Positions 1-64,000 of a DNA stretch of 64,000 nt are shown here, one piece after another. This stretch comes from Actinocorallia herbida. Its GTDB lineage: Bacteria > Actinomycetota > Actinomycetes > Streptosporangiales > Streptosporangiaceae. Both the position numbers and the translations under genes were made by a program. A model generated the notes under the pieces. That model was not told where the DNA came from and did no database searches. It saw only the letters and a list, made by a program, of their open reading frames with translations. The stretch lies in the NCBI RefSeq assembly GCF_003751225.1, contig NZ_RJKE01000001.1, positions 9,238,001 to 9,302,000 of the forward strand. The letters are read 5' to 3'. Positions within the stretch are counted from its first letter, which is position 1; each line of letters opens with the position of its first letter.

Positions 1-670
1 CCTCGGGTTCGAGCGTCCCGGCCAGCACCCGCGTGCGCGGACCCGTTCCGCCGGGCCGGGGCCTGCCGAACGCGGGCGGCGCCGCACCCGCCAGGCGGTC
101 GGCCCAGAACTCCGCGGCCCGGTGCCCCTTCCCGCCGGGCGCCCACACGGCGGGGTCGGCCGCGAGGGCCGCCCGGTGCCGGAGGTGCTCGGTGAACAGC
201 CCCGGGACGGCCAGACGGACCGGCCGTCCCGCGGTGAGTCCGGCATAGGCGGTGACGAGGTCGCCGACGACGATCTCCATGGAGGTGTAGTCGGCGACGG
301 CGTGCGGCAGCGCCAGGTGCACGGCCGCCCGGTCCCGCGAGGCGGTGACGGCGTCGACCCGGAAGACCGGGAGACGGGCCGGGTCGAGCGGCCGCCCGGC
401 CCGTTCGTCCAGCGTCGCGAGGAGCCCTCCCCGGCCCGCCTCGCACACCGCGAAGCACACCGCGCCGGGCGTGTACGGGTGGACGGTCTGGCGGTCGGCG
501 TCCAGGTCGACGGTCGTGCGCGTCGCCTCATGGGCGCGGCAGACCGCCTCCGCCGCATCCCGCAGCGCGGCGGGGTCGAGCGGCCCGGCGAAGACGAGCA
601 CCGCCTCGGTGATGATCCCGGGGTCGGCGACGCGGCGCTGGACGAGCGGGACCGGCAGCCCGTCGGGCAC
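1..670 (-). CDS. Condensation-domain acyltransferase (C-terminus outside window)
   Basis: This is the last visible gene of the leftward biosynthetic operon. It reads from a GTG at 670, five bases after the methyltransferase stop, and stays open to the window edge (223 residues visible). Residues 123-127 read HAVAD inside LPHAVADYTS. This matches the HxxxD catalytic motif of the condensation / wax-ester-synthase / PapA acyltransferase superfamily, at the usual distance from the N-terminus. The family joins a thioester-bound acyl group to an amine or alcohol, so here it could attach the lipid chain to an amino partner (inference). There is no ATG start and the C-terminal half is missing, so the exact subfamily cannot be told. 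Confidence 0.75.
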   Translation of the reverse strand, partial: MPDGLPVPLVQRRVADPGIITEAVLVFAGPLDPAALRDAAEAVCRAHEATRTTVDLDADRQTVHPYTPGAVCFAVCEAGRGGLLATLDERAGRPLDPARLPVFRVDAVTASRDRAAVHLALPHAVADYTSMEIVVGDLVTAYAGLTAGRPVRLAVPGLFTEHLRHRAALAADPAVWAPGGKGHRAAEFWADRLAGAAPPAFGRPRPGGTGPRTRVLAGTLEPE

Positions 671-675
671 CGTGC

Positions 676-1560
676 TCAGACCCGCTCGAAGATGATCCGG
701 GCGAGGCCGAGGCTGCGCCGCTCGAACTGGCGGGCCGAGGACTCCAGGTAGTGCAGGTAGTCCGAGACGACCTCGGCGCCGACGACGGACTCGGCCTCCT
801 CCTTGCGTTCACGCAGGGTGTCGGCCCAGGTCAGGCAGGTCCGGACGTAATGGTCGGGATCATTGCGGACGGTGACGACGTCGAAGGTGTTCTCGCTCGC
901 CTCGATGATGTCGCTCATCGGCGGCATCACCGACTCGGGGAAGATCTTCTCGATCACGAACAGCATCTCCCGCACCGTCTGCCGGTCCAGGGGCCGGGCC
1001 CGGCCCGCGATGTTGGTCTGGAGGGCGAGCCTGCCGCCGGGCTGGAGCCAGTCGCGGCAGCGGCCGAAGAACGTCCGGTAGGCCATGAGTCGTTTCTCGC
1101 GGCTCATCCCGTGCTGCGCGAAATGCTCGAACGCGCCGAGCGAGATGATCGCGTCGTAGCCTTCGGCCTCGTGGTCGGCCCAGTTCTGCACCCGCACGTC
1201 GTAGCGGTCGTCGGCCCACCGGCCGATCGACTCCGCCTGGGACGGGCTGAGCGTCAGCCCGACCACCCGCGCCACGTTCTGCCGCTCGACCAGGTGCCGC
1301 AGCATGCCGCCCCAGCCGCAGCCGATGTCGAGGACACGGGCGGCGCCGGTCGCGCGGGCACCGGTCGCCATGTAGTCGAGCTTGCGCTGCTGGGCGGCGA
1401 AGAGGGTGTCGTCGTCGCCGTCCCACAGGGCGCACGAGTAGGTGCGGCTCTCGTCGAGCCACAGCTCGAAGAAGGCGTTCCCCAGGTCGTAGTGGTGTTC
1501 GATCGCCGGTGCTGAAGCGCCCATGTAGGCGGGCTTGGACACCGATTCCGAAAGGGTCAT
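676..1560 (-). CDS. CFA-synthase-like SAM-dependent methyltransferase
   Basis: The gene encodes 294 residues, starting at ATG 1560 (MTLSES). Residues 21-31 (EHHYDLGNAFF) are the cyclopropane-fatty-acid synthase hallmark. Residues 76-86 (VLDIGCGWGGM) are the SAM-binding glycine motif. The protein is shorter than E. coli Cfa (about 380 residues) and lacks its N-terminal lipid-binding region, as do mycolic-acid-type methyltransferases. The family transfers a methyl group to a lipid double bond, giving a cyclopropane or a methyl branch. The desaturase gene two places upstream could supply that double bond. It lies 11 nt after the FAAL stop in the same operon. The family is clear; the substrate is inferred. 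Confidence 0.85.
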   Translation of the reverse strand: MTLSESVSKPAYMGASAPAIEHHYDLGNAFFELWLDESRTYSCALWDGDDDTLFAAQQRKLDYMATGARATGAARVLDIGCGWGGMLRHLVERQNVARVVGLTLSPSQAESIGRWADDRYDVRVQNWADHEAEGYDAIISLGAFEHFAQHGMSREKRLMAYRTFFGRCRDWLQPGGRLALQTNIAGRARPLDRQTVREMLFVIEKIFPESVMPPMSDIIEASENTFDVVTVRNDPDHYVRTCLTWADTLRERKEEAESVVGAEVVSDYLHYLESSARQFERRSLGLARIIFERV

Positions 1561-1571
1561 GTCGTCTCCGT

Positions 1572-3206
1572 TCAGGTTGCGAGGGGCACCGTGGCGATGG
1601 CCGGGAGGGCCTCCGCCAGCAGGAGCCGGCGGGCCCGGTGACGCTGGACCTTGCCGCTCGGTGTCTTGGGAAGCGAGCCGCGCCGCAGGAACACGCAGGC
1701 GTCCAGGACGAGGCCGCAGCGCGCCGAGGCGATCCGGGCCGCCTCGCGGGCGGTGTCCGCGACCTCGGACGGGGCGGCGCCGGCCCTGCTGAGCTCGGCG
1801 ACGAGCACGAGGCGGCCCGCGGGGCCTTCCGAGCCGAGGTCGAGGACGGCGGCGCAGCCCCGGTGGACCAGGTCCATCGCCTCGATCTCCCGCTCGGCCT
1901 CGCGGGTGCTGACGTTCCGGCCGCCGAAGGAGATCACCTCGTCCAGGCGCCCGACGGGGAAGACCTCGCCGTCGTGCAGGAAGCCGAGGTCTCCGGTGCG
2001 GAAGCCCGCCGAGGTGAAACGGGCCGCCGTGAGCTCGGGATCGCCCTGGTAGCCGAGCGCGAGGCTCGGCGACTTCACGACGAGTTCGCCCACCCCCGAA
2101 GGAACGGTGGAGGAGATCCCGACGTCCTTGCACGGCGGTCCGCAGCCGACGAGCCAGGTCGCCTCCGGCGCGTCGGGGCTGACGTGCGACACCCGGCCGT
2201 GCGCCAGTTCGAAGCCGTCCACCGAGGTGAACCGGGGCGTCGTCCGCGGGGTGGACGCCGACACCGCGAGCGTCGCCTCGGCCATGCCGTAAGCGGGCAT
2301 GAACGACTCCAGGGGGAGCCCGTCGAAGGCCGCCGAGGCCGCGAGCAGCGCCGCCCGCTCCACCCGCTCGGCGCCGATGATCGCGGTCCGCACCTCGAGG
2401 CGGTGATTCAGCGGCCTGCCGTGCTGCGCCCGCGCCGCGAGGAACAGGGCGGTGTTGGTGCCCGCGGTCATCGTGCCGCCGAACTCCGCGAGGTCGGCGA
2501 ACCAGGAGCGCCCGCCGAACATGAAGCGCTCGGGCGTCGACATGACCAGCGGCATGTCGAAGAACCAGGGGAACAGCGTGCAGCCGAACATCCCCATGTC
2601 GTGGGAGAGCGGCAGCCACGACACCACGCGCTCCCGGGCCGGGTCGGCGTCGCTCATGTCGCGGATCAGCTCGAGCTGCGCCGCGATCGCGCGGGGAGTG
2701 AGGACGCAGCCTTTGGGCGTGCCCGTGCTGCCGGAGGAGTACTGGATGAACGCGGGCTCGTCCTCGCCGGGCGGGCACGCCTCGATCGCGGGACCTTCCC
2801 CGATCGACTCCCACTCCCGGCAGGCGATCCCGCCGAGCGCCCCCTCGGGCAGCGCCTGGAGCAGCGCGCCGTCGGTGAGCAGCAGCCGGGCCCCGGCCGA
2901 ACGGCAGATCGCCGCGATCTGCGCGAGGTACTCGTCGACGCCCATGCCCCGGGCCGGGACGGGCAGCGACGCGACCGCGCCGCCCGCCAGCCAGATGGCG
3001 AGGACACCGCGCACCGCCGCCGGGGTGTTGGTCATGATCGCCGCGACGGTCGTGCCCGGCCTGACGCCGAGGCCGCGCAGTCCCGCGGCCGTGCGGCGGG
3101 CGTCGGCGCCGACCTCCGCCCAGGTGGCGGCGGCGAACCCGTGCCCGGTCCAGCAGTGGACAGTGCTTCGCCGGGCGCCCAGCAGCGCCGTCCAGAGCGA
3201 ATCCAT
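1572..3206 (-). CDS. Fatty-acyl-AMP ligase (FAAL)-type adenylating enzyme
   Basis: The protein has 544 residues (ATG 3206, MDSLW). Residues 155-165 (YSSGSTGTPKG) are the phosphate-binding loop. Further on are PAYGMAEATL and a GDLGFLHDG/GRNV region. The YSSGST form of the loop and the MAEATL motif are more typical of FAALs than of acyl-CoA ligases. The near-terminal LPKTPSGKVQR carries the A10-type lysine. FAALs activate a free fatty acid as the adenylate and pass it to an acyl carrier protein rather than to CoA. Two ACP genes lie in the same operon, and the adjacent desaturase resembles the FAAL-desaturase-ACP trios of alkyne and polyyne pathways (known; analogy inferred). It lies 8 nt after the desaturase gene. 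Confidence 0.85.
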   Translation of the reverse strand: MDSLWTALLGARRSTVHCWTGHGFAAATWAEVGADARRTAAGLRGLGVRPGTTVAAIMTNTPAAVRGVLAIWLAGGAVASLPVPARGMGVDEYLAQIAAICRSAGARLLLTDGALLQALPEGALGGIACREWESIGEGPAIEACPPGEDEPAFIQYSSGSTGTPKGCVLTPRAIAAQLELIRDMSDADPARERVVSWLPLSHDMGMFGCTLFPWFFDMPLVMSTPERFMFGGRSWFADLAEFGGTMTAGTNTALFLAARAQHGRPLNHRLEVRTAIIGAERVERAALLAASAAFDGLPLESFMPAYGMAEATLAVSASTPRTTPRFTSVDGFELAHGRVSHVSPDAPEATWLVGCGPPCKDVGISSTVPSGVGELVVKSPSLALGYQGDPELTAARFTSAGFRTGDLGFLHDGEVFPVGRLDEVISFGGRNVSTREAEREIEAMDLVHRGCAAVLDLGSEGPAGRLVLVAELSRAGAAPSEVADTAREAARIASARCGLVLDACVFLRRGSLPKTPSGKVQRHRARRLLLAEALPAIATVPLAT

Positions 3207-3214
3207 GGGGCTCC

Positions 3215-4213
3215 CTATTCGATGTCTGCCGCGTCCGCGGCGGGCCTGCGGCCCCGGCGGGGCATCTCCGCGAGCGGTACCGGCGGCTCGTTGCGCGCGT
3301 GCCTGCCGCCGCCGATCCTCGCCAGCCCGGCCGCGCGCTGGTCCTGGCGGTCCTTGTCGATCTCGATGACGTCCCACACCAGGCCGAGCGCCGCCAGGCC
3401 CTTGATGAGCCAGGCGCTCGGGTCGATCTCGTACCAGCGCATCCCGTGCCCTGCGGCGCGCGGGAAGGCGTGGTGGTTGTTGTGCCAGGAGTCGCCGAAC
3501 GACGGCACGGCGAGCCAGCCGATGTTGCGCGACTCGTCGGGCGTGCTGAAGCGGCGGCGGCCGTGGAAGTGGCCGAGCGAGTTGACGGCGTAGGTGAAGT
3601 GGCTCAGCAGGAACAGCCGGACGAGGCCGCCCCACACGAACCCGGTGAGCGCCGCCATCGGCTCGCCCCCGCTCACCGCGAAGCCGATGAGGGCGGGGGC
3701 CGCGAGGCCCGCGACGACGATGCCGACGAAGTGCTCGCTGATCCAGCGCAGGTGCCGGTCGCGGACGAGGTCGGGGCAGTACCGGACGGGGTCGGAGGTC
3801 AGCTCCTCGTCGAACAGCCAGCCCAGATGGGCGTGCCACAGGCCCTTCAGGATCGCGCGGCGGCTGCCCTCGCCGCCCGCGTAGGGGCTGTGCGGGTCGC
3901 CGTCCCGGTCGGCGACGCGGTGATGGCGGCGGTGGTGGGCGGCCCAGATGATCGCCGGACCCTGTCCCGCGATCGTCCCGGCCACCGCGAGCACGTCCTG
4001 GACGGCCCGGCCGCTCTTGAACGACCGGTGCGACAGCATCCGGTGGAACCCGGTGCTGATCCCGATGCCGCCGATCGCGTACATCACCACGAGGCTGACG
4101 ACGTCGCTCACGCCGAACGCCCGGTTCCACAGCAGCACCATCGCGACGGCGACGCCGAGCAACGGCACGAGGCTCACGGCAAGGATGAACAGGCGGTGCT
4201 GCCTTCCGTCCAC
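3215..4213 (-). CDS. Membrane fatty-acyl desaturase
   Basis: This is a 332-residue polytopic membrane protein from a GTG start at 4213. The three histidine boxes of the acyl desaturase family are intact: HRMLSH at 57-62, HHRRHH at 93-98 and HNNHH at 244-248. They bind the diiron centre that inserts a double bond using O2 and a ferredoxin-type electron donor. A ferredoxin and a Rieske protein are encoded in the divergent operon and could serve as donor (inference). Its place beside a FAAL in an operon with two ACPs suggests an acyl-ACP substrate. Whether it stops at an alkene or goes on to an alkyne cannot be seen from sequence. Confidence 0.9.
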   Translation of the reverse strand: MDGRQHRLFILAVSLVPLLGVAVAMVLLWNRAFGVSDVVSLVVMYAIGGIGISTGFHRMLSHRSFKSGRAVQDVLAVAGTIAGQGPAIIWAAHHRRHHRVADRDGDPHSPYAGGEGSRRAILKGLWHAHLGWLFDEELTSDPVRYCPDLVRDRHLRWISEHFVGIVVAGLAAPALIGFAVSGGEPMAALTGFVWGGLVRLFLLSHFTYAVNSLGHFHGRRRFSTPDESRNIGWLAVPSFGDSWHNNHHAFPRAAGHGMRWYEIDPSAWLIKGLAALGLVWDVIEIDKDRQDQRAAGLARIGGGRHARNEPPVPLAEMPRRGRRPAADAADIE

Positions 4214-4228
4214 GGGTTCCTCCTCAGG

Positions 4229-5608
4229 TCAGGCGGGCGATACGGACGGGGCGGGAGCGGGGCGCAGCGCGTAGAGAGCGGCCCCGGCGACCGCGGTCGC
4301 GAAGGCGGCCGCGCCGCAGAACAGGTAGACGTTCAGGTAGTCGCCGTGCGCGGCGGAGGTCCCGGCCGGGAGGATCACCGCGATGGCCGCGACGCCGAGC
4401 GCGCCGCCGATCTGCCGTGCCGCGGTGTTCAGGCCGACGGCGCCGGCGAACCGCTCGGGCGCCACCGCGAGCGCGGCCGAGCTCGCCACCCCCGTCGCCA
4501 GTGCGCCCATGCCGATGCCGACGAACAGGCCGCTCGGCAGCCAGAACGCCAGGAACTCCGGTTCGGGGGTGAGCGCCAGCCGGATCCAGACGACGGTCGC
4601 CACCATGATCAGCGCACCGCCGATGATCGCGGGCCGGGGCCCGTACCGGCTGATGAACCGCCCCGACAGCAGCGCCGTCACCGACGCGGTCACCGCGCCG
4701 GGGCTCTGCGCGAGGCCGGCCTCCAGGCCGGTGTAGCCCCAGACGTCGGTGAGGTAGAGGATCCCGACGAACAGCCACGGGAAGAGCGCCGTCCCGTAGA
4801 GGAACGTCGCGAGGTTCGTCCAGGCGTACCAGGGGTTGCGCCACAGGCCCGTCTCGATGGCCGGGACGGGGTGCCGGGACGAGCGCCACAGGGCGAGACC
4901 GGTCGAGGCGACGCCGACGGCGAGGACCGCGGCCGTGCGCGCGGAGCCCCAGCCCCACTCCTGGCCGAGGGTCAGGCCGAGGACGAGGCCGCCGACGCCG
5001 ACGCCGAGCAGGGCCGTTCCCGTGAAGTCCGGCCAGCGACCCTTGCCGCGCGCGTCCGCGGGCGAGGCGGCCAGGACGCCGAGGATCAGCAGCAGGCCGA
5101 GCGGGAGGTTGATGAGGAACAGCGCGTGCCAGTCCCACGCCTCGACCAGGAGCCCGCCGCCACTGGGCCCGACGGCCGCCGCGATCGCGCTCGAGGCGCC
5201 CCACAGGCCGATGGCCCCGGCCCGTCGCTCCGGCGGGGTGTTGCGCAGCAGGATCGCCAGCGAGGCCGGCAGCATCGCCGCCGCGCCCGCGCCCTGGACG
5301 GCCCGGCCCGCGAACAGCACGGCGAGCTCGGGGGCGAGCGCGCACCCGACGGACGCCGCGGTGAAGACCGCGGTCCCGGCGACGAAGACGGTACGGGCGC
5401 CGAGGAGGTCGGCGAGGCGGCCGGCCGGGGCGAGCAGCGCCGCGAGGCACACCGCGTAGAGGGTGATGACCCAGGTGAGGTCGGCGGTCTCGGCGGCGGG
5501 GTGGTCGACGGCGAGGTCGGGGATCGCGAGGTTGACGACGGTCGCGTCGAACATCGCGAGGAACGCCGCGCCCGCGGCCGTCAGGGGGATCAGGGCCGAA
5601 CGCCTCAT
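4229..5608 (-). CDS. MFS efflux transporter, DHA2 (EmrB/QacA) type
   Basis: The product has 459 residues and about 14 hydrophobic segments. The opening FDATVVNLAIPDLA matches the D1 motif of 14-TM drug:H+ antiporters of the DHA2 family. The start ATG 5608 overlaps the aminotransferase stop as ATGA, so the two are translationally coupled. Exporters of this family often remove the pathway product from the producing cell, which is the likely role here. No regulator gene is attached to it, so it should be transcribed with the rest of the operon. Confidence 0.9.
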   Translation of the reverse strand: MRRSALIPLTAAGAAFLAMFDATVVNLAIPDLAVDHPAAETADLTWVITLYAVCLAALLAPAGRLADLLGARTVFVAGTAVFTAASVGCALAPELAVLFAGRAVQGAGAAAMLPASLAILLRNTPPERRAGAIGLWGASSAIAAAVGPSGGGLLVEAWDWHALFLINLPLGLLLILGVLAASPADARGKGRWPDFTGTALLGVGVGGLVLGLTLGQEWGWGSARTAAVLAVGVASTGLALWRSSRHPVPAIETGLWRNPWYAWTNLATFLYGTALFPWLFVGILYLTDVWGYTGLEAGLAQSPGAVTASVTALLSGRFISRYGPRPAIIGGALIMVATVVWIRLALTPEPEFLAFWLPSGLFVGIGMGALATGVASSAALAVAPERFAGAVGLNTAARQIGGALGVAAIAVILPAGTSAAHGDYLNVYLFCGAAAFATAVAGAALYALRPAPAPSVSPA

Positions 5609-6837
5609 GGGGCACCCGCCTCGGTGAGCGCGGCGTCCAGCGCGGCGAGCGCCAGGGACGCCTCGGCGTCGGTGGTGGCCAGGGGCGGCAGCAGCCGCAG
5701 GGTGTGCGGGGCGCTCAGGCAGCGCGACACGAGCAGGCCGTGCTGCGGGAGCGCGGCGAGCACCGTGTCGGCGACGTCCGGGCGCAGGTCGAGGCCCCAC
5801 AGCAGGCCCATGCCCCGCACCTCGGTGACGACGCCGGGATGGGCCGAGGCCACCGCGGTGAGGGCGGCGCCGAGTTCCGCGCCGAGGCGGGCACCGCGGT
5901 CGGCGAGCTCGTCGGCGACCGTGAGGGCGGCCAGGCCCGCCGCGCACGCCAGGGGGTTCCCGCCGAACGTCGAGGAGTGCCAGGCCGCCTCGTCGATGAG
6001 CGGGTCGTACAGCTCGGCCGTGGCGACCAGTGCCGACAGCGGCATCACCCCGCCGCCCAGGGCCTTGCCGAAGAGCACGGCGTCGGGCTGCCAGCCGCGG
6101 TCCACCGCGACCGCGAAGGGGCCGCACCGGTAGAGGCCCGTCTGGATCTCGTCGCTGATCACGAACGCGGAGGCCGCGCGGGCGTCGGCCGCCCAGCGGG
6201 CGACGGTCTCGGGGTCCAGCGGCCGGACGCCGCCCTCCCCCTGGACCGGTTCAACGATCAGCGCGGCGACGTCGCCCTGGGCGACCTCGCGTGCGACGGC
6301 CTCCGGGTCGCCGGGGTCGATATGGGTGACGTGGCAGAGCAGCGGTTCGAGGCCCTCCCGGTAGACGGGCGCGTGCGTGAGGGCGAGGGCGCCGAGCGTC
6401 TTCCCGTGGAAGGCGCCGTGCACGGCGAGCACCCGGAGCCGTCCGGTGGCCCGGCGGGCGAGCTTCACCGCGGCCTCGACGGCGTCCGCGCCGTCGCTGC
6501 CCAGCCACACCCGGTCCAGGCCGGGTCCGCAGCGGCGCTGGAGCTCCGCGGCGAAGGCGACGACCGGAGGGCTGGCGAGCGCGCGGGTCGCCGCGGGCAT
6601 CGCGCGGAGCTGCGCGGCGACCGCCTCGACGATCCGGGGTTCCCCGTGGCCGAGGAACGCCACGCCGTAGGAGCCGAAGTCGACGACCTCGCGGCCGTCC
6701 GACAGCCGGACGGTAGCCCCCCTGGCGGTCTCCTCGTGGGCGCCCTGCCCGGCCGCCTGGTAGGCGAGGGCGAGAGCGGGCGGCAGATGGCGGCGCATCG
6801 TGCGGAAGACGGAGCCGCGCGGCGTGACCATGCTCAC
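5605..6837 (-). CDS. Class III PLP-dependent aminotransferase
   Basis: The protein has 410 residues. The GTG start at 6837 overlaps the upstream stop as GTGA; an ATG two codons later at 6831 is an alternative. DEIQTG (229-234) contains the PLP-binding Asp, and FGKALGGG (257-264) holds the Schiff-base lysine K258. SDGADAV near 114 is the phosphate-binding segment. Class III enzymes use omega-amino donors or acceptors such as ornithine, GABA and diamines, and they can aminate an aldehyde or ketone. In this operon it is the most likely source of an amine on the lipid chain (inference). The aldehyde dehydrogenase of the divergent operon handles the same functional group. Confidence 0.9.
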   Translation of the reverse strand: MSMVTPRGSVFRTMRRHLPPALALAYQAAGQGAHEETARGATVRLSDGREVVDFGSYGVAFLGHGEPRIVEAVAAQLRAMPAATRALASPPVVAFAAELQRRCGPGLDRVWLGSDGADAVEAAVKLARRATGRLRVLAVHGAFHGKTLGALALTHAPVYREGLEPLLCHVTHIDPGDPEAVAREVAQGDVAALIVEPVQGEGGVRPLDPETVARWAADARAASAFVISDEIQTGLYRCGPFAVAVDRGWQPDAVLFGKALGGGVMPLSALVATAELYDPLIDEAAWHSSTFGGNPLACAAGLAALTVADELADRGARLGAELGAALTAVASAHPGVVTEVRGMGLLWGLDLRPDVADTVLAALPQHGLLVSRCLSAPHTLRLLPPLATTDAEASLALAALDAALTEAGAP

Positions 6838-8435
6838 GGGTACCAGAGCTCCCCTGCGTCGAGGGCCGCGCGGTAGCGTCGCGCCACCGCCGCCCGGTCG
6901 ATCTTCAACGTCGTGGTCATCAGCCCGTTCTCCCTCGTGAAGTCGTCCCGCGTGAACAGGACCCGCAGGATCCGCCCCGCCTCCGGGACGTCCCGGTTGA
7001 CCTCGGCGACGGCGGCCCGGACCCGGGCGACCGCGGAGTCCCCGGCGTGCGGCCGCAGCGCGACCACCGCCCCGACGTAGGCGAGGTCGCCGCCTCCGAC
7101 GAGGACCGCCTGGGCGACGTCGGCGTCCGCGAGGATCCGCTGCTCCAGCGGTGCCGGAGCGATCTTGTGTCCGGCGCGGGTGATGATGAGGTCCTTCTTG
7201 CGGCCGGTGAGATACAGGAACCCGTCGTCGTCGAGGCGGCCGAGATCGCCTGTGGCGACCGTCCCGTCCTCCAGGTAGGCGGCGCGCTGGACCTCGGGCG
7301 GCTCGCCCAGGTAGCCGGGTGACTGCGGGCGCGGCCAGCGGACCAGGACCTCGCCGTCGTCGGCGATCGAGACCGAACCGGGGAACACCGGGCGGCCGAC
7401 CGAGCCGATCCGGTTGGCGTCCGGGCGGTTCCAGGCGATGAAGCCGGACTCGGTGAGGCCGTAGAGCTGGAAGAGCGGCAGCTCGGCGAGCCCGAACAGC
7501 TCGGCCGTGGAGCGGCGCAGCGGTGCCGATCCGCTCAGCATCAGCCGCATCCGGCCGCCGTAGGCCTCGTGCGCCTTGGCGAACAGCCTGCGCCGCACCG
7601 CGCGGCGCAGCGGGGCCGGCAGCGCGCCCGCCGCCCGCGCGGCCCCCCGGAGCGTGCTCCGGACGGGCGCGGGGAGCGCCGCGAACCTGCTCTCCACCAG
7701 CTCGTAGAAGGCGGGCGGGCCGCCCATGATGGTGGGCCGTGCCTGCTTCAGCACCGCGAACATCAGCGGCGACGGCTCCACCACGACCGCGTCGAAGCCG
7801 TACCAGAACGCGCAGTAGTACATGATCCGCTGCTGGAACGTCGACAGCGGCAGGCAGACCAGGATGCTGTCGTCCGGCCGGAACGCGTGGTGGCGGCCGA
7901 ACTCGGCGAGGCAGTCCTCGGTCGCGCGCCGGTCGATCTGAATCGCCTTGACCGTCCCGGTCGTGCCCGAGGAGAAGACGATGGAGAACACGCCGGGATC
8001 CAGCGGGTCCGCCGCGTCGCGCGGCTCGGCCTTCTCCGTCCCGCCCATCGGGACCATCCAGGACGGACGGGCGGCGTCGCCGTACCGGGCCTCGTCGGCG
8101 ATGAGCAGTTCCAGGCCGAACCGCTCGGCGAGCGCCGCGGGGTCGTGCCCGGCGAGCTCCGCGACCGGCAGGGTGACGGTCACGCAGCCGAGGTCCAGCA
8201 GCGCGAGTTCGTGGACGAGCCACTGATAGGAGTTCGCGCCCCACAGGCCGACCCGCGTCCCCGCCTTGACGCCGACCGCCGACAGGCCGTCCCGGACGCC
8301 GACGACGTCGCGGTGGACCTCCGGGTAGGGACGGCGGACGAGGGTCGTGCCCTCCAGATGGTGCACCGCGGCGTCGGGCAGTTCGGCGAGGCGGGCGACG
8401 AGGCCGGCGAGCCCCGGTCCGTCAGTCGGCGGCAT
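6834..8435 (-). CDS. Second AMP-forming acyl/aryl ligase
   Basis: The protein has 533 residues (ATG 8435). FSSGTTGTVK at 154-163 is the A3 loop, LYGLTESG the A5 motif, ATGDLGRLDDDG the A7 motif and GRKKDLI the hinge. Near the C-terminus TTTLKIDR carries the adenylating lysine. The sequence is closer to long-chain acyl-CoA synthetases than to the FAAL at 1572-3206, so the cluster has two distinct carboxylate-activating enzymes. The start lies inside the ACP gene (14-nt overlap), which makes the pair ACP plus ligase look like a dedicated loading unit. The substrate is unknown. Confidence 0.85.
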   Translation of the reverse strand: MPPTDGPGLAGLVARLAELPDAAVHHLEGTTLVRRPYPEVHRDVVGVRDGLSAVGVKAGTRVGLWGANSYQWLVHELALLDLGCVTVTLPVAELAGHDPAALAERFGLELLIADEARYGDAARPSWMVPMGGTEKAEPRDAADPLDPGVFSIVFSSGTTGTVKAIQIDRRATEDCLAEFGRHHAFRPDDSILVCLPLSTFQQRIMYYCAFWYGFDAVVVEPSPLMFAVLKQARPTIMGGPPAFYELVESRFAALPAPVRSTLRGAARAAGALPAPLRRAVRRRLFAKAHEAYGGRMRLMLSGSAPLRRSTAELFGLAELPLFQLYGLTESGFIAWNRPDANRIGSVGRPVFPGSVSIADDGEVLVRWPRPQSPGYLGEPPEVQRAAYLEDGTVATGDLGRLDDDGFLYLTGRKKDLIITRAGHKIAPAPLEQRILADADVAQAVLVGGGDLAYVGAVVALRPHAGDSAVARVRAAVAEVNRDVPEAGRILRVLFTRDDFTRENGLMTTTLKIDRAAVARRYRAALDAGELWYP

Positions 8436-8691
8436 GGGTCAGTTCCTCCAGCACGGTGACGAGGTCGTCGACGGTGAGCACGGAGGCCGCGCGTTCGGCG
8501 AGGGCCGCGAGGTCCACGCCCAGCTCGTCGTGCAGCCGCACCGCGAGGCCGACCGTCGCGAGGGAGTCGAGGCCGAGGTCCTCGCGCAGGAGCGCGCCGC
8601 CCGTCAGCGCGGCCGCTGGAAGCCCCGGGCGGATCTGACCGATCAGCGACGTCACGCTGCGCCGTACGTCACGTCTGCGAAAGAGCCTCAC
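8422..8691 (-). CDS. Acyl carrier protein (first of two)
   Basis: This is an 89-residue acidic helical protein. The phosphopantetheine site LGLDSLATV puts the modified serine at residue 43, followed by the usual helix II (GLAVRLHDELGVDL). It starts at GTG 8691, overlapping the hydrolase stop as GTGA. It differs clearly from the second ACP at 11535-11807, so the pathway probably uses two carriers for different steps or substrates. The ligase that follows immediately may load it (inference from coupling). Confidence 0.88.
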   Translation of the reverse strand: MRLFRRRDVRRSVTSLIGQIRPGLPAAALTGGALLREDLGLDSLATVGLAVRLHDELGVDLAALAERAASVLTVDDLVTVLEELTHAAD

Positions 8692-9656
8692 GGGGCGGCC
8701 TCCCCGCGCAGGAGCCGGCCGAAGGCGGCGAAGGCGGTGTGCGCGGCCTCCGCGCAGGCGGGCGACACCAGCGGCAGCTCGAACGATCCGTGGATGAGGC
8801 CGGCGAACCGCAGGCACTCCACGGGCACGCCCGCGGCCCGCAGGGCCGCCGCGTAGGCCTCCCCCTCGTCTCGCAGCGGATCGAACTCCGCGGTGACGAC
8901 GATGGCCGGAGGCAGCGCGCGTAGGTCCCCCCTGATCGGGGACGCCCAGGGAGAGGTCCCCGGATCGGCCCCCAGGTAGCACTCCCGGAACCAGGCCATG
9001 GCGTCCAGGGTGAGCAGCAGTCCTTCGCCGAACTCGAAGCGCGAGGGGTAGCCGTCCGAGAAGGTGAGGTCGATCGCCGGGTAGACCAGGAGCTGGCCGC
9101 CGAGGACGGGCCCTCCCCGGTCCCGGCAGTCCTGGGCGAGCGCGGCGGCGAGGTTGCCGCCCGCGCTGTCGCCCGCGACCGCCAGTGTCCCGCCCGCGCC
9201 GCCGAGCGTCCCGATCTCCGCAGCGGCCCAGCGGACCGCCGCGCGGGCGTCCAGGAACGCCGCGGGGAAGGGGTGCTCGGGCGCGCGCCGGTAGCCGACC
9301 GACAGGACGACGGCCCGCGCCTGCGCGCACAGCCTCCGGCAGTGGCCCTCGTGGGTGTCGAGGTCGCCGAGGACGAAGCCGCCCCCGTGCAGGAACACCA
9401 CGGTCGGGAACGGTCCCCGCCCCTCCGGCCGGTACACGCGGCAGGCGAGGGCGCCGGACGGTCCGGGGACCGTCACCTCCTCGACCCCGCCGACCGGCAC
9501 GAGCGCCGAAGGCGGCCGCCCCGCGACGGTGAGAGCCCGGAAGGCCGCCCTGGCCCGGAGGGGGTCGAAGTCGGCGCCGCCCAGCGGCGCGTCGCCGATG
9601 AGCCGGAGCACGGCGCGCAGTCCCGGGTCGAGCCCGGCGGGCAGCACGGCGCTCAC
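8688..9656 (-). CDS. Alpha/beta hydrolase, hormone-sensitive-lipase family
   Basis: The protein has 322 residues from GTG 9656, which overlaps the thioesterase stop as GTGA. HGGGF (90-94) forms the oxyanion hole. GDSAGG (162-167) carries the nucleophile S164. The Asp in EFDPLRDEG and the His in LIHGS near the C-terminus complete the triad. The family hydrolyses short to medium acyl esters and lactones, and no signal peptide is present. In the pathway it could release the product, remove a protecting ester or act on an ACP thioester; the sequence does not say which. Confidence 0.88.
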   Translation of the reverse strand: MSAVLPAGLDPGLRAVLRLIGDAPLGGADFDPLRARAAFRALTVAGRPPSALVPVGGVEEVTVPGPSGALACRVYRPEGRGPFPTVVFLHGGGFVLGDLDTHEGHCRRLCAQARAVVLSVGYRRAPEHPFPAAFLDARAAVRWAAAEIGTLGGAGGTLAVAGDSAGGNLAAALAQDCRDRGGPVLGGQLLVYPAIDLTFSDGYPSRFEFGEGLLLTLDAMAWFRECYLGADPGTSPWASPIRGDLRALPPAIVVTAEFDPLRDEGEAYAAALRAAGVPVECLRFAGLIHGSFELPLVSPACAEAAHTAFAAFGRLLRGEAAP

Positions 9657-10423
9657 GCGGAGTCCGTGAGCCGCACCCAGACCCGGGGGCGCAGGTCGTC
9701 GGGGCCGGAGAAGGCGAACACCAGGGCGCCGTCGTCCCCGCGGGAGGTCGCCACGGTGGTCGGCTCCCCGGCCTTGAAGTCCGCCCGGTACCAGCCCTGC
9801 CAGACGGGACGGGCGGGCAGCGCGAGCCCCGCGTCCGCCAGCGCGTTCTCGGCGCGTTCCACGTACCGCGGGAACGACACGTGCTGGTTGGTGAAGTCGC
9901 ACTCGCGCGGCGTCCAGCGGAACAGCCCCTCGGCGAGCCCTTCCCCGGCGGTCGGCATCGGCGCCGGCGGGGGCAGCTCCTCCAGCGGGCAGTCCAGGCC
10001 CTCGGGCGGGGCCGCGGCGACCTTCGGCACGCCGTCGCCGAAGTCGATCCACGTGGTGTGCGAGACCAGGTCGGCGACGACGAGCCCGTCCCGGTCCCGG
10101 CGCACCCGCAGCTCGTCGATGAACCCGTACTCGGGGGCGCGGTGACCGCGCGCGCGGCGGCCGTGGGTGATCTCGTGCTCGACGGTCACCTTCTCGCTCG
10201 GCCGGCACCCCCCCTCCAGGATCCGGACCGTGCTGGTCCGCGCCATGAGGGAGTGCCGCCGGCTCGTCCAGAACCTCTCCCGGGTCATGCCGGACACCGG
10301 CAGCCACCATTGCGGCCCGGTGCTCTCCATGAACCGGAACAGCTCGTCCTGCTTGAGCATCCCCTGCGCGTTGATCCCGAAGAAGACGAGGGCGTCCCTG
10401 GCGACCAGGAGCGGCGGGGTCAC
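9653..10423 (-). CDS. Double-hotdog acyl-ACP thioesterase-like protein
   Basis: The protein has 256 residues from GTG 10423, coupled to the diiron oxygenase stop as GTGA. It appears to have two hotdog halves. The first contains GMLKQDELFRFME, the second (residues about 165-256) ECDFTNQHVSFPRYVERAE. The second matches the Asn-x-His helix of FatA/FatB-type acyl-ACP thioesterases (DxNxHVNNxxYxxWxxE). Such enzymes release fatty acids from ACP. Here it may off-load the modified chain, or it may be a non-catalytic dehydratase-like hotdog. The fold assignment is fairly firm; the reaction is inferred. Confidence 0.65.
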   Translation of the reverse strand: MTPPLLVARDALVFFGINAQGMLKQDELFRFMESTGPQWWLPVSGMTRERFWTSRRHSLMARTSTVRILEGGCRPSEKVTVEHEITHGRRARGHRAPEYGFIDELRVRRDRDGLVVADLVSHTTWIDFGDGVPKVAAAPPEGLDCPLEELPPPAPMPTAGEGLAEGLFRWTPRECDFTNQHVSFPRYVERAENALADAGLALPARPVWQGWYRADFKAGEPTTVATSRGDDGALVFAFSGPDDLRPRVWVRLTDSA

Positions 10424-11526
10424 CGGGCCTCCTCGCCGAGCGCGACGGCGCCGTCGATCTCGGCGCGCCGCCGGGCCAGCTCCAGCAGTTCGATCTCGCG
10501 GGCGATCCGCTCGTCGGCCTCGATCATCGTGTTCTGGTCCTCTCTGGCGAACCGCAGCAGCCCAAGGCTGCCGAGCCCCTCCTGCATCCGTGGCCCGAAA
10601 AGGTGGATGGAGCGCAGCGCCGGCACGACCCGGGAGAACAGGCGGTAGCGGAACACGCGCAGCGCGGCCGACCTCTTGGTGATCTCGATGCACTCCTGCG
10701 CGCCGTAGTCCAGCGAGTGCCAGAGCTCGTTGCCCACATACCGCTCGTTCAGGACGTAGCAGGCCTCCAGTGCGAACTCCTCGCGCTCGCGCCGCTCGGC
10801 CTCGGTCAGATCGCGGTAGTGCTCGCGCAGCGCGATCTGGCCGAACGCGACGTGCCGGGCCTCGTCCTCCAGCACATAGGCGTTGAACGCCTTGGCCAGC
10901 GGATCGGTCATCAGATCGCGCTGGATGCTGAAGGACGCCAGTGCCAGGCCCTCCAGCAGCACCTGCATGCCCAGGTAGGTGAAGTCCCACCGCGGATCGC
11001 GCACGATCGTGTCCAGCAGGCCCTGCAACGACGAGGTGATCGGGTACCGGACGCCGATCTTCTCGCGCAGGTAGCGGTCGTAGGCCTCCACGTGCCGCGC
11101 CTCGTCCATCACCTGGGTCGAGGCGTAGAACTTGGCGTCGATGCCGGGCACCATCCGCACGACCTGGGCGGCGCACACCAGGGCGCCCTGCTCGCCGTGC
11201 AGGAACTGGGAGTACATCCATCCCGCGGTGTGCCGTCTGACCACCTGCCGCTCGGTCTCCGGCAGCCGGTCCCACAGCTCGGAGTCGGCGATCCAGATCA
11301 GCTCGTCGGGCATCCCCAGGGGGTCGCCCGGGTCCACCTCCCGGCTCCAGTCCAGCCGCGTGTCGGCGTCCCACTGGCGCTGCTTGCCCTTGGCGTAGAG
11401 GTTGATCAGCCGGTCGGACCGTTGGTCGTAGTCCCAGGTGAACAGCGCATCGCCGCCCACCGGGACGGCCCATGTGCCGGCGAGCTCGGCGAGGCCGGCC
11501 GGCGTCGGGGCGTTGCTGGCGTCCAT
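10420..11526 (-). CDS. Ferritin-like diiron oxygenase
   Basis: The protein has 368 residues (ATG 11526). The six expected iron ligands are visible: E112, then DEARH with E142 and H145, E192, and a second DEARH with E222 and H225. This E...ExxH...E...ExxH layout is that of R2/AurF/fatty-acid-desaturase-type diiron enzymes. Members N-oxygenate amines or hydroxylate carrier-bound substrates. With an aminotransferase, two ACPs and dedicated ferredoxins nearby, N-oxygenation of a lipid amine or hydroxylation of an acyl-ACP are both reasonable. Sequence alone does not separate them. It is the second gene of the leftward operon, 8 nt after ACP2. Confidence 0.8.
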   Translation of the reverse strand: MDASNAPTPAGLAELAGTWAVPVGGDALFTWDYDQRSDRLINLYAKGKQRQWDADTRLDWSREVDPGDPLGMPDELIWIADSELWDRLPETERQVVRRHTAGWMYSQFLHGEQGALVCAAQVVRMVPGIDAKFYASTQVMDEARHVEAYDRYLREKIGVRYPITSSLQGLLDTIVRDPRWDFTYLGMQVLLEGLALASFSIQRDLMTDPLAKAFNAYVLEDEARHVAFGQIALREHYRDLTEAERREREEFALEACYVLNERYVGNELWHSLDYGAQECIEITKRSAALRVFRYRLFSRVVPALRSIHLFGPRMQEGLGSLGLLRFAREDQNTMIEADERIAREIELLELARRRAEIDGAVALGEEAR

Positions 11527-11534
11527 CGGCTCGG

Positions 11535-11807
11535 TCAGACCTGCCCGTCCGCGGACACGCCGTGGTACTCGGCGATCGCCTCGTTGGCCGCCGCGACGAC
11601 GTCCTTGATCGACACGATGCCGAGCGCCTTGGCCAGGTCGAATTCGAACTCGTACTTGTCCTCCAGCGCGAAAATGATGTCGGCGACCTGGAGACTGGAC
11701 AGGCCGAGCTCGTCGAGGTCGCTTTCACCGGTGATCTCATAATCGGCCGGAAGTTTATTGCGCAACTTCTTTCGGACCATGTCCAGGACTTCTTCGAGAA
11801 CGATCAA
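11535..11807 (-). CDS. Acyl carrier protein (second), first gene of leftward operon
   Basis: This 90-residue carrier protein starts at TTG 11807, chosen because a strong GGAGGGG ribosome-binding site sits six bases upstream. The phosphopantetheine motif is ELGLSSLQV, so the modified serine is S38 and the usual Asp before it is replaced by S37. It heads the leftward operon and faces the divergent GNAT-fusion gene across a short promoter region. It is a good candidate partner for the FAAL and desaturase, by analogy with FAAL-desaturase-ACP trios (inference). Confidence 0.88.
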   Translation of the reverse strand: MIVLEEVLDMVRKKLRNKLPADYEITGESDLDELGLSSLQVADIIFALEDKYEFEFDLAKALGIVSIKDVVAAANEAIAEYHGVSADGQV

Positions 11808-11897
11808 GGCGGCCCCTCCAGATCATCGGCGTGATCACGTCCCGGACGATTGTGCGGCGGTGGCAAGGGGCTGACAAGGCCCCTCCGGCCTCAATGA

Positions 11898-11941
11898 ACC
11901 GGCTGTGAACCCGGTGTGGATCCGGACAGGACCGGGTGCGG
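11898..11941. promoter_or_regulatory. Four 11-bp direct repeats, candidate SARP operator
   Basis: Four consecutive 11-nt units can be read: accggctgtga, acccggtgtgg, atccggacagg and accgggtgcgg. They share the core ACCGGnGnGG. SARP activators typically bind heptamers spaced 11 or 22 bp apart, on one face of the helix, just upstream of the promoter. A SARP gene lies at the edge of this cluster. The repeats sit 27-70 bases before ATG 11968 and between the two divergent operons, so one site could serve both. Binding by this SARP is inferred. Confidence 0.5.
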
Positions 11942-11967
11942 ACCTCGCTCATCGAGCATGGATTCCC

Positions 11968-14259
11968 ATGGAGTTGCTGCGATTTCCAGTCGACGATGGA
12001 TCACTCAGCGTCCGCGACATGACCGAGTCCGACATCGACGGTTTCGTTTCCTACTGGCATGACGGGACCGCCGATCTGGAATTTCTCGGAATTGATCCGG
12101 AAAGGCTTGGCACACGCGCCGAGACCCGGGACAGGTTCGTCCGGATGTGCCGGCGGGACGGGCCCCGCGCGGACGTCCTCGGATACACGTTCTGCCTCGA
12201 CGACACGGTCATCGGGTTCACCAACGTCAACATCCTCGGCAGGCCGCGCGGATACATGCACGTCCACCTCACCGACCCGGCCGCGCGCGGTCGCGGCTTC
12301 CTGTCGGAGATCCTCCGGCGGTCGCTGCCGGTGCTGGCCGACCACGTGCTGGCGCGGTACCCGATCGACGGCCTCGTCCTGGAGACCCGCACCCGTAACG
12401 GCGCGATCAACGCGGTCCTGCGCAAGGCGGGGCTCCGGCCCGCGCGGACCGGCCACCTCGCCGACCCCGACGGGCTCGCCGGGCCCGGGGAGTTCGCCGT
12501 CTTCGAGGTCGACGCCGCCCTGATCCGGGAGCTGGTCGGCCGCCCGGCCGCGCCGCCGACCAAGGCGGTCGACGACGAGGTGGAGTACCGGCTGCGCCTC
12601 ATCCGCGACGACGCCCGCCACGACGACGTCGCCGTGGCCGCGGGCCTGGTCGCCGCGGGCTTCGCCGCCCTCGCGCCCGGCGTCTCCCTCCTGGACCCCG
12701 CCGCCGCCGAGGACCTTCTCGACCGCGCAGGGGAGCACCGGTCGACCGTCTACGACCTGTGGTACCGGATGAAGATCCCGTTCGGCGACGCCGACCCCGA
12801 CTCCTGGTACACCATGGCCCTCGCGCTCGGCCGCACCGGCGGCGACGTCGCGTCCGCGGTCCACCTGCACGCGCGCGTCCTGGAGCGCGTCGCCTCCGGC
12901 GAGCCGCCCGCCGCGGTCCTCGGCGAGGAGTTCGGGCTGACGGGCCCGCTGCGCACGGGCGGCTGGGACTCCCTCGCCGACGCCGTCGCCGCCCGCGAGC
13001 CCTTCTGGACCACCGAGTCCAGGCCCTGGCTCGACCGGCTGCACGACCGGGCACTCCGGGCCTGGACCGGCCTGCGCGAGGAGGACCTTCCCCTGCTCGT
13101 GCTGGAACTCCAGCAGCGCATCGAGGGCCTCGAGCAGATCCGGTTCCACCTGGGCGGCGAGCTGCTCGACAACCGCGCCGTCGGCGCCGTCCTCGCCCGC
13201 TGCGCCCGGACCGACCCACGGACCTGGGACGCCGACGCCCTCGCCGTCGCCACGCTGGTGTGGATCTGGCGGGACTCGGGGTTCTGCCTCCAGGAGCTCA
13301 ACCAGTCGGTCATCTCGCTGCCGCAGGTCCTCGGCTTCCTGACCCGCCGCATCCGCGCCTACGCCGAACTCCTCGGCGAGGACCCCGGCGCCGTGCCCGG
13401 CACCCCGGGCGGCGTCGCCCGCCGCCTCGCCGACCTGCGCGGGTCCGTCGAGCGCGACAACCTGCGCTGCCTCCAGTTCGACGGCGGAAACTGGGAGCGG
13501 CGCGAGTTCCTCGTGCCCCGCGCCGCCTGCGCCGAGGTGCTCTCCCTGCCCGCCGACCTGCGCGGCCACCTCCAGGACGAGTTCGGCGGCGCCGTGCCCG
13601 GCGACGGCCCGCAGGCCTGGGCGGCACTCCTCGACCTCGCCGCCGAGGGCGGCCGGACCCCCACCGACATCGTGCGATCGCTCGGCGCGTGGGCGGTCGC
13701 CGACGACGCGCTCCCGGTCGACTACGCGATCTTCACCGTCCCGATGGGGGTGAAGCTGGACCGGCCCTGGGAGTTCGATTACGAGGACGTGTTCTGCTAC
13801 ACCGCGTTCAGCGAGGCGTTCGACCGCGCGGCCGAGGGCGTCCCCTTCGACCACGTCGGCATCGCCAACGCCATCGGGCAGCGGCTGCGCTACAACGTCG
13901 TCAAGAAGGCGCAGAACTACGCGCTCGTCCGGCGGTTCAAGGCCCAGTCGTTCAACCTGCCGGACATCGCCGTCGCCGAGGACGCCAACCACGGCGGCCA
14001 CCGGGCCGCGGGCATCCGGATGAGCTGCCGCATCCCCACCCACATCAAGTACGAGGGCCTGGTCTGGAAGGGCATCGCCGACGTCCGCCTCAACCGCACC
14101 TTCTACCGCCAGCACCTGGAGTTCCGGCCCTCCGACATCCCCGCCGCCTCCCGCCTCGCCACGTGGCTCGGCTGGATCGCCGACGCCGCCTACGCCCGCG
14201 GCCTGCTGTTCGACCCCGTCTACGGCAAGAAGCTCATCCGCGTGGAGGAGACCCTGTGA
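11968..14259 (+). CDS. GNAT acetyltransferase domain fused to a large unrecognised domain
   Basis: The protein has 763 residues. The N-terminal 180 residues look like a GNAT fold (SVRDMTESDIDGF opening, then VIGFTNV and the acetyl-CoA-type loop DPAARGRGFLSEIL). Residues from about 200 to 763 form a long region that I do not recognise; it has no signal peptide or membrane segment. Its last 200 residues are rich in conserved-looking charged and aromatic positions (PWEFDYEDVFCYTAF, AEDANHGGHRAAG). ATG 11968 is preferred over an in-frame GTG at 11905 because the earlier start would put the SARP-like repeats inside the gene and add a non-GNAT leader. It heads the rightward operon. GNAT domains transfer acyl groups from CoA, or aminoacyl groups from tRNA, to amines. 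Confidence 0.7.
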   Translation: MELLRFPVDDGSLSVRDMTESDIDGFVSYWHDGTADLEFLGIDPERLGTRAETRDRFVRMCRRDGPRADVLGYTFCLDDTVIGFTNVNILGRPRGYMHVHLTDPAARGRGFLSEILRRSLPVLADHVLARYPIDGLVLETRTRNGAINAVLRKAGLRPARTGHLADPDGLAGPGEFAVFEVDAALIRELVGRPAAPPTKAVDDEVEYRLRLIRDDARHDDVAVAAGLVAAGFAALAPGVSLLDPAAAEDLLDRAGEHRSTVYDLWYRMKIPFGDADPDSWYTMALALGRTGGDVASAVHLHARVLERVASGEPPAAVLGEEFGLTGPLRTGGWDSLADAVAAREPFWTTESRPWLDRLHDRALRAWTGLREEDLPLLVLELQQRIEGLEQIRFHLGGELLDNRAVGAVLARCARTDPRTWDADALAVATLVWIWRDSGFCLQELNQSVISLPQVLGFLTRRIRAYAELLGEDPGAVPGTPGGVARRLADLRGSVERDNLRCLQFDGGNWERREFLVPRAACAEVLSLPADLRGHLQDEFGGAVPGDGPQAWAALLDLAAEGGRTPTDIVRSLGAWAVADDALPVDYAIFTVPMGVKLDRPWEFDYEDVFCYTAFSEAFDRAAEGVPFDHVGIANAIGQRLRYNVVKKAQNYALVRRFKAQSFNLPDIAVAEDANHGGHRAAGIRMSCRIPTHIKYEGLVWKGIADVRLNRTFYRQHLEFRPSDIPAASRLATWLGWIADAAYARGLLFDPVYGKKLIRVEETL

Positions 14260-14486
14260 ACACGCCCGCACGACTCGCGGACGGCCGGCTCGTGGTGCGG
14301 CACGGCGCCCGCGACTACGTGATCCCGGAGACCTGCCCGCACAAGGGCGCGCCACTCGCCGACGCCTACCTGGCCGGGCCGTTCCTGCGCTGCCCCTGGC
14401 ACGGCGCCACCTTCGACGTCAGGACGGGGCAGCGGCTGCGCGGCCCGGTCTGCCCGAACCTCGCCCCCTCCGAAGGAGACCTCTGA
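14256..14486 (+). CDS. Small Rieske [2Fe-2S] protein
   Basis: The protein has 76 residues and starts at GTG 14256, overlapping the upstream stop as GTGA. CPHKGAPL and CPWHGATFD give the Rieske C-x-H...C-x-x-H ligand set for a [2Fe-2S] cluster, and little else is present. It is at the small end for Rieske ferredoxins (about 100 residues), so it may be a minimal electron carrier. It lies directly before a second iron-sulfur protein. Together they could feed electrons to the diiron oxygenase or the desaturase of the divergent operon (inference). Confidence 0.85.
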   Translation: MNTPARLADGRLVVRHGARDYVIPETCPHKGAPLADAYLAGPFLRCPWHGATFDVRTGQRLRGPVCPNLAPSEGDL

Positions 14487-14740
14487 TGGCCTTCGTGATC
14501 ACCCTTCCGTGCGTCGGCGTCAAGGACGGCGCCTGCGCCGAGGTCTGCCCCGCCGACTGCATCGAGACGACCGACGCCGCCGACCAGTACTTCATCGACC
14601 CCGAGCGCTGCATCGATTGCGATGTGTGCGTCACGGTCTGCCCCGTCGACGCCATCTACCGGGAGACCGAGGTCCCCGAGGAATGGGAGTCCTTCACCGC
14701 TCGGAACGCCGCGTTCTTCACCCCCGAGGAGTCCCAGTGA
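14486..14740 (+). CDS. 7Fe/8Fe ferredoxin
   Basis: The protein has 84 residues, with ATG 14486 inside a TGATG overlap and a GGAG site before it. Two cysteine sets are seen: one in PCVGVKDGACAEVCPADCI and CIDCDVCVTVCP in the second half. The first set has the wider spacing typical of bacterial ferredoxins that hold a 3Fe-4S or 4Fe-4S cluster, and the second is a standard 4Fe-4S motif. It is a soluble low-potential electron carrier. Its place in a biosynthetic operon suggests service to the oxygenase or desaturase rather than to central metabolism. Confidence 0.92.
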   Translation: MAFVITLPCVGVKDGACAEVCPADCIETTDAADQYFIDPERCIDCDVCVTVCPVDAIYRETEVPEEWESFTARNAAFFTPEESQ

Positions 14741-15291
14741 GCACACCCCTGTACCGCCAGGAACTGTCCATCCTCGGCTGGGCCGAGAGCGAGATCGGAC
14801 CGGACGAGAGCCGACTGCGGATCCCGCACGGCCCGCAGCCCCTCACGATGGAGGGCGCCGTCGGCGCCACCGGCCGTCCGCTCATCGGCAACGGCGACAT
14901 CGGCGCGGACGTCATCAGGCTCGCCGCCGGAGCCGGGTTCGCCCCGCACACCCACCCCGGCCACCACGTCCTCACCGTCATCGCGGGCATCGGGACGATC
15001 ACCTACGGCGGACGCGTCCACGAGACCCGGGCCGGGCAGGTCTACCTCATCGAGGGCTCGGTGCCGCACGCCGTCGGCGCCATCACCGACCACCTCATCC
15101 TCGCCGTCGGCGCCCCGCACAAGCCCGTCGACTCCACCGAGCGCATGGAGCTCGTCCCCTATATCGAGGTCCTCGAACCCGACAGGGACATGGACTGCCT
15201 CATCTGCGGGGCGTCCGCCGGGCTGCCCGACCGGCTGCACGACGCGGGTTGCGCGCACTGCCCGTGCGCCGCGTGCGTGGGGATGGCATGA
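14737..15291 (+). CDS. Cupin protein with a C-terminal cysteine cluster
   Basis: The protein has 184 residues, GTG 14737 overlapping the ferredoxin stop. Residues about 60-115 form a cupin barrel: HTHPGHH gives metal-binding histidines and VPHAVG the second motif. After residue 145 there is an unusual tail with seven cysteines (CLICG, then CAHCPCAAC), which looks like a zinc-binding or iron-sulfur site. Such a tail is not part of the ordinary cupin fold. Cupins can be dioxygenases, isomerases or, in some hydrazine pathways, N-N bond-forming enzymes. Which applies here is not shown by the sequence. Confidence 0.8.
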   Translation: MSTPLYRQELSILGWAESEIGPDESRLRIPHGPQPLTMEGAVGATGRPLIGNGDIGADVIRLAAGAGFAPHTHPGHHVLTVIAGIGTITYGGRVHETRAGQVYLIEGSVPHAVGAITDHLILAVGAPHKPVDSTERMELVPYIEVLEPDRDMDCLICGASAGLPDRLHDAGCAHCPCAACVGMA

Positions 15292-16616
15292 CCGGCGACC
15301 TGATCGACCCGCGGACCGGCCTGGTCCGCGGCAGGCTCACCGACTCCGGCGGCGACGCCGCGGCCGTCGTCGCCCGGGCCAGGGCCGCGGCGCCCGCTTG
15401 GGCGGCGTTCACCCCGCGCGACCGGGCACGGCGGCTGCTTGCGCTGGCCGACCGGCTCGACGAGCGGGCCTCCGCCTACGCCGCGGCCGAGGTGGCCGGG
15501 ACCGGCAAGCCCGCGGCCGACGCGCGCGAGGAGGTCGAGCAGGCCGCCGACCTGTTCCGCTTCTACGCGGGCGCCGTCCGGGCCGAACTCGGGCCCGGCG
15601 GCGGGCAGCTCATCGACGGGCACGAGAGCTGGGTCCGCTTCGAACCGCTCGGCGTCGTCGCCGCGATCGTCCCGTGGAACTACCCGCTCATGATGGCGGC
15701 CTGGCGGTGCGCGCCCGCCCTGGCCGCGGGCAACACCGTCGTCCTCAAGCCCGCCGAGACCACCCCCGACACCGCCCTGCTCCTCGCCGAGGACGCCGCG
15801 ATCCTGCTGGGGCCCGGTGTGCTCCAGACCCTCACCGGGGGGCGGGAGTGCGGCACCCGCCTCGTCGAGGCCGAGGTGGACGCCGTCGCGTTCACCGGCA
15901 GCGGCGCCGGAGGGCTCGACGTGGCGCGGCGGGCCGGGACCCGCCGGATCAGCCTCGAACTCGGCGGGAACTGCCCGGTCCTCGTCCTGCCCGACGCGCC
16001 GGAGCGCACCTGGGCGGACCTCGCCGACGCCGCCACCTACAACGCGGGGCAGAGCTGCGCCGCGCCCGCCCGCGTCATCGCGGTCGGCTCCGCCTACGCC
16101 ACGGCGGTCGCCAAGCTCGGCGCGGCCCTGGCCGGACGGACCGCGGGCCGCGACTTCGGACCGCTCAACAACGCCGCCCAGGCCGAGCGCTACGACCGGC
16201 TCGTCGACGGGGCCAAGGCCGAGGTCCGCACGGCCGGGGCGGTCGAGGCCGACGGCGGCTACTTCCGGCCCGCGTGCCTGCTCGCCGGGCTGCCCGACGA
16301 CGACCCCGCCGTCACCGAGGAGGTCTTCGGGCCCGTCCTCACCGTCCAGCCCGCCCGCGACCTCGACGAGGCGCTCCGGCTGGCCGGATCGGTGCCGCAG
16401 GCGCTCGCGGCCAGCGTGTGGACGGCCGCCCTGGACACCGCGCTGCACGCCGCGCGGCGCCTGGACGCGGGCGAGACCTGGGTCAACTGCCATCTCGTGC
16501 AGACCGCGGAGCTCCCGCACGGCGGGCGCGGCGCGTCCGGGACCGGGACCGACCTGAGCGTGCTGGCGCTCGCCGAGTACCGCAGGCCCAAGACCGTCAC
16601 CGTGAACCTGCGCTGA
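15288..16616 (+). CDS. Aldehyde dehydrogenase
   Basis: The protein has 442 residues and starts at ATG 15288 (ATGA overlap with the cupin). PWNYPL near 129, the FTGSG cofactor loop at 202-206, the general base E224 in LELGG and the nucleophile C257 in GQSCAAP are all present. It is about 40 residues shorter than a typical betaine-aldehyde dehydrogenase. It oxidises an aldehyde to an acid with NAD(P)+, or could work on an aldehyde intermediate shared with the class III aminotransferase. Its last 20 bases overlap the end of the convergent SARP gene. Confidence 0.9.
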   Translation: MTGDLIDPRTGLVRGRLTDSGGDAAAVVARARAAAPAWAAFTPRDRARRLLALADRLDERASAYAAAEVAGTGKPAADAREEVEQAADLFRFYAGAVRAELGPGGGQLIDGHESWVRFEPLGVVAAIVPWNYPLMMAAWRCAPALAAGNTVVLKPAETTPDTALLLAEDAAILLGPGVLQTLTGGRECGTRLVEAEVDAVAFTGSGAGGLDVARRAGTRRISLELGGNCPVLVLPDAPERTWADLADAATYNAGQSCAAPARVIAVGSAYATAVAKLGAALAGRTAGRDFGPLNNAAQAERYDRLVDGAKAEVRTAGAVEADGGYFRPACLLAGLPDDDPAVTEEVFGPVLTVQPARDLDEALRLAGSVPQALAASVWTAALDTALHAARRLDAGETWVNCHLVQTAELPHGGRGASGTGTDLSVLALAEYRRPKTVTVNLR

Positions 16617-17355
16617 GCGCCGCGTCGCCGCACAGGATCCTGCCGTGCAGGGACTGGAGGTCGCAGCCGGGCTCCAGCCCGATCGTGTCGACGAGCAGCT
16701 GCCGGAACTCGCGGTAGGCCGAGAGCGCCTCGGCCTGCCGGCCGTCCCGGTACAGCGCGACCATGAGGCTCTGCCACAGCCGCTCGCGCAGCGGCTCAAG
16801 GCCGAGCGCGACCCGGAGGTGGTCGATCGCCTCGCGGTGGCGGCCCAAGCGCACGCACAGGTCGGCGATGTCCTGGATCGCCGCGAGGCGCTTCTCGCGC
16901 AGGCGCGTCGCGGCGTCCCGCAGCGGTCCGCCCTCGAAGACCAGGTCCTGGAGCGCCTCGCCGCGCCACATCCCGAGCGCGTCCTCGAGCAGGACGGCGC
17001 GCTCCGCGTCGCAGCCCACCCGCGCCGACGCCCGCAGCATCGCCTCGAACCGCAGGATGTCCACCAGCTCGGGGCGCACCGACAACCGGTAGCCGCGCGG
17101 CACGGTCTCGATCTCGCACTCGGCGGCGGCCACCGCGCGGCGCACCGCCGACACGTACGTCTTCAGGTTCCCCTTGGCGAACTGAGGGGGGACGACGGGC
17201 CACATGCCGTCCACGAGCTGGTCCACCGAGACCGCCTGGTTGGCCCGCAGCAGCAGCATGCCCACGAGCTGGCGGTGCTTGGCGCGGGTCAGTTCGACGG
17301 ACCGGCCGACCTGGTCGAGCACCTCGAGATTACCTAGCAGAAGGAAGCGCATCAT
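16597..17355 (-). CDS. SARP-family transcriptional activator
   Basis: The protein has 252 residues (ATG 17355). An OmpR-like winged-helix DNA-binding domain covers the first 95 residues (RAKHRQLVGMLLLRANQAV; LKTYVSAVRRAV). It is followed by a bacterial transcriptional activator domain with helical repeats to the C-terminus. This is the size and layout of small SARPs such as DnrI and RedD, which switch on antibiotic clusters by binding 11-bp-spaced direct repeats. It is the obvious cluster-specific activator and the likely reader of the repeats at 11898-11941. It lies 40 nt after the SHMT gene on the same strand. Confidence 0.93.
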   Translation of the reverse strand: MMRFLLLGNLEVLDQVGRSVELTRAKHRQLVGMLLLRANQAVSVDQLVDGMWPVVPPQFAKGNLKTYVSAVRRAVAAAECEIETVPRGYRLSVRPELVDILRFEAMLRASARVGCDAERAVLLEDALGMWRGEALQDLVFEGGPLRDAATRLREKRLAAIQDIADLCVRLGRHREAIDHLRVALGLEPLRERLWQSLMVALYRDGRQAEALSAYREFRQLLVDTIGLEPGCDLQSLHGRILCGDAALSAGSR

Positions 17356-17395
17356 GCTCTCCGTCGGGTGCCGTCGAGGTGGTCCCCCGGCCGGG

Positions 17396-18847
17396 TCAGG
17401 GCAGGTCGATCTCCGGGTACAGGGGATTCTTCGCCAGCATCTCGGCGGCGCGCCCGCTGATGTGCTCGGCGAGGCCGTCCTTCAGGCGGTAGAGCGCCTG
17501 GGACGGGCGGCCGTCCTTGCCCGGCGCGGGCTCCGTGCCGTGCAGGACCTGGTCGATGAGCTCGGCGATCTCGTCCATCTCGGCGGTGCCGAAGCCGCGG
17601 GTGGTGAGGGCGGGTGTGCCGATCCGCACGCCGCTGGTGTACCAGGCGCCGTTGGGGTCGCGCGGGATCGCGTTGCGGTTGGTGACGATCCCCGCGTCGA
17701 GCAGGGCCGACTCGGCCTGGCGTCCGGTGAGGCCGTACCGGGAGACGTCGATGATCACCAGGTGGTTGTCGGTCCCTCCGGTGACGAGCGTCGCCGACCG
17801 GCGCAGCAGGCCCTCGGCCAGGGCCCGGGAGTTGTCCACGACGCGCGCGGCGTAGTCGCGGAACTCCGGCCGCCGGGCCTCGCCCAGCGCGATGGCCTTG
17901 GCGGCCATCACGTGCGGCAGCGGGCCGCCGAGCACCAGCGGGCAGCCCCGGTCGACGCTGTCGGCGAACTCGTCGTCGCACAGGACCATGCCGCCGCGCG
18001 GGCCGCGCAGGGACTTGTGCGTCGTCGTGGTGACGATCTGGGCATGCGGGACCGGGTCGAAGTCCCCGGTCAGCACCCGTCCCGCGACGAGTCCGGCGAA
18101 GTGCGCCATGTCCACCATCAGGGTCGCGCCGACCTCGTCGGCGATCTCCCGCATGATCCGGAAGTTCACCAGCCTCGGGTAGGCGGAGTACCCGGCGACC
18201 AGGATGAGCGGCCGGAACTCGCGGGCCGCCTCCCGGACCGCCGCGTAGTCCAGCAGGCCCGTCGCCGGGTCGGTACCGTAGCTGCGCTGGTCGAACATCT
18301 TGCCCGAGATGTTCGGGCGGAATCCGTGGGTGAGGTGGCCGCCGGCGTCCAGGGACATGCCGAGCATCCGCTGGTCGCCGAGGTCGGCGCGCAGCCGGGC
18401 CCAGTCGGCGTCCCCGAGGTCGTTGACGCCGCGGACGCCCGCCTTGGCCAGTGCCGGGGACTCCACCTTCTGGGCGAGGACCGCCCAGTACGCGACGAGG
18501 TTGGCGTCGATGCCCGAGTGCGGCTGAACGTAGGCGTGCCGGGCGCCGAACAGGTCGCGAGCGTACTCGGCGGCGAGTGCCTCGACGGTGTCCACGTTGC
18601 GGCAGCCCGCATAGAAGCGCCGCCCCGCCGTTCCTTCGGCGTATTTGTCGCTGAGCCAGTTTCCCATCGCCAGCAGAACCGCCGGGGAGGCGTAGTTCTC
18701 ACTCGCGATCAACTTCAGCGACTCGCGCTGGTCGGTCAGTTCCGACGAGATCGCGTCCGCGATTCGCGGGTCGCTCCGCCTGATCACCTCGAGCGCGCTC
18801 TGAAATGCCGCCGAAACCGTACCGTCCTGTGCCCGAATCTCGGTCAT
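17396..18847 (-). CDS. glyA: Serine hydroxymethyltransferase, long form
   Basis: The protein has 483 residues (ATG 18847). [11 protein letters not shown] is the family N-terminal signature and [14 protein letters not shown] holds the PLP lysine K278. It is about 60 residues longer than E. coli GlyA because of an insert at residues 125-165 between the PLP-ring segment and the GGHLTHG motif. The enzyme interconverts serine and glycine, giving methylene-tetrahydrofolate. It is upstream of and codirectional with the SARP gene, so it may supply serine, glycine or one-carbon units to the cluster (inference). It may equally be a housekeeping paralogue with its own operator. Confidence 0.93.
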
Positions 18848-19252
18848 CGATACCCTTCGCCACCGAAACGGAAGTCAGGGGCGCGCCTGGCGACGTCCCC
18901 AGAGGCTGGTTGACATGGAATGATACCGTCCCGCGCGGGCTGCCCCCAGTCGCGCGGATGAAATCATAAATCGGGCGCCATAACCCGGTCAAGCACTCAC
19001 AGTCACCATTAGTAATGGTGAGGTGGTGGGCAGTCGTTAATATGACCGTAACCAGCATTAATTGCAGGGACACACCGTGGTGTGATCTGCGTCATACTCG
19101 ATTCCGCGCTTTATCATCATCGTGACGAATTGTGCGGCGGCCCATCGGTGATGTGCTGGTTCACGGTAAAGATCCCATCGGTCCCCCAGATCTTTCGCGA
19201 TGTTGGCCTGTTGTGCGCCGAACCGTCCACCCGCTCCGCGCGTCTGACGGGT
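18848..19252. other. Intergenic region upstream of the SHMT gene
   Basis: This 405-bp stretch is visibly more A+T-rich than its surroundings, especially 18960-19135, as expected for a promoter region. It holds the 19-bp palindrome listed separately and a second short inverted repeat, cacacc-gt-ggtgtg (19071-19084). I see no convincing open frame in it. Confidence 0.6.
19003..19021. promoter_or_regulatory. Perfect 9+1+9 palindromic operator upstream of the SHMT gene
   Basis: The arms TCACCATTA and TAATGGTGA flank a single G. This is a perfect inverted repeat in A+T-rich DNA 156 bases before the SHMT start. Size and symmetry fit a dimeric HTH regulator such as TetR, MarR or GntR. The cognate protein is not identifiable from the window, since no such gene is adjacent. 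Confidence 0.6.
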
Positions 19253-19426
19253 ATGAGCGATGTGGCCGAGATGAACTGGTATGAGACCGAGCAGGTGGAA
19301 CGGCCTCGCAGGAAGCGGCGCTGGATCGCGGCGGGGCTGTTCGCGTTCCTCGTGGTCGTGGGGGTCGTCGTCGTGTTCGCGGGACTCGCGGGCGCGGGCG
19401 AGGTGCCCGGCTGCGGCGGCGGCTGA
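19253..19426 (+). CDS. Small single-pass membrane protein
   Basis: The product has 57 residues, starting at ATG 19253 (MSDVAEMNWYETEQ). A basic stretch RPRRKRRW precedes one hydrophobic segment of about 23 residues (residues 25-47), and the end is a glycine-rich tail with one cysteine. The positive-inside rule places the N-terminus in the cytoplasm. Function is unknown. It ends next to the convergent membrane protein gene. Codon usage is consistent with a real gene, but with no homology recognised it remains a probable hypothetical. Confidence 0.5.
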   Translation: MSDVAEMNWYETEQVERPRRKRRWIAAGLFAFLVVVGVVVVFAGLAGAGEVPGCGGG

Positions 19427-20416
19427 TCAGGGCTTGAGCAGGTAGGGCAGGTGCGCGGTGAGGAAGCGCCGGGGGAACTCCTCGCGCAGCCGCCACAGCC
19501 CCGCGTCGATCACGAAGTGCGCCATCGTCACGCCGAGGAACGCACCGTAGAGGGCGCGTTCCCAGGCGTGCGGCGAGCCGTGCAGGTGCGAGGCGAGGTT
19601 CAGCAGGAACCCGCCGGCCAAGGCGATCGCGAACATCGTCGCGACGCCGAGCGGGCCGCCGCCCGGCCGCGGCGTGACGGCCACCATCCCCACGATCAGC
19701 AGGTACTGCAACCCGTGCGCGAGGATCAGGCCGGCGACGGCCGCGTACGGCGCGTCGAGCAGGAAGACCGGCGTGAAGAACAGCAGCGAGCCCAGGTACA
19801 TCGCCACGAACGCGGGCGGCCGGCTGCCACGCCGGTACAGGCCGTGGAGGCCGAGGCCGATCCCGGCGAGGAAGGCCGCGCACGCGATGGGGAACACCCA
19901 CGCGAGACGCGCGTCGTGCAGGCCGAGCAGATCCGGCCTGGCCAGCAGCGCGCCCGTCCCTGCGACTCCGGTGCCGACCACCGCGGCGCGCTCCGCACGC
20001 GACAGGGATCCCGCCCGCAGCGCGCTCGCCGCCAGCGCCGCCATCCCCAGGTTCTGTTTCTGGAAGTGGAAGAACTGCCAGGCGAAGAAGGCGTACAGCG
20101 CCCACCGGAAGGCCGACTCCGGCAGCGCGGCGGCGACCGCGGCCGTCCCGGCGACCAGCGCCAACGGAACCGTCGCGTACCGGCCGAGCCGCGCACGCGC
20201 ATGGGAGCGGATCTCCGGCAACGTATAGAACCACCCGGTCGCCGCGACATGCATGGAACTGCCCAAGAACAGCAGCCCCACCAGCACCCGCCCGGGATCG
20301 GTCCCGGCAGCCGGCGCCAGCAGGATCACGACGCCAAAAGCGCCCAACGACAACAACAACGTGCCGTACAGCCACGTCCCACGCAGCCGCCGCAACCGCG
20401 GCCCAGGGGTGTCCAT
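19427..20416 (-). CDS. Unrecognised polytopic membrane protein
   Basis: The product has 329 residues with about eight hydrophobic segments. Several histidines are near membrane boundaries: SSMHVAATGWFY, FFAWQFFHFQKQNLG, LAHGLQYLL and MAHFVIDAGLWRL. Conserved membrane-face histidines of this type occur in metal-dependent membrane oxygenases such as the Brp/Blh carotenoid enzymes. I see no exact match to a family motif, so this is only a resemblance. It is convergent with the small membrane protein gene and stands alone on its strand. Confidence 0.7.
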   Translation of the reverse strand: MDTPGPRLRRLRGTWLYGTLLLSLGAFGVVILLAPAAGTDPGRVLVGLLFLGSSMHVAATGWFYTLPEIRSHARARLGRYATVPLALVAGTAAVAAALPESAFRWALYAFFAWQFFHFQKQNLGMAALAASALRAGSLSRAERAAVVGTGVAGTGALLARPDLLGLHDARLAWVFPIACAAFLAGIGLGLHGLYRRGSRPPAFVAMYLGSLLFFTPVFLLDAPYAAVAGLILAHGLQYLLIVGMVAVTPRPGGGPLGVATMFAIALAGGFLLNLASHLHGSPHAWERALYGAFLGVTMAHFVIDAGLWRLREEFPRRFLTAHLPYLLKP

Positions 20417-20561
20417 AACCCCTCAGACGCCCCCGGCCCGATCCCGGTTCACCCGGAGAGCCATCGGTCGCGACCTCGGACACCGGTGCGCAACCCGGCG
20501 CGACCGCCCGTGCCCCACTGGCTATAGTCGGCGTCGTCTTGGCGGACTTCGAGGGGGCTTG

Positions 20562-21182
20562 ATGCGCGATCAAACAGTCGGGGAGTATCTGCACGATCTC
20601 GCCGAACGGGTACCTGCGCCGGGCGGCGGCGCCGTCGCGGCCCTGCACGCGGCGCAGGCGGCCGCGCTGCTCGCCATGGTCGCCAGGTACAGCGACGGCC
20701 CCGACCACGCCGAGCACGCCGAGACGATCGAAGCCGTCGTCACCGAGGCCGACGAGGCCCGCGCCACCGCCCTGCGGCTGGCCGAAGAGGACGCCGCCGC
20801 CTTCACCGCCGTCACGGACGCCTACAGGCTCCCGAAGGATTCCGACGAGGAGAAGGCGCGGCGCTCCGCCGCGATCGCCGCCGCGCTGATCGGCGCCGCA
20901 GCGCCGCCCGCCGCGCTGATCGCGCTCGGTGACCGGCTGGCCGGCCTCGCCGAGACCCTGCTGCCCATCGGGAACCGCAACGTGATCACCGACGTGGCGG
21001 CGGCCGCCGACGCCGTCCGTGCGGCGGTGACCACGGCCCGCCTCAACGTCGTCATCAACTTGACCGGCATCAAGGACGAGCGGGAGCGGGCGCGTCTCAC
21101 CGAGAGGGCCGGGCTGACCGATGACCTCGCCGACCGCGCCGAACGGGTGTCGGCGGCCGTCCTCCAGGAGATCGGCGAGTGA
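20562..21182 (+). CDS. Cyclodeaminase/FchA-like methenyl-THF cyclohydrolase family protein
   Basis: The protein has 206 residues (ATG 20562, with GAGGGG upstream and a TATAGT -10-like box at 20523). The N-terminal VGEYLHDLAERVPAPGGGAVAAL is the signature of the formiminotransferase-cyclodeaminase C-terminal family. The family includes formimino-THF cyclodeaminases and the FchA methenyl-THF cyclohydrolases of methylotrophs and acetogens. It overlaps the folD start as GTGA. Because that FolD lacks the residue needed for cyclohydrolase activity, FchA-like cyclohydrolase activity is the more likely role here (inference). No histidine-degradation gene is nearby. Confidence 0.85.
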   Translation: MRDQTVGEYLHDLAERVPAPGGGAVAALHAAQAAALLAMVARYSDGPDHAEHAETIEAVVTEADEARATALRLAEEDAAAFTAVTDAYRLPKDSDEEKARRSAAIAAALIGAAAPPAALIALGDRLAGLAETLLPIGNRNVITDVAAAADAVRAAVTTARLNVVINLTGIKDERERARLTERAGLTDDLADRAERVSAAVLQEIGE

Positions 21183-22021
21183 GCGCCACCGTCCTGTCCG
21201 GCAAGGAACTCGCGGCGGCCGTCAGAGCGGACGTCGCCGAGCGGACCGCCCGCCTCGTCGCCGAGGGCCGGCCGCCCCGGCTGGTGGTGGTCACCGCCAC
21301 CGACGACGACGCCAGCGCGTGGTACGTCCGGTCCATCGTCCGGGCCTCCGCGAACGTGGGCCTCGTCGGCGACGTCGTCGACCTGGGCGCGGACGCCGCA
21401 CCCGAGGCCATCTCGGCGCGGCTGGCCGAGCTGGGCGCCGACCCCGGCGTCCACGCGATCATGCTGCAGACGCCGCTGCCGGGCTCGACGGCGCTGGAGG
21501 AGATGGCGTCGTCCATCCCGTTCGAGAAGGACGTGGACGGGGCCAACCCGCTGTCGCTCGGGCGCCTGGCCTCCGGCCTGCCGGCCTTCGCGCCCGCCAC
21601 GGCCGAGGCCGTCGTGGCCCTGCTCGACCATCACCGGGTCGGTCTCGAAGGCGCGGAGGTGGCCGTCGTGGGCCGGTCCAACGTGGTCGGCAAGCCGCTG
21701 GCGCACCTGCTGCTCGACCGGAACGCGACGGTGACGGTCTGCCACTCGCGTTCCAAGGACCTCGCCTCCGTCACCGCACGCGCCGATGTCGTCGTCGCCG
21801 CAGTCGGACGGGCGGGCCTGATCACGACCGAGCACGTCCGTCCGGGCGCCATCGTGATCGACGTCGGCACCAACCCGACCGCGGACGGCGGACTGGTCGG
21901 CGACGTCGACGCCTCCGTCGCCGCACGCGCCCGCGCCGTCACGCCGGTTCCGGGTGGCGTCGGCCCGGTCACCACCGCGCTCCTGCTCCGTCATGCGATC
22001 GAAGCCGCCGAACACTCCTGA
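21179..22021 (+). CDS. folD: FolD-like methylene-THF dehydrogenase lacking the catalytic Lys
   Basis: The protein has 280 residues (GTG 21179, GTGA-coupled). The LQTPLP, DVDGANPLSLGR, GRSNVVGKPLAHLL and TPVPGGVGP motifs of FolD are present. In bifunctional FolD the segment YVxxK carries the lysine (human K56, E. coli K54) needed for cyclohydrolase chemistry. Here the segment reads YVRSI, with Y49 kept and I53 in place of Lys. The NADP-binding half looks intact, so a dehydrogenase without cyclohydrolase activity is expected. The preceding gene could supply the missing step. Family assignment is firm; the loss of activity is inferred. Confidence 0.88.
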   Translation: MSATVLSGKELAAAVRADVAERTARLVAEGRPPRLVVVTATDDDASAWYVRSIVRASANVGLVGDVVDLGADAAPEAISARLAELGADPGVHAIMLQTPLPGSTALEEMASSIPFEKDVDGANPLSLGRLASGLPAFAPATAEAVVALLDHHRVGLEGAEVAVVGRSNVVGKPLAHLLLDRNATVTVCHSRSKDLASVTARADVVVAAVGRAGLITTEHVRPGAIVIDVGTNPTADGGLVGDVDASVAARARAVTPVPGGVGPVTTALLLRHAIEAAEHS

Positions 22022-22218
22022 CCGCCGTGCTCGACCCCCGGCCACCCGCCCCGGGATACCAGGACCCGGCGACCTGCGGGGCCGGGCGGCCGAGCTCCGC
22101 GACGCGGCCCGTGATGTCGACGCGGAGGTTCGCAGACGCGTCGAGCATCCGGCCCACCCGGCCGTTCCGCGGCGTTGACGTGGGGAGACGCGGGTCTTCG
22201 AGGTCTCGGGGCGCGGTG

Positions 22219-23013
22219 TCAGGGTTTGCGGCCTACGCCGCCGAATTCGTCGATTTCGGGGGCTTCGTCGGTGTCGTCGGCGGGGGGATGCCAGAGAGGG
22301 CAGGAGACGACGCCGGGGGGAAGGATCTCCAGTCCGTCGAAGAAGCCTTCGAGCTGCTGGGGGGTGCGCAGGACGTAGGGGGGCTCGGCGGAGCGGTTCC
22401 AGATGTCGATGGCTTCGGCGGAGGCCGGGTCCACGACGTTGGTGGCGTCGTAGAGGACGAGATGGCTGCCGCTGGGCAGGGCGTCGGTCAGGCGCCGGAT
22501 GAGGGAACGCGCCTCGTCGTAGTCGGTGATGTGGCCGAGGACGCCCATCAGGAGGAGCGCGATCGGCTCGGTGAAGTCCAGGGTGTCGGCGGCCTTGGCG
22601 AGGATCTCCTCCGGCTCGCGCAGGTCGGCGTGCAGGTAGGCGGTCCTCCCCTCCGGCGAGCCGACCAGCAGGGCGCGGGCCTGGGTGAGGACGAGCGGGT
22701 CGTTGTCCACGTACACCACGCGCGCCGAAGGGTTCGCCCGCTGCGCGACCTCGTGAGTGTTGTCGGCGGTCGGCAGCCCGGTGCCGATGTCGAGGAACTG
22801 CGTCACGCCGAGGTCGGCCGCCAGGTGGTGGACGGCGCGCTGAAGGAACTGCCGGGTGGCGCGCGCGAACAGCGCCATGTTCGGGATGACCTTCAGGATC
22901 TCGTCGCCCACCTGCCGGTCCACGGCGAAGTGGTCCTTGCCGCCCAGCCAGTAGTTCCAGATCCGAGCCGTCTGAGGAATGTCTGGATTGACGTCCGCTG
23001 CCTTGCTCGTCAT
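22219..23013 (-). CDS. DUF574 / S-adenosyl-methyltransferase family protein
   Basis: The protein has 264 residues (ATG 23013). The opening PQTARIWNYWLGGKDHFAVDR is the family signature. QFLDIGTGLPTADNTH is the SAM-binding motif and RVVYVDNDPLVL the acidic ribose-binding strand. The family (PF04672) is expanded in actinomycetes, often in dozens of copies, and its substrates are unknown. It stands alone. Its upstream region carries the 9-bp tandem repeat and the tRNA-derived fragment described below. Confidence 0.9.
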   Translation of the reverse strand: MTSKAADVNPDIPQTARIWNYWLGGKDHFAVDRQVGDEILKVIPNMALFARATRQFLQRAVHHLAADLGVTQFLDIGTGLPTADNTHEVAQRANPSARVVYVDNDPLVLTQARALLVGSPEGRTAYLHADLREPEEILAKAADTLDFTEPIALLLMGVLGHITDYDEARSLIRRLTDALPSGSHLVLYDATNVVDPASAEAIDIWNRSAEPPYVLRTPQQLEGFFDGLEILPPGVVSCPLWHPPADDTDEAPEIDEFGGVGRKP

Positions 23014-23120
23014 GGTTGAACACCTCACGAGGGGATCGCCAGAGTCGTTGAAGAACATCCAACTACCGGTGATCGGCAGAGAACAACGGATCCACTGAAC
23101 CGAAGATGGCCGATACCGAC

Positions 23121-23163
23121 CAGCGGCCCCAGCGGCCCCAGCGGCCCCAGCGGCCCCAGCGGG
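23121..23163. repeat. 9-bp tandem repeat, about 4.8 copies
   Basis: The unit cagcggccc is repeated four times in full and once in part, without mismatches. It lies about 110 bp upstream of the DUF574 gene start, on the opposite side from its coding sequence. It is likely a slippage-prone microsatellite and could vary in copy number between strains. No protein reading through it is credible. Confidence 0.85.
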
Positions 23164-23180
23164 CACGGGCCGGGAAACAA

Positions 23181-23220
23181 ACGAAGGCCCCGTCAGCGGT
23201 TTCCCGCGAGGGGCCTTCGT
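23181..23220 (-). terminator. Terminator hairpin beside the partial tRNA copy
   Basis: An 11-bp stem, ACGAAGGCCCC with GGGGCCTTCGT, encloses a loop containing gtttcccg. It lies just beyond the 3' end of the truncated tRNA copy. It corresponds to the terminator of the intact tRNA gene at 24473-24514, but with paired base changes in the stem. Confidence 0.75.
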
Positions 23221-23238
23221 CACGTGCCCGGCGAGGCG

Positions 23239-23295
23239 CTGGCGGAGGATACGAGATTCGAACTCGTGAGGGCTTGCACCCAACACGCTTTCCAA
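23239..23295 (-). repeat. 3' half of tRNA-Ser(GGA), candidate attachment-site scar
   Basis: These 57 bases are identical to 24532-24588, which is the 3' half of the intact tRNA-Ser gene from the anticodon loop through the CCA end plus one base. Identity stops abruptly right after the anticodon loop (tttccaa, then ttctgc here against gcgtgc there). Crossover in the anticodon loop is typical of tyrosine-integrase att sites in tRNA genes. It cannot make a functional tRNA because the 5' half is missing. Confidence 0.8.
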
Positions 23296-23604
23296 TTCTG
23301 CACACGGCTGTCCGCGGGTAACCGCCACCATCCCTGAGCTGGCCTTATGTCCAAGCTCGGGTACCCGCGAACACTTAGAACACGGGCAACTGAGACCAGA
23401 ACCGAGACCGCCATGTTGCGTAGGGCTGGACCGTCCCGCCTCTGACCACCTCATGAAGGTGAGTCGATCCCCGAGCGACGGGAGGGTCCCAGGCCCTGTG
23501 GCCGGTCTTCAGGCCCGCTCCGGCGAGGGTGGTGGGGATGAGTGGACGTAGGTGGTCCGATTTTGGCTGTTATATACCGCTAGGGCCCGGTAAGTTGCCG
23601 TGCC

Positions 23605-24207
23605 GTGGATTACCAATGGTTCCAGGCCCAGACCCGCTTCCTCGTCCGCCAGAAGGTCACCCTGATGGTCAACAAGTACGAGGTGCACGCCGCCGCCCCG
23701 GACGGCTCGGAGGGCCCCCTCGTGGGCTTCGCGCAGCAGAAGCGGATGGCCTTCAAGGAGCAGGTCACCCTCTACACGGGCGCGGACAAGCAGTACGTCC
23801 TCGCCTCGTTCAAGGCGCGCCAGCGGATCGACCTGGCGGCGAAGTACGACGTCTTCGACCACACGGGCCAGCCGATCGGCCTCTTCCGCAAGGACTTCAA
23901 GCGCTCCCTCACCGCCTCGACCTGGCATGTCGAGGTGCCGGGCCTCGGCGTCACCACGGGCACCGAGCGCAACCAGGGCGTGGCGATCCTGCGGCGCGTC
24001 TGGGACTTCCTGCCGATCGTGGGCGGCCTGCCGTTCGCGTGGCCCTACCACTTCGACTTCACCGCGGGCGGCGTCCAGCCGGTGTTCTCGGTGGACAAGA
24101 AGTTCGGGCTGCGGGACCGCTACGTCGTCGACATCCACGACCCCCGGATCGACCGGCGGCTCGTGCTCGCCCAGGCGGTCGCGCTGGACGCGTTGCAGAG
24201 CCGCTGA
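23605..24207 (+). CDS. LURP-one/tubby-C-like domain protein
   Basis: The protein has 200 residues from GTG 23605. The pattern of short strands (RFLVRQKVTLMVNKYEV, GFAQQKRMAFKEQVTLY, LASFKARQRIDLAAKYDVFD, IGLFRKDFKRSLTASTWHV) matches the beta-barrel fold of the LURP-one-related / phospholipid-scramblase-like family. No enzymatic residues are evident and there is no signal peptide. The family's bacterial role is not known to me. It lies between the truncated and intact tRNA copies, so it may be what remains of an integrated segment, or an unrelated resident gene. Confidence 0.75.
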   Translation: MDYQWFQAQTRFLVRQKVTLMVNKYEVHAAAPDGSEGPLVGFAQQKRMAFKEQVTLYTGADKQYVLASFKARQRIDLAAKYDVFDHTGQPIGLFRKDFKRSLTASTWHVEVPGLGVTTGTERNQGVAILRRVWDFLPIVGGLPFAWPYHFDFTAGGVQPVFSVDKKFGLRDRYVVDIHDPRIDRRLVLAQAVALDALQSR

Positions 24208-24396
24208 CCCCGGCTGACTTCGAGCACCAAGAGCGCGGGAAGGTCCGCGCGCCAGCCGATGCGAGCCACCAGAGCAGGTGGCCGGTGGGAGCCGGTGATC
24301 AGCCGGGCCGGCACACGGGGCGAGGTTGGTGGGAGCTGACAATGGCGGACCCCAGCTGGGGCTCAAGGGCCAACTGAAACCACAACTGCAACCGGG

Positions 24397-24442
24397 CATG
24401 ATGAAGCCCCGGCTCCTGAGGGGCGCCCGTGGCTTCGTCATG
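24397..24442. terminator. Hairpin terminator after the LURP-one-like gene
   Basis: CATGATGAAGCC pairs with GGCTTCGTCATG over 12 positions with one G-U pair, around a 22-base loop that is itself G+C-rich. It sits between the plus-strand LURP-one-like gene and the minus-strand tRNA terminator, so it may work in both directions. Confidence 0.6.
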
Positions 24443-24472
24443 CCCGTCGATGTGGGGCCGGGCCGGGAAACA

Positions 24473-24514
24473 AACGAGGGCCTCAGCTGCGGTTTCCCGT
24501 GCGAGGCCCTCGTT
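24473..24514 (-). terminator. Terminator of tRNA-Ser(GGA)
   Basis: The perfect 12-bp stem AACGAGGGCCTC / GAGGCCCTCGTT is followed, on the minus strand, by a short T-rich stretch (TGTTTCCC). It begins 19 bases after the tRNA CCA end. The copy at 23181-23220 keeps the fold with different paired bases. Confidence 0.8.
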
Positions 24515-24532
24515 ACGTGCCCGGCGAGGCAC

Positions 24533-24620
24533 TGGCGGAGGATACGAGATTCGAACTCGTGAGGGCTTGCACCCAACACGCTTTCCAAGCGTGCGCCCTA
24601 GGCCACTAGGCGAATCCTCC
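24533..24620 (-). tRNA. tRNA-Ser (anticodon GGA)
   Basis: This is an 88-nt class II tRNA. The acceptor stem GGAGGAT pairs with ATCCTCC, followed by G and an encoded CCA. The anticodon stem-loop is CACGC-TTGGAAA-GCGTG with anticodon GGA at 24584-24586. The long variable arm after the anticodon stem is typical of tRNA-Ser, and GTTCGAATC is the T-loop. It reads serine UCC and UCU codons. Its 3' half is duplicated at 23239-23295. Confidence 0.95.
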
Positions 24621-24630
24621 GTGGGAGAGT

Positions 24631-24951
24631 CTAGCGGGTGTTGGGGAGTGGGAGAACACGGATTACGGACGAGAGGGGGAGGGGGGAGTAGAGGTGGGGG
24701 AAGAGGTCGCCGGTGGGGGCGGGCTCGTAGCGGACGTCCAGGGATGAGGGGTCGATCTCCAGGAGGCAGAGGGTGGCGGGGTCGGCGTCGGCGTAGTAGG
24801 TGGTGAGGACGTGGGGGAGCTGGGGCTCGGTGCAGCAGTGGATGAAGCCGGCCTCGGTCAAGGGGAGGTCGCGGGAGGACCAGGCGTAGGGGGTCGAAGG
24901 GGTGGTCGCGGCCCAAGCCGAGCGGTCGGCGACATGGAAGATGGAGGACAT
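24631..24951 (-). CDS. DUF952 family protein
   Basis: The protein has 106 residues from ATG 24951 (MSSIFHVADRSAW). It shows GFIHCCTEPQLPHVL and LEIDPSSLDVRYEPAPTGDLFPHLYSPLPLSSV, the conserved blocks of the DUF952 family. The family has a small alpha/beta fold related to ADP-ribosyltransferase-like proteins, and its function is not established. It lies between tRNA-Ser and the SRP RNA and is divergent from dnaX. An upstream in-frame extension is open but adds no conserved sequence. Confidence 0.8.
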   Translation of the reverse strand: MSSIFHVADRSAWAATTPSTPYAWSSRDLPLTEAGFIHCCTEPQLPHVLTTYYADADPATLCLLEIDPSSLDVRYEPAPTGDLFPHLYSPLPLSSVIRVLPLPNTR

Positions 24952-24997
24952 TCTCCGGACTGTACGGGTGGGGCGGCCGGATGCCATAGACTCGGGG

Positions 24998-25092
24998 CAG
25001 ACCCCTCGCATGGCGTCATCTTGTGAACCTCCCCAGGGCCGGAAGGCAGCAAGGATAAACAGGCTCTGGCGGGTGTGCGAGGGGTCCTTTTC
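24998..25092 (+). ncRNA. ffs: Small signal recognition particle RNA (4.5S type)
   Basis: The conserved apical domain is present: gaacctccccagggccggaa, then ggcagcaaggata and ggctctggcggg. The terminal stem is GACCCCTCGCA with TGCGAGGGGTC, closing a hairpin of about 95 nt. The SRP RNA binds Ffh and directs ribosomes with signal-peptide chains to the membrane. Its position just before dnaX is common in actinobacteria. The ends are set from the stem and may be off by a few bases. Confidence 0.93.
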
Positions 25093-25115
25093 GTCGAGAC
25101 GGACGGATCCCCTAG

Positions 25116-27206
25116 ATGAGTCTGGCTCTCTACCGCAAGTACCGCCCGGCCACCTTCGGTGAGCTCAAGGGGCAGGAACATGTGGCCGAACCGCTCCAGC
25201 AGGCCCTGCGCAACGGTCGGGTCAACCACGCCTACCTGTTCAGCGGGCCGCGCGGCTGCGGCAAGACCTCCAGTGCCCGGATCCTCGCCCGCTCCCTGAA
25301 CTGCGAGCAGGGCCCCACGCCCGACCCCTGCGGGGTCTGCGATTCCTGTGTGGCGCTCGGCCCCGGCGGCGCCGGCCACCTCGACGTCATAGAGATCGAC
25401 GCGGCCTCGCACGGTGGTGTCGACGACGCCCGTGATCTCCGGGAACGCGCCTTCTTCTCGCCGGTCTCCGCGCGGTTCAAGATCTACATCATCGACGAGG
25501 CCCACATGGTCACCCGGGAGGGGTTCAACGCCCTCCTGAAGCTGGTCGAGGAGCCTCCGCCGCACCTGAAGTTCGTGTTCGCGACGACCGAGCCCGAGAA
25601 GGTCATCGGGACGATCCGGTCGCGGACCCACCACTACCCGTTCCGGCTGATCCCGCCGAAGACCCTCCAGGAGCTGCTGGAGGAGATCCTCGGCGCGGAG
25701 GACGTGCCGTTCGAGGAGGCGGCGCTGCCGCTGGTCGTGCGGGCCGGCGCGGGCTCGGCGCGCGACTCCCTGTCGATCCTCGACCAGCTCCTCGCCGGAT
25801 CCGACGAGGCGGGCATCACCTACGCGCGGGCCGTCTCCCTGCTCGGGTACACCGACGCCGCCCTGCTGGACGAGGTCGTCGACGCGTTCGCCCAGCGTGA
25901 CGGGGCCGCCGTCTTCGCCGCGATCGACCGGGTGATCGAGAGCGGCCAGGACCCGCGCCGCTTCGCCGCCGACCTCCTCGGCCGCTTCCGCGATCTGGTG
26001 ATCATGGCGAACGTGCCTGAGGCGACGACGACGGGGCTGATCGACGGTCCCGCCGACGAACTCGACAGGATGAAGGTCCAGGCCGCGGCGATGGGCCCGG
26101 CCGACCTCACCAGGGCCGCCGACCTCATGCACAGCGGCCTTACCGAGATGCGCGGGGCGACGTCTCCGCGGCTTCTCCTTGAGCTGATCTCCGCCCGGAT
26201 CCTTCTGCCGGGCGCCTACGGCAACGAATCCGCGCTGCTCGCCCGGTTGGACCGCGTTGAGCGCTCGGGTCCTCCGGCTGGTTCTTACGCGCCTCCTTCG
26301 GGCGGTGCCCTGCCGTCCCCGCCTTCGGCCCCGGCCCGTCAGGCTCCGGCGGCGCCCCCGGCGCCCGCCCCCGCCCGCCCGGCCGCGCAGGCGCCGACGC
26401 CTCCGGCCCCGCCCGTCGAGGCGGCGCGCCCGCAGCCCGCGCAGCAGCCGCCGAAGGTCGCCGACTGGGCCGACGAGCCCGCTCCCGCGCCGACGCCCGC
26501 CGCGCCCGAGCCTCCGAGGGCCCCGGCCGCCGCGCCGCGGTCCGACCCCAGGCCGGCCGAGGACGGATGGGGCGCCCCCGCTCAGCCCGCGGCCGCGCAG
26601 GCCCCGACGGGTGGCGGCGGCGGTGTCGACGTGCACGGGATCCGCCAGCACTGGCCGCGGATCCTCGAGTCGGTGCAGCGCCGCAGCCGGGTCGCCTGGA
26701 TGTCGATCATGGAGGGGGTGGCCCCCGCCTCGGTCGAGGGCAACCTGCTGACGATCGCGTTCGACCACGAGGGCAAGCGCAAGAACTTCGTCAACGGCCG
26801 CCGTGACGGGGTGCTCGCCGAGGTGCTCAAGGAACTGTTCGGCGTGGAGTGGCGGATCGAGGCGGTGCTCGGCGGGTCGCTGCCCGCGGCCCCGCCGCGC
26901 CCGCCCGCCGCCGCGCCGCCCGCTGTCTGGGACGCCCCCCGCCCCGCCGCGCCCGCCCCGGCCCCGGCCGCCGCGCCCGAGCCGCCACGCCCCCAGGCCC
27001 CGCGCCCGCCCGCCGCCGCCCAGGCCCCGCAGCCGCCGAAGGGCCCCGCGCCCGCAGCCCCCGCACCGGACGACCCGCTCCCCCCGCCCCCTGACGGCCC
27101 CGACGACCTCGACGAGTCCGACGGCCTCGGCAGGGCCGATTTCGGCCTCGCCCTGATCCAACGTGAACTCGGCGGCCAGATCATCGGCGAGGTCCCCACC
27201 TCCTGA
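25116..27206 (+). CDS. dnaX: DNA polymerase III subunit gamma/tau
   Basis: The protein has 696 residues (ATG 25116, SLALYRKYRPATFGEL). GPRGCGKTS (44-52) is the Walker A motif. A four-cysteine zinc site follows (CEQGPTPDPCGVCDSC). IYIIDEAHM is Walker B and FATTEPEKV the sensor. After the AAA+ and lid domains (about 370 residues) comes a long Pro/Ala-rich linker, then a folded tau-type domain from about 505 (VDVHGIRQHWPRILESV), then a second low-complexity stretch. It is the ATPase of the clamp loader, and the tau part contacts the polymerase and helicase. I see no slippery A-run for a frameshifted gamma form. Confidence 0.97.
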   Translation: MSLALYRKYRPATFGELKGQEHVAEPLQQALRNGRVNHAYLFSGPRGCGKTSSARILARSLNCEQGPTPDPCGVCDSCVALGPGGAGHLDVIEIDAASHGGVDDARDLRERAFFSPVSARFKIYIIDEAHMVTREGFNALLKLVEEPPPHLKFVFATTEPEKVIGTIRSRTHHYPFRLIPPKTLQELLEEILGAEDVPFEEAALPLVVRAGAGSARDSLSILDQLLAGSDEAGITYARAVSLLGYTDAALLDEVVDAFAQRDGAAVFAAIDRVIESGQDPRRFAADLLGRFRDLVIMANVPEATTTGLIDGPADELDRMKVQAAAMGPADLTRAADLMHSGLTEMRGATSPRLLLELISARILLPGAYGNESALLARLDRVERSGPPAGSYAPPSGGALPSPPSAPARQAPAAPPAPAPARPAAQAPTPPAPPVEAARPQPAQQPPKVADWADEPAPAPTPAAPEPPRAPAAAPRSDPRPAEDGWGAPAQPAAAQAPTGGGGGVDVHGIRQHWPRILESVQRRSRVAWMSIMEGVAPASVEGNLLTIAFDHEGKRKNFVNGRRDGVLAEVLKELFGVEWRIEAVLGGSLPAAPPRPPAAAPPAVWDAPRPAAPAPAPAAAPEPPRPQAPRPPAAAQAPQPPKGPAPAAPAPDDPLPPPPDGPDDLDESDGLGRADFGLALIQRELGGQIIGEVPTS

Positions 27207-27390
27207 CCCCGCAGACCCCACCGGCAGCCGATCACCACCCACATCGGGTTCTGGCGCGTCCACGCCTGGACACCCCCAGGGCGTCCGGTAGCCGTGTCCG
27301 GTCGCGTACGGTTCGTCATGGGTCAGGGGCCGGGTCGTATCGGAATCGAGCGGGACGTCGTAGGCTCGGAGTCCGAGTCGGTGGAGGGGG

Positions 27391-27729
27391 ATGGCCGTGG
27401 AGCCCGGTTTCGACATGCAGCGGTTGCTGGAGCAGGCGCAGGCGGTGCAGCAGCAGCTGTTCGCGGCGCAGCAGGAGCTGGCCGACGCGGAGGTCGAGGG
27501 GACCTCTGGCGGCGGCCTGGTCAAGGCGACGATGAACGGCCAGGGCGAGATCACCGCGCTGGTCATCGACCCGAAGGCGATCGACGGGGGAGACCCCGCC
27601 GAGACCGCGGAGACGGTCGCCGACCTGGTGATCGCGGCGATCCGGGACGCGGCGCGCGCCGCCGCCGAGCTCCAGCAGAACACGATGGGCCCGCTCGCGC
27701 AGGGCATGCCCGGTCTGCCGGGGTTCTGA
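27391..27729 (+). CDS. ybaB: YbaB/EbfC nucleoid-associated protein
   Basis: The protein has 112 residues. [23 protein letters not shown] is the helical start, and [22 protein letters not shown] the beta region of the YbaB/EbfC DNA-binding family. ATG 27391 directly follows a GGAGGGGG stretch. The in-frame ATG at 27415 would give the more usual family start, so the N-terminal eight residues are uncertain. The conserved order dnaX-ybaB-recR supports the assignment. The protein binds DNA as a dimer and is linked to RecR-dependent repair in other bacteria. Confidence 0.93.
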
Positions 27730-27730
27730 C

Positions 27731-28330
27731 ATGTACGAGGGTGTCGTCCAGAACCTGATCGACGAGCTGGGAAGGCTCCCGGGGGTCGGGCCCAAGGGCG
27801 CCCAGCGCATCGCCTTCCATCTGCTGAACGCCGATCCGGCCGAGGTCATGCGCCTCGCCGACGCGCTGCGCGAGGTGAAGGAGAAGGTCAGGTTCTGCCG
27901 GGTCTGCGGGAACGTGGCCGAGGAGACCGAGTGCCGGATCTGCCGTGACGTCCGGCGGGACCGCGCCGTGATCTGCGTCGTGGAGGAGTCCAAGGACGTC
28001 GTCGCGATCGAAAAGACCAGGGAGTTCCGCGGGACGTATCACGTTCTCGGCGGGGCGATCAGCCCGATCGAGGGCGTCGGGCCGGAAGATCTTCGTATCC
28101 GGGAGCTGATGCAGCGGCTCGCGGACGGGGAGGTGACCGAGCTCATCCTCGCCACCGACCCGAATCTTGAGGGCGAGGCGACGGCGACGTACCTGGCCCG
28201 GCTCGTGAAACCGATGAACCTGAAGGTGACCCGGCTGGCGAGCGGTCTTCCCGTAGGGGGGGACCTGGAGTACGCCGACGAGGTCACGTTGGGCCGCGCT
28301 TTCGAAGGACGGAGATTGCTCGATGTCTAG
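27731..28330 (+). CDS. recR: Recombination mediator RecR
   Basis: The protein has 199 residues, the standard RecR length. It has the N-terminal helix-hairpin-helix ([17 protein letters not shown]), the zinc finger [16 protein letters not shown] and a Toprim domain ([13 protein letters not shown] ... [13 protein letters not shown]). With RecF/RecO it loads RecA onto gapped DNA. It follows ybaB by one base and overlaps the DUF5063 gene by eight. Confidence 0.97.
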
Positions 28331-28940
28331 TGCGAACACCCCGAAGGACTGGGACGACCTGGCGGAACGGGTCGTCCTGCATGTGGAGAACTATCTGGCG
28401 GGCCTGGAGCGCTGCGCGCGCGGCGAGGCGGGGAGCCAGATGGTGTCGGTGCTCCTCCTGGAGGTCGCCCAGGTGATGCTGGCGGGCGCCCAGCTGGGGG
28501 CGAGCCCGGACGTGGTGCTGCCCGACAACTGGGAGCCGGAGATCGGCCCCGACCCCGACCTCGACGTCGTCCGCCAGGGCCTGGCCGAGCGGCTGCCCGT
28601 GGTGGACGACTACATCGAGGTCTTCGACCCGTACAAGGACGTGGAGACCACGTCCTACCGGCTGTCGGACGACCTCGTGGACGTCGCGTCCGACCTCGTC
28701 CACGGGCTGCGCCACTTCAAGGCGGGCCGGACCATGGAGGCCCTGTGGTGGTGGCAGTACAGCTACCTGAACCACTGGGGCAACCACGGCGGGGCGGCGC
28801 TGCGCGCGCTGCACGCGGTCGTCTCGGGCGTCCGCCTGGACGTCGCCGAGGAGCGCCTGGTCGACGCGGAACCGGTCGACCCCGCCGAGGCGACCGAGCC
28901 GACGGGGCAGCCCAAGCCCGCAGACCTGGTCACCACCTGA
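28323..28940 (+). CDS. DUF5063 family protein
   Basis: This 205-residue protein is acidic and helical. The blocks [36 protein letters not shown] and [24 protein letters not shown] match the DUF5063 family seen after recR in many actinomycetes. Its function is not known. ATG 28323 overlaps the recR stop region, so it is translated from the recR message. Confidence 0.85.
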
Positions 28941-29052
28941 CGGAAGACCATTTGACGGGCAGCGTCCCAGGACGAGAGGAAGCACCCCCGGCCGCGTGCC
29001 CCGAGCACACCGCCAGGAGTGAATCCGAAATGGCGCCTGTCATCATGGTCCG

Positions 29053-29985
29053 ATGTCCCGCCAAGGAAGACCCCTCGCCCTAGCCCTGCTGTCCGCGCTC
29101 GCGTTCGGCAGTTCGGGCGTCGCGGCCAAGCCGCTGATCGACGCGGGGCTCGACCCGCTGCACGTGGCCTGGCTGCGGATCGCGGGGACCGCGCTGCTGC
29201 TTTCGCCGCTGGCATGGCGCCACCGGGCGCTCCTGCGGGAGCGCCCGGTGCTGCTGCTCGGCTTCGGCATGCTGGGGATCGCGGGCGTGCAGGCGTTCTA
29301 CTTCGCCTCGCTCTCCCGCATCCCGGTCGCGGTGGCCCTTCTGGTGGAGTACCTCGGGCCGCTGCTGGTGCTCGGCTGGGTGCGGTTCGTGCGGCGGGCG
29401 CCGGTGAGCCGTGCCGCGTCGCTCGGCGTCGTGCTGGCGGTCGCGGGGCTGGCGTGCGTGGTGCAGATCTGGTCGGGGCTGGCGTTCGACGCGCTCGGCC
29501 TCGCCTTCGCGCTGTGCGCGGCGGTCTGCCAGGCCGGGTACTTCCTGCTGGCGGACCAGGGCACGGGCGACGACCAGCCCGATCCGCTCGGCGTGATCAC
29601 CTTCGGCTTCCTGGCCGCCGCGCTCGCGCTGACCGTCGTGGCCCGGCCGTGGACGATGGACTTCGGGGTGCTCGCCGGAACCGCCGATCTGGGCGGCCGC
29701 GAGATCGCGGCGTTCCTGCCGTACGGCTACCTCGTGCTGGTGGCGACGCTGCTGGCGTACGTGACGGGCGTCGTTTCGGTCAGGCTGCTGTCGGCGCAGG
29801 TCGCGGGGGTCGTCGCCTGTCTTGAGGCGGTGGTCGCGATCGTGCTCGGCTGGTTCCTGCTGCACGAGCGCCTCGCGGCGCCGCAGCTCGCCGGGGCGCT
29901 GCTGGTGCTGGCCGGGGCGTTCATCGCGCAGCGCGCGACGCCCGCGCGGGACGCCCAGGAGAAGCCCCTGCTAGAAGCCGTATGA
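29053..29985 (+). CDS. EamA/DMT-family exporter
   Basis: The protein has 310 residues and ten hydrophobic segments in two EamA repeats (LLSALAFGSSGVAAKPLI start; second half from about 165). GVVACLEAVVAIVLGWFLLHERL near the C-terminus is the typical end of the second repeat. The family exports amino acids, nucleosides or other small metabolites. It stands alone and ends at a strong bidirectional terminator. Confidence 0.9.
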   Translation: MSRQGRPLALALLSALAFGSSGVAAKPLIDAGLDPLHVAWLRIAGTALLLSPLAWRHRALLRERPVLLLGFGMLGIAGVQAFYFASLSRIPVAVALLVEYLGPLLVLGWVRFVRRAPVSRAASLGVVLAVAGLACVVQIWSGLAFDALGLAFALCAAVCQAGYFLLADQGTGDDQPDPLGVITFGFLAAALALTVVARPWTMDFGVLAGTADLGGREIAAFLPYGYLVLVATLLAYVTGVVSVRLLSAQVAGVVACLEAVVAIVLGWFLLHERLAAPQLAGALLVLAGAFIAQRATPARDAQEKPLLEAV

Positions 29986-29987
29986 AA

Positions 29988-30038
29988 CACGCTGGGCCGG
30001 AACAGACCGCCCTGATCGGTCTGTTCCGGCCCAGCGTG
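29988..30038. terminator. Strong bidirectional terminator
   Basis: A perfect 22-bp stem (29988-30009 with 30017-30038) encloses a 7-base loop. It lies between the convergent exporter and CoA-transferase genes. The stem is unusually long for a terminator in this window. Confidence 0.9.
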
Positions 30039-30065
30039 GAACAACAGAGGAACAACGAGTTAAGC

Positions 30066-31274
30066 CTAGACGGTCCCGGCCGCTTTCAGCCCCTCGAGAT
30101 CGGACGAACCGATGCCGAGCAGTCCGCCGTAGATCTCCGCGTTGTGCTGACCCAGCGCCGGCCCGACCGAGCGCACCTCGCCGGGGGTGTCCGACAGCTT
30201 CGGGAAGACGTTCTGCATCGGGAAGTCGCCGAACTCCGGGTGGGCGAGGCGGATGATCGCCTCACGCGCCTTGAAGTGCGGGTCGGCGAGCATGTCCTTG
30301 GCCCGGTAGGTGAGGCCGGCGGGGATGCCGTTCTCGTGCATGAGGGCGAGCAGCGGGTCGGACTCCCAGGTGGCGGTCCACGCGCCGATGAGGTCGTCGA
30401 GTTCCTCGGAGTTGGCGCCGCGCGCCCCGTGGGTGGCGTACCGCTCGTCGGTGGCCAGTTCGGGACGGCCCATCACCTCGGCGAGCCGGGTCCAGATGGT
30501 GTCCCGGTTGGCCGCGATGAGGATCGGGCCGTCCTTCGTCGGGTAGACGTTGCTGGGCGCGACGTTCGGCAGCACCGAGCCGGTCCGCTCCCGCTGGTAG
30601 TTCGCGATCTCCCAGTCGGGGACGAGCGACTCCATGAGCGCGAAGACCGCCTCGTACAGGGCGGAGTCGACGACCTGGCCCTTGCCGGTCCGGTTCCTGG
30701 CGTGCAGCGCGACGAGGGTGCCGAGTGCCGCGAAGGTGCCCGCGAGCTCGTCGCCGAGGGAGATGCCGGCCCGCGCCGGCGGCGAGTCGGGGTCGCCGGT
30801 GACGTACCGGATGCCGCCCATCGCCTCGCCGATCGAGCCGAAGCCCGCGCGCGGCGAGTAGGGGCCGTCCTGGCCGTAGCCGGTGACCCGGGTGATGATC
30901 AGGCCGGGGTTCAGCTCCCACAGCTTCTCGGGGGACAGGCCCCAGCGCTCGAGGGTGCCCGGCCGGAAGTTCTCGATGAGCACGTCGGCCTGCGTGATGA
31001 TCCGCCGGGCCAGGTCCTGGCCCTCTTCGGTGCGCAGGTTGAGCGTCACGGACTTCTTGTTGCGCGCGAGGATCGGCCACCACAGCGACTGGCCGTGCGG
31101 CTTCTCCCGGCCCCACTCGCGCATCGGGTCGCCGGAGCCCGGCGGCTCGATCTTGATGATCTCGGCGCCGAAGTCACCGAGGAGCTGGCCGCAGAAGGGC
31201 CCGGCGAGCAGCTGGCCCATCTCCACGACGCGCAGGTCGCCCAGCGCGCTGACGGAGGCTTGGGGATCGGTCAT
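30066..31274 (-). CDS. CaiB/BaiF-type CoA transferase
   Basis: The protein has 402 residues (ATG 31274). LRVVEMGQLLAGPFCGQLLGDFGAEIIKIEPP is the family start. NFRPGTLERWGLSPE and GQDGPYSPRAGFGSIGEAMGGI are further family III CoA-transferase motifs, and the Asp of the GDELAG segment is the likely catalytic carboxylate. Such enzymes move CoA between carboxylic acids. With the divergent HMG-CoA-lyase-like gene this suggests a route in which a branched acid is activated by CoA transfer and then cleaved (inference). It overlaps the GntR gene as ATGA. Confidence 0.92.
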   Translation of the reverse strand: MTDPQASVSALGDLRVVEMGQLLAGPFCGQLLGDFGAEIIKIEPPGSGDPMREWGREKPHGQSLWWPILARNKKSVTLNLRTEEGQDLARRIITQADVLIENFRPGTLERWGLSPEKLWELNPGLIITRVTGYGQDGPYSPRAGFGSIGEAMGGIRYVTGDPDSPPARAGISLGDELAGTFAALGTLVALHARNRTGKGQVVDSALYEAVFALMESLVPDWEIANYQRERTGSVLPNVAPSNVYPTKDGPILIAANRDTIWTRLAEVMGRPELATDERYATHGARGANSEELDDLIGAWTATWESDPLLALMHENGIPAGLTYRAKDMLADPHFKAREAIIRLAHPEFGDFPMQNVFPKLSDTPGEVRSVGPALGQHNAEIYGGLLGIGSSDLEGLKAAGTV

Positions 31275-31924
31275 TCTTCCTCCCTGGGGGATGTGGAGAT
31301 CTTCGCGGCGGCGGCGCGCAGGTGGGAGCGCATCACCGAGGCCGCCCACTGCGGGTCGCGGGCGGCGATCGCGTCGACGACCTCGCGGTGGTGGCCCATG
31401 CTGCGGGCCATCCCCTCGGGGTCGTACGTGTGGAAAGTGCCGAGGATGAGGGGCGCGTGCATCACCGAGGTGAGCATCGCCGGGAGGCGGCTGTTGCCGG
31501 AGGCGTCGATGAGCGCCGCGTGGAAGCGCGAGTTCAGCTGGGCCACCTGGGCGAGTTCGCCTTCGGCGGCCGCGGCCTCCATCGCCCCGCACAGCCCGCG
31601 CAGCTCGTCGAGGACGGCCTCGGACACGCCGATGCGCGCCGCGCGGGCCGCCGCGTAGGGCTCCAGCTGGGTGCGCAGCTCGAAGATCTCGGCGATGTCG
31701 GACTCCGACCACAGGGCGACCCGTGCCCCGCGGTGCGGCAGGACCTCGATGAGCCCGTCGGCGCCGAGCCGCTGGAGCGCCTCCCGGACGGGGGTGCGCG
31801 ACAGGCCGAGCGCCTGGGACAGCTCGACCTCGGCGAGCCGGGCCCCGGGGGCGAGTTCGCCACCGACGATCATCCGGCGCAGTTCCGTGTAGGCGGTGTC
31901 CGCCGCGCGGTTGCCCGCTGCCAT
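31271..31924 (-). CDS. GntR-family regulator, FCD (FadR) subfamily
   Basis: The protein has 217 residues from ATG 31924 (MAAGNRAADTAYTELRR). Residues about 10-75 are the winged helix (ELSQALGLSRTPVREALQRLGADGLIEV). The C-terminal FCD ligand domain has the metal-binding pattern RFHAALIDASGN...HHREVVDAI. It is coupled to the CoA-transferase and divergent from the lyase gene, so it probably represses both and responds to a pathway acid or CoA ester. The two TTGCATRCAA sites in the intergenic space are its likely operators. Confidence 0.92.
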   Translation of the reverse strand: MAAGNRAADTAYTELRRMIVGGELAPGARLAEVELSQALGLSRTPVREALQRLGADGLIEVLPHRGARVALWSESDIAEIFELRTQLEPYAAARAARIGVSEAVLDELRGLCGAMEAAAAEGELAQVAQLNSRFHAALIDASGNSRLPAMLTSVMHAPLILGTFHTYDPEGMARSMGHHREVVDAIAARDPQWAASVMRSHLRAAAAKISTSPREEE

Positions 31925-31949
31925 CTCCGACCCCCTCTCCTCTTGGCTG

Positions 31950-31959
31950 TTGCATGCAA
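31950..31959. promoter_or_regulatory. GntR operator, site 1 (TTGCATGCAA)
   Basis: This is a perfect 10-bp palindrome 26 bases upstream of the GntR start. FCD-type GntR proteins typically bind short palindromes of this form. A near-copy lies 64 bp away at 32014-32023. Confidence 0.6.
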
Positions 31960-31992
31960 TATAGGGGAGTATAGAAGGAGCCACAAGGGACG

Positions 31993-32904
31993 ATGCGGAT
32001 TGGACTGGTCAGATTGCATACAACGGTGCTGGAAGTCGGACCGCGTGACGGACTCCAGAACGAGGCCAAGGCGCTGTCCCCGGACGATCGGATCGCGCTC
32101 ATCGAACGCTGCGTCGAGGCAGGGGTGCGGCGGATCGAGGCGGTGTCGTTCGTCAACCCCAAGCGGGTCCCGCAGATGGCGGGCGCAGAGGAGGTCATGA
32201 AGGGCGTCCCGCGCGTCGAGGGCGTCTCCTACAGCGGCCTCGTCCTCAATAGGCGCGGCCTGGACCGTGCGCTGGACTCCGGCGTCGACGAGGTCAACGT
32301 CGTCGTGGTCGCCTCCGACACCTTCTCCCAGCGCAACCAGGGCGTCACCACCGCGGAGATGCTGGCCGCGTGGGACGACATCGCCGCCTCCGCGCACGCC
32401 GCGGGCGTCCCCGTCGGGATGACGATCGCCGCGGCCTTCGGCTGCCCGTTCGAGGGCGAGACCCCGCCGGAGCGGATCGCGGAGCTCGCGCGCCGGGCCG
32501 AGGCCGCGGGCGCGTTCGAGGTGGCTCTCGCCGACACGATCGGCGTAGGGGTGCCCGCGCAGGTCCGCGACCTGTCTCGCCGCGCCAAGGAGGCGGCTCC
32601 TTCCGCGGCGCTGCGGTTCCACTTCCACAACACCCGCAACACCGGCTACGCCAACGCGCTGACCGCCGTGGACGAGGGCGCCGCCGTGCTCGACGCGAGC
32701 GCGGGCGGCTTCGGCGGCTGCCCGTTCGCGCCCGCCGCGACCGGCAACATCGCCACCGAGGATCTGCTGTACATGCTGCACCGCAGCGGCGTGGCGACCG
32801 GCATCGACATGGCCGCGATCGCCGAGACCGGCGCCTGGCTCGGCACCCTGCTCGACAAGCCGGCCCCCGCCCTGCTCGGCCGCGCGGGCGGCTTCCCCGC
32901 GTAG
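31993..32904 (+). CDS. Hydroxymethylglutaryl-CoA lyase-like protein
   Basis: The protein has 303 residues. LEVGPRDGLQNE is the HMGL/DRE-TIM signature with its catalytic Arg-Asp. FHFHNTRNTGYANA supplies the metal-binding histidines. FGGCPFAPAATGNIATEDL includes the conserved GxGGCPxAPGxxGN motif with an Ala replacing the usual Gly. It cleaves HMG-CoA or a close homologue such as citramalyl-CoA to acetyl-CoA plus a keto acid. ATG 31993 has AAGGAG 12 bases before it. An in-frame GTG at 32026 would leave the second operator outside the gene and is possible. Confidence 0.9.
   Translation: MRIGLVRLHTTVLEVGPRDGLQNEAKALSPDDRIALIERCVEAGVRRIEAVSFVNPKRVPQMAGAEEVMKGVPRVEGVSYSGLVLNRRGLDRALDSGVDEVNVVVVASDTFSQRNQGVTTAEMLAAWDDIAASAHAAGVPVGMTIAAAFGCPFEGETPPERIAELARRAEAAGAFEVALADTIGVGVPAQVRDLSRRAKEAAPSAALRFHFHNTRNTGYANALTAVDEGAAVLDASAGGFGGCPFAPAATGNIATEDLLYMLHRSGVATGIDMAAIAETGAWLGTLLDKPAPALLGRAGGFPA
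32014..32023. promoter_or_regulatory. GntR operator, site 2 (TTGCATACAA)
   Basis: It has one mismatch to the palindrome at 31950-31959. It overlaps codons 8-11 of the lyase gene as annotated. This suggests either a downstream translation start or repression from within the 5' end of the message. Confidence 0.5.
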
Positions 32905-32917
32905 CTGTGCGCATGGC

Positions 32918-32973
32918 CCCGTTGGGCCGGGCGCTCGAGAACCCGGCTTCGCCGGGGCGCCCGGCCCAACGGG
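32918..32973. terminator. Bidirectional terminator
   Basis: A perfect 16-bp G+C-rich stem (32918-32933 with 32958-32973) encloses a 24-base loop that itself contains a cccggcttcgccgggg hairpin. It lies between the convergent lyase and phosphotransferase genes. Confidence 0.85.
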
Positions 32974-32982
32974 CCGCTCACG

Positions 32983-34335
32983 TCAGGCGGGTGTGGCCAG
33001 GTGCCGCGGGTTGGCCACGATCAGCTTGTCCACGACCGAGGCGGCGACGGCCGTGACGACCTCGTGCCACCGGTCGTCGAACCTGCCCTCGCGGATGCCC
33101 ACGGCGAACTCGGCGTCGTCGGCGCAGCCGAACGAGCCGAGCCGGGCCGTGTGCGCCGCCGCGTGCTCCGCGCCGAGCAGCAGTTCCCGCTGGACGATCC
33201 GCAAGGCGGCGGCCCCCACCCGGTTGTGGAAGCGCAGCCTCTCGTCGGCCACCTCGGCGGTCGTCAGGTAGTGCCGTACCGCGTCGATGAGGGCGGCCGC
33301 CCCGGGACGGTCGTGCGGTCCCACGGAGGCGGGTTCGCCCGGGACGTCCAAGGGGTCGGCGACCGTGACGGGCTCGGTGAGCCCGAGCGAGAGCAGGAGA
33401 TCGTGCTCCTGCTCGCAGACGCGCCGCCCGAGCACGGCGAACTCCACATTGTCGTCGGCGCCGCTCAGGAAGCGCTCCGCCTGGTGCCGGCACAGGACCG
33501 TCCAGCGGAGCGTCCCGAACACCTCCCACCAGCGCAGGGTCTCGGGTGAGGGAGGCGTCCCCCCGCCTTCGGCGTACCCGGCGAGCAGTTCCTCCCGCGT
33601 CCCGAAGCCGCCCGCGGCCAGCGGGGAGCCGAACCGCCACGCCTTCACGCACAGCCACCCGAGGTCCTCCCAGGGGTCACCCGCGTGCGACAGCTCCCAG
33701 TCCAGGACGCCCCGGACGCCGTCCTCGTCGATGAGGAGGTTGCCGTTGCGGAAGTCGGCGTGCACGATCGTCGGCCGTCCCGCCTCGGCCGGACGGTTGT
33801 CGGCTAGCCAGCGCAGCGCCAGCTCCACGGCGGGGCGGGGCTCCTCGAAGCCGGCGTACCAGTCCGTCATCTCCTGCAACGGGTCGAGCGCCGGGAGGTC
33901 GGGGACCGCGTCGGGCGGCAGTTCGTGCAGGTGGGCCAGGATGCGGCCCAGCTCGCGCGCGAGGCCGGGGCGCACCGCGGCGAAGCGCTCGTCGCGCAGC
34001 AGCCGCCGCGGGATCGTCTCGCCGCGCAGCCGCTCCATGACCATGTAGGGCGTCCCGGCGAGGTCGGGGCCGTGCTCGACGACCGCGGGCACGGGCACCC
34101 CGGCCTCGGCCGCGGCGACCAGCAGCGCGGCCTCGCGGGCCATCGCGACGGGATCGGGCGTGTGCGGGGGGTCGCGGCGGAGGATCAGCTCGCGCCCGGC
34201 GGCGTCGAAGGCCCAGGTCTCCCGGCTGGCGCCGCCCGAGAGCCGCCGCAGCCCGGTGACCGGGCCGAGGCGTTCGGCCAGGAGCGCGGCCAGCGTCTCG
34301 GCGGTCGCCGCGGGCGCGATCGTGGGCGCGCTCAT
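32983..34335 (-). CDS. APH-family phosphotransferase fused to DUF6285
   Basis: The protein has 450 residues. The first 330 form an aminoglycoside-phosphotransferase/ChoK-type kinase. HADFRNGNLLID contains the catalytic Asp and Asn, and VLDWELSHAGDPWEDLGW the metal-binding Asp. The last 110 residues (LIDAVRHYLTTAEVADERLRFHNRVGAAAL) match the DUF6285 family. Such kinases are common in acyl-CoA catabolic operons, and the related mammalian ACAD10/11 N-terminal domains phosphorylate 4-hydroxyacyl-CoAs. A similar role would fit the acyl-CoA dehydrogenase nearby (inference). It overlaps the SnoaL-like gene as ATGA. Confidence 0.88.
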   Translation of the reverse strand: MSAPTIAPAATAETLAALLAERLGPVTGLRRLSGGASRETWAFDAAGRELILRRDPPHTPDPVAMAREAALLVAAAEAGVPVPAVVEHGPDLAGTPYMVMERLRGETIPRRLLRDERFAAVRPGLARELGRILAHLHELPPDAVPDLPALDPLQEMTDWYAGFEEPRPAVELALRWLADNRPAEAGRPTIVHADFRNGNLLIDEDGVRGVLDWELSHAGDPWEDLGWLCVKAWRFGSPLAAGGFGTREELLAGYAEGGGTPPSPETLRWWEVFGTLRWTVLCRHQAERFLSGADDNVEFAVLGRRVCEQEHDLLLSLGLTEPVTVADPLDVPGEPASVGPHDRPGAAALIDAVRHYLTTAEVADERLRFHNRVGAAALRIVQRELLLGAEHAAAHTARLGSFGCADDAEFAVGIREGRFDDRWHEVVTAVAASVVDKLIVANPRHLATPA

Positions 34336-34748
34336 CGGGCACGCGCCGCGCGCTGGGCGGCGGAGAGGGCGCGCAGGGCGTCACTGCCGCGGGTGTCGGC
34401 GTACTCCTCGATGCGGGCGATGCGCCCGTCGGCGGTGACGGTGACGAAGAGGGCGGCGGCGATCTCCAGCGCGGCCCCGTCGGGGAGGTTGCCGCGCAGC
34501 ACGTGCTGCTGGACGTACCCGGCGCTCCAGGGGGCGCGCCGGACCTCCTCGTAGCGCATGCCCTGGAGGTTGGCCGACAGCCAGCGCAGCGTGCGGACGT
34601 TGTCCTCGACGGCCTGCTCCGCGCCGCCGCCTTCGCCGGGCCCGTTGTGCCAGATGAGGGCGTCGCTCGTGTAGAGGGTGCGGAGGGTGTCGATGTCGCC
34701 GCCGGCGACGGCGGTGATGAAGCGGTCGGCGAGCGCGTCGTGCTGCAC
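34332..34748 (-). CDS. SnoaL-like / NTF2-fold protein
   Basis: The protein has 138 residues. The N-terminal helix (LADRFITAVAGGDIDTLRTLYTSDALIWHNGP) and the later strands ending in FVTVTADGRIARIEEYADT are those of the SnoaL-like NTF2 fold. These proteins are small isomerases, hydratases or hydrolases of steroid and polyketide-like substrates; the catalytic residues vary and cannot be set here. It sits between the TetR gene and the kinase in one operon. Confidence 0.85.
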   Translation of the reverse strand: MQHDALADRFITAVAGGDIDTLRTLYTSDALIWHNGPGEGGGAEQAVEDNVRTLRWLSANLQGMRYEEVRRAPWSAGYVQQHVLRGNLPDGAALEIAAALFVTVTADGRIARIEEYADTRGSDALRALSAAQRAARAR

Positions 34749-34769
34749 GGTCTCTCCTCGGGGGTCAGG

Positions 34770-35381
34770 TCATGGGGTGGTGGGTAGTCCTAGGGCCCGG
34801 ATGTTGAGGGTGTCCAAGGTGTCGAGGAGCCTTTCGATGCCGTCGGCGTCCTCGCCTTGGACGATCCAGAGGTAGAGGGAGTGGTCGACCATCGCGGCGA
34901 GTGCCCTGGCCGTCATCTCCGGGTCGAGTGAGGGGTCGACCAGGCCGTCCCGCTGCCACCGCTCGATCGCGCGGCTGGAGCGGGTCACCGCCTCGGCGCG
35001 GTGCTTGCGCCGCAGCTCCTTGAACTCCTCGTTGAAGGTGGCGACCTGCTCGATGATCGGCATGATCTTCGCGTTGCGCTGGTAGGCCTCGTAGAACTCG
35101 CGGTTCGCGCGCCGGATGCGCGCGGCGGGCTCGCTGCCCGGCGACGGGACCCGATGGGCCGTCATGTCGGCGAACAGGCGGTCGGCGACCTCCAGGAAGA
35201 TCGCCTCCTTCGACGGGAAGTACGTGTAGAAGGAGCCGTACGCGACCTTGGCGTGCCGGGCGATGTGGGCTACCCGGGTGTCCAGGAAACCGCGTTCCTC
35301 GAAGACCTCGCGCGCCGCCGAGATCAGCTTCTCCCTGGTCCGGATCCCCCGCTCTGTGAGGGGCGTCTCTCCGGTCTCCAT
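34770..35381 (-). CDS. TetR-family repressor of the catabolic operons
   Basis: The protein has 203 residues from ATG 35381, with GAGGAAGGAA upstream. The helix-turn-helix is VAHIARHAKVAYGSFYTYFPSKEAIFLEVADRL (split across two helices at about residues 35-67). The C-terminal helical domain binds a ligand, probably an acyl-CoA. It heads the leftward operon and faces the acyl-CoA ligase operon. The inverted repeat at 35462-35481 is the likely binding site. Confidence 0.93.
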   Translation of the reverse strand: METGETPLTERGIRTREKLISAAREVFEERGFLDTRVAHIARHAKVAYGSFYTYFPSKEAIFLEVADRLFADMTAHRVPSPGSEPAARIRRANREFYEAYQRNAKIMPIIEQVATFNEEFKELRRKHRAEAVTRSSRAIERWQRDGLVDPSLDPEMTARALAAMVDHSLYLWIVQGEDADGIERLLDTLDTLNIRALGLPTTP

Positions 35382-35416
35382 GGGCCGTTCCTTCCTCGAG
35401 TGCTCCCGCTGAGGGG

Positions 35417-35446
35417 TTGACAACCCGATGGTCTCAGGAACAGTAT
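35417..35446 (+). promoter_or_regulatory. Sigma-70-type promoter of the acyl-CoA ligase operon
   Basis: TTGACA at 35417-35422 and CAGTAT at 35441-35446 are separated by 18 bases. Transcription would start near 35453, just before the inverted repeat at 35462. This fits repression by the divergent TetR. Confidence 0.55.
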
Positions 35447-35461
35447 CCCGAGCATCCGACA

Positions 35462-35481
35462 ACTTGATATGACTGTCAAGT
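35462..35481. promoter_or_regulatory. Inverted repeat, candidate TetR operator
   Basis: The arms ACTTGA and TCAAGT are separated by eight bases. It lies just after the predicted transcription start and before the ligase gene, between divergent operons. Size fits a TetR dimer. Confidence 0.55.
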
Positions 35482-35525
35482 CACTAAGCAGGGGGACCCA
35501 TGCGCACCACCACCCCGGGGCGTTC

Positions 35526-37045
<1,520 letters not shown>

Positions 37046-37049
<4 letters not shown>

Positions 37050-37597
37050 CCGTCAAGAACACCGAGTTCGAGATCCAGGGCATCAACCACCTGGCCCTGG
37101 TCTGCAAGGACATGAAGGCGACCATCGACTTCTACTCCGGTGTGCTCGGCATGCCGCTGGTGAAGACGCTCAACATTCCCGGCAACGGCCAGCACTTCTT
37201 CTTCGACTGTGGCGGCGGCAACTGCGTCGCGTTCTTCTGGTTCCCCGACGCGCCCGAGGGCGTCCCGGGCATCTCCGCGCCCAAGACCCGTCCCGAGCAG
37301 GGCGAACTGCTCAGCGCGACCGGCTCGATGAACCACGTCGCCTTCCACGTGCCCGTCGACAAGTTCGACGAGTACTACGAGAAGCTCCAGGCCAAGGGAG
37401 TCGAGGTCAGCCCCGTCATCAACCACGACGACAGCCCGTCGACCATCGCGCGGAGGCTCCATCCCGGCGTGTTCGTCCGCTCCTTCTACTTCAAGGACCC
37501 TGACGGCGCCCTCCTGGAGTTCGCCTGCTGGATGCGGGAGTTCACCGCGGCCGACGCCACCGCGGAGCCCCGCACCGCCGCCGACCGGACCGTCTGA
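37046..37597 (+). CDS. VOC-family (glyoxalase/dioxygenase-fold) protein
   Basis: The protein has 183 residues, GTG 37046 with AGAAGGAG before it. Two betaalphabeta-beta-beta modules are seen. INHLALVCKDMKATIDFYSGVLGMPLV opens the first and MNHVAFHVPVDKFDEYYEKLQAKGVEV the second. FKDPDGALLEFACW ends with the metal-binding Glu. Potential ligands are H24 area, H104 area and E near 168. Members include extradiol dioxygenases, epimerases such as methylmalonyl-CoA epimerase, and glyoxalases. The substrate here is unknown. Confidence 0.85.
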
Positions 37598-37610
37598 GAA
37601 GGAGAAGCAC

Positions 37611-38252
37611 ATGCCCCGCCTGCGTGAGATCCCCCGCGCCGAGGTCACCGACGAGAACATCCTGTTCTTCTACGACCGGCTCTTCGGCCCCGACAAGGAT
37701 CCGGCCGTCGACCACGGCACCGCCACCGGAACCCCCGGCGACTGGTGGACGGTCTTCGCCAACGACCCGCACGTGTTCCGGCACGCCACCCGCGGCTTCG
37801 CCCTCTACCGCAAGGCCGAACTCGACCCCGTCCTGCGCGAGCTCGGCCAGTGCCGGGCCGGCTGGGCCCGCGGCAGCCAGTTCGTGTTCTCCCAGCACTG
37901 CAAGCAGATGCGCGCGCTGGGCATGCCCGAAGACAAGATCGCCGCGATCCCCTACTGGCACACCGCCGACTGCTACAGCCCGCTGGAGCGCGCGGTCCTC
38001 GCCTACACCGACGGGATCGTGCTCGACGGCGGCCGGGTCGCCGACGAGACCTTCGAGGTCCTGCGCGAGCACCTGACCGACAAGGAGATCCTCCTCCTCA
38101 CCTACATCACCGCGCTGTACGAGATGCACGCCGTGATGTCCAAGGTGCTGAAGCTGGAGTACGACGACCGTCCCGAGCCGATCGTCGAGGTCGACGCGCC
38201 CGAGGGCTACGGCAGCCGGGACATCTCCGCGGACCTCGCCGGGGAGGACTGA
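37611..38252 (+). CDS. AhpD/carboxymuconolactone-decarboxylase-like protein
   Basis: This 213-residue helical protein contains LGQCRAGWARGSQFVFSQHCKQMRALGM, the core of the AhpD-like fold. The usual CxxC pair of peroxidase members is reduced to a single Cys (SQHCKQM), which points to the decarboxylase-like or unassigned branches. It is tightly packed in the acyl-CoA operon, overlapping the dehydrogenase start as TGATG. A role in handling a lactone or keto acid is inferred only. Confidence 0.8.
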   Translation: MPRLREIPRAEVTDENILFFYDRLFGPDKDPAVDHGTATGTPGDWWTVFANDPHVFRHATRGFALYRKAELDPVLRELGQCRAGWARGSQFVFSQHCKQMRALGMPEDKIAAIPYWHTADCYSPLERAVLAYTDGIVLDGGRVADETFEVLREHLTDKEILLLTYITALYEMHAVMSKVLKLEYDDRPEPIVEVDAPEGYGSRDISADLAGED

Positions 38253-39418
38253 TGCTGTTCTCGGTGCCCGACTCGGTCCGGGACCTGCGCGACGCCGTCC
38301 ACGCGTTCATGACGACCCGTGTCGAGCCCGCGGAGGCGGTGCTCAACGCGGGCGGCAAGGAGTCGGACGCGATGTTCGACGAACTGCGCGCGCAGGCGAA
38401 GTCCGAAGGGCTGTGGGCGCTGGGCCACCCCGAGGAGATCGGCGGGGGCGGACTGCCGTTCCTGGACTATGTGTACATCAACGAGGTCCAGGGCCGGAGC
38501 GAGTGGGGCCAGCTGGTCCTGGGGACGTACACCCTCCAGGACTCGATCATGCTCAACAAGTACGCCTCGCCCAGGTGGCGCGACGCCTACCTCGCGCCCA
38601 TGGTCGCCGGAGAGCTGTCTCCCAGCTTCGCGATGACGGAGCCCGACGTGGCCGGGTCCGACCCTACGGGCCTGCGCACGACGGCCGTCCTCGACGGCGA
38701 CCACTGGGTGATCAACGGCCGCAAGTGGTTCACCACGGGAGCCGCGAAGGCCGCCTACACGACCGTCATGTGCCGGACCGAGGGTCCCGAGGCGCCCGCG
38801 CACAAGGCGTTCAGCATGATCATCGTGCCTACGGACACCCCCGGGTACCGCATCCTGCGCGAGACGCCCGTGCTCGGCATCAACGGCGGCCACTACGAGG
38901 TCGACTACGACAACGTGCGCGTCCCGGCCGAGAACCTCCTCGGCCCGCGCGGCGACGGGTTCGTCATCGCCCAGGACCGTCTCGGCCCCGGCCGGATCTT
39001 CCACTCCATGCGGTGGCTCGGCCAGGCCCAGCGGGCGTTCGAGCTGATGTGCGCCAGGCTCGACGCGCGCAGCGCGTTCGGCGAGCCGCTGGCCGCCAAG
39101 CAGCTCATGCAGCAGCACGTCTTCGACTCCTACGCCGAGATCCAGGCGGCCCGCCTGCTCACCCTCCAGGCGGCCGAGGCGATCGACGCCGGAAGCCAGG
39201 CCCGGGTGGAGATCGCCACGATCAAGGTGATCGGCGCCCGGATGGTGCACAACGTGATCGACCGGGCCATCCAGGTGCACGGCGCCGCCGGGCTCACCGA
39301 CGACCTCCCCCTGTCGCGCATGTACCGGCACGCCCGCGAGGCGCGCCTGTACGACGGCCCCGACGAGGTGCACATCCAGAGCACCGCGAAGCGGATCCTG
39401 CGCCAGATGCGGGGCTGA
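38252..39418 (+). CDS. Acyl-CoA dehydrogenase
   Basis: The protein has 388 residues (ATG 38252). FAMTEPDVAGSDPTGL is the FAD/substrate motif, INGRKWFTTGA the middle beta-domain, and the C-terminal IQVHGAAGLTDDLPLSRMYRHAREARLYDGPDEVH the family end. It resembles ACAD10/11-like enzymes, in which the C-terminal helix carries Asp-Gly-Pro-Asp-Glu-Val-His. It introduces an alpha-beta double bond into an acyl-CoA. Its operon also has the APH/DUF6285 kinase on the divergent strand, the same pairing as in ACAD10/11. Confidence 0.93.
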   Translation: MLFSVPDSVRDLRDAVHAFMTTRVEPAEAVLNAGGKESDAMFDELRAQAKSEGLWALGHPEEIGGGGLPFLDYVYINEVQGRSEWGQLVLGTYTLQDSIMLNKYASPRWRDAYLAPMVAGELSPSFAMTEPDVAGSDPTGLRTTAVLDGDHWVINGRKWFTTGAAKAAYTTVMCRTEGPEAPAHKAFSMIIVPTDTPGYRILRETPVLGINGGHYEVDYDNVRVPAENLLGPRGDGFVIAQDRLGPGRIFHSMRWLGQAQRAFELMCARLDARSAFGEPLAAKQLMQQHVFDSYAEIQAARLLTLQAAEAIDAGSQARVEIATIKVIGARMVHNVIDRAIQVHGAAGLTDDLPLSRMYRHAREARLYDGPDEVHIQSTAKRILRQMRG

Positions 39419-39466
39419 TCCGCCCCTTCCACCCCCACCCCACCACCCCACGTGAAAGGTGCAGAT

Positions 39467-40546
39467 ATGAGCGCCCCTCGCAGGCGGCTCTCCCGCCGGT
39501 CGCTCTTCTCCGGGCTCGGCCTTTCGGCCGTCGGCCTGACCGTCCTCGGCAGCGGCAACGCCGCCTCCGCACATCCCCACGGGCACTCCCCGAAGCCGAA
39601 AGGGAAGAAAGTGAAGATCACCAAGCTGGCCGAGGGCCTGCTGTTCCCCGAAGGTCCCGTCGCCCTCCCCAACGGCGACGTGCTCGTCGTGGAGATCCAC
39701 CGCAAGACCCTCACCCGGATCCGCCCCGACGGCACCACCTCGGTCGTCGCGGAGGTCGGCGGCGGGCCCAACGGCGCCGCGCTCGGCCCGGACGGGAAGG
39801 TCTTCGTCGTCAACAACGGCGGCATGTACCGGTTCGAGGTCAACGGGTACGCCTTCGCGGGCGGCACCCCGGCCGACTACGTGAGCGGCAGCGTCCAGGT
39901 CGTCGACCTGGAGACCGGCGCGGTCGAGACCCTCTACACCAAGGACGACGACGGCCGGGACCTGCGCGGCCCCAACGACATCGTCTTCGACGCGCACGGC
40001 GGCTTCTACTTCACCGACTACGGCAAGACGGTGAACGAGGCGGCCGACACCGGCGTGCTCTACTACGCCAAGTCGGACGGCTCGTCCTGCAAGGCGGTCG
40101 GCACCGGCATGCAGGGCCCCAACGGCGTCGGCCTCTCCCCGGACGGGAAGCGCCTGTACGTCAGCGAGACCTACACCGCCCGTGTGTGGTGGTGGGACGT
40201 GACGGGCCCCGGCCAGATCGTCGGAGGCAAGTCGCTGGCCGGGTCCGGTGGGGGCAACTTCCTCTACACGGCCGCCGACTACGTCAACTTCGACTCCCTC
40301 GGCGTCGACGGCCACGGCAACGTGAACGTCGCGTCCATGGTGAAGGCGGGCATCTCCGTCGTCAGTCCCAAGGGCGAGCTCGTCGACTTCGTCGAGATCG
40401 ACGTCGACGGCGACCCGGGCATCACCAACATCACCTGGGGCGGCAAGGACATGCGCACCGCGTACGTCACCGCCTCCAGCACCGGTCGCCTGCTCAAGAT
40501 CGAGTGGCCCCGGCCCGGCCTCAAGCTGAACCACTACAAGGCCTGA
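39467..40546 (+). CDS. SMP-30/gluconolactonase-like protein, Tat-exported
   Basis: The protein has 359 residues from ATG 39467. The leader has a twin-arginine motif (SRRSLFSGLG) and a hydrophobic stretch ending in AASA, so export in folded form is expected. The mature part is a six-bladed beta-propeller (LLFPEGPVALPNGDVLVVEI, GPNGVGLSPDGKRLYVSET, DFVEIDVDGDPGITNITWGG). The family hydrolyses lactones with Ca2+ or Zn2+ at the propeller centre. It is the last gene of the operon and ends at a strong hairpin. Confidence 0.88.
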   Translation: MSAPRRRLSRRSLFSGLGLSAVGLTVLGSGNAASAHPHGHSPKPKGKKVKITKLAEGLLFPEGPVALPNGDVLVVEIHRKTLTRIRPDGTTSVVAEVGGGPNGAALGPDGKVFVVNNGGMYRFEVNGYAFAGGTPADYVSGSVQVVDLETGAVETLYTKDDDGRDLRGPNDIVFDAHGGFYFTDYGKTVNEAADTGVLYYAKSDGSSCKAVGTGMQGPNGVGLSPDGKRLYVSETYTARVWWWDVTGPGQIVGGKSLAGSGGGNFLYTAADYVNFDSLGVDGHGNVNVASMVKAGISVVSPKGELVDFVEIDVDGDPGITNITWGGKDMRTAYVTASSTGRLLKIEWPRPGLKLNHYKA

Positions 40547-40556
40547 GCCTTTCCCC

Positions 40557-40599
40557 GCGCGCCCGTGCCGAGCCCTTCCGCGGTTCGGCACGGGCGCGC
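40557..40599. terminator. Bidirectional terminator
   Basis: A perfect 15-bp stem (40557-40571 with 40585-40599) encloses a 13-base loop. It lies between the SMP-30 gene and the convergent membrane protein gene. Confidence 0.85.
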
Positions 40600-40606
40600 C
40601 CCCGCG

Positions 40607-41707
40607 TCAGGACAGGCCGGGCTTCTCGTCGGTCCAGCCGATCTCCGTCACCACGCTGGCTCCCGACGTGCCGCCGTCGGCGACTTCGACGGTCTGGGTG
40701 GCCAGCGGCAGGCCGGTCTTCTCGTCCAGGATGAGCTGGTAGAGGACGTTGTCGGCGCCGTCCGCGTTCGTCGCGACGGACGGGCCCCTGCGGCCCAGCG
40801 GGTCGGCGATCACGCCGGTGGACTCGACGCCCGGCAGGCCCGCGAGCATTTCGTAGGCGGCGGCCCTGACCTCGGCCGTGACCGGCAACCTCATGATCAT
40901 GTCGATGCCGGCCTCGAAGATGATCGTGTCTCGCAGTTCCTCCTTCTCGATGCCCGGCATCCGGTCGGCCAACGCGGCCTCCAGCCCGTCCGCGTCGGTC
41001 GGCAGCGCCCGGACCTGGTCCAGGGTGATCGGGCGCCCGCCGAGATCGCCGATCGAGTTCTTCGTCTTGATCGGCTCGACGGAGTGCTCGGGCTCGGACG
41101 TCACGGTCACGTGGCAGTCCTTACCCCCCTTGACCTTGACCTGTTCGCAGAAGCCCGGCGCCCACTCGACCCGCCAGCTCGTCGGGGATCCATCGGCCTC
41201 CCACGCGGACTTGTCTGCCGGCGTGGCCGGGGCGTAGCCCGACATGTCGAACACGCGCCAGCCCTTGACCTGGGGAGACGCGGTGATCCAGGTCTCTGTC
41301 CGCATCGTCGCCTGGACGGTGTATCCCTTGGCGGTCTTGTACTTGAACGGCGCGTTCTCCGTCTTGGCCCGCCAGTAGCCGCCCTTCTCGGGCCGCTGCC
41401 GCACCTTCGACGACGCGGCCATCAGCACCGTGTCGGCGGGCAGCAGGACGGAGGAGTCGCCGGGCGCGATGGCGCCGGTGCCCGGGTCCTGCGGCGCCGT
41501 GAGGGTCGTGGTGGCGAGCACGGCGCCCGCGGCGACCGTGCCGATCGCGCCGATCGCGAGGCCGCGCCAGGTGAGGCGCGGCCCGCCGGACGGCCGTCCG
41601 CCCTCGGCGCGGATCAGCCGCTGGAGCCGGTGCCTGCCCGCGTCGCGGACCGACCGGTCGGGAGCCGGGACGGCCAGGGCGGTCTTGAGGTGTTCGAGGT
41701 CGTTCAT
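40607..41707 (-). CDS. CU044_5270-type membrane partner of an ECF sigma factor
   Basis: The protein has 366 residues. A cytoplasmic N-terminal segment (MNDLEHLKTALAVPAPDRSV) is followed by one membrane helix (about 48-68: LAIGAIGTVAAGAVLATTT) and a long extracytoplasmic domain. The layout matches the CU044_5270 family, which is encoded after ECF sigma factors in Streptosporangiales and relatives. It probably acts as anti-sigma factor or signal sensor. ATG 41707 overlaps the sigma gene as ATGA. Confidence 0.8.
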   Translation of the reverse strand: MNDLEHLKTALAVPAPDRSVRDAGRHRLQRLIRAEGGRPSGGPRLTWRGLAIGAIGTVAAGAVLATTTLTAPQDPGTGAIAPGDSSVLLPADTVLMAASSKVRQRPEKGGYWRAKTENAPFKYKTAKGYTVQATMRTETWITASPQVKGWRVFDMSGYAPATPADKSAWEADGSPTSWRVEWAPGFCEQVKVKGGKDCHVTVTSEPEHSVEPIKTKNSIGDLGGRPITLDQVRALPTDADGLEAALADRMPGIEKEELRDTIIFEAGIDMIMRLPVTAEVRAAAYEMLAGLPGVESTGVIADPLGRRGPSVATNADGADNVLYQLILDEKTGLPLATQTVEVADGGTSGASVVTEIGWTDEKPGLS

Positions 41708-42258
41708 CGGTCGGTCCCTTCCAGGGCGGTGCGGAGTTTGGCGCGGGCGCGGCTCAGGCGCGAGCCGACCGTGCCGTAGGGGATGCCGAGCGCCTGGGAG
41801 ATCTCCTCGTGGCTGAGCTCGGCCAGCGCCACCAGGAGGACGACGTGCCGTTCGGCCGGTCGGAGCGCGGCCAGGGCGGCGGCCAGCCTGGGTCGCAGCC
41901 CCTCGGCCGTCACCGTGGCGACCACGCGTCCCTCGTGGCCCGGCGACGGAGGTTCGGCGGAGGTCCGGGACAGGGCCCGGTAGTACCGGGCCTCGGCGCG
42001 CCGGTGCCGCGCCACGAGGTTCGTGGCGATGCCGAACAGCCAGGCCCGCACCTCGCCGCGCGTGGGATCGAATCCGAGGCGCTGCCGGAACGCGACGGTG
42101 AAGGTCTCGGCGGCGACGTCCTCGGCGGCCTCCGGCCCGAGCCGCGCGGCGACATAGGCGTAGATGGCGTCGAAGTACCTGTCGTACACGGCGGTGAACC
42201 GCTCGGGATCCTCCCTGAAACCCGTGTCGGACCGCTCATCGATCGCCTGGGAGGTCAT
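41704..42258 (-). CDS. ECF-family RNA polymerase sigma factor
   Basis: The protein has 184 residues. The region 2 motif is YAYVAARLGPEAAEDVAAETFTVAFRQR and region 4 ends with ELSHEEISQALGIPYGTVGSRLSRARAKLR. No extra C-terminal domain is present. It is coupled to the membrane protein downstream, which may hold it inactive. Target promoters cannot be seen. Confidence 0.93.
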   Translation of the reverse strand: MTSQAIDERSDTGFREDPERFTAVYDRYFDAIYAYVAARLGPEAAEDVAAETFTVAFRQRLGFDPTRGEVRAWLFGIATNLVARHRRAEARYYRALSRTSAEPPSPGHEGRVVATVTAEGLRPRLAAALAALRPAERHVVLLVALAELSHEEISQALGIPYGTVGSRLSRARAKLRTALEGTDR

Positions 42259-42482
42259 GGATCCACCTCGATGACCGTCATAGGGATCCTTTCGCCGGGG
42301 GCGGTTGTCACGAGTAGTTCGCCGAAGCCCCTTCGCGCTTTCCCGGGAGGCCGGAAATCCGGGCTGTGGATAACTCCGGAGCGGGATTTCCGGGTGCGAT
42401 GATCGGGGTGGGACGCCGCGGACGGCGTCCGGTGTCGGGGGTTTCTGCTGGTGCGCGGCGCGCGGCGGGCGAGGAGACGGGG

Positions 42483-42953
42483 GTGTTCGGGGTGTACCGG
42501 GTGTACGGGGTGCTGCGGAAGATCTGGCGGACGCGGTGGATGAAGCGGCTGCACTGGCGGCTGCTGTGGTCGGCGAACGCGACGTTCATGTGCGGGATCA
42601 CCGGGGTCGTCCGCACGGAGGACGGCAGGGTTCTGCTGCTGCGGCACAGGTTCTGGCCGGACGGCCGCCAGTGGGGATTCCCCACGGGCTATGCGAAAAA
42701 GGGCGAACGCCATGAGGACACCATCGCGCGCGAGGTCCGCGAGGAGACCGGCCTGACCGTCGAGGTGGGCCGCCTGCTGCAGGTGAACAGCGGCTACCGC
42801 CTCCGCATCGAGATCATCTACGAGGCGGTCCTCCGCGGTGGCCTGGAGTCCCTCGCCCTGGACCCGCGCGAGATCCTCGAGGCCCGTCTCTTCGCGCTGG
42901 ACGAGCTCCCAGAGGCCATCCAGCCCGCCCACCGGCTCCTGGCCCGCCTCTGA
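42483..42953 (+). CDS. NUDIX hydrolase
   Basis: The protein has 156 residues from GTG 42483, chosen for a GAGGAGACGG site before it; an upstream in-frame ATG at 42366 gives an uncharacteristic leader. The Nudix box is GYAKKGERHEDTIAREVREETGLTV, with all Gly, Glu and Arg positions in place. It hydrolyses a nucleoside diphosphate linked to another group. The N-terminal helix is basic and hydrophobic (LRKIWRTRWMKRLHWRLL), possibly a membrane-contact element. No operon partner is obvious. Confidence 0.88.
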   Translation: MFGVYRVYGVLRKIWRTRWMKRLHWRLLWSANATFMCGITGVVRTEDGRVLLLRHRFWPDGRQWGFPTGYAKKGERHEDTIAREVREETGLTVEVGRLLQVNSGYRLRIEIIYEAVLRGGLESLALDPREILEARLFALDELPEAIQPAHRLLARL

Positions 42954-43036
42954 CCCCGCCCGGCGGTCGCGCGACGCCCTGGGGCCCTTCGGACGCGCGG
43001 CGCACGCCGGGCCCGTCGGGGCGCTCGGGCGACGGG

Positions 43037-44737
43037 TCAGGGGAGGTGGGCGCGGGTGGTCTCCACCAGGGGGTGGCGGGGGCCGAGGACGTCGATGCGG
43101 GCGGCGAGGACCGAGCGGATCTCGGCGCGGGCCTCGTCGGCCCGGCCGAGCAGGAGGATCACCAGCGCCAGCTCGAAACGGGTGGCGAGGGTGTCGGGAT
43201 GGTCGGGACCGAGGATCGCGGTGCGCTCGCCGAGCAGGTGGCGGAAGGCGGGTTCCGCCTCCTCGTAGCGTTCCTGGCCGCTCATCGCCGTGACCACGCC
43301 GTGGTACGTGGCGAGGGTGTCGGGGTGCGCGGGGCCGACCGTGAGGAGTTCGGTGTGCCAGATGTCGCGGAACGCCTCCTCGGCCTCGGTGTAGCGGCCC
43401 TGCCCGGCGAGCGCCGCGGCGTGCCCGCGCAGCACGGCGAGGGTGGCGGGCGCCTCCGGGCCGAGCGTCCGCAGATGCTCCTCGAGCAGCTCCCGGTACA
43501 GGTCCTCGGCGGCACCGTGCCTGCCCTGCCCGCCGAGCGCCGCCGCGATGCCGCGCCGCATCGCGAGCCCGTCCGGGTCGCCGGGCGGGTACGCCGCCCC
43601 GTCGAGGATCTCCCAGTACGCGGCTTCCGCGTCGATCCACAGCCCGCGCCCGGCGAGCGCCGCGGCGATCTCCCGCCGCACCGCCACCGCCGCCGTGTGC
43701 CCGTACCCGAGCGCCCCCTCCAGCACCGCCAGACAGGCCCGTCCCCTCGACTCGGCCACCCGGAACAACCCGGCCGCGTTCAACCCCCGCAGGCACCGCG
43801 GCACCGCCCGCACCACCCCCTCGTCCACCCGCCACCCGCCACCCCCGTCCCGCACCGCCCGCCGCCCACGACCGAGATCCGCACAGTCGACACCCGCACG
43901 ATCGAGTTCCACCCGCCCCGGATCCGCACGACCGAGTTCCGAACGCTCCGCATCCGCACGATCAAGCCCCCTGCGCCCCGCATCCGCACGATCAAGGCCG
44001 GTGCGCCCCGCGTCCGCTCGGTCGATGTCCGCGCGATCGAGATCCGTGCGCCCCGTGTCCGTGCGCCCCGTGTCCGTGTGGTCGGGATTCGTGCGGCTCG
44101 CGTCTGTGCGGTCGGGGTTCGTGCGGGAGTCGTCTGCGGGCGTGCCGGCATCCGGACGGTCGAGGTCGGTGCGCGCGGGGGCCGTGTGGTCGGGGCTCGG
44201 GCCGGGGCGGAGCGCGTCCGGGTGGTCTGGGTTCGTGCGCTCGGGGCTTGTACGGGCGGGGGCGGTGCGCTCGGGGCTTGTGCGGGCCGGGTCGGTGCGG
44301 TCGGGGTTCGTGGGGGAGGGGCTTGGGTCGGCGTGGTCGGGGTGGGGGAGGAGGGCGGCGAAGACGTGGGGGGAGAGGGCGCACCAGAGGGGCCAGGCGG
44401 GGGCCCGGTCGGGGTCGGCCAGGGCGTCGGCGGCGCGGATGAGGAGGGCGCGGGCGGCGGTGTGGAGGGGGTCGGGGGCGGGAGGGGCGGGGGGAAAGGG
44501 AAGGGTCAGGTGGAGCAGGGGGACTCGGGCGTCGGGCGGGGAGGGGGTGAGGAGGCCGTCGCGGTGGAGGGCGGCGAGGGCGGTCCAGAGGGACGCGCCG
44601 GTGATGTCCTCGAAGCCGGGGAAGTCGCGGAGGACCGCGGGGCGGAGGATCAGCGTGTGCGGGAGGGGGGCCGGTCCGAAGCACGCCAGGAGCGCGAGGA
44701 GCCTGCGCGTGTAGGGGGTCGCGTCCGCCGAGCCCAT
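43037..44737 (-). CDS. TPR protein with pentapeptide-repeat-like insert, NB-ARC-less paralogue
   Basis: The protein has 566 residues from ATG 44737. Residues 1-120 (YTRRLLALLACFGPAPLPHTLIL) align with the winged-helix region after the NB-ARC domain of the neighbour at 44910-47353. Residues about 310-566 hold five tetratricopeptide repeats of the same type (LLGERTAILGPDHPDTLATRFELA). Between them, residues about 142-291 are a 5-residue repeat (DLDRA, DIDRA, DAGRT and similar) absent from the neighbour. The P-loop is missing, so it cannot be an ATPase switch on its own. It may be a scaffold, or a truncated copy that gained the repeat. Confidence 0.75.
   Translation of the reverse strand: MGSADATPYTRRLLALLACFGPAPLPHTLILRPAVLRDFPGFEDITGASLWTALAALHRDGLLTPSPPDARVPLLHLTLPFPPAPPAPDPLHTAARALLIRAADALADPDRAPAWPLWCALSPHVFAALLPHPDHADPSPSPTNPDRTDPARTSPERTAPARTSPERTNPDHPDALRPGPSPDHTAPARTDLDRPDAGTPADDSRTNPDRTDASRTNPDHTDTGRTDTGRTDLDRADIDRADAGRTGLDRADAGRRGLDRADAERSELGRADPGRVELDRAGVDCADLGRGRRAVRDGGGGWRVDEGVVRAVPRCLRGLNAAGLFRVAESRGRACLAVLEGALGYGHTAAVAVRREIAAALAGRGLWIDAEAAYWEILDGAAYPPGDPDGLAMRRGIAAALGGQGRHGAAEDLYRELLEEHLRTLGPEAPATLAVLRGHAAALAGQGRYTEAEEAFRDIWHTELLTVGPAHPDTLATYHGVVTAMSGQERYEEAEPAFRHLLGERTAILGPDHPDTLATRFELALVILLLGRADEARAEIRSVLAARIDVLGPRHPLVETTRAHLP
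43865..44314. repeat. 15-bp-period coding repeat encoding pentapeptides
   Basis: About 30 units of 15 bases encode five-residue steps. The clearest run is residues 207-291 with units such as NPDRT, DTGRT, DLDRA, DIDRA, DAGRT, GLDRA and ELGRA. Their phase matches the A(D/N)LxR-type pentapeptide repeat. The upstream part (DPART, SPERT, APART) is Pro-rich and more degenerate. The neighbour paralogue has nothing comparable, so the tract arose by local expansion. Confidence 0.7.
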
Positions 44738-44909
44738 ATGTCTGCCTTCCGCCTGATCGGGTGCTCTTTGCGGAGTGAGACTTAGCTGCCTGGGTTTCGG
44801 TTCACTTTTGGCTTTTCGCCGTGGTGAAACGGGGCGCGCGGAGGAAGGGCGCAAGCCCGTGCGCGCCCGGATGAAGGACGCGCACGGGCGCCGCCGCGGC
44901 GGCGCGGGG

Positions 44910-47353
44910 TCAGGCGTTCGCCGGGCGGGGACGGGGAAGCCTGGCGAGCCAGCTCCGGGTGCTGTGCGTGTCCGGGTGGTCGGCGCCCAGCACGTCGATG
45001 CTCAGTTCGAGGACCGCCTCGAACTCGCCGATCGCGGCGTCCTCACGGCCGCCGAGCGCCATCATCCGGGCGATCTCGTGCCGGGTGTTCAGCGTGTCGG
45101 GGTGCCTCTCCCCGAGCACCTGCGCCCGGATCGGGAGGATGGTGCGGTAATCCTCCTCGGCCTCGGCGTAGCGGTCCTGCGCGGCGACGACGTTGGCGAT
45201 CTCGTGCCGGGTGCCGAGCGTGTCGGGATGGTGCTCGCCGAGCACCTGCTCTCGGACGGACAGGATGTCGCGGTACTTGTCCTCGGCCGCGGCGTACTCA
45301 CCCTGCTGGGCGAGCACGTAGGCGATGCCGTGCCGGGTCGCGAGCGTGTCGGGATGCTCGGGGCTCAGCACCACTCTGCGCGCGGCGAGCACCGCGCGCA
45401 GCTCCTCCTCGGCCTCGGCGTGCCGCTGCTGCCTGGCCATCGCGAGCGCGATGTTGTGCCGGGTGGTGAGCGCGTCGGGCCGGTCGGGTTCCCCCAGCCG
45501 GAGCTGGACGGCCAGGATGCGCCGGAACTCGCGCTCGGCCTCGGCGTCGTCGCCCTGGCTGATCATCACCCGGGCGATCTCGTGCCGGGTCGGCAGCAGG
45601 TTCGGGTGGTCGGGTCCGGCCAGGCGCAGCCAGGTGTTCAGCACCTCGTGCAGCTGGGCCTCGGCCTGCGCCCAGTGCCCCTGCTCGGCCAGGACGCAGG
45701 CGATGTCGTGCCGGGTGGCGAGGGTCAGCGCGTGGTCGCTGCCCAGCGCGTCGAGGCAGGGTTCCAGGACGTCCTGGTAGGCGGCGGCGGCCTCGGCGTA
45801 GTGCCCCTGATGGGCCAGCGCGCGGGCGATCCCGTGCCGCAGCGCGAGCGCGTCGGGATGCTCGGCCCCGACGAAGGAGGCGAGCGATTCGAGTGAGCTG
45901 CGCGCCTTCGTCTCGGCGGGGTGGCTGAGCCCTGCCGCGTTCAGGTACCGGACCGCCATGACCGCCGAGGTCGACAGGTGCGCGGGGAACGGGTGGGCGG
46001 TCCGCTGGAGCGCTCCGAAGACGTGCGGGGCGAGCGACCCCCACGCGGGCCAGGAGTCGGGCACCTCCGGCGCCTTGAGCTGCGCCGTCGTGTGGACGAG
46101 CAGGGTGGACGCCAGGTCGAACAGCCCGGGAGGCGACATCGCCTGCCCGGTGTCCCGGACGATCGGGTGCAGGCTCAGCAGCGGCACCCGGGCGGCCTCC
46201 GGGTCGGACGGCTCGGCCATCGAGATGAGCCCGAAGTCCTGGAGCCCGATGAGCGCCGCCCAGAGGGCCTCGCCCGTGATGCCGGCGAAGTGCGGGGACT
46301 GCGCGAGCACCTCGGGGAGGAGGACGAGTTCGTAGGGGATGGGCGCTTCGGCGAAGCAGGCCAGAAGGCTGAGCAGCGGACGGCCTGCGCGATGCCCCGC
46401 ACGGAGAGCAGGTCGAGCGACAGCGCCCAGGTCGCCCCGATGACGGCGCCGGCCGGGCGCGGCGTGAGGTCGTCGGTCGGGCCGACGGGAAAGGAGAGCG
46501 TCAGTACGCCGGCGTCCAAGGCGTCCCGATAGGCGTTGAACGTACGCAGCGCCGACGGGTCGGCGAAGGCGGGGCTGATCCTTCCGGTCCTGGCGAGGTA
46601 GGAGCCCGCAATGTGCAGGGCGAGGGGAAGGTTGCCGAGCCGTTCGGCGAGGACCGCCGCGCTCTCCCGGTCGCCCGAGCGGCTTCCGGCGAGGTCGATC
46701 AGCACCTGCCCGGCGTCGTCGTTGGAGAGCACGTCGACGGGGTGGAGGGTGCACCAGTCGGCCCAGGTGTCCTCGCCGCCGTCGCGGGAGGTGACCACCA
46801 CGAGGCCCTGCGGGGAGCGGATGGGACGCAGCCAGCTCGTCCCCCAGCTCAGCCGGCGTCCGCCGATCCGCAGCACGTCGGCGTCGTCGGCGTTGTCGAC
46901 GATGAGGAGCCAGCGCCGCGGGTGCGCGTCGAGGCGGTTCCACAGCAGGTCGGGGTAGTTGGCGGTGTCGAGCTGGTCGGTGGACAGGCCGAGGGACCGG
47001 GCCAGGGTGCGCAGCCCCGTGTAGAACTGCTCGTTGTCGACCGCCGACAGCCACCAGACGTCCGTGTGCGGGCTCACCCTGGCGGCGAGCTCGGCCGCGA
47101 TGCTGGTCTTGCCGCAGCCGCCCATCCCGTGCAGGACCCTGACGCGTTCCGCGCCCTTCCAGCCCGAGACGAGGTCGTTGAGCAACTCGTCGCGGCCGCG
47201 CAGGGGGTGGCCGGCCCGCAGCGGGGCGGTGATGGGGGTGAGGTCCTCGGGCTTCGGCTCGGGCGGTGTGAACGCGAAGGACGTGCTGCCGGTGATGGCC
47301 CCGATGTTCACTTGACGGCTTGCGCCGTGCGCCTCTGGCGAGAATTCGGTCAT
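44910..47353 (-). pseudogene. NB-ARC/TPR STAND protein interrupted by a one-base frameshift
   Basis: The gene starts at ATG 47353. Residues 13-28 carry an amyloid-type motif (RQVNIGAITGSTSFAF), then GMGGCGKTS (76-84) as the P-loop and LLIVDNADD as Walker B, as in NB-ARC/AP-ATPase proteins. Near 46382 the frame changes. The upstream frame runs out of register after GIAQAV, while the correct continuation RPLLSLLACFAEAPIPYE and about eight TPRs are in the next frame to 44910. Restoring one C in GGCCGTCC (minus strand) rejoins the two parts into a full-length protein of about 815 residues. It may be a true mutation, a phase-variable site or a sequencing error. Confidence 0.8.
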
Positions 47354-47673
47354 CAGAGTTGGAAGGTCGGGTTGCCTTCGAGATGGGCGATGTTGATTTG
47401 CCGTGACTCGTCCTGCGCGTTCGCGTTAATGGCCGCCACGGGAAAGTCGTTGCGGGCGGCGGGCCGCGCGGCGTCGGCGCCCGGATCCGCGACGGCGGTC
47501 TCCGCGGTCTCGTCCGTTTCCTGCGCACTCGCCGCCACCTGCGCGGACGTCCCGCGCCTGGCCAGGCCGCGGCCGACCCTGGCACGGACCACGGTCCAGC
47601 CGTCCTGAGTCGCGGCCTGAACGACGGCGGTTCCGCCCATGGCGGCCAGTGCGGCGGTCGCCTCGGTGAGCAT
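47353..47673 (-). CDS. Small Bell-like protein with C-terminal amyloid-type motif
   Basis: The protein has 106 residues from ATG 47673, with GAGGAG before it. An N-terminal small-residue-rich hydrophobic helix (TEATAALAAMGGTAVVQAA) and an amphipathic basic helix (TVVRARVGRGLARRG) are followed by a disordered Ala/Glu-rich linker. Residues 91-106 read RQINIAHLEGNPTFQL. That motif recurs at the start of the adjacent NB-ARC protein. This layout is that of bacterial Bell domains with C-terminal amyloid signalling motifs, which are proposed membrane-active cell-death effectors. It overlaps the NB-ARC start as ATGA. Confidence 0.65.
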   Translation of the reverse strand: MLTEATAALAAMGGTAVVQAATQDGWTVVRARVGRGLARRGTSAQVAASAQETDETAETAVADPGADAARPAARNDFPVAAINANAQDESRQINIAHLEGNPTFQL

Positions 47674-48142
47674 CTGGAACTCCTCTGGTGCTGATTCCCG
47701 ACATGCGTGGTTCGGACTGTTCTTTACCATCATGGGCGCCAGTTGTAACTCTCATACCAGAATGCAACGAAATTTCCAGACATTGCGAAAATTCGCCTGC
47801 TTTTCGGTCGGCGGAGGCCCTGGAAACGGAAGGCGTCGAACCCGTCCTCGGGGTATTGAAGATCCACATCCGCACAGTTCGCCGAGGGGGTGATCACCGA
47901 CTGCCCGCTTTCTGGCGGTCGGTCCAGAGGTGTCCGGAATATTTGCACCGGGCTCGGCCGCCCCCGGGCATGGCCCGCCGGACCGCGCGATCGGACCATC
48001 CGGACATGGCTCCGGGCGGTCTTCCCTACGGGTTTGATACGCCTGTCTCAGCAGATGAGAAAACCAGGGTGAGGGGTCACAGGGGGGTATCGGTAGACTC
48101 TGGGAGTCAAGCTTTGCACTCGAACCTGTAGGAGCGCCGCCT
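47674..48142. other. Divergent promoter region between the Bell-like gene and lysC
   Basis: The 469-bp stretch is A+T-richer at 47720-47800. A TAGACT box at 48094-48099 is a possible -10 for lysC, and GTAGGAG at 48129-48135 is its ribosome-binding site. I see no credible gene and no leader-peptide attenuator or lysine riboswitch. Confidence 0.5.
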
Positions 48143-49411
48143 GTGGCTCTTGTCGTGCAGAAGTACGGCGGCTCCTCCGTCGCCGACGCCGACTGCGTGA
48201 AGCGGGTCGCTCAGCGCATCGTCGCCACCAAGAAGGCCGGTAATGATGTCGTCGTCGTGGTCTCCGCGATGGGCGATACGACGGACGAGCTGATCGACCT
48301 CGCCCAGCAGGTGTCCCCCCTTCCGCCCGCGCGGGAGCTGGACATGCTGCTGACGGCCGGGGAGCGGATCTCCATGGCGGTCCTCGCCATGGCCATCGCC
48401 AACCTCGGACACGAGGCCAAATCGTTCACCGGCTCCCAGGCCGGCGTGATCACCGACGGTTCGCACGGCAAAGCCAAAATCATCGACGTCACGCCGGGCC
48501 GGCTCCAGAACGCGCTCGCCGACGGCTCGATCTGCATCGTCGCGGGGTTCCAGGGCGTCTCCCAGGACTCCAAGGACATCACCACCCTCGGCCGGGGCGG
48601 GTCGGACACCACGGCGGTCGCCCTCGCGGCGGCGCTGGACGCCGACGTGTGCGAGATCTACACCGACGTCGACGGCGTGTTCACCGCGGACCCCCGCATC
48701 GTCCGGACGGCCCGGCAGATTCCGCGCATCTCCTACGAGGAGATGCTGGAGCTCGCCGCGTCCGGTGCCAAGATCCTGCACCTGCGCTGCGTCGAGTACG
48801 CGCGGCGCTACAACATTCCGATCCACGTGCGGTCCTCGTTCAGCCAGAAGGAAGGCACTTGGGTCGTCGCGAGCACTGAGGGGACCCAGGTGGAGAACGC
48901 GATCATCTCCGGCGTCGCGCACGACCGGAGCCAGGCCAAGATCACGGTCGTCGGCGTGCCCGACAAGGTCGGCGAGGCCGCCGGGATCTTCCGGCTGCTC
49001 GCCGAGGCCGAGATCAACCTCGACATGGTCGTGCAGAACGTGTCGGCGGCCGCCACCGGCAAGACCGACATCTCCTTCACGCTGCCCGCCGCCGACGGCC
49101 AGGCCGCGCTCGCCGCGCTGAACAAGGCGCAGGAGCGGATCGGCTTCGACTCCCTGCGGTTCGACGACCGCATCGGCAAGATCTCCCTGGTCGGCGCGGG
49201 CATGCGCTCGCACCCGGGCGTGACCGCCACCTACTTCGGCGCGATCGCCGACGCGGGCGTGAACATCGAGATGATCTCCACCTCGGAGATCCGCATCTCG
49301 GTGATCGTCGCCCAGGACGACATCGACACCGCGGTCGCCGCCGCGCACCGAGCTTTCGACCTCGACGCAGACCAGGTCGAGGCCGTCGTATACGGAGGTA
49401 CCGGCCGATGA
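48143..49411 (+). CDS. lysC: Aspartate kinase (alpha subunit)
   Basis: The protein has 422 residues from GTG 48143. The N-terminal [19 protein letters not shown] and [18 protein letters not shown] are the kinase signatures. The C-terminal 170 residues contain two ACT domains that bind lysine and threonine for feedback control. It phosphorylates aspartate, the first step to lysine, threonine, methionine and diaminopimelate. It overlaps asd as ATGA. An internal start encodes a separate beta subunit. Confidence 0.97.
48890..49411 (+). CDS. Aspartate kinase beta subunit (internal in-frame start)
   Basis: In-frame GTG 48890 (codon 250) is preceded by GAGGGG at 48879-48884. It begins [17 protein letters not shown], the same place where the Corynebacterium beta subunit starts. 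The product would be the 173-residue ACT-domain regulatory subunit of an alpha2beta2 enzyme. Confidence 0.7.
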
Positions 49412-50463
49412 GCCGCAAGCCCACTCTCGCCGTCGTCGGCGCGACCGGTGCCGTCGGCACCGTCATGCTCGACATCCTGTCCACCCGCGAGGACGTCTAC
49501 GGCGAGATCCGCCTGATCGCCTCGCCCCGCTCCGCGGGCAAGAAGCTCACCGTCCGCGGTGAGGAGGTCGTGGTCCAGGCCCTGGCCCCCGAGGTCTTCG
49601 ACGGCGTCGACATCGCCATGTTCGACGTCCCCGACGAGGTCTCCGCGGTCTGGGCGCCGATCGCCGCCGAGCGCGGCGCCGTCGCGGTGGACAACTCCGG
49701 CGCCTTCCGGATGGACCCGGACGTGCCGCTGGTCGTCCCCGAGGTGAACCCGGACGCCGCCAAGGCGCGGCCCAAGGGCATCATCTCCAACCCGAACTGC
49801 ACCACCCTGTCGATGATCGTCGCGCTGGGCGCGCTGCACCGGCAGTGGGGCCTTGCCGAACTCGTCGTCGCCTCCTACCAGGCGGCGTCCGGCGCGGGCC
49901 AGGAGGGCATCGACACCCTCTACTCCCAGATCGAGAAGATCGCCGGCAACCGCGAGCTGGGCCAGCGCGCGGGCGATGTGCGCGCGGTCGTCGGCACCGA
50001 GGGCCCGTTCCCGGCGCCGCTCGCGCTGAACGTCGTGCCGTGGGCGGGCTCGCTCAAGGACGGCGGCTGGTCTTCGGAGGAACTGAAGGTCCGCAACGAG
50101 TCCCGCAAGATCCTCGGCCTGCCCGGCCTGAAGGTCTCGGCGACCTGCGTGCGGGTCCCGGTCATCACCACCCACTCGCTGGCCGTCCACGCGGTCTTCG
50201 GATCAGAGGTCGACCAGCGCGAGGCCCAGGCCGTCCTGGCCGCCGCCCCGGGTGTCGTGCTCAGCGACAACCCCGAGGCGTACGAGTTCCCGACCCCGAA
50301 CGACGTCGTCGGCACCGACCCCACCTGGGTCGGCCGCGTCCGCCGCTCGCTGGACGACCCGAAGGCGCTCGACCTCTTCCTGTGCGGAGACAACCTGCGC
50401 AAGGGCGCCGCCCTGAACACCGCGCAGATCGCCGAGCTCGTCGCCACGGAGTTCACCTCCTGA
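49408..50463 (+). CDS. asd: Aspartate-semialdehyde dehydrogenase
   Basis: The protein has 351 residues (ATG 49408). [16 protein letters not shown] is the NADP-binding loop. SNPNCTT holds the catalytic cysteine, and the [13 protein letters not shown] segment and the late histidine ([14 protein letters not shown]) complete the site. It reduces aspartyl phosphate to the semialdehyde, following lysC in the same operon. The region is also covered on the opposite strand by an open frame discussed below. Confidence 0.97.
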
Positions 50464-50996
50464 CGCGACGGCCGAGCGCCGAACCGTAGACGGCCCGTTC
50501 CCGGATTCCCGGGGGCGGGCCGTCGCCTTGCCGGGCCCTGGCCGACCCGTAACACCGCCTCGGACCGGGCCGCCGTACGGCCTGCGGGGGCGGTGTGGAG
50601 AAGGGTGAGGAGGCTCATCGTGGTCAGGGGCGCGGCCTGGCGGCCGATCGTCCAGGTGACGCCGCGTTCCCGCAGCGCGGGGCAGGGCGGCTCCCCGGTG
50701 AGCCAGTCGCGGACCAGGGGGGCGAACTGGTCGCGGGCGAGCAGGGCGAGGGCGGTGGCGTACTGGTCGTCGCCGACGAGCGCGCGCAGGTCCCGGCGCA
50801 GCGCGGCGAGGAAGCGCCGCTCGGGCAGCCCGAGCCGGTGGATGAGCTGCCGCGCGCTGAGCCGCCGCTCGTCCAGAGCACGGGCGGCGTGCCTGGTGTA
50901 CCGGGACGCGTTCAGCTCGGCCGCCACGAGGTCGGTGAATCGCCGGTGCACCTGGGCCTGGAGCTGGTCCACGAAGGCGTCGGCTTCTTCGGTCAT
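49920..50996 (-). CDS. Uncharacterised protein, third gene of ATPase operon (C-terminus doubtful)
   Basis: The start ATG 50996 overlaps the ATPase stop as ATGA. Residues 1-150 ([44 protein letters not shown]) look like real helical coding sequence. After about residue 178 the frame runs antisense through asd and across its terminator, with a composition unlike a protein domain. The native stop was probably lost by a frameshift or substitution near 50500-50600, or the protein really has an odd tail. I do not recognise the family. Confidence 0.5.
50489..50524 (+). terminator. Terminator of lysC-asd
   Basis: A 9-bp stem, GACGGCCCG (50489-50497) with CGGGCCGTC (50516-50524), begins 26 bases after the asd stop codon. 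Confidence 0.75.
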
Positions 50997-51880
50997 GACA
51001 CACCGCCCAGATAGGAGTCGAGGAGGTCTTCCTCGCTGACCGTCGTGTGCGCGCGGGCGCGCGCCACGTCGAAGGCGCCGGCGAGGACGCTGCGGAGCTG
51101 CTTGATGGAGATCCCGGATCCTCCCCGGGACGCCATGGCCGCCATGTACGCGTCGACGAGCGGACGCGGGAACTTCGGGCTCCCCTCGTCGGGCGGCCTT
51201 TCGCGGACGAGCTTCCAGCCGTCCTCCGGGTCGAGGGTGCGCAGCTCCAGGGGGACCGTGCGCAGCCCGTACCGGGAGGTCAGGGCGTCCGCCGCGTCCG
51301 TCTCGTCGGTGCAGATCTCGGCCATGAAGACCAGCCCTGGACGGCCCAGGTACCTGTAGTGCTGGAGCTCGGAGGCCAGTTCGGAGGGAGGGAGCAGGAC
51401 GAGGACGAGTCTCCTGTCCTCCTCGTCCTGGGCCAGCAGGAGGTCGCTCAGCGCCGCGTACACCAGGTCGGGCGGCCCGGATTCCACGGTCCGGCCGAGG
51501 AACTCCGCGACGCGCAGGGCGACCCGCCGGGCGACGAACTCGACCCGCTGCTCGACGGGCAGCGCCTCGAAGGTCGGCGGCACCTGGTCGGTGAAGTCGA
51601 TGATCTCCGCCTGGAAGGCTCCCGAGGTCTCGCCCATCCGGCGCAGCCAGGACGCGCAGCGGTGCATCAGCGCGGTCTTGCCGCTCCCGGACGGCCCTTT
51701 GAAGACGCACAGCCAGCCCGTCCCGAATGGGTCGCCGGAAAGGGCGCCGGTGAACTGCTCATAAGCCTGGAAACTATGGTCTACCGCTACATAATCCCCC
51801 TCATGCGACGCACGTCGCCATGGGCACAGCGGCAGATGCCCGGCTTCGGGCGAGGTGTCGAACGGGTTCCTGCGGTTCAT
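50993..51880 (-). CDS. P-loop ATPase of an uncharacterised three-gene operon
   Basis: The protein has 295 residues from ATG 51880, chosen because it overlaps the upstream stop as ATGA; an ATG at 51901 is also in frame. GPSGSGKTA near 62-70 is Walker A, and RLVLVLLPPSELASEL may be Walker B region though no clear acidic pair is visible. HSFQAYEQFTGAL before the P-loop and the later helical region resemble KAP/AAA-type NTPases loosely. No known family is recognised. It sits between a membrane-anchored protein and a helical partner. Confidence 0.7.
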   Translation of the reverse strand: MNRRNPFDTSPEAGHLPLCPWRRASHEGDYVAVDHSFQAYEQFTGALSGDPFGTGWLCVFKGPSGSGKTALMHRCASWLRRMGETSGAFQAEIIDFTDQVPPTFEALPVEQRVEFVARRVALRVAEFLGRTVESGPPDLVYAALSDLLLAQDEEDRRLVLVLLPPSELASELQHYRYLGRPGLVFMAEICTDETDAADALTSRYGLRTVPLELRTLDPEDGWKLVRERPPDEGSPKFPRPLVDAYMAAMASRGGSGISIKQLRSVLAGAFDVARARAHTTVSEEDLLDSYLGGVS

Positions 51881-52380
51881 CCCTGAGGGGGTCGCGTCCA
51901 TACCGGCTCACTCCTCATCTCTCGGCGGGACAGCAGCGGATGCTCCATCCGGGCGGCGAGCCGCGCGGTGTGCCGTACGAACTCGTCGAGCGCGCGGTGG
52001 GTCTCGGCGTGCCTGGCCCGCCGCTCCTCCGGGCGCAGCCTTGTCCAGCCGCTGGTCAGCCCGGGCCCGAGCGGGCCCTCCTGAAGGTGTTCGAGCAGCC
52101 TGCGCGGCCAGCGCCAGCAGGGATGCCTGCTGATCACGTGCTCCAGTTGCCAGCCGAGATCCTCATGGCAGAGGCGCAGCTCGGCCGTGGAGGGGGTGGA
52201 GTGGGCGGTCAGCCGCAGGTCGAGCCACTGCTCGCCGGCGTGCCTGAAGGCGTGCGCGGCGGCCAGGAGCTGGCGCGCGCGCTCCCGGTTGCGGTCCTGG
52301 GCGCGCGGGAACTCCTTGGCGGCCAGCGTCAGCAGCGCGCCGACGATCAGCGGGAGGAGCACTTGGAGCAGGGATTGCAT
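51877..52380 (-). CDS. Membrane-anchored helical protein, first gene of ATPase operon
   Basis: The protein has 167 residues from ATG 52380 (MQSLLQVLLPLIVGALLTLAAKEF). One N-terminal membrane helix is followed by a basic, helical cytoplasmic part rich in Arg and His (RERARQLLAAAHAFRHAGEQWLDLRLTAH, then RRARHAETHRALDEFVRHTARLAARM). Function is unknown. It is coupled to the ATPase, so the three genes probably form one complex at the membrane. Confidence 0.65.
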   Translation of the reverse strand: MQSLLQVLLPLIVGALLTLAAKEFPRAQDRNRERARQLLAAAHAFRHAGEQWLDLRLTAHSTPSTAELRLCHEDLGWQLEHVISRHPCWRWPRRLLEHLQEGPLGPGLTSGWTRLRPEERRARHAETHRALDEFVRHTARLAARMEHPLLSRREMRSEPVWTRPPQG

Positions 52381-52526
52381 GGGGCACCGCCGGGGGATGC
52401 GCGGGGTCACGGCAGCGGAGTGTGTTTTTCTGTCTCTTCCCTTATCCGTGGGAAAACAATCCAGTCATGAGACGGGAGGTGGCGATCACGGTGCGGACCG
52501 TCGGCCCGAAGAGGTAGACATGGACC

Positions 52527-54284
52527 ATGAGTGACGACAGGTGGAAGAAGCGGTTCCGGGCCGCCCGGGTGAGTCTGCCGGGCTGGGCGCGCGAGGCCCC
52601 GCAGCGCGCGGTGTTCCGGTCGAACGCCAGCGGCACGTGGGAGATCTACACCTGGGACAGGGACACCGGTGAGCAGCGGCAGGCCACCGACCGTCCCAAC
52701 GGCACGGTGGCGGGCGCGCTCGAGCCCTGGGGCCGGGAGCTGTGGTGGTTCGCCGACACCGACGGCGACGAGTTCGGCGTGTGGCTGAAGCAGCCGTTCG
52801 AAGGCGGCGAGGCGGTTCCGGCGACCCCCCTGGAGCCGTCGTATCCGGCGGGTCTGGCGATCGGGCGCAGCGGCCGGGTCCTGGTGGGCAGGTCCGGCGC
52901 GCACGGTTCGTCGGTCCACCTCGTCGATCCCGGAGCTGAGGCCGTCACGCTGTACGAGCACGCGGAGAACGCCTACCTGGGCGGGCTCTCGCGCGATGAG
53001 GACCTCATCGCGATCGGGCACAGCGAGCACGGCGACAGCAGGCATCCCGCGCTGCGGATCCTGCGCCCCGACGGCACCGTGGTGGCGGATCTGTGGGACG
53101 GCCCGGGCAAAGGCGTCGGGCCCTCGGGTTTCTCGCCGGTGGTGGGCGACCCGCGGCTGCTGGTCGACCACGAGCGGCGCGGCAAGGAGGAGCTGCTGCT
53201 GTGGAACCCGCTCACCGGTGAAGAGCGGGAACTCGTTTTCGACCTGCCGGGGGAGGTGGGCGCGAGCTGGTTCCCCGACGGGCGGAGCCTGCTGGTCTCG
53301 CACGGCTACGAGGCCCGTGACGAGCTGTTCCGCTACGACCTCGCGACGGGCGAGCTGATCCGGATCGACACCCCGCGCGGCGTCATCGGCGGCGCGACGG
53401 CCCGGCCGGACGGCACCGTGGAGTTCGCGTTCACCTGCGCGGCCGAGCCGCCCGTCATCCGGTCCACCACCGGCGCCGTCGTGCTGACCCCGCCCGGAGA
53501 GGCCGCGCCGGGCTCCGTCGCGGTCGAGGACGCCTGGGTGGAGGGCCCCGGGGGCCGCATCCACGCCCTGGTCTCCAAGCCGGAAGGCGAAGGCCCGTTC
53601 CCCGCGGTGTTCGACGTGCACGGCGGGCCCACCGCCCAGGACGTCGACGCGTTCAACCCGAACACCGCGGCGTGGGTCGACCACGGCTTCGCCGTCGTCC
53701 AGGTGAACTACCGGGGATCCACGGGCTACGGCTCGGCCTGGCGCGACGCGCTGGAGGAGAAGGTCGGGCTCATCGAGCTGGAGGACGTCAAGGCGGTCCG
53801 CGACTGGGCCGTGGAGACCGGGCTCGCCGACCCGTCCAGGCTCGTCCTCGCGGGCGGGTCCTGGGGCGGGTACCTGACCCTGCTGGGCATCGGCACCCAG
53901 CCGGGCGACTGGTCGGCGGCGGTCGCGGCGGTGCCCGTCGCGGACTACGTGGCGGCCTACGAGGACGAGATGGAGGCGCTCCAGGCGTTCGACAGGTCCC
54001 TGTTCGGCGGGTCTCCGCAGGAAGTGCCCGACAAGTACCGCGAGTCCTCGCCGATCACCTATGTCGAGGCCGTCGAGGCGCCCGTCCTGATCCTCGCGGG
54101 CGAGAACGACCCGCGCTGCCCGATCCGGCAGATCAATAACTACCTGGACGCTCTCGGCAAGCTCGGCAAACCCCATGAGGTCTACCGATACGACGCGGGC
54201 CACGGGTCACTGGTCATTGAAGAACGCCTCAAGCAGGTGGAAGCGGAGATCGGCTTCGCCATGAAATCCCTGAACATGTCCTGA
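52527..54284 (+). CDS. S9-family prolyl-oligopeptidase-like peptidase
   Basis: The protein has 585 residues. The first 330 form a beta-propeller of YWTD/WD-like blades. The C-terminal alpha/beta-hydrolase domain has GGSWGGYL with the nucleophile Ser, GENDPRCP with the Asp and DAGHGS with the His. FDVHGGPTAQDVDAFNPNTAAW is the typical oxyanion region of S9C acylaminoacyl peptidases. No signal peptide is present, so it is cytoplasmic. It hydrolyses short peptides or blocked amino acids. Confidence 0.93.
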   Translation: MSDDRWKKRFRAARVSLPGWAREAPQRAVFRSNASGTWEIYTWDRDTGEQRQATDRPNGTVAGALEPWGRELWWFADTDGDEFGVWLKQPFEGGEAVPATPLEPSYPAGLAIGRSGRVLVGRSGAHGSSVHLVDPGAEAVTLYEHAENAYLGGLSRDEDLIAIGHSEHGDSRHPALRILRPDGTVVADLWDGPGKGVGPSGFSPVVGDPRLLVDHERRGKEELLLWNPLTGEERELVFDLPGEVGASWFPDGRSLLVSHGYEARDELFRYDLATGELIRIDTPRGVIGGATARPDGTVEFAFTCAAEPPVIRSTTGAVVLTPPGEAAPGSVAVEDAWVEGPGGRIHALVSKPEGEGPFPAVFDVHGGPTAQDVDAFNPNTAAWVDHGFAVVQVNYRGSTGYGSAWRDALEEKVGLIELEDVKAVRDWAVETGLADPSRLVLAGGSWGGYLTLLGIGTQPGDWSAAVAAVPVADYVAAYEDEMEALQAFDRSLFGGSPQEVPDKYRESSPITYVEAVEAPVLILAGENDPRCPIRQINNYLDALGKLGKPHEVYRYDAGHGSLVIEERLKQVEAEIGFAMKSLNMS

Positions 54285-54348
54285 CTCGGGCGTTGTTTCG
54301 GTAGTACTTCGCAGGGGATCTCCTCGCTCGTCCTGAGGGGGGAGATCC

Positions 54349-54951
54349 ATGAAGCGCACGGGCCTTTTGGCGACTGTCGCGGCATGCGCGGGCGCCATCG
54401 TGGTCACGGGCGTCGTCGCCTATTCCGGGCGGGAGCCGGACCTCGTGGTCCGGCCGTCCGCACCGGTCGTGCAGCAGGTGGCCCCTGCGGTGAACTTCTT
54501 CGAGCGGCTCACCCATGAGTCCGTCGACGCCGAGCTCACGGCGGCCGGCGTGGCGCGCAGATCGAGCGGCGCGTGCACCGATCGCACGCGCCGCGGCTGC
54601 ACCTCCTACGAGGGACTGCGGCGCGGCACCCTGGACGGGCTGCTCCGCTTCGTCCGCGAGAGCGGCTGCCCCGTCACCGTGTCGGGCGGCACCGAACTGG
54701 GTCACCAGAAGATGATGTACGGCCATGAGAACGGCTACAAGGTGGACATCATGCCCACCGATTGCGTCGATTCACATATCTACCGGACCATGACGAAGGT
54801 CGGCAGCCGCAAGGACTCCTCACCGATGTACCGGGGCCTGCGGACCGGGGAGCTCTATGTGGACGAGCGCCGCGACCACTGGGACATCTTCTACGGCCCT
54901 GAGTGGTGCGCGGAGAAGATGGTCCGGCTCAGGCGCGGACACTGCGAATGA
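54349..54951 (+). CDS. Secreted protein with M15-peptidase-like motifs
   Basis: The protein has 200 residues. An N-terminal signal or anchor (LLATVAACAGAIVVTGVVAY) is followed by a short linker. GHENGYKVDIM resembles the HxxGxxxD zinc motif and RDHWDIFYG the final His of M15-type D-Ala-D-Ala peptidases. Five cysteines are in the mature part, suitable for disulfides. A peptidoglycan role is inferred only from these motifs. Its last 23 bases overlap the convergent TetR gene. Confidence 0.6.
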   Translation: MKRTGLLATVAACAGAIVVTGVVAYSGREPDLVVRPSAPVVQQVAPAVNFFERLTHESVDAELTAAGVARRSSGACTDRTRRGCTSYEGLRRGTLDGLLRFVRESGCPVTVSGGTELGHQKMMYGHENGYKVDIMPTDCVDSHIYRTMTKVGSRKDSSPMYRGLRTGELYVDERRDHWDIFYGPEWCAEKMVRLRRGHCE

Positions 54952-55603
54952 TGTCGACGAGTTCGCGGGTGACCGAGCGGAAGCCCGGCAGCCGCGACAT
55001 CGACACCATCTTCTGGACCAGCGGGACGGTCCGGTCGACCAGGAGATAGGTCTTGCGGCACCCGGGCGAGTCGTCGTGCACCCAGTAAAGGACGATGCCC
55101 ATGGAGTACAGCCAGAGCAGCTCTGGCAGCTCCTGCCGGAAGTCCGGGTCGAGCCGCAGGTCGCGGGAGCCGTCCACGACCTCGCGGTAGATCGCGACCG
55201 CGGCGGACCGGGCCGGCCCCGACTCGGCGCTGAACGGGCTGAGCGGGCTCGTCGGCTCGGCCGCCAGCTTGAAGAACTTCCCGGCGAACTCGTGGTACGG
55301 GACCATCGTGTCGACCCGGGCGCGCAGCACCCCGAGCAGGCGTGGCGCGAAGTTCGTCTCGGCGGCCAGGACGGCCCGGCTCGTGGCCATGTGCGAGACC
55401 TGGAGCTCGTCGTAGTACGACTGGATCAGCTCTTCCTTGGAGCCGAAGTAGTAGTAGGCGTTACCGACCGACACCCCCGCCTCCTTGGCGATGGCCCGCA
55501 TCGTCGTCGCCTCGTAGCCGTGCTGGCGGAAGAGCCGCAGCGCCGTCTGGACGATCAGCTCCCGGGTCTGCTCCGACCGCCCGGTGGCCTTCGGCTCGCT
55601 CAC
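54929..55603 (-). CDS. TetR-family regulator
   Basis: The protein has 224 residues from GTG 55603. The helix-turn-helix (TTMRAIAKEAGVSVGNAYYYFGSKEELIQSYY, about residues 34-65) is typical. The C-terminal region is long and helical with several aromatic residues. The divergent target is not obvious, because the next gene upstream is on the same strand (an alpha/beta hydrolase 55 bases before), so the hydrolase and regulator may be cotranscribed. Confidence 0.92.
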   Translation of the reverse strand: MSEPKATGRSEQTRELIVQTALRLFRQHGYEATTMRAIAKEAGVSVGNAYYYFGSKEELIQSYYDELQVSHMATSRAVLAAETNFAPRLLGVLRARVDTMVPYHEFAGKFFKLAAEPTSPLSPFSAESGPARSAAVAIYREVVDGSRDLRLDPDFRQELPELLWLYSMGIVLYWVHDDSPGCRKTYLLVDRTVPLVQKMVSMSRLPGFRSVTRELVDIIRSVRA

Positions 55604-55658
55604 GCCCCTTACTCTAGGCCGCCGCGAAGGGTCGCGGTGTCCGGCCGGGATCGCGGGT

Positions 55659-56588
55659 TCAGGTGCCGCTGGAGGCCGCGGGGGCGTCCGGCCTGCCCTC
55701 GCGCAGCACGTCCTGCCAATGGCCCCGGTCGTAGCGGGCGGGGGCGGTGCCGCGCAGGAACTCCCCGACGACCTTGGCGAAGCGGGCCGGGTCGTGGTGG
55801 TGCGGGAAGTGCCCGGCGCCCTCGAAGACCTCGAGGCGGCTGCCGGGCAGCGCGGTCCTGGCGACCTCGGCGTGCGCGGCCGGGATGATCGGGTCGCGGT
55901 CGCCCCAGATGACCAGGGTGGGCAGCTCCGCGGCGAGATAGCTGCGGTCCAGCATGGTGATGGCCTGTCCGGAGATGTCGGCGGCGCCCCGGACCGTGCG
56001 CAGGAACGCGCGCCTGGCCTCGGGATCGGCGAACCTCGCGTACCTGGTCATCATGTAGGCGAGGTCGGGGCCGAGCCCGACCCCGCCGAGCAGCCGCAGC
56101 ACGGGTTCGGCGGCTAGGACGGCGTGCCGCACCGGCGCCGCCGAGATCAGTTTCAGGGTGCCCGCCGCGCCCGGCACGGTGGCCAGCCGGACCGCGGGAT
56201 GGACCTCGGGACCCATGCCCGCGCTGGAGACCAGCACGATCCGCTCGCAGCGCTCGGGGAACTGGTAGGCGAACTGCATGGCGACGCCGCCGCCGAGCGA
56301 GTGCCCGACGACGCTCACCCGGTCGATCCCGAGCACGGTGAGCAGGTCGCGCATCCCGCACGCGTAGGCGGCGACGGCGTAGTCGGCGCGTGGTTTGTCG
56401 GACTCGCCGTGCCCGAGGAGGTCGGGCGCGATCACCGTGTGGTGCTCGGCCAGCTCGTCGAAGATCGGGAGCCAGGTCTCGGAGCTGTCGGCGAGGCCGT
56501 GGATCAGCAGCAGCGGAGGCCCTTCGCCCGCAATCCGGAGGGCCCGGCGATAACCATGCACTTCACGGAACCGCAGATCGACGGTCAT
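55659..56588 (-). CDS. Alpha/beta hydrolase
   Basis: The protein has 309 residues from ATG 56588. LLIHGLADSSETW is the oxyanion region, VGHSLGGGVAM carries the nucleophile, WGDRDPIIP the Asp and GAGHFPHHHDP the His. It is of the ester/epoxide/C-C hydrolase type (MhpC-like). No secretion signal. The TetR gene just downstream may control it. Confidence 0.9.
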   Translation of the reverse strand: MTVDLRFREVHGYRRALRIAGEGPPLLLIHGLADSSETWLPIFDELAEHHTVIAPDLLGHGESDKPRADYAVAAYACGMRDLLTVLGIDRVSVVGHSLGGGVAMQFAYQFPERCERIVLVSSAGMGPEVHPAVRLATVPGAAGTLKLISAAPVRHAVLAAEPVLRLLGGVGLGPDLAYMMTRYARFADPEARRAFLRTVRGAADISGQAITMLDRSYLAAELPTLVIWGDRDPIIPAAHAEVARTALPGSRLEVFEGAGHFPHHHDPARFAKVVGEFLRGTAPARYDRGHWQDVLREGRPDAPAASSGT

Positions 56589-56658
56589 GGGGGAAGCCTG
56601 ACCGGGTGGCGTTACCTGGATGCTTCCGCTGTGTAAGCGGTATGTGACACAACGAGAT

Positions 56659-57507
56659 TCACTCGGGGTTGAGCTGCCTGTGGACGACTTTCGCGACGCG
56701 TTCGATGGACGTGATCCCATAGGCCATGGAGGGATTGCCATGGGTCAGCACCACGATCATGTAGTCGCGTTCCGCGCCGTCGAACGCGCCCAGGCTGTGC
56801 ACGCGCCAGCCCAGCGTGCTGCGCGGCAGCCAGCCGTTCTTCACGTGCACCTTGACGCCTGAGGGCGCGCCCGCCGGGGTGCCCCAGCGCTGGCCGCCCA
56901 CCACGTCGTTCATCAGTCCGAGCAGATAGCGGCGGGAGGCGGCCGTCAGCACCTCGTCGTCGTCGCGGGTGAGCATCCGCAGCAGCCTGAGCTGGTCGAA
57001 CGCGGTGGTCTGGGTGAGCCCCCAGTAGCCGCTCGGCCCGAGCGTCGTCGCGTCCATGTCGACGTCGTTGAGGAGCTTCTGGATCCGGGTCCTGCCGAGC
57101 CGGCTCCACAGCGTGGACGTGGCGTTGTTGTCCGAGCGGGTGATGGCCGCGCGTGCCAGGGACTTCTCCTGCGACGTCAGCTTGCGCTTCTCCTTCTGCG
57201 CGGTGCGCAGCAGCGCGGCGACGACGGCGACCTTCACCGTGCTCGCGGTGTCGTAGCGCCTTCCGGTGCCGAGGTAGCAGCCGAGCCCCCGGTTCCGGTC
57301 GTACACGGCGACGGAGATGCTGCCGGAGCGGCCGCGCACCGCGGCCTGGAGCTTGGGGCCGAGGCGTGCCGCGAGGGCAGGGTGGTCCTCGGACGCACAG
57401 ACGGGCTTGGCGGCGGCGGTGGCCGGGGCGGTCGGGATCAGGGCGAGGACGGAGGCGGTGAGCGCCACCGCGGCGGTCGTCCTGCCGAAGAACGTGGGAG
57501 CGTGCAC
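56659..57507 (-). CDS. Exported class A beta-lactamase-like serine hydrolase
   Basis: The protein has 282 residues from GTG 57507, with GAGGGGGAC before it. The N-terminus is a Sec signal (VALTASVLALIPTAPATAAAK). The mature domain has STVK (SxxK), SDN and KNG in place of KTG. No clear Glu166 omega-loop residue is seen. It may be a penicillin-binding enzyme, a weak beta-lactamase or a D-Ala carboxypeptidase. Two cysteines in the mature N-terminal part may pair. Confidence 0.85.
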   Translation of the reverse strand: MHAPTFFGRTTAAVALTASVLALIPTAPATAAAKPVCASEDHPALAARLGPKLQAAVRGRSGSISVAVYDRNRGLGCYLGTGRRYDTASTVKVAVVAALLRTAQKEKRKLTSQEKSLARAAITRSDNNATSTLWSRLGRTRIQKLLNDVDMDATTLGPSGYWGLTQTTAFDQLRLLRMLTRDDDEVLTAASRRYLLGLMNDVVGGQRWGTPAGAPSGVKVHVKNGWLPRSTLGWRVHSLGAFDGAERDYMIVVLTHGNPSMAYGITSIERVAKVVHRQLNPE

Positions 57508-57753
57508 GGTTCGTCCCCCTCGTACTGGGAGGAGGCACACTCTAGTGATCACGCGGTGCGGTGGTCCAGACCACTGGCCCGGGGAGCGGCACAGGTCACT
57601 TTCCCGCGCGGGGATCCGGCGGGCCGCCGTGTGCGTCGAAACGCCTGTTCCAGGCAGTGCCCGAAATCGCCGGGCACGCGGTCCCTGGTGTTCGGGACAC
57701 CGCGGGATTAGCGTTCCGGACGACACCGACGACTCTCGAAGAGGTTGATGATC

Positions 57754-57963
57754 ATGCGCAGGATCGCGCTGTCCGTCATGGCCCTCGCCGTGGCGGGGCT
57801 GGGCCTCACGGCCTGTTCCGGCGGCGACCGCTGGTGCGAGCACGACGCCACCGACCAGGTGGTGGCCGACAGCTACTGCGAGAAGAACACCCCGGGCTAC
57901 GAGTGGGAGGACGATTCCTCCTCGTCGCACTCGACCAAGACCAAGAAGAAGAAGAAGCACTGA
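57754..57963 (+). CDS. Small lipoprotein with lysine-rich tail
   Basis: The product has 69 residues from ATG 57754 (GAAGAGG lies nine bases before; ATG 57748 is possible). The signal ends in a lipobox LTAC at about residues 21-24, so it should be lipid-anchored outside the membrane. The mature part is short and acidic, then a serine run and a KTKKKKKH tail. Three cysteines including the lipidated one. Function unknown. Confidence 0.7.
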   Translation: MRRIALSVMALAVAGLGLTACSGGDRWCEHDATDQVVADSYCEKNTPGYEWEDDSSSSHSTKTKKKKKH

Positions 57964-57968
57964 CGCCA

Positions 57969-58000
57969 CCGGGCCCCGCCGCGTCCGCGACGGGGCCCGG
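57969..58000. terminator. Bidirectional terminator
   Basis: CCGGGCCCCG (57969-57978) pairs with CGGGGCCCGG (57991-58000) around a 12-base loop. It lies between the lipoprotein gene and the convergent lipase gene. Confidence 0.8.
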
Positions 58001-58008
58001 CGCCGTGC

Positions 58009-59274
58009 TCAGCAGTTGTTCGGCACCGGCTTGCCGGTGAACCTGTCGTCGAGCCACGCGGTCACGTCGCCCCGGGCCAGGGCGTCGGTCGTCAGGTGCT
58101 CGCCGGCGTAGTCGTTCTTGAACTGCGTCGGGATGCCCGCCGCGCAGTACAGCCGCCGGGTCTCCTCCTGGGTCTCGACCGGAATGATCTCCTCGAGGAG
58201 GCCCCGGTACTGGAAGGTCGGGAATCCGATCTTCCACGTCGCCGTCGAGGCGGCGCCGCCGATGCCCACGCCGAGTTTCTGCGCGTCCACCGCCTGGCCC
58301 CAGGTCAGGCCGGACGCGTCGCCGAGCGCGTAGAGCTGCTCCAGCGAGTACTTCGCGGTGGTGAAGTTCTCGACCTTCTGCCCGGTGAACGCCGAGAGCG
58401 TCCCGAGCAGGCACTTGGACTTCACGTCCGCGACGGCCTGGCGGCCCCGGTCGTTGAGCAGCGCGGTGAAGGGAAGGCTCGGGTAGGCCTCGCCCAGGCC
58501 GACCACGGCATCGGCGAGGAACCCGGCGAACAGGCCGCCGTTGAGCTTCGCCGCGGTCATCTTCAGGTCGCCGGGCACACCGCCCGCGGCGGCCCCCACG
58601 ACCTTCAGCTCCGGCGCGTAGGAGGCGGCGACCTGCGCCGCCCACAGGGACGCCGCGCCGCCCTCGGAGTATCCGGCGACGCCCACCGGCCCGTCGGCCC
58701 GCAGCGAGCCGAACGGGATCCGGCGGGACGCCCGGACCAGGTCGAGCAGGGCATGCCCGGCGTTCTGGCCGATCATGTAGGTGTGCACGGCGCCGTCGAT
58801 GTACCCGACGCCGTCGGTCGCGGCCACCGCGAACCCGGCCTTGAGGAACGACGCGACCTGCTCGCCCTCGTACATGTCCTGGTAGTCGCCCGCGAGCTGC
58901 TTGGAGAAGGCGCACTGAGGGCCGGAGCCGAGGGTGCCGGGGTTGAACGCGACGGTGGGCCGCGACCCGCCCTTCGTCCAGGACGCCGACGGGACCGCGA
59001 CCGTCCCCGTCACCGGGACCTTCGCGCCGCGCAGGTCCGTGGACACGTAGCGGACCTGGTAGGCGGTCATGGAGATGTTGCCGGGCACCTCGGAGAGGGT
59101 GACGCGGCGGCAGGCGAGCAGCTCGCCGACGGGCGCGGTGATCGTTCCCGCGGCCGCGAAGATCTGCTTCTCCGAGGCCAGGCAGAGCAAAGGCGCGGCG
59201 GCCGCGGGGCCGGTCGCCGTCAGGGTCGAGGCCGCGGCCACGAGGGCCGCGGCGCACAGGGATCTGAGTCTCAT
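58009..59274 (-). CDS. Secretory lipase (LIP family)
   Basis: The protein has 421 residues (ATG 59274). A Sec signal (LCAAALVAAASTLTATGPAAAA) is followed by the LIP-family alpha/beta hydrolase. GYSEGGAASLWAA carries the nucleophile Ser, and the late GEHLTTDALARGDVTAWLDDRFTG has the family His-containing end. The family includes Candida-type secreted lipases and mycobacterial triacylglycerol lipases. It stands alone. Confidence 0.92.
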   Translation of the reverse strand: MRLRSLCAAALVAAASTLTATGPAAAAPLLCLASEKQIFAAAGTITAPVGELLACRRVTLSEVPGNISMTAYQVRYVSTDLRGAKVPVTGTVAVPSASWTKGGSRPTVAFNPGTLGSGPQCAFSKQLAGDYQDMYEGEQVASFLKAGFAVAATDGVGYIDGAVHTYMIGQNAGHALLDLVRASRRIPFGSLRADGPVGVAGYSEGGAASLWAAQVAASYAPELKVVGAAAGGVPGDLKMTAAKLNGGLFAGFLADAVVGLGEAYPSLPFTALLNDRGRQAVADVKSKCLLGTLSAFTGQKVENFTTAKYSLEQLYALGDASGLTWGQAVDAQKLGVGIGGAASTATWKIGFPTFQYRGLLEEIIPVETQEETRRLYCAAGIPTQFKNDYAGEHLTTDALARGDVTAWLDDRFTGKPVPNNC

Positions 59275-59510
59275 GGAGTCTCCAGGGGTGGGGGAACCGC
59301 GTCTCGAATATCGGCCTGGACCCCGTGGCCTCCTACACGGCCGAATGATGAATGCGCGGGGCGCGATTGTGCGCCGTGGACGGACGGGACGGCGTCGGCG
59401 CAGCTCAACGCGCAGTTCTCCGGTGTCTTGTCCGATGGTGAGGAGTGCGCTTCGGAAGGCGTTGCGGCACTGAGTTAACCTCGCCCGGCCGACGAATTAG
59501 CGTCCTGAGG

Positions 59511-60746
59511 GTGGGCGGTGCTGACGAGTGCGAGGAACTGCTGGACGAGCCCTGGCGGGCCGTCCCGGCGAGCGAGGCGCGGTGGCTGCGCCCGCATGTC
59601 CCGCACCTGGTCCAGCGCATGTCCGCGGCGGTCCGGCGGCAGGTGCCGGAGTACGGACGGCGGGACGACGACGTCTATGGAAAGGTCGTCGAACAGGCGT
59701 CGACCCGGGCCGTCCACCATTTCCTCGATCTGATCGAAGATCCTTCCGCGTCCTGGCGCGAGGTGCACCAGACCTATTTCGACATCGGTTACGGCGAGGC
59801 GCTCGAAGACCGCGGTCTGGAACACCTCCAGAACGCGCTGCGGGTCTCCTCACGCGTCGCCTGGCGGCTCCTCGCGGAGGAGGCCGAGCGGCACGGGAAA
59901 TCGCGGGCGCTCATCGCGCGGCTCGCCGAGGCGAATTTCGCCTATCTCGACGCGCTCGCCTCGGCCGCCGCGCACGGGTACGCCAAGGCCACCGAGAAGG
60001 CCGCGGGCGAGCGGGAACGGCGGCGGGCCCGGCTGATCGGGCTGCTGCTCGCCGACCCGCCCGCGCCCGCGGAGGCCGTCGAGGAGCAGGCGGTGCGGAC
60101 CGGATGGCCGCTGCCGCAGCTGCTGTCGGTCGTGCTGCTCGTGCCGCGCAAACAGGTCGCCGAGGGCCCGTCCGGGCTCCCGCCGCAGCTGTTGAGCGGC
60201 CACGACGAGGGCAGGCCGCTGCTCGTCGTGCCCGACCCGGACGGCCCCGGCCGGGCCGCCGACCTCGCCGCGACCCTCGCGGGCTGGACCGGCGCGATGG
60301 GCCCGGCGGTCCCGGTCGCCGAGGCCGCGACCTCGCTCCTGTGGGCGCGCCGCACCCTCGACCTCGTGCTCGCCGGGACCGTTTCCGGACAGCCGACGCG
60401 CCGCGCCGGGTTCGTCGCGAAGGCCGAGGACCACCTGCCCCGGCTGCTGCTGCGCGAAGGCGGCGGCCTCGTCTCCCGCATCGCCGCACGCCGCCTCGCG
60501 CCGCTGAGCCGGGCCGGGTCGAGGCAGGCGCCGAGACTCGCGGAGACGCTGCTGGAGTGCATGAAGAACGGCTTCAACGCCACGGAGGCGGCGGCCGTGC
60601 TGAAAGTCCATCCGCAGACCGTCAGGTACCGGCTGGCGCGGCTCCAGGAGCTGTTCGGCGCCGACCTGGAGGACCCGCGGACCCGGCTGGAGATGATGCT
60701 GCTGTTGCATGTCTGGATTGATGAGTTCCAAGGGGATAAGTCCTAG
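59511..60746 (+). CDS. PucR/CdaR-type helix-turn-helix regulator
   Basis: The protein has about 411 residues from GTG 59511; an ATG at 59445 is in frame and upstream starts are not excluded. The C-terminal HTH_30 domain (LLECMKNGFNATEAAAVLKVHPQTVRYRLARLQELFG, at 350-390) is diagnostic. The N-terminal part is helical (RSBT_N-like: LRPHVPHLVQRMSAAVRRQV). The family responds to metabolites or regulates hydrolases. The target is not evident. It runs up to the secreted protein gene downstream with nine bases between. Confidence 0.88.
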   Translation: MGGADECEELLDEPWRAVPASEARWLRPHVPHLVQRMSAAVRRQVPEYGRRDDDVYGKVVEQASTRAVHHFLDLIEDPSASWREVHQTYFDIGYGEALEDRGLEHLQNALRVSSRVAWRLLAEEAERHGKSRALIARLAEANFAYLDALASAAAHGYAKATEKAAGERERRRARLIGLLLADPPAPAEAVEEQAVRTGWPLPQLLSVVLLVPRKQVAEGPSGLPPQLLSGHDEGRPLLVVPDPDGPGRAADLAATLAGWTGAMGPAVPVAEAATSLLWARRTLDLVLAGTVSGQPTRRAGFVAKAEDHLPRLLLREGGGLVSRIAARRLAPLSRAGSRQAPRLAETLLECMKNGFNATEAAAVLKVHPQTVRYRLARLQELFGADLEDPRTRLEMMLLLHVWIDEFQGDKS

Positions 60747-60755
60747 ACTCCGCGC

Positions 60756-61481
60756 ATGCGCACCGTCGTCGCCCCCCTCGTCCTGACGGTCCTTCTCCCG
60801 GCCGTCGCCATCGTCACCCCCGCCCACGCCGCCGGACCCCTCAAGGTCCGCTCCGCGAAGGCCACCGGCAGTCCCGTCATCACCGCGGACGGCAAGGCGA
60901 AGGTGCCGATCCGGGTCCGCGTCACCGGGACGCGGATCACCGACGTCGACGCGACGCTCCGGCTCCCCAATGGCAAGGGCTTCGCTCTCGTCAGTGATCT
61001 GAAGCGTGCCTCGGGGACCGCCGGAGACGGCATCTACAAGGGCACCGCCGTCCTCGACAAGGCCGACTGGGGAGGCAAGTACACCCTTGAGGTCGGCGCC
61101 ACCGACGGCACTTCGGGGAACGCGTACTACGACTTCGTCATCCACCGGAAGGCCGGCGCCATCACCGTCAGGCGTGCGGCGAAGCTGTCTTCGACGTCCC
61201 CCGCCCGGGCCGTCAAGGGGGCGAAGGCGAAGGCGAAGGGGACGGTCAAGGGACTCACCCTCAAGGGCGGCTTCTCCGGGTTGAAGGGAGCGACCGTCCA
61301 GATCTGGTTCCGGCCCAAGGGCGGAAAGGCCGTCCGGTTGGGGACGGCCAAGACCAACGCCAAGGGCGCCTACACGTTCACGTTCAAGGCCTCGGCCGAC
61401 GGCTCGGTGTCCGCGCGGTTCCCCGGTGGAACCCAGTGGCAGAAGCGCTCGACGGCATGGAAGGCCCTCGACGTCACGTGA
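60756..61481 (+). CDS. Secreted two-domain Ig-like protein
   Basis: The protein has 241 residues. A Sec signal (VLTVLLPAVAIVTPAHAA) is followed by two beta-rich domains (about 27-135 and 150-241). The second (VKGLTLKGGFSGLKGATVQIWFRPKGGKAVRLGTAKTNAKGAYTF, split) has the pattern of a Big/transthyretin-like carbohydrate or surface domain. It is Lys-rich and acidic-poor. Function unknown. It follows the PucR gene on the same strand. Confidence 0.75.
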   Translation: MRTVVAPLVLTVLLPAVAIVTPAHAAGPLKVRSAKATGSPVITADGKAKVPIRVRVTGTRITDVDATLRLPNGKGFALVSDLKRASGTAGDGIYKGTAVLDKADWGGKYTLEVGATDGTSGNAYYDFVIHRKAGAITVRRAAKLSSTSPARAVKGAKAKAKGTVKGLTLKGGFSGLKGATVQIWFRPKGGKAVRLGTAKTNAKGAYTFTFKASADGSVSARFPGGTQWQKRSTAWKALDVT

Positions 61482-61506
61482 GGCCGAGCCTAGGGCGGCC
61501 GGCCGC

Positions 61507-61890
61507 CTAGTTCGCGGCCGTCATCCTGCGGGCGTTCCCGGCGAGCGCGACGACGAGCAGGGTCGCGAAGAACATGCCGAGCACCACCATGGACGCGCCG
61601 ACGGCCCACAGGCCGCTGTCGTCGTCGGACCAGTCGTAGACGACGGCGGCGAACATGCCCAGGGTCGGGCCGAACGCGGCGAGCGCGCCGAAGCGCACGG
61701 CGCCGCCGATCAGGAGCGCGGCGAGGACCACGACGAGCCCGGCGACCTGCCAGGCCTGGTACGGGCCGGACACCGAGCCGTCAGGCGCGGTGTCGTACCG
61801 CTGGTCCCAGCCGAGCCAGGCCGCCCAGTTGGCGGCGGCGGCGAGGGCGAGCAGGAGAAAGGGGGCGGCATTACGGGAGATCTGCTGCAT
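61507..61890 (-). CDS. Four-helix membrane protein of unknown function
   Basis: The protein has 127 residues from ATG 61890 with four hydrophobic segments (AAPFLLLALAAAANWAAWLG, AGLVVVLAALLIGGAV, FGPTLGMFAAVVYDW, AVGASMVVLGMFFATLLVVALAG). No known family is recognised. It stands alone, convergent with the secreted protein gene. Confidence 0.75.
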   Translation of the reverse strand: MQQISRNAAPFLLLALAAAANWAAWLGWDQRYDTAPDGSVSGPYQAWQVAGLVVVLAALLIGGAVRFGALAAFGPTLGMFAAVVYDWSDDDSGLWAVGASMVVLGMFFATLLVVALAGNARRMTAAN

Positions 61891-61979
61891 GTCACCCAGT
61901 CTTGCCACTCCCGTCCGGCCCGCCCAGGGTGCGGATACTCAACTGCGGATGAGTACCGGGGCGACATAGGCTGGAGCGC

Positions 61980-62792
61980 ATGTTGACGCTGATGGCCGTG
62001 CACGCCCACCCCGACGACGAGGTGATCGGCACCGGGGGAGTCTTCGCCCGCGCCGCCGCCCTCGGTATCCGGACCGTCCTGGTCACCTGCACGAACGGGG
62101 AGCAAGGCGACGGACCGGGCGGGGTCAAGCCCGGCGAGGAAGGCCACGACCCGGCCGGGGTCCGCGAGACCCGGCTGAAGGAACTCGCCCGCTCCGCCGA
62201 GATCCTCGGCATCGAACACGTCGAACTCCTCGGCTACGCGGACTCCGGCATGGTGGGCTGGGCGGCCAACACCGCCCCCGGCTCGTTCGCCGCCGCCGAC
62301 CTCGACGCCGCCACCGACAAGCTCGTCGCCCTCATGGAGCACTATCGCCCGCAGGTCGTCGTCACCTACGACGCGAACGGCAACTACGGCCACCCCGACC
62401 ACATCCAGGCACACCGCGTCGCCGTCGCCGCCGCCGAGCGCAGCGGCATCCCCGAGCGGCTGTACGCCACCGCCATGCCCCGCTCGGCCATGGCCGAGAT
62501 GGGCCGGATGGCCCGCGAGCAGGAGTGGGGCCTGGACTGGCCCGAGCTGGAAGAGGGCGCCGAGCCGGAGTTCGGCACCCCCGACGAGCTCGTCACCACT
62601 GTGGTGGACGTCACCGAGTACTTCGAGCGCAAGGCCGAGGCCCTCCAGGCGCACGCCAGCCAGAGCGACGGCTCCTTCCTGTTCACCCTGCCCAAGGAGG
62701 CCCAGCTGATGTTCCTCGGCCACGAGGCCTTCTCCCGCATCCGCGGCGAGACCACCGCCGACACCGAGGACCTCTTCGCCGGCCTCACCTGA
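61980..62792 (+). CDS. PIG-L-type deacetylase, Mca/MshB-like
   Basis: The protein has 270 residues (ATG 61980). AHPDDEVIG and the later GHPDHIQAH are the zinc-binding AHPDDE and HPDH motifs of the PIG-L / LmbE family. Length and sequence are closest to MshB and the mycothiol S-conjugate amidase. It removes an acetyl group or cleaves a GlcN-Ins amide in mycothiol metabolism (known for the family; exact step here inferred). It stands alone. Confidence 0.85.
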   Translation: MLTLMAVHAHPDDEVIGTGGVFARAAALGIRTVLVTCTNGEQGDGPGGVKPGEEGHDPAGVRETRLKELARSAEILGIEHVELLGYADSGMVGWAANTAPGSFAAADLDAATDKLVALMEHYRPQVVVTYDANGNYGHPDHIQAHRVAVAAAERSGIPERLYATAMPRSAMAEMGRMAREQEWGLDWPELEEGAEPEFGTPDELVTTVVDVTEYFERKAEALQAHASQSDGSFLFTLPKEAQLMFLGHEAFSRIRGETTADTEDLFAGLT

Positions 62793-62823
62793 GGGGGGTT
62801 GCGGGAGGTCGGGGACGTCCTGC

Positions 62824-62829
62824 TATATT
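62824..62829 (+). promoter_or_regulatory. Probable -10 box (TATATT) of the riboswitch transcript
   Basis: TATATT lies about ten bases before the riboswitch start and is rare in this G+C-rich setting. A weak TTGCGG 19 bases upstream could be the -35. Confidence 0.45.
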
Positions 62830-62834
62830 TCGGG

Positions 62835-62955
62835 CCAGGTCATGAGTGCCAGCGTCAAGCCCCGGCTTGCTGGCCGCCAACCCTCCTCCGCGGCGGGGTG
62901 GTCCGGGTGACGACCAGGCCCGACGCAAAGGCGCCGGGCAAGCGCGGATTCCCCG
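62835..62955 (+). ncRNA. SAM-sensing riboswitch of the SAM-I/IV type
   Basis: The leader contains ggtcatgagtgccagcg, then ccccggcttgctggccgcca, then accctcctccgcggcggggt and gggtgacgacc. This is the core order of the SAM-I/SAM-IV class. The later gccgggcaagcgcgg element resembles the extra 3' pseudoknot of actinobacterial SAM-IV riboswitches. It is followed by a GGGAGG ribosome-binding site and the class V aminotransferase start, so translational control by SAM is likely. The boundaries are approximate. Confidence 0.8.
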
Positions 62956-62996
62956 GACGGCGTTCCCGGAATCCATGAGGAGCCCGGGAGGCCCCC

Positions 62997-64000
62997 ATGA
63001 CCGTTCTCACGTCACTTCCCGCCGTCGTCGGCCTTGACGCCCCCGTCCCCGTCCGCGACGGGTTCACCGGCTACGCCAACTTCGACTACGCCGCCTCCGC
63101 GCCCTGTCTCCAGGCGGTGGCCGACGCCGTGGCGCAGGCCCTGCCCTACTACAGCAGCGTCCACCGGGGCGCGGGCTACGCCTCCCAGGTGACGACCCGC
63201 GCCTACGAGGACGCCCGCGAGACCGTCCGGGAGTTCCTCGGTGGGCCGCAGTCGGTGATCTTCACCCGCAACACCACCGACGCGTTCAACCTCCTCGCCC
63301 GCGCCGTGCCGCAGGGCACGTCGGTCGTGGTGTTCACCTCCGAGCACCACGCCACCCAGCTGCCGTGGCGCCGCGCCGTCCGGCTGCCGATCCCCGCGAG
63401 CCCGGCCGAGGCGCTCACCGCCGCCGAGAACGCGCTGCGCGCCTGCCCGGAGGGGCCGCGCCTGCTCGTCGTCACCGCCGCGTCGAACGTCACCGGGGAG
63501 CTGTGGCCGATCCGCGAGCTCGCCGACGTCGCCCACCGCTGCGGCGCCCGCATCGCGATCGACGCCGCCCAGCTCGCCCCGCACCGTCCGTTCGACGCCG
63601 CCCCGTACGACTACGTGGCCCTGTCCGGCCACAAGCTGTACGCGCCGTTCGGCGCAGGCGTCCTCGCGGGCCGCGCCGACTGGCTGCGCGCCGCCGACCC
63701 GTACCTGCGCGGCGGCGGCGCCACCCGCAGTGTCACCGCCGAAGGCGCCGTCGCCTGGGCCGCCGACCCCGAGCAGCGGCACGAGGCGGGCACCCCCAAC
63801 GTGCTCGGCGCGATCGCCATCGCCGCGGCCTGCCGCGCCCTCACCGACTGGCACGGCATCGTCGCCGAGGAGGAGCGCCTGCTCGCCCGGCTCCGCGACG
63901 GCCTCGCCGCTCTGCCCGGCGTCCGCGAACTCTCCCTCTGGGGCCCCGGCCACCCCCGCGTGGGCATCGTCTCCTTCACCGTCGACGGCCACAGCGCCCG
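62997..64000 (+). CDS. Class V PLP aminotransferase / cysteine-desulfurase-like (partial at 3' end)
   Basis: The visible part has 334 residues from ATG 62997. YANFDYAASAPCLQAV is the family start, IFTRNTTDAFNLLAR the NTS region, TAASNVTGELWPI and IDAAQLAPHRP the PLP-contact strands, and LSGHKLYAPFGAG holds the Schiff-base lysine. This is the selenocysteine-lyase / cysteine desulfurase group. Control by a SAM riboswitch suggests a role in sulfur or methionine metabolism. The gene runs past the end of the window, so the C-terminal cysteine loop cannot be examined. Confidence 0.92.
   Translation, partial: MTVLTSLPAVVGLDAPVPVRDGFTGYANFDYAASAPCLQAVADAVAQALPYYSSVHRGAGYASQVTTRAYEDARETVREFLGGPQSVIFTRNTTDAFNLLARAVPQGTSVVVFTSEHHATQLPWRRAVRLPIPASPAEALTAAENALRACPEGPRLLVVTAASNVTGELWPIRELADVAHRCGARIAIDAAQLAPHRPFDAAPYDYVALSGHKLYAPFGAGVLAGRADWLRAADPYLRGGGATRSVTAEGAVAWAADPEQRHEAGTPNVLGAIAIAAACRALTDWHGIVAEEERLLARLRDGLAALPGVRELSLWGPGHPRVGIVSFTVDGHSA

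What the first reader, a model, noticed from the sequence alone, without database searches (positions are those of the whole stretch)
1..18847. Uncharacterised biosynthetic cluster that probably builds an oxidised, nitrogen-containing lipid
Seen: FAAL, a second adenylating enzyme, two ACPs, a desaturase, a CFA-type methyltransferase, a diiron oxygenase, a class III aminotransferase, a thioesterase, a condensation protein, an exporter, and a divergent set with a GNAT fusion, two Fe-S proteins, a cupin and an aldehyde dehydrogenase, all under a SARP. Known: FAAL/desaturase/ACP sets occur in alkyne and polyyne pathways, and diiron enzymes N-oxygenate amines. Inference: a lipid is loaded on an ACP, desaturated, methylated or cyclopropanated, aminated and N- or C-oxygenated. 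I cannot match this gene set to a known product. An azoxy, nitro or hydroxylamine lipid is one option, but no VlmA- or tRNA-dependent N-N gene is recognised.
Basis: partly seen in the sequence, partly recalled or inferred. Interest (0 to 1): 0.85.

Follow-up and report, generated by a model that had tools for sequence, protein, structure and literature searches.

The report
Lipid gene cluster with hydrazine-forming enzyme
An actinobacterium carries an uncharacterised gene cluster that probably builds a fatty molecule containing a nitrogen-nitrogen bond, using a distant branch of a recently discovered heme enzyme family that makes hydrazines from nitrite.

Summary
The C-terminal 570 residues of the "GNAT fusion" (12019-14259) are a distant relative of KinJ/FzmP/NegJ, heme enzymes that, with a ferredoxin, reduce nitrite to put a hydrazine on an amino acid (PMC12154649). 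All 7 window-type rows aligned keep six of nine KinJ residues checked, including the heme-ligand candidate His541; three differ. A ferredoxin, a Rieske protein and a cupin with a conserved Cys tail lie beside it. The cluster recurs almost gene for gene in 4 other genomes (three Actinomadura); the module alone recurs in 7 Streptomyces loci of other type. Two further genomes hold a cluster with the other known hydrazine route (Lys N-hydroxylase + MetRS-cupin) plus FAAL-like ligase, ACP and a diiron enzyme 63% identical to the window's; the window's second adenylase and ACP2 match that cluster's hydrazinoacetate-type loading pair. Best reading: a hydrazino acid, probably hydrazinoacetate, is loaded on ACP2 and joined to a desaturated, methylated acyl chain on ACP1; a diiron enzyme oxidises it. 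Heme binding, amino-acid substrate, oxidation state and product are not shown. New variant of a known kind; product unknown.

The parts
1..670 (-). condensation (C) domain protein, 432 aa; 5' part lies left of the window (to -628)
   Evidence: Pfam PF00668 E 3e-25; PHxxxD in place of HHxxxDG (consensus recalled); in all 4 syntenic relatives, in two of them in opposite orientation to CMAS
676..1560 (-). CMAS-family SAM methyltransferase, 294 aa
   Evidence: PF02353 E 4e-61; nearest solved CmaA2 1kpi E 1.4e-39; Gln where CmaA2 has a His, as in MmaA4 (role of that His recalled)
1572..3206 (-). fatty acyl-AMP ligase (FAAL) type, 544 aa
   Evidence: PF00501; NCBIfam FAAL models, below their cut-offs
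3215..4213 (-). membrane fatty-acid desaturase, 332 aa, three His boxes
   Evidence: PF00487 E 3e-21; HRMLSH, HHRRHH, HNNHH
4229..5608 (-). MFS exporter, 459 aa
   Evidence: PF07690; 45% identical MFS in the L113/L114 clusters
5605..6837 (-). class III aminotransferase, 410 aa
   Evidence: PF00202 E 4e-79; PigE model E 6e-73, below its cut-off
6834..8435 (-). second adenylating enzyme ANL2, hydrazinoacetate-adenylase type, 533 aa
   Evidence: PF00501 + PF23562; 33% over 495 aa, E 1e-62, to the ANL beside a MetRS-cupin protein in L118; profile E 1.2e-53 to that type versus 3.3e-17 to the window's own FAAL family
8422..8655 (-). carrier protein ACP2, 77 aa (LGLDSL)
   Evidence: PF00550; profile E 7.6e-7 to the ACP of the MetRS-cupin side, 0.035 to the ACP of the FAAL side in G236/G274
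8688..9656 (-). alpha/beta hydrolase, 322 aa
   Evidence: PF07859 E 3e-70
9653..10423 (-). acyl-ACP thioesterase fold, 256 aa
   Evidence: AlphaFold2 model, 4 sequences, pLDDT 71.9 (other four models 50-52); Foldseek 2own, 4gak, FatA E about 1e-10 to 1e-9
10420..11526 (-). ferritin-like diiron oxidase/oxygenase (FDO), 368 aa
   Evidence: PF11583 E 5e-11; clade 100/99 with the FDOs of two clusters holding MetRS-cupin proteins
11535..11807 (-). carrier protein ACP1, 90 aa
   Evidence: PF00550 E 1e-7
12019..12546 (+). GNAT domain, residues 1-176 (separate gene in relatives)
   Evidence: PF13302 E 8e-7; separate ORF in G230, G272, G237, G239
12547..14259 (+). KinJ-type heme hydrazine synthase relative, residues 177-746
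   Evidence: homology and residue mapping; model pLDDT 81.9, pTM 0.77
14256..14486 (+). Rieske [2Fe-2S] protein, 76 aa
   Evidence: PF00355 E 2e-10; 12 of 14 loci
14486..14740 (+). ferredoxin, 84 aa, eight Cys, 7Fe-type spacing (pattern recalled)
   Evidence: PF00037; Cys 9,17,21,25,42,45,48,52; 12 of 14 loci
14737..15291 (+). cupin with Cys-rich tail, 184 aa
   Evidence: PF07883 E 3e-11; 14 of 14 loci; tail CxxC..H..CxHCPCxxC invariant; solved relative 9ug7 E 3e-74
15288..16616 (+). aldehyde dehydrogenase, 442 aa
   Evidence: PF00171 E 1e-108; 10 of 14 loci, one truncated
16597..17355 (-). SARP-type activator, 252 aa
   Evidence: PF03704 E 4e-37; in all 4 syntenic relatives
17396..18787 (-). 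serine hydroxymethyltransferase (optional; possible glycine supply)
   Evidence: PF00464 E 3e-121; beside the cluster in the window and G237 only

Best explanation
The cluster makes a lipid that contains a nitrogen-nitrogen bond. [quoted passage not shown] (2) The fused GNAT acylates that hydrazine. (3) ANL2 adenylates the (acyl)hydrazino acid and loads it on ACP2. (4) FAAL loads a fatty acid on ACP1, where the desaturase and the CMAS-type enzyme add a double bond and a methyl or cyclopropane group. (5) The C-domain protein joins the two carrier-bound halves, probably as a hydrazide. (6) The diiron enzyme, perhaps reduced by the Rieske protein, oxidises the N-N unit (hydrazone, azo/azoxy or diazo level) or the acyl chain. 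(7) The acyl-ACP thioesterase or the alpha/beta hydrolase releases the product, the MFS protein exports it and the SARP protein switches the genes on. Steps 1 and 3 rest on homology plus conserved residues or partners; 2, 4 and 7 on family membership; 5 and 6 are guesses. The aminotransferase, aldehyde dehydrogenase and cupin have no assigned step. No step is shown by experiment.
For: KinJ-type homology: the 746-aa protein finds distant relatives, five of them in loci with an amidase and a glutamine-synthetase-like protein beside them (5 of 5) and a called ferredoxin next door in 4 of 5, the setting of kinamycin-type clusters. Profile comparison of 7 window-type rows with these 5: prob 96, E 3e-9; with 5 other relatives: prob 98.8, E 1e-16. 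Anchored on spacing, all 5 kinamycin-type rows have all nine residues that PMC12154649 names for KinJ; the window clade keeps C468, R497, N501, H541, R551, R570 in 7 of 7. A ferredoxin gene is adjacent. Hydrazino-acid loading: ANL2 and ACP2 match the adenylase and ACP beside a MetRS-cupin protein in L116/L118, not the FAAL-side pair. Shared logic: those two clusters also have an FAAL-like ligase, ACP, MFS and the closest FDO outside the lipid set. Nitrite: the genome holds narG above cut-off. Thioesterase fold. Near gene-for-gene conservation in 4 other genomes.
Against: Identity to kinamycin-type proteins is only about 25-30%, on very long branches. M498 and H504, named as near the heme and inactive when changed in KinJ, are Leu/Gln and Lys here, and K356 is Arg, so substrate or chemistry may differ. 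G246, the best-scoring distant relative, itself lacks several of the residues. Foldseek gave no significant PDB match for the heme domain (best E 0.29; a GAF domain is third, E 0.51). No heme binding shown. The GNAT has no detectable specific similarity to the GNATs of the MetRS-cupin clusters. No acyl-CoA dehydrogenase or C45 peptidase of the known hydrazone pathways is among the Pfam-scanned cluster genes. The FDO has relatives in 220 of 345 order genomes (own and cluster genomes included), so it descends from a common paralog, and it lacks the N-oxygenase His: it may act on carbon. Cupin and ALDH occur together with no recognised hydrazine gene in G214 and G015. The two MAG loci have the heme protein and cupin but no ferredoxin in the DNA held.
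Confidence: 0.72

Rival explanations
1. The heme protein of this clade has drifted to another nitrite or NO reaction, for instance nitrosation, making an N-nitroso or diazeniumdiolate lipid, with the cupin taking part in the N-N step as has been hypothesised for alanosine.
For: Cupin beside the heme protein in 14 of 14 loci; two KinJ residues near the heme replaced; the fragin cluster also combines a cupin, an AurF-type enzyme, an aminotransferase and a starter C domain (PMC5878181 passages; alanosine hypothesis from PMC11705231).
Against: ANL2/ACP2 resemble hydrazinoacetate loading; the heme-site Arg trio and His541 are kept. The cupin also occurs without the heme gene, and in fragin the cupin HamB was dispensable for the diazeniumdiolate valdiazen. 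No fragin or alanosine gene was compared by sequence.
Confidence: 0.14
2. No N-N bond: the diiron enzyme N-oxygenates an amine that the class III aminotransferase put on the lipid (hydroxylamine, oxime, nitro); the heme protein plays another part.
For: AurF-family match; aminotransferase with a PigE-like score below cut-off.
Against: The N-oxygenase His is Val in the window's FDO and 19 relatives; does not explain the KinJ-type residues, the ferredoxin or the hydrazinoacetate-type ANL2/ACP2.
Confidence: 0.1
3. Two neighbouring pathways: a lipid operon (minus strand) and an N-N operon (plus strand) that share a regulator but make separate products.
For: Divergent transcription; the heme-cupin module occurs without the lipid genes in 7 Streptomyces loci and 2 MAGs, within the stretches held.
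Against: The divergent arrangement is kept in 5 of 5 genomes; the minus-strand operon itself holds ANL2/ACP2, whose nearest kin seen here lie beside a MetRS-cupin protein, and an FDO whose nearest kin lie in the same clusters.
Confidence: 0.04

Closest known systems
KinI/KinJ, FzmP, NegJ heme hydrazine synthases (kinamycin, fosfazinomycin, negamycin)
   Same: Heme-site residues C468, R497, N501, H541, R551, R570; adjacent ferredoxin (as in kin); biosynthetic context
   Different: About 25-30% identity to kinamycin-type proteins, separate 100/100 clade; M498, H504 and K356 replaced; fused to a GNAT; Rieske and Cys-tail cupin partners; lipid cluster; no amidase or Gln-synthetase-like gene of the 'hydrazino cassette'
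Hydrazinoacetate pathways of triacsin, azaserine, Dob and N-nitroglycine (Tri29/AzaC/DobC adenylase, Tri31/AzaB/DobB GNAT, MetRS-cupin synthetase)
   Same: A GNAT, an adenylase and a dedicated small ACP; a ferritin-like diiron enzyme in dob (PMC13061610 passages)
   Different: Hydrazine source is a KinJ-type relative, not Lys N-hydroxylase + MetRS-cupin; GNAT not specifically alike; no acyl-CoA dehydrogenase or C45 peptidase; FAAL, desaturase, CMAS and C domain added
G236/G274 cluster (L113+L116, L114+L118), uncharacterised as far as I know
   Same: FAAL-like ligase, ACP, MFS, FDO (63%), hydrazinoacetate-type ANL and ACP
   Different: MetRS-cupin route, HDO-domain protein, P450, GDSL, transglutaminase-like; no KinJ-type protein, desaturase or CMAS match in the stretches held
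Fragin (ham) cluster
   Same: AurF-family enzyme, cupin, aminotransferase, stand-alone C domain (gene list from PMC5878181 passages)
   Different: Valine NRPS, heme-oxygenase-like HamA; no KinJ-type or FAAL gene in the seven-gene list
Valanimycin/azodyrecin azoxy clusters
   Same: Possible azoxy endpoint (PMC11705231 section 17)
   Different: VlmA/VlmO-type N-N formation; no VlmA or VlmO sequence was held or searched for here

Membership tests
KinJ-type heme hydrazine synthase | Sequence homology, strongest in the C-terminal domain | tested here: met
   Genome searches: kinamycin-type relatives E 1e-8 (G013), 3e-8 (G009), 1e-5 to 4e-4 (G266, G276, G273); 8 further distant hits E 2e-11 to 1e-3; profile E 3e-9 and 1e-16
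KinJ-type heme hydrazine synthase | Heme-ligand candidate H541 and Arg trio R497, R551, R570 | tested here: met
   7 of 7 window-clade rows; KinJ's own sequence not held, numbering anchored by spacing on G013; the preprint writes two of the Arg as 496/497 and 550/551
KinJ-type heme hydrazine synthase | M498, H504 and K356 | tested here: not met
   Leu/Gln, Lys and Arg in 7 of 7. I therefore call it a divergent relative that may work like KinJ, not a proven member by function
KinJ-type heme hydrazine synthase | Partner ferredoxin with 3/4Fe-4S clusters in the cluster (common, not universal: 55% of neighbourhoods in the preprint) | tested here: met
   Nearby in 12 of 14 loci
KinJ-type heme hydrazine synthase | Binds heme b, makes hydrazino acid from nitrite | not testable with these tools
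   needs protein
Hydrazinoacetate loading module (Tri29/AzaC/DobC + ACP) | Adenylase and ACP homologous to those next to a MetRS-cupin protein | tested here: met
   against L116/L118, identified by context; the named Tri/Aza/Dob proteins were not held
Hydrazinoacetate loading module | Specific GNAT (Tri31/AzaB/DobB type) | tested here: not met
   Same Pfam PF13302, but hhalign to the L116/L118 GNATs gave E 0.59
AurF/CmlI/Dob3-type FDO N-oxygenase | Carboxylate/His diiron ligands | tested here: met
   ExxH, E, ExxH in 20 of 20 rows; the first Glu (HGEQ) is invariant in 4 of 4 rows; my column for it was off by one
AurF/CmlI/Dob3-type FDO N-oxygenase | Seventh His (Dob3 H225) | tested here: not met
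   Val in 20 of 20 rows, position taken as four before the last ExxH Glu
Published cluster in MIBiG | Match over most genes | not testable with these tools
   No MIBiG here; literature listings showed no such cluster

The most novel reading that the evidence does not exclude
A deep, separate branch of the KinJ heme family works with a constant cupin (and usually a Rieske protein), has a changed active site and its own N-N chemistry, and has become an interchangeable module: dropped into a lipid pathway here, into ATP-grasp-ligase pathways in Streptomyces, and replacing the MetRS-cupin route in front of the same ANL/ACP, FAAL and diiron enzymes. The product would be a lipid N-N class made from nitrite, of which I know no published example.
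Probability: 0.4. Interest if true: 0.87.

Novelty: new variant of a known kind. Interest (0 to 1): 0.75.

Why it matters
It turns an unreadable cluster into a testable one: feed 15N-nitrite or 15N-glycine and look for a lipid. [quoted passage not shown] It also points to two cluster families (this one and G236/G274) that share lipid loading and diiron tailoring behind different hydrazine-forming systems.

Tried and rejected
Fragin/diazeniumdiolate was my first idea from the gene list (C domain, AurF-like, cupin, aminotransferase); kept as a rival after the KinJ-type match. A genome-contig scan with the single protein found nothing; the same scan with an alignment gave 12 loci. phmmer of the fusion (E up to 1), the GNAT alone (0.01) and ANL2 (1e-20) against PDB gave nothing; the heme-domain profile gave only weak hits to ribosomal protein eL18 and a designed repeat protein (E 0.04 and above). 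Foldseek for the heme domain was not significant. A phylum search found 2 of 396 genomes with a match, one being the window's own. Searching the diiron protein alone was uninformative for linkage because 220 of 345 genomes have a match; a tree with 12 of the top-ranked paralogs was used instead. Cyclopropane as the only CMAS product was not kept, because the CmaA2 His is Gln. SHMT as a core gene was rejected (2 of 5). No paper on 9ug7 was found. A tRNA-synthetase-like ORF near the G015 cupin turned out to be of Cys type, without a cupin domain. Of the 19 non-own hits, 16 were fetched (not G166, G169, G268). G246, which lacks several key residues, is in the alignments but was left out of the tree, as was L068, whose heme gene was called in two pieces.

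Full report
WHAT IS THERE. The window lies at 9,238,001-9,302,000 of a 9.8-Mb single-contig genome. The minus-strand operon reads ACP1 - diiron - thioesterase - alpha/beta hydrolase - ACP2 - ANL2 - aminotransferase - MFS - desaturase - FAAL - CMAS - condensation, the last running off the window to -628. The plus-strand operon reads GNAT+X fusion - Rieske - ferredoxin - cupin - aldehyde dehydrogenase. A SARP gene follows on the minus strand. The 256-aa protein at 9653-10423, unknown to Pfam and NCBIfam, folds like acyl-ACP thioesterases in a model from only 4 sequences.

CONSERVATION. Among 345 order genomes (own included) the fusion protein has matches in 20, seven of them strong (E below 1e-100). 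ALDH was not found in the fetched stretch of G239, and the Rieske gene of G237, missed by the gene caller, reads open. The genes left of the condensation gene (checked in G230 and G272) and, in 3 of 4 relatives, the SHMT on the right are not shared. G250 holds what looks like a decayed remnant: a C-domain piece and a SARP piece as called ORFs and, overlapping the first, a cupin match with a stop inside.

THE UNKNOWN HALF OF THE FUSION. Residues 177-746 have no Pfam, NCBIfam or PDB match. Distant relatives sit in G013, G009, G266, G276 and G273. In 5 of 5 of these loci an amidase and a glutamine-synthetase-like gene lie next to it, and in 4 of 5 (not G009) a ferredoxin was called beside it. In L055, scanned further, there are flavin aromatic hydroxylases, a polyketide cyclase and an O-methyltransferase: the setting of kinamycin-type clusters. 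PMC12154649 (parts 1-3 of 7 of the text, conclusions and figure legends) shows that KinJ/FzmP are heme b proteins that with a ferredoxin turn nitrite and L-Asp into L-hydrazinosuccinate, at rarely more than one turnover; NegJ is cited there for glycine. It names K356, C468, R497, M498, N501, H504, H541, R551 and R570 (two of the Arg also as 496 and 550). Anchoring these by spacing on G013, all nine letters fit G013 and the other four kinamycin-type rows. The window clade keeps six in 7 of 7 rows; K356 is Arg, M498 Leu/Gln and H504 Lys. Profile comparison supports homology. A tree of 22 rows puts window-type, Streptomyces and MAG proteins (13 rows) in one 100/100 clade on a long branch, apart from nine KinJ-type and other rows. 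The model (pLDDT 81.9) has no significant PDB match, though a GAF domain and phytochromes appear near the top; the preprint reports distant GAF similarity for KinJ. The words fatty acid, lipid, GNAT, cupin, Rieske and acyl do not occur in its main text; its supplement was not seen.

A SEPARABLE MODULE. Over the 14 distinct loci (5 lipid, 7 Streptomyces, 2 MAG) the cupin is present in 14, Rieske and ferredoxin in 12, ALDH in 10 with one truncated. Five of the 7 Streptomyces loci add a DUF3050 (haem-oxygenase-like) protein and six a ligase with ATP-grasp and LAL_C2 domains. A DUF3050 protein also lies next to the kinamycin-type gene of G009. The cupin keeps HTHPGHH, a second-motif His and a tail CxxC..H..CxHCPCxxC in all 14; a relative over the full length has been solved (9ug7), but I found no paper on it. 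Against an N-N-only role, cupin and ALDH also occur in G214 and G015 with no match to the heme protein in the stretches held, with aminotransferase-like proteins and, in G015, a TauD protein.

LINK TO THE OTHER HYDRAZINE ROUTE. The FDOs nearest to the cluster's own are in G236 and G274 (63-64%). Their clusters (L113+L116, L114+L118) hold an FAAL-like AMP ligase, ACP, MFS and FDO, plus a MetRS-cupin protein, an FAD oxidoreductase, a GNAT, an ACP, an adenylase with AMP-binding_C_3 and a C45-type hydrolase; in L114/L118 only the GNAT and MetRS-cupin of these were Pfam-scanned, the rest matched by BLAST. In L113 there are also a Lys/Orn N-hydroxylase and an acyl-CoA dehydrogenase. This resembles the set that PMC13061610 (passages) describes for dob, where a GNAT succinylates hydrazinoacetate and an adenylase loads it on a carrier. 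The window's ANL2 and ACP2 match this adenylase (profile E 1.2e-53) and ACP (7.6e-7) far better than the FAAL-side counterparts; the GNAT shows no such match (E 0.59). The FDO tree unites the five lipid FDOs with L113/L114 (100/99) apart from 12 paralogs and L115. So a similar two-carrier, FDO-tailored lipid logic appears behind two different hydrazine-forming systems. That is the main reason for reading the whole as one N-N lipid pathway.

LIMITS. Nothing here shows heme, a substrate or a product. Glycine is favoured only by the ANL2/ACP2 match and, weakly, by an SHMT gene beside two of five clusters. Nitrite could come from the genome's NarG; the genome also has NirB, which would consume it. 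The FDO lacks the seventh His named for N-oxygenases, so its target may be carbon. The aminotransferase, ALDH and cupin steps are open. A hydrazide, hydrazone, azo or azoxy lipid all fit.

LITERATURE. Other papers seen only as passages or sections: PMC5878181, PMC11705231 (outline, sections 16, 17, 21, 22 and passages), PMC13274452, PMC13266690. No paper with FAAL and an N-N enzyme in one cluster appeared in the listings; the library holds open-licence papers only.

Noticed in passing
L113+L116 (G236), L114+L118 (G274): Cluster combining a MetRS-cupin hydrazine synthetase set with FAAL-like ligase, ACP, FDO, P450 and a 698-aa protein with a haem-oxygenase-like domain; a second candidate N-N lipid pathway.
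   Followed up: partly
L061-L063, L065, L068-L070: Streptomyces clusters with the heme protein, Rieske, ferredoxin and cupin; five of seven also hold a DUF3050 protein and six an ATP-grasp/LAL ligase; perhaps peptide-like N-N products.
   Followed up: partly
L051:8595-9389: DUF3050 haem-oxygenase-like protein directly beside the kinamycin-type heme gene of G009, so this family accompanies both branches of the heme family.
   Followed up: partly
window:14737-15291 and 13 related loci: Cupin with an invariant Cys/His-rich C-terminal tail; a solved relative (9ug7) exists without a paper that I could find.
   Followed up: partly
L110 (G214), L111 (G015): Clusters with the cupin (44-46%) and ALDH (63-64%) but no match to the heme hydrazine synthase relative; aminotransferase-like proteins of about 530 aa nearby.
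   Followed up: partly
L109 (G250): Apparent decayed copy of the lipid cluster: C-domain and SARP pieces and a cupin match with an in-frame stop.
   Followed up: no
order genomes: Diiron proteins around 50% identical to the cluster FDO are common in the order (220 of 345 genomes have a match, cluster genomes included), so a widespread paralog of unknown role exists.
   Followed up: no
window:17396-22021: SHMT, an unknown 300-aa protein, a formiminotransferase-cyclodeaminase-type protein and a FolD-type protein lie together: a one-carbon folate group next to the cluster.
   Followed up: no
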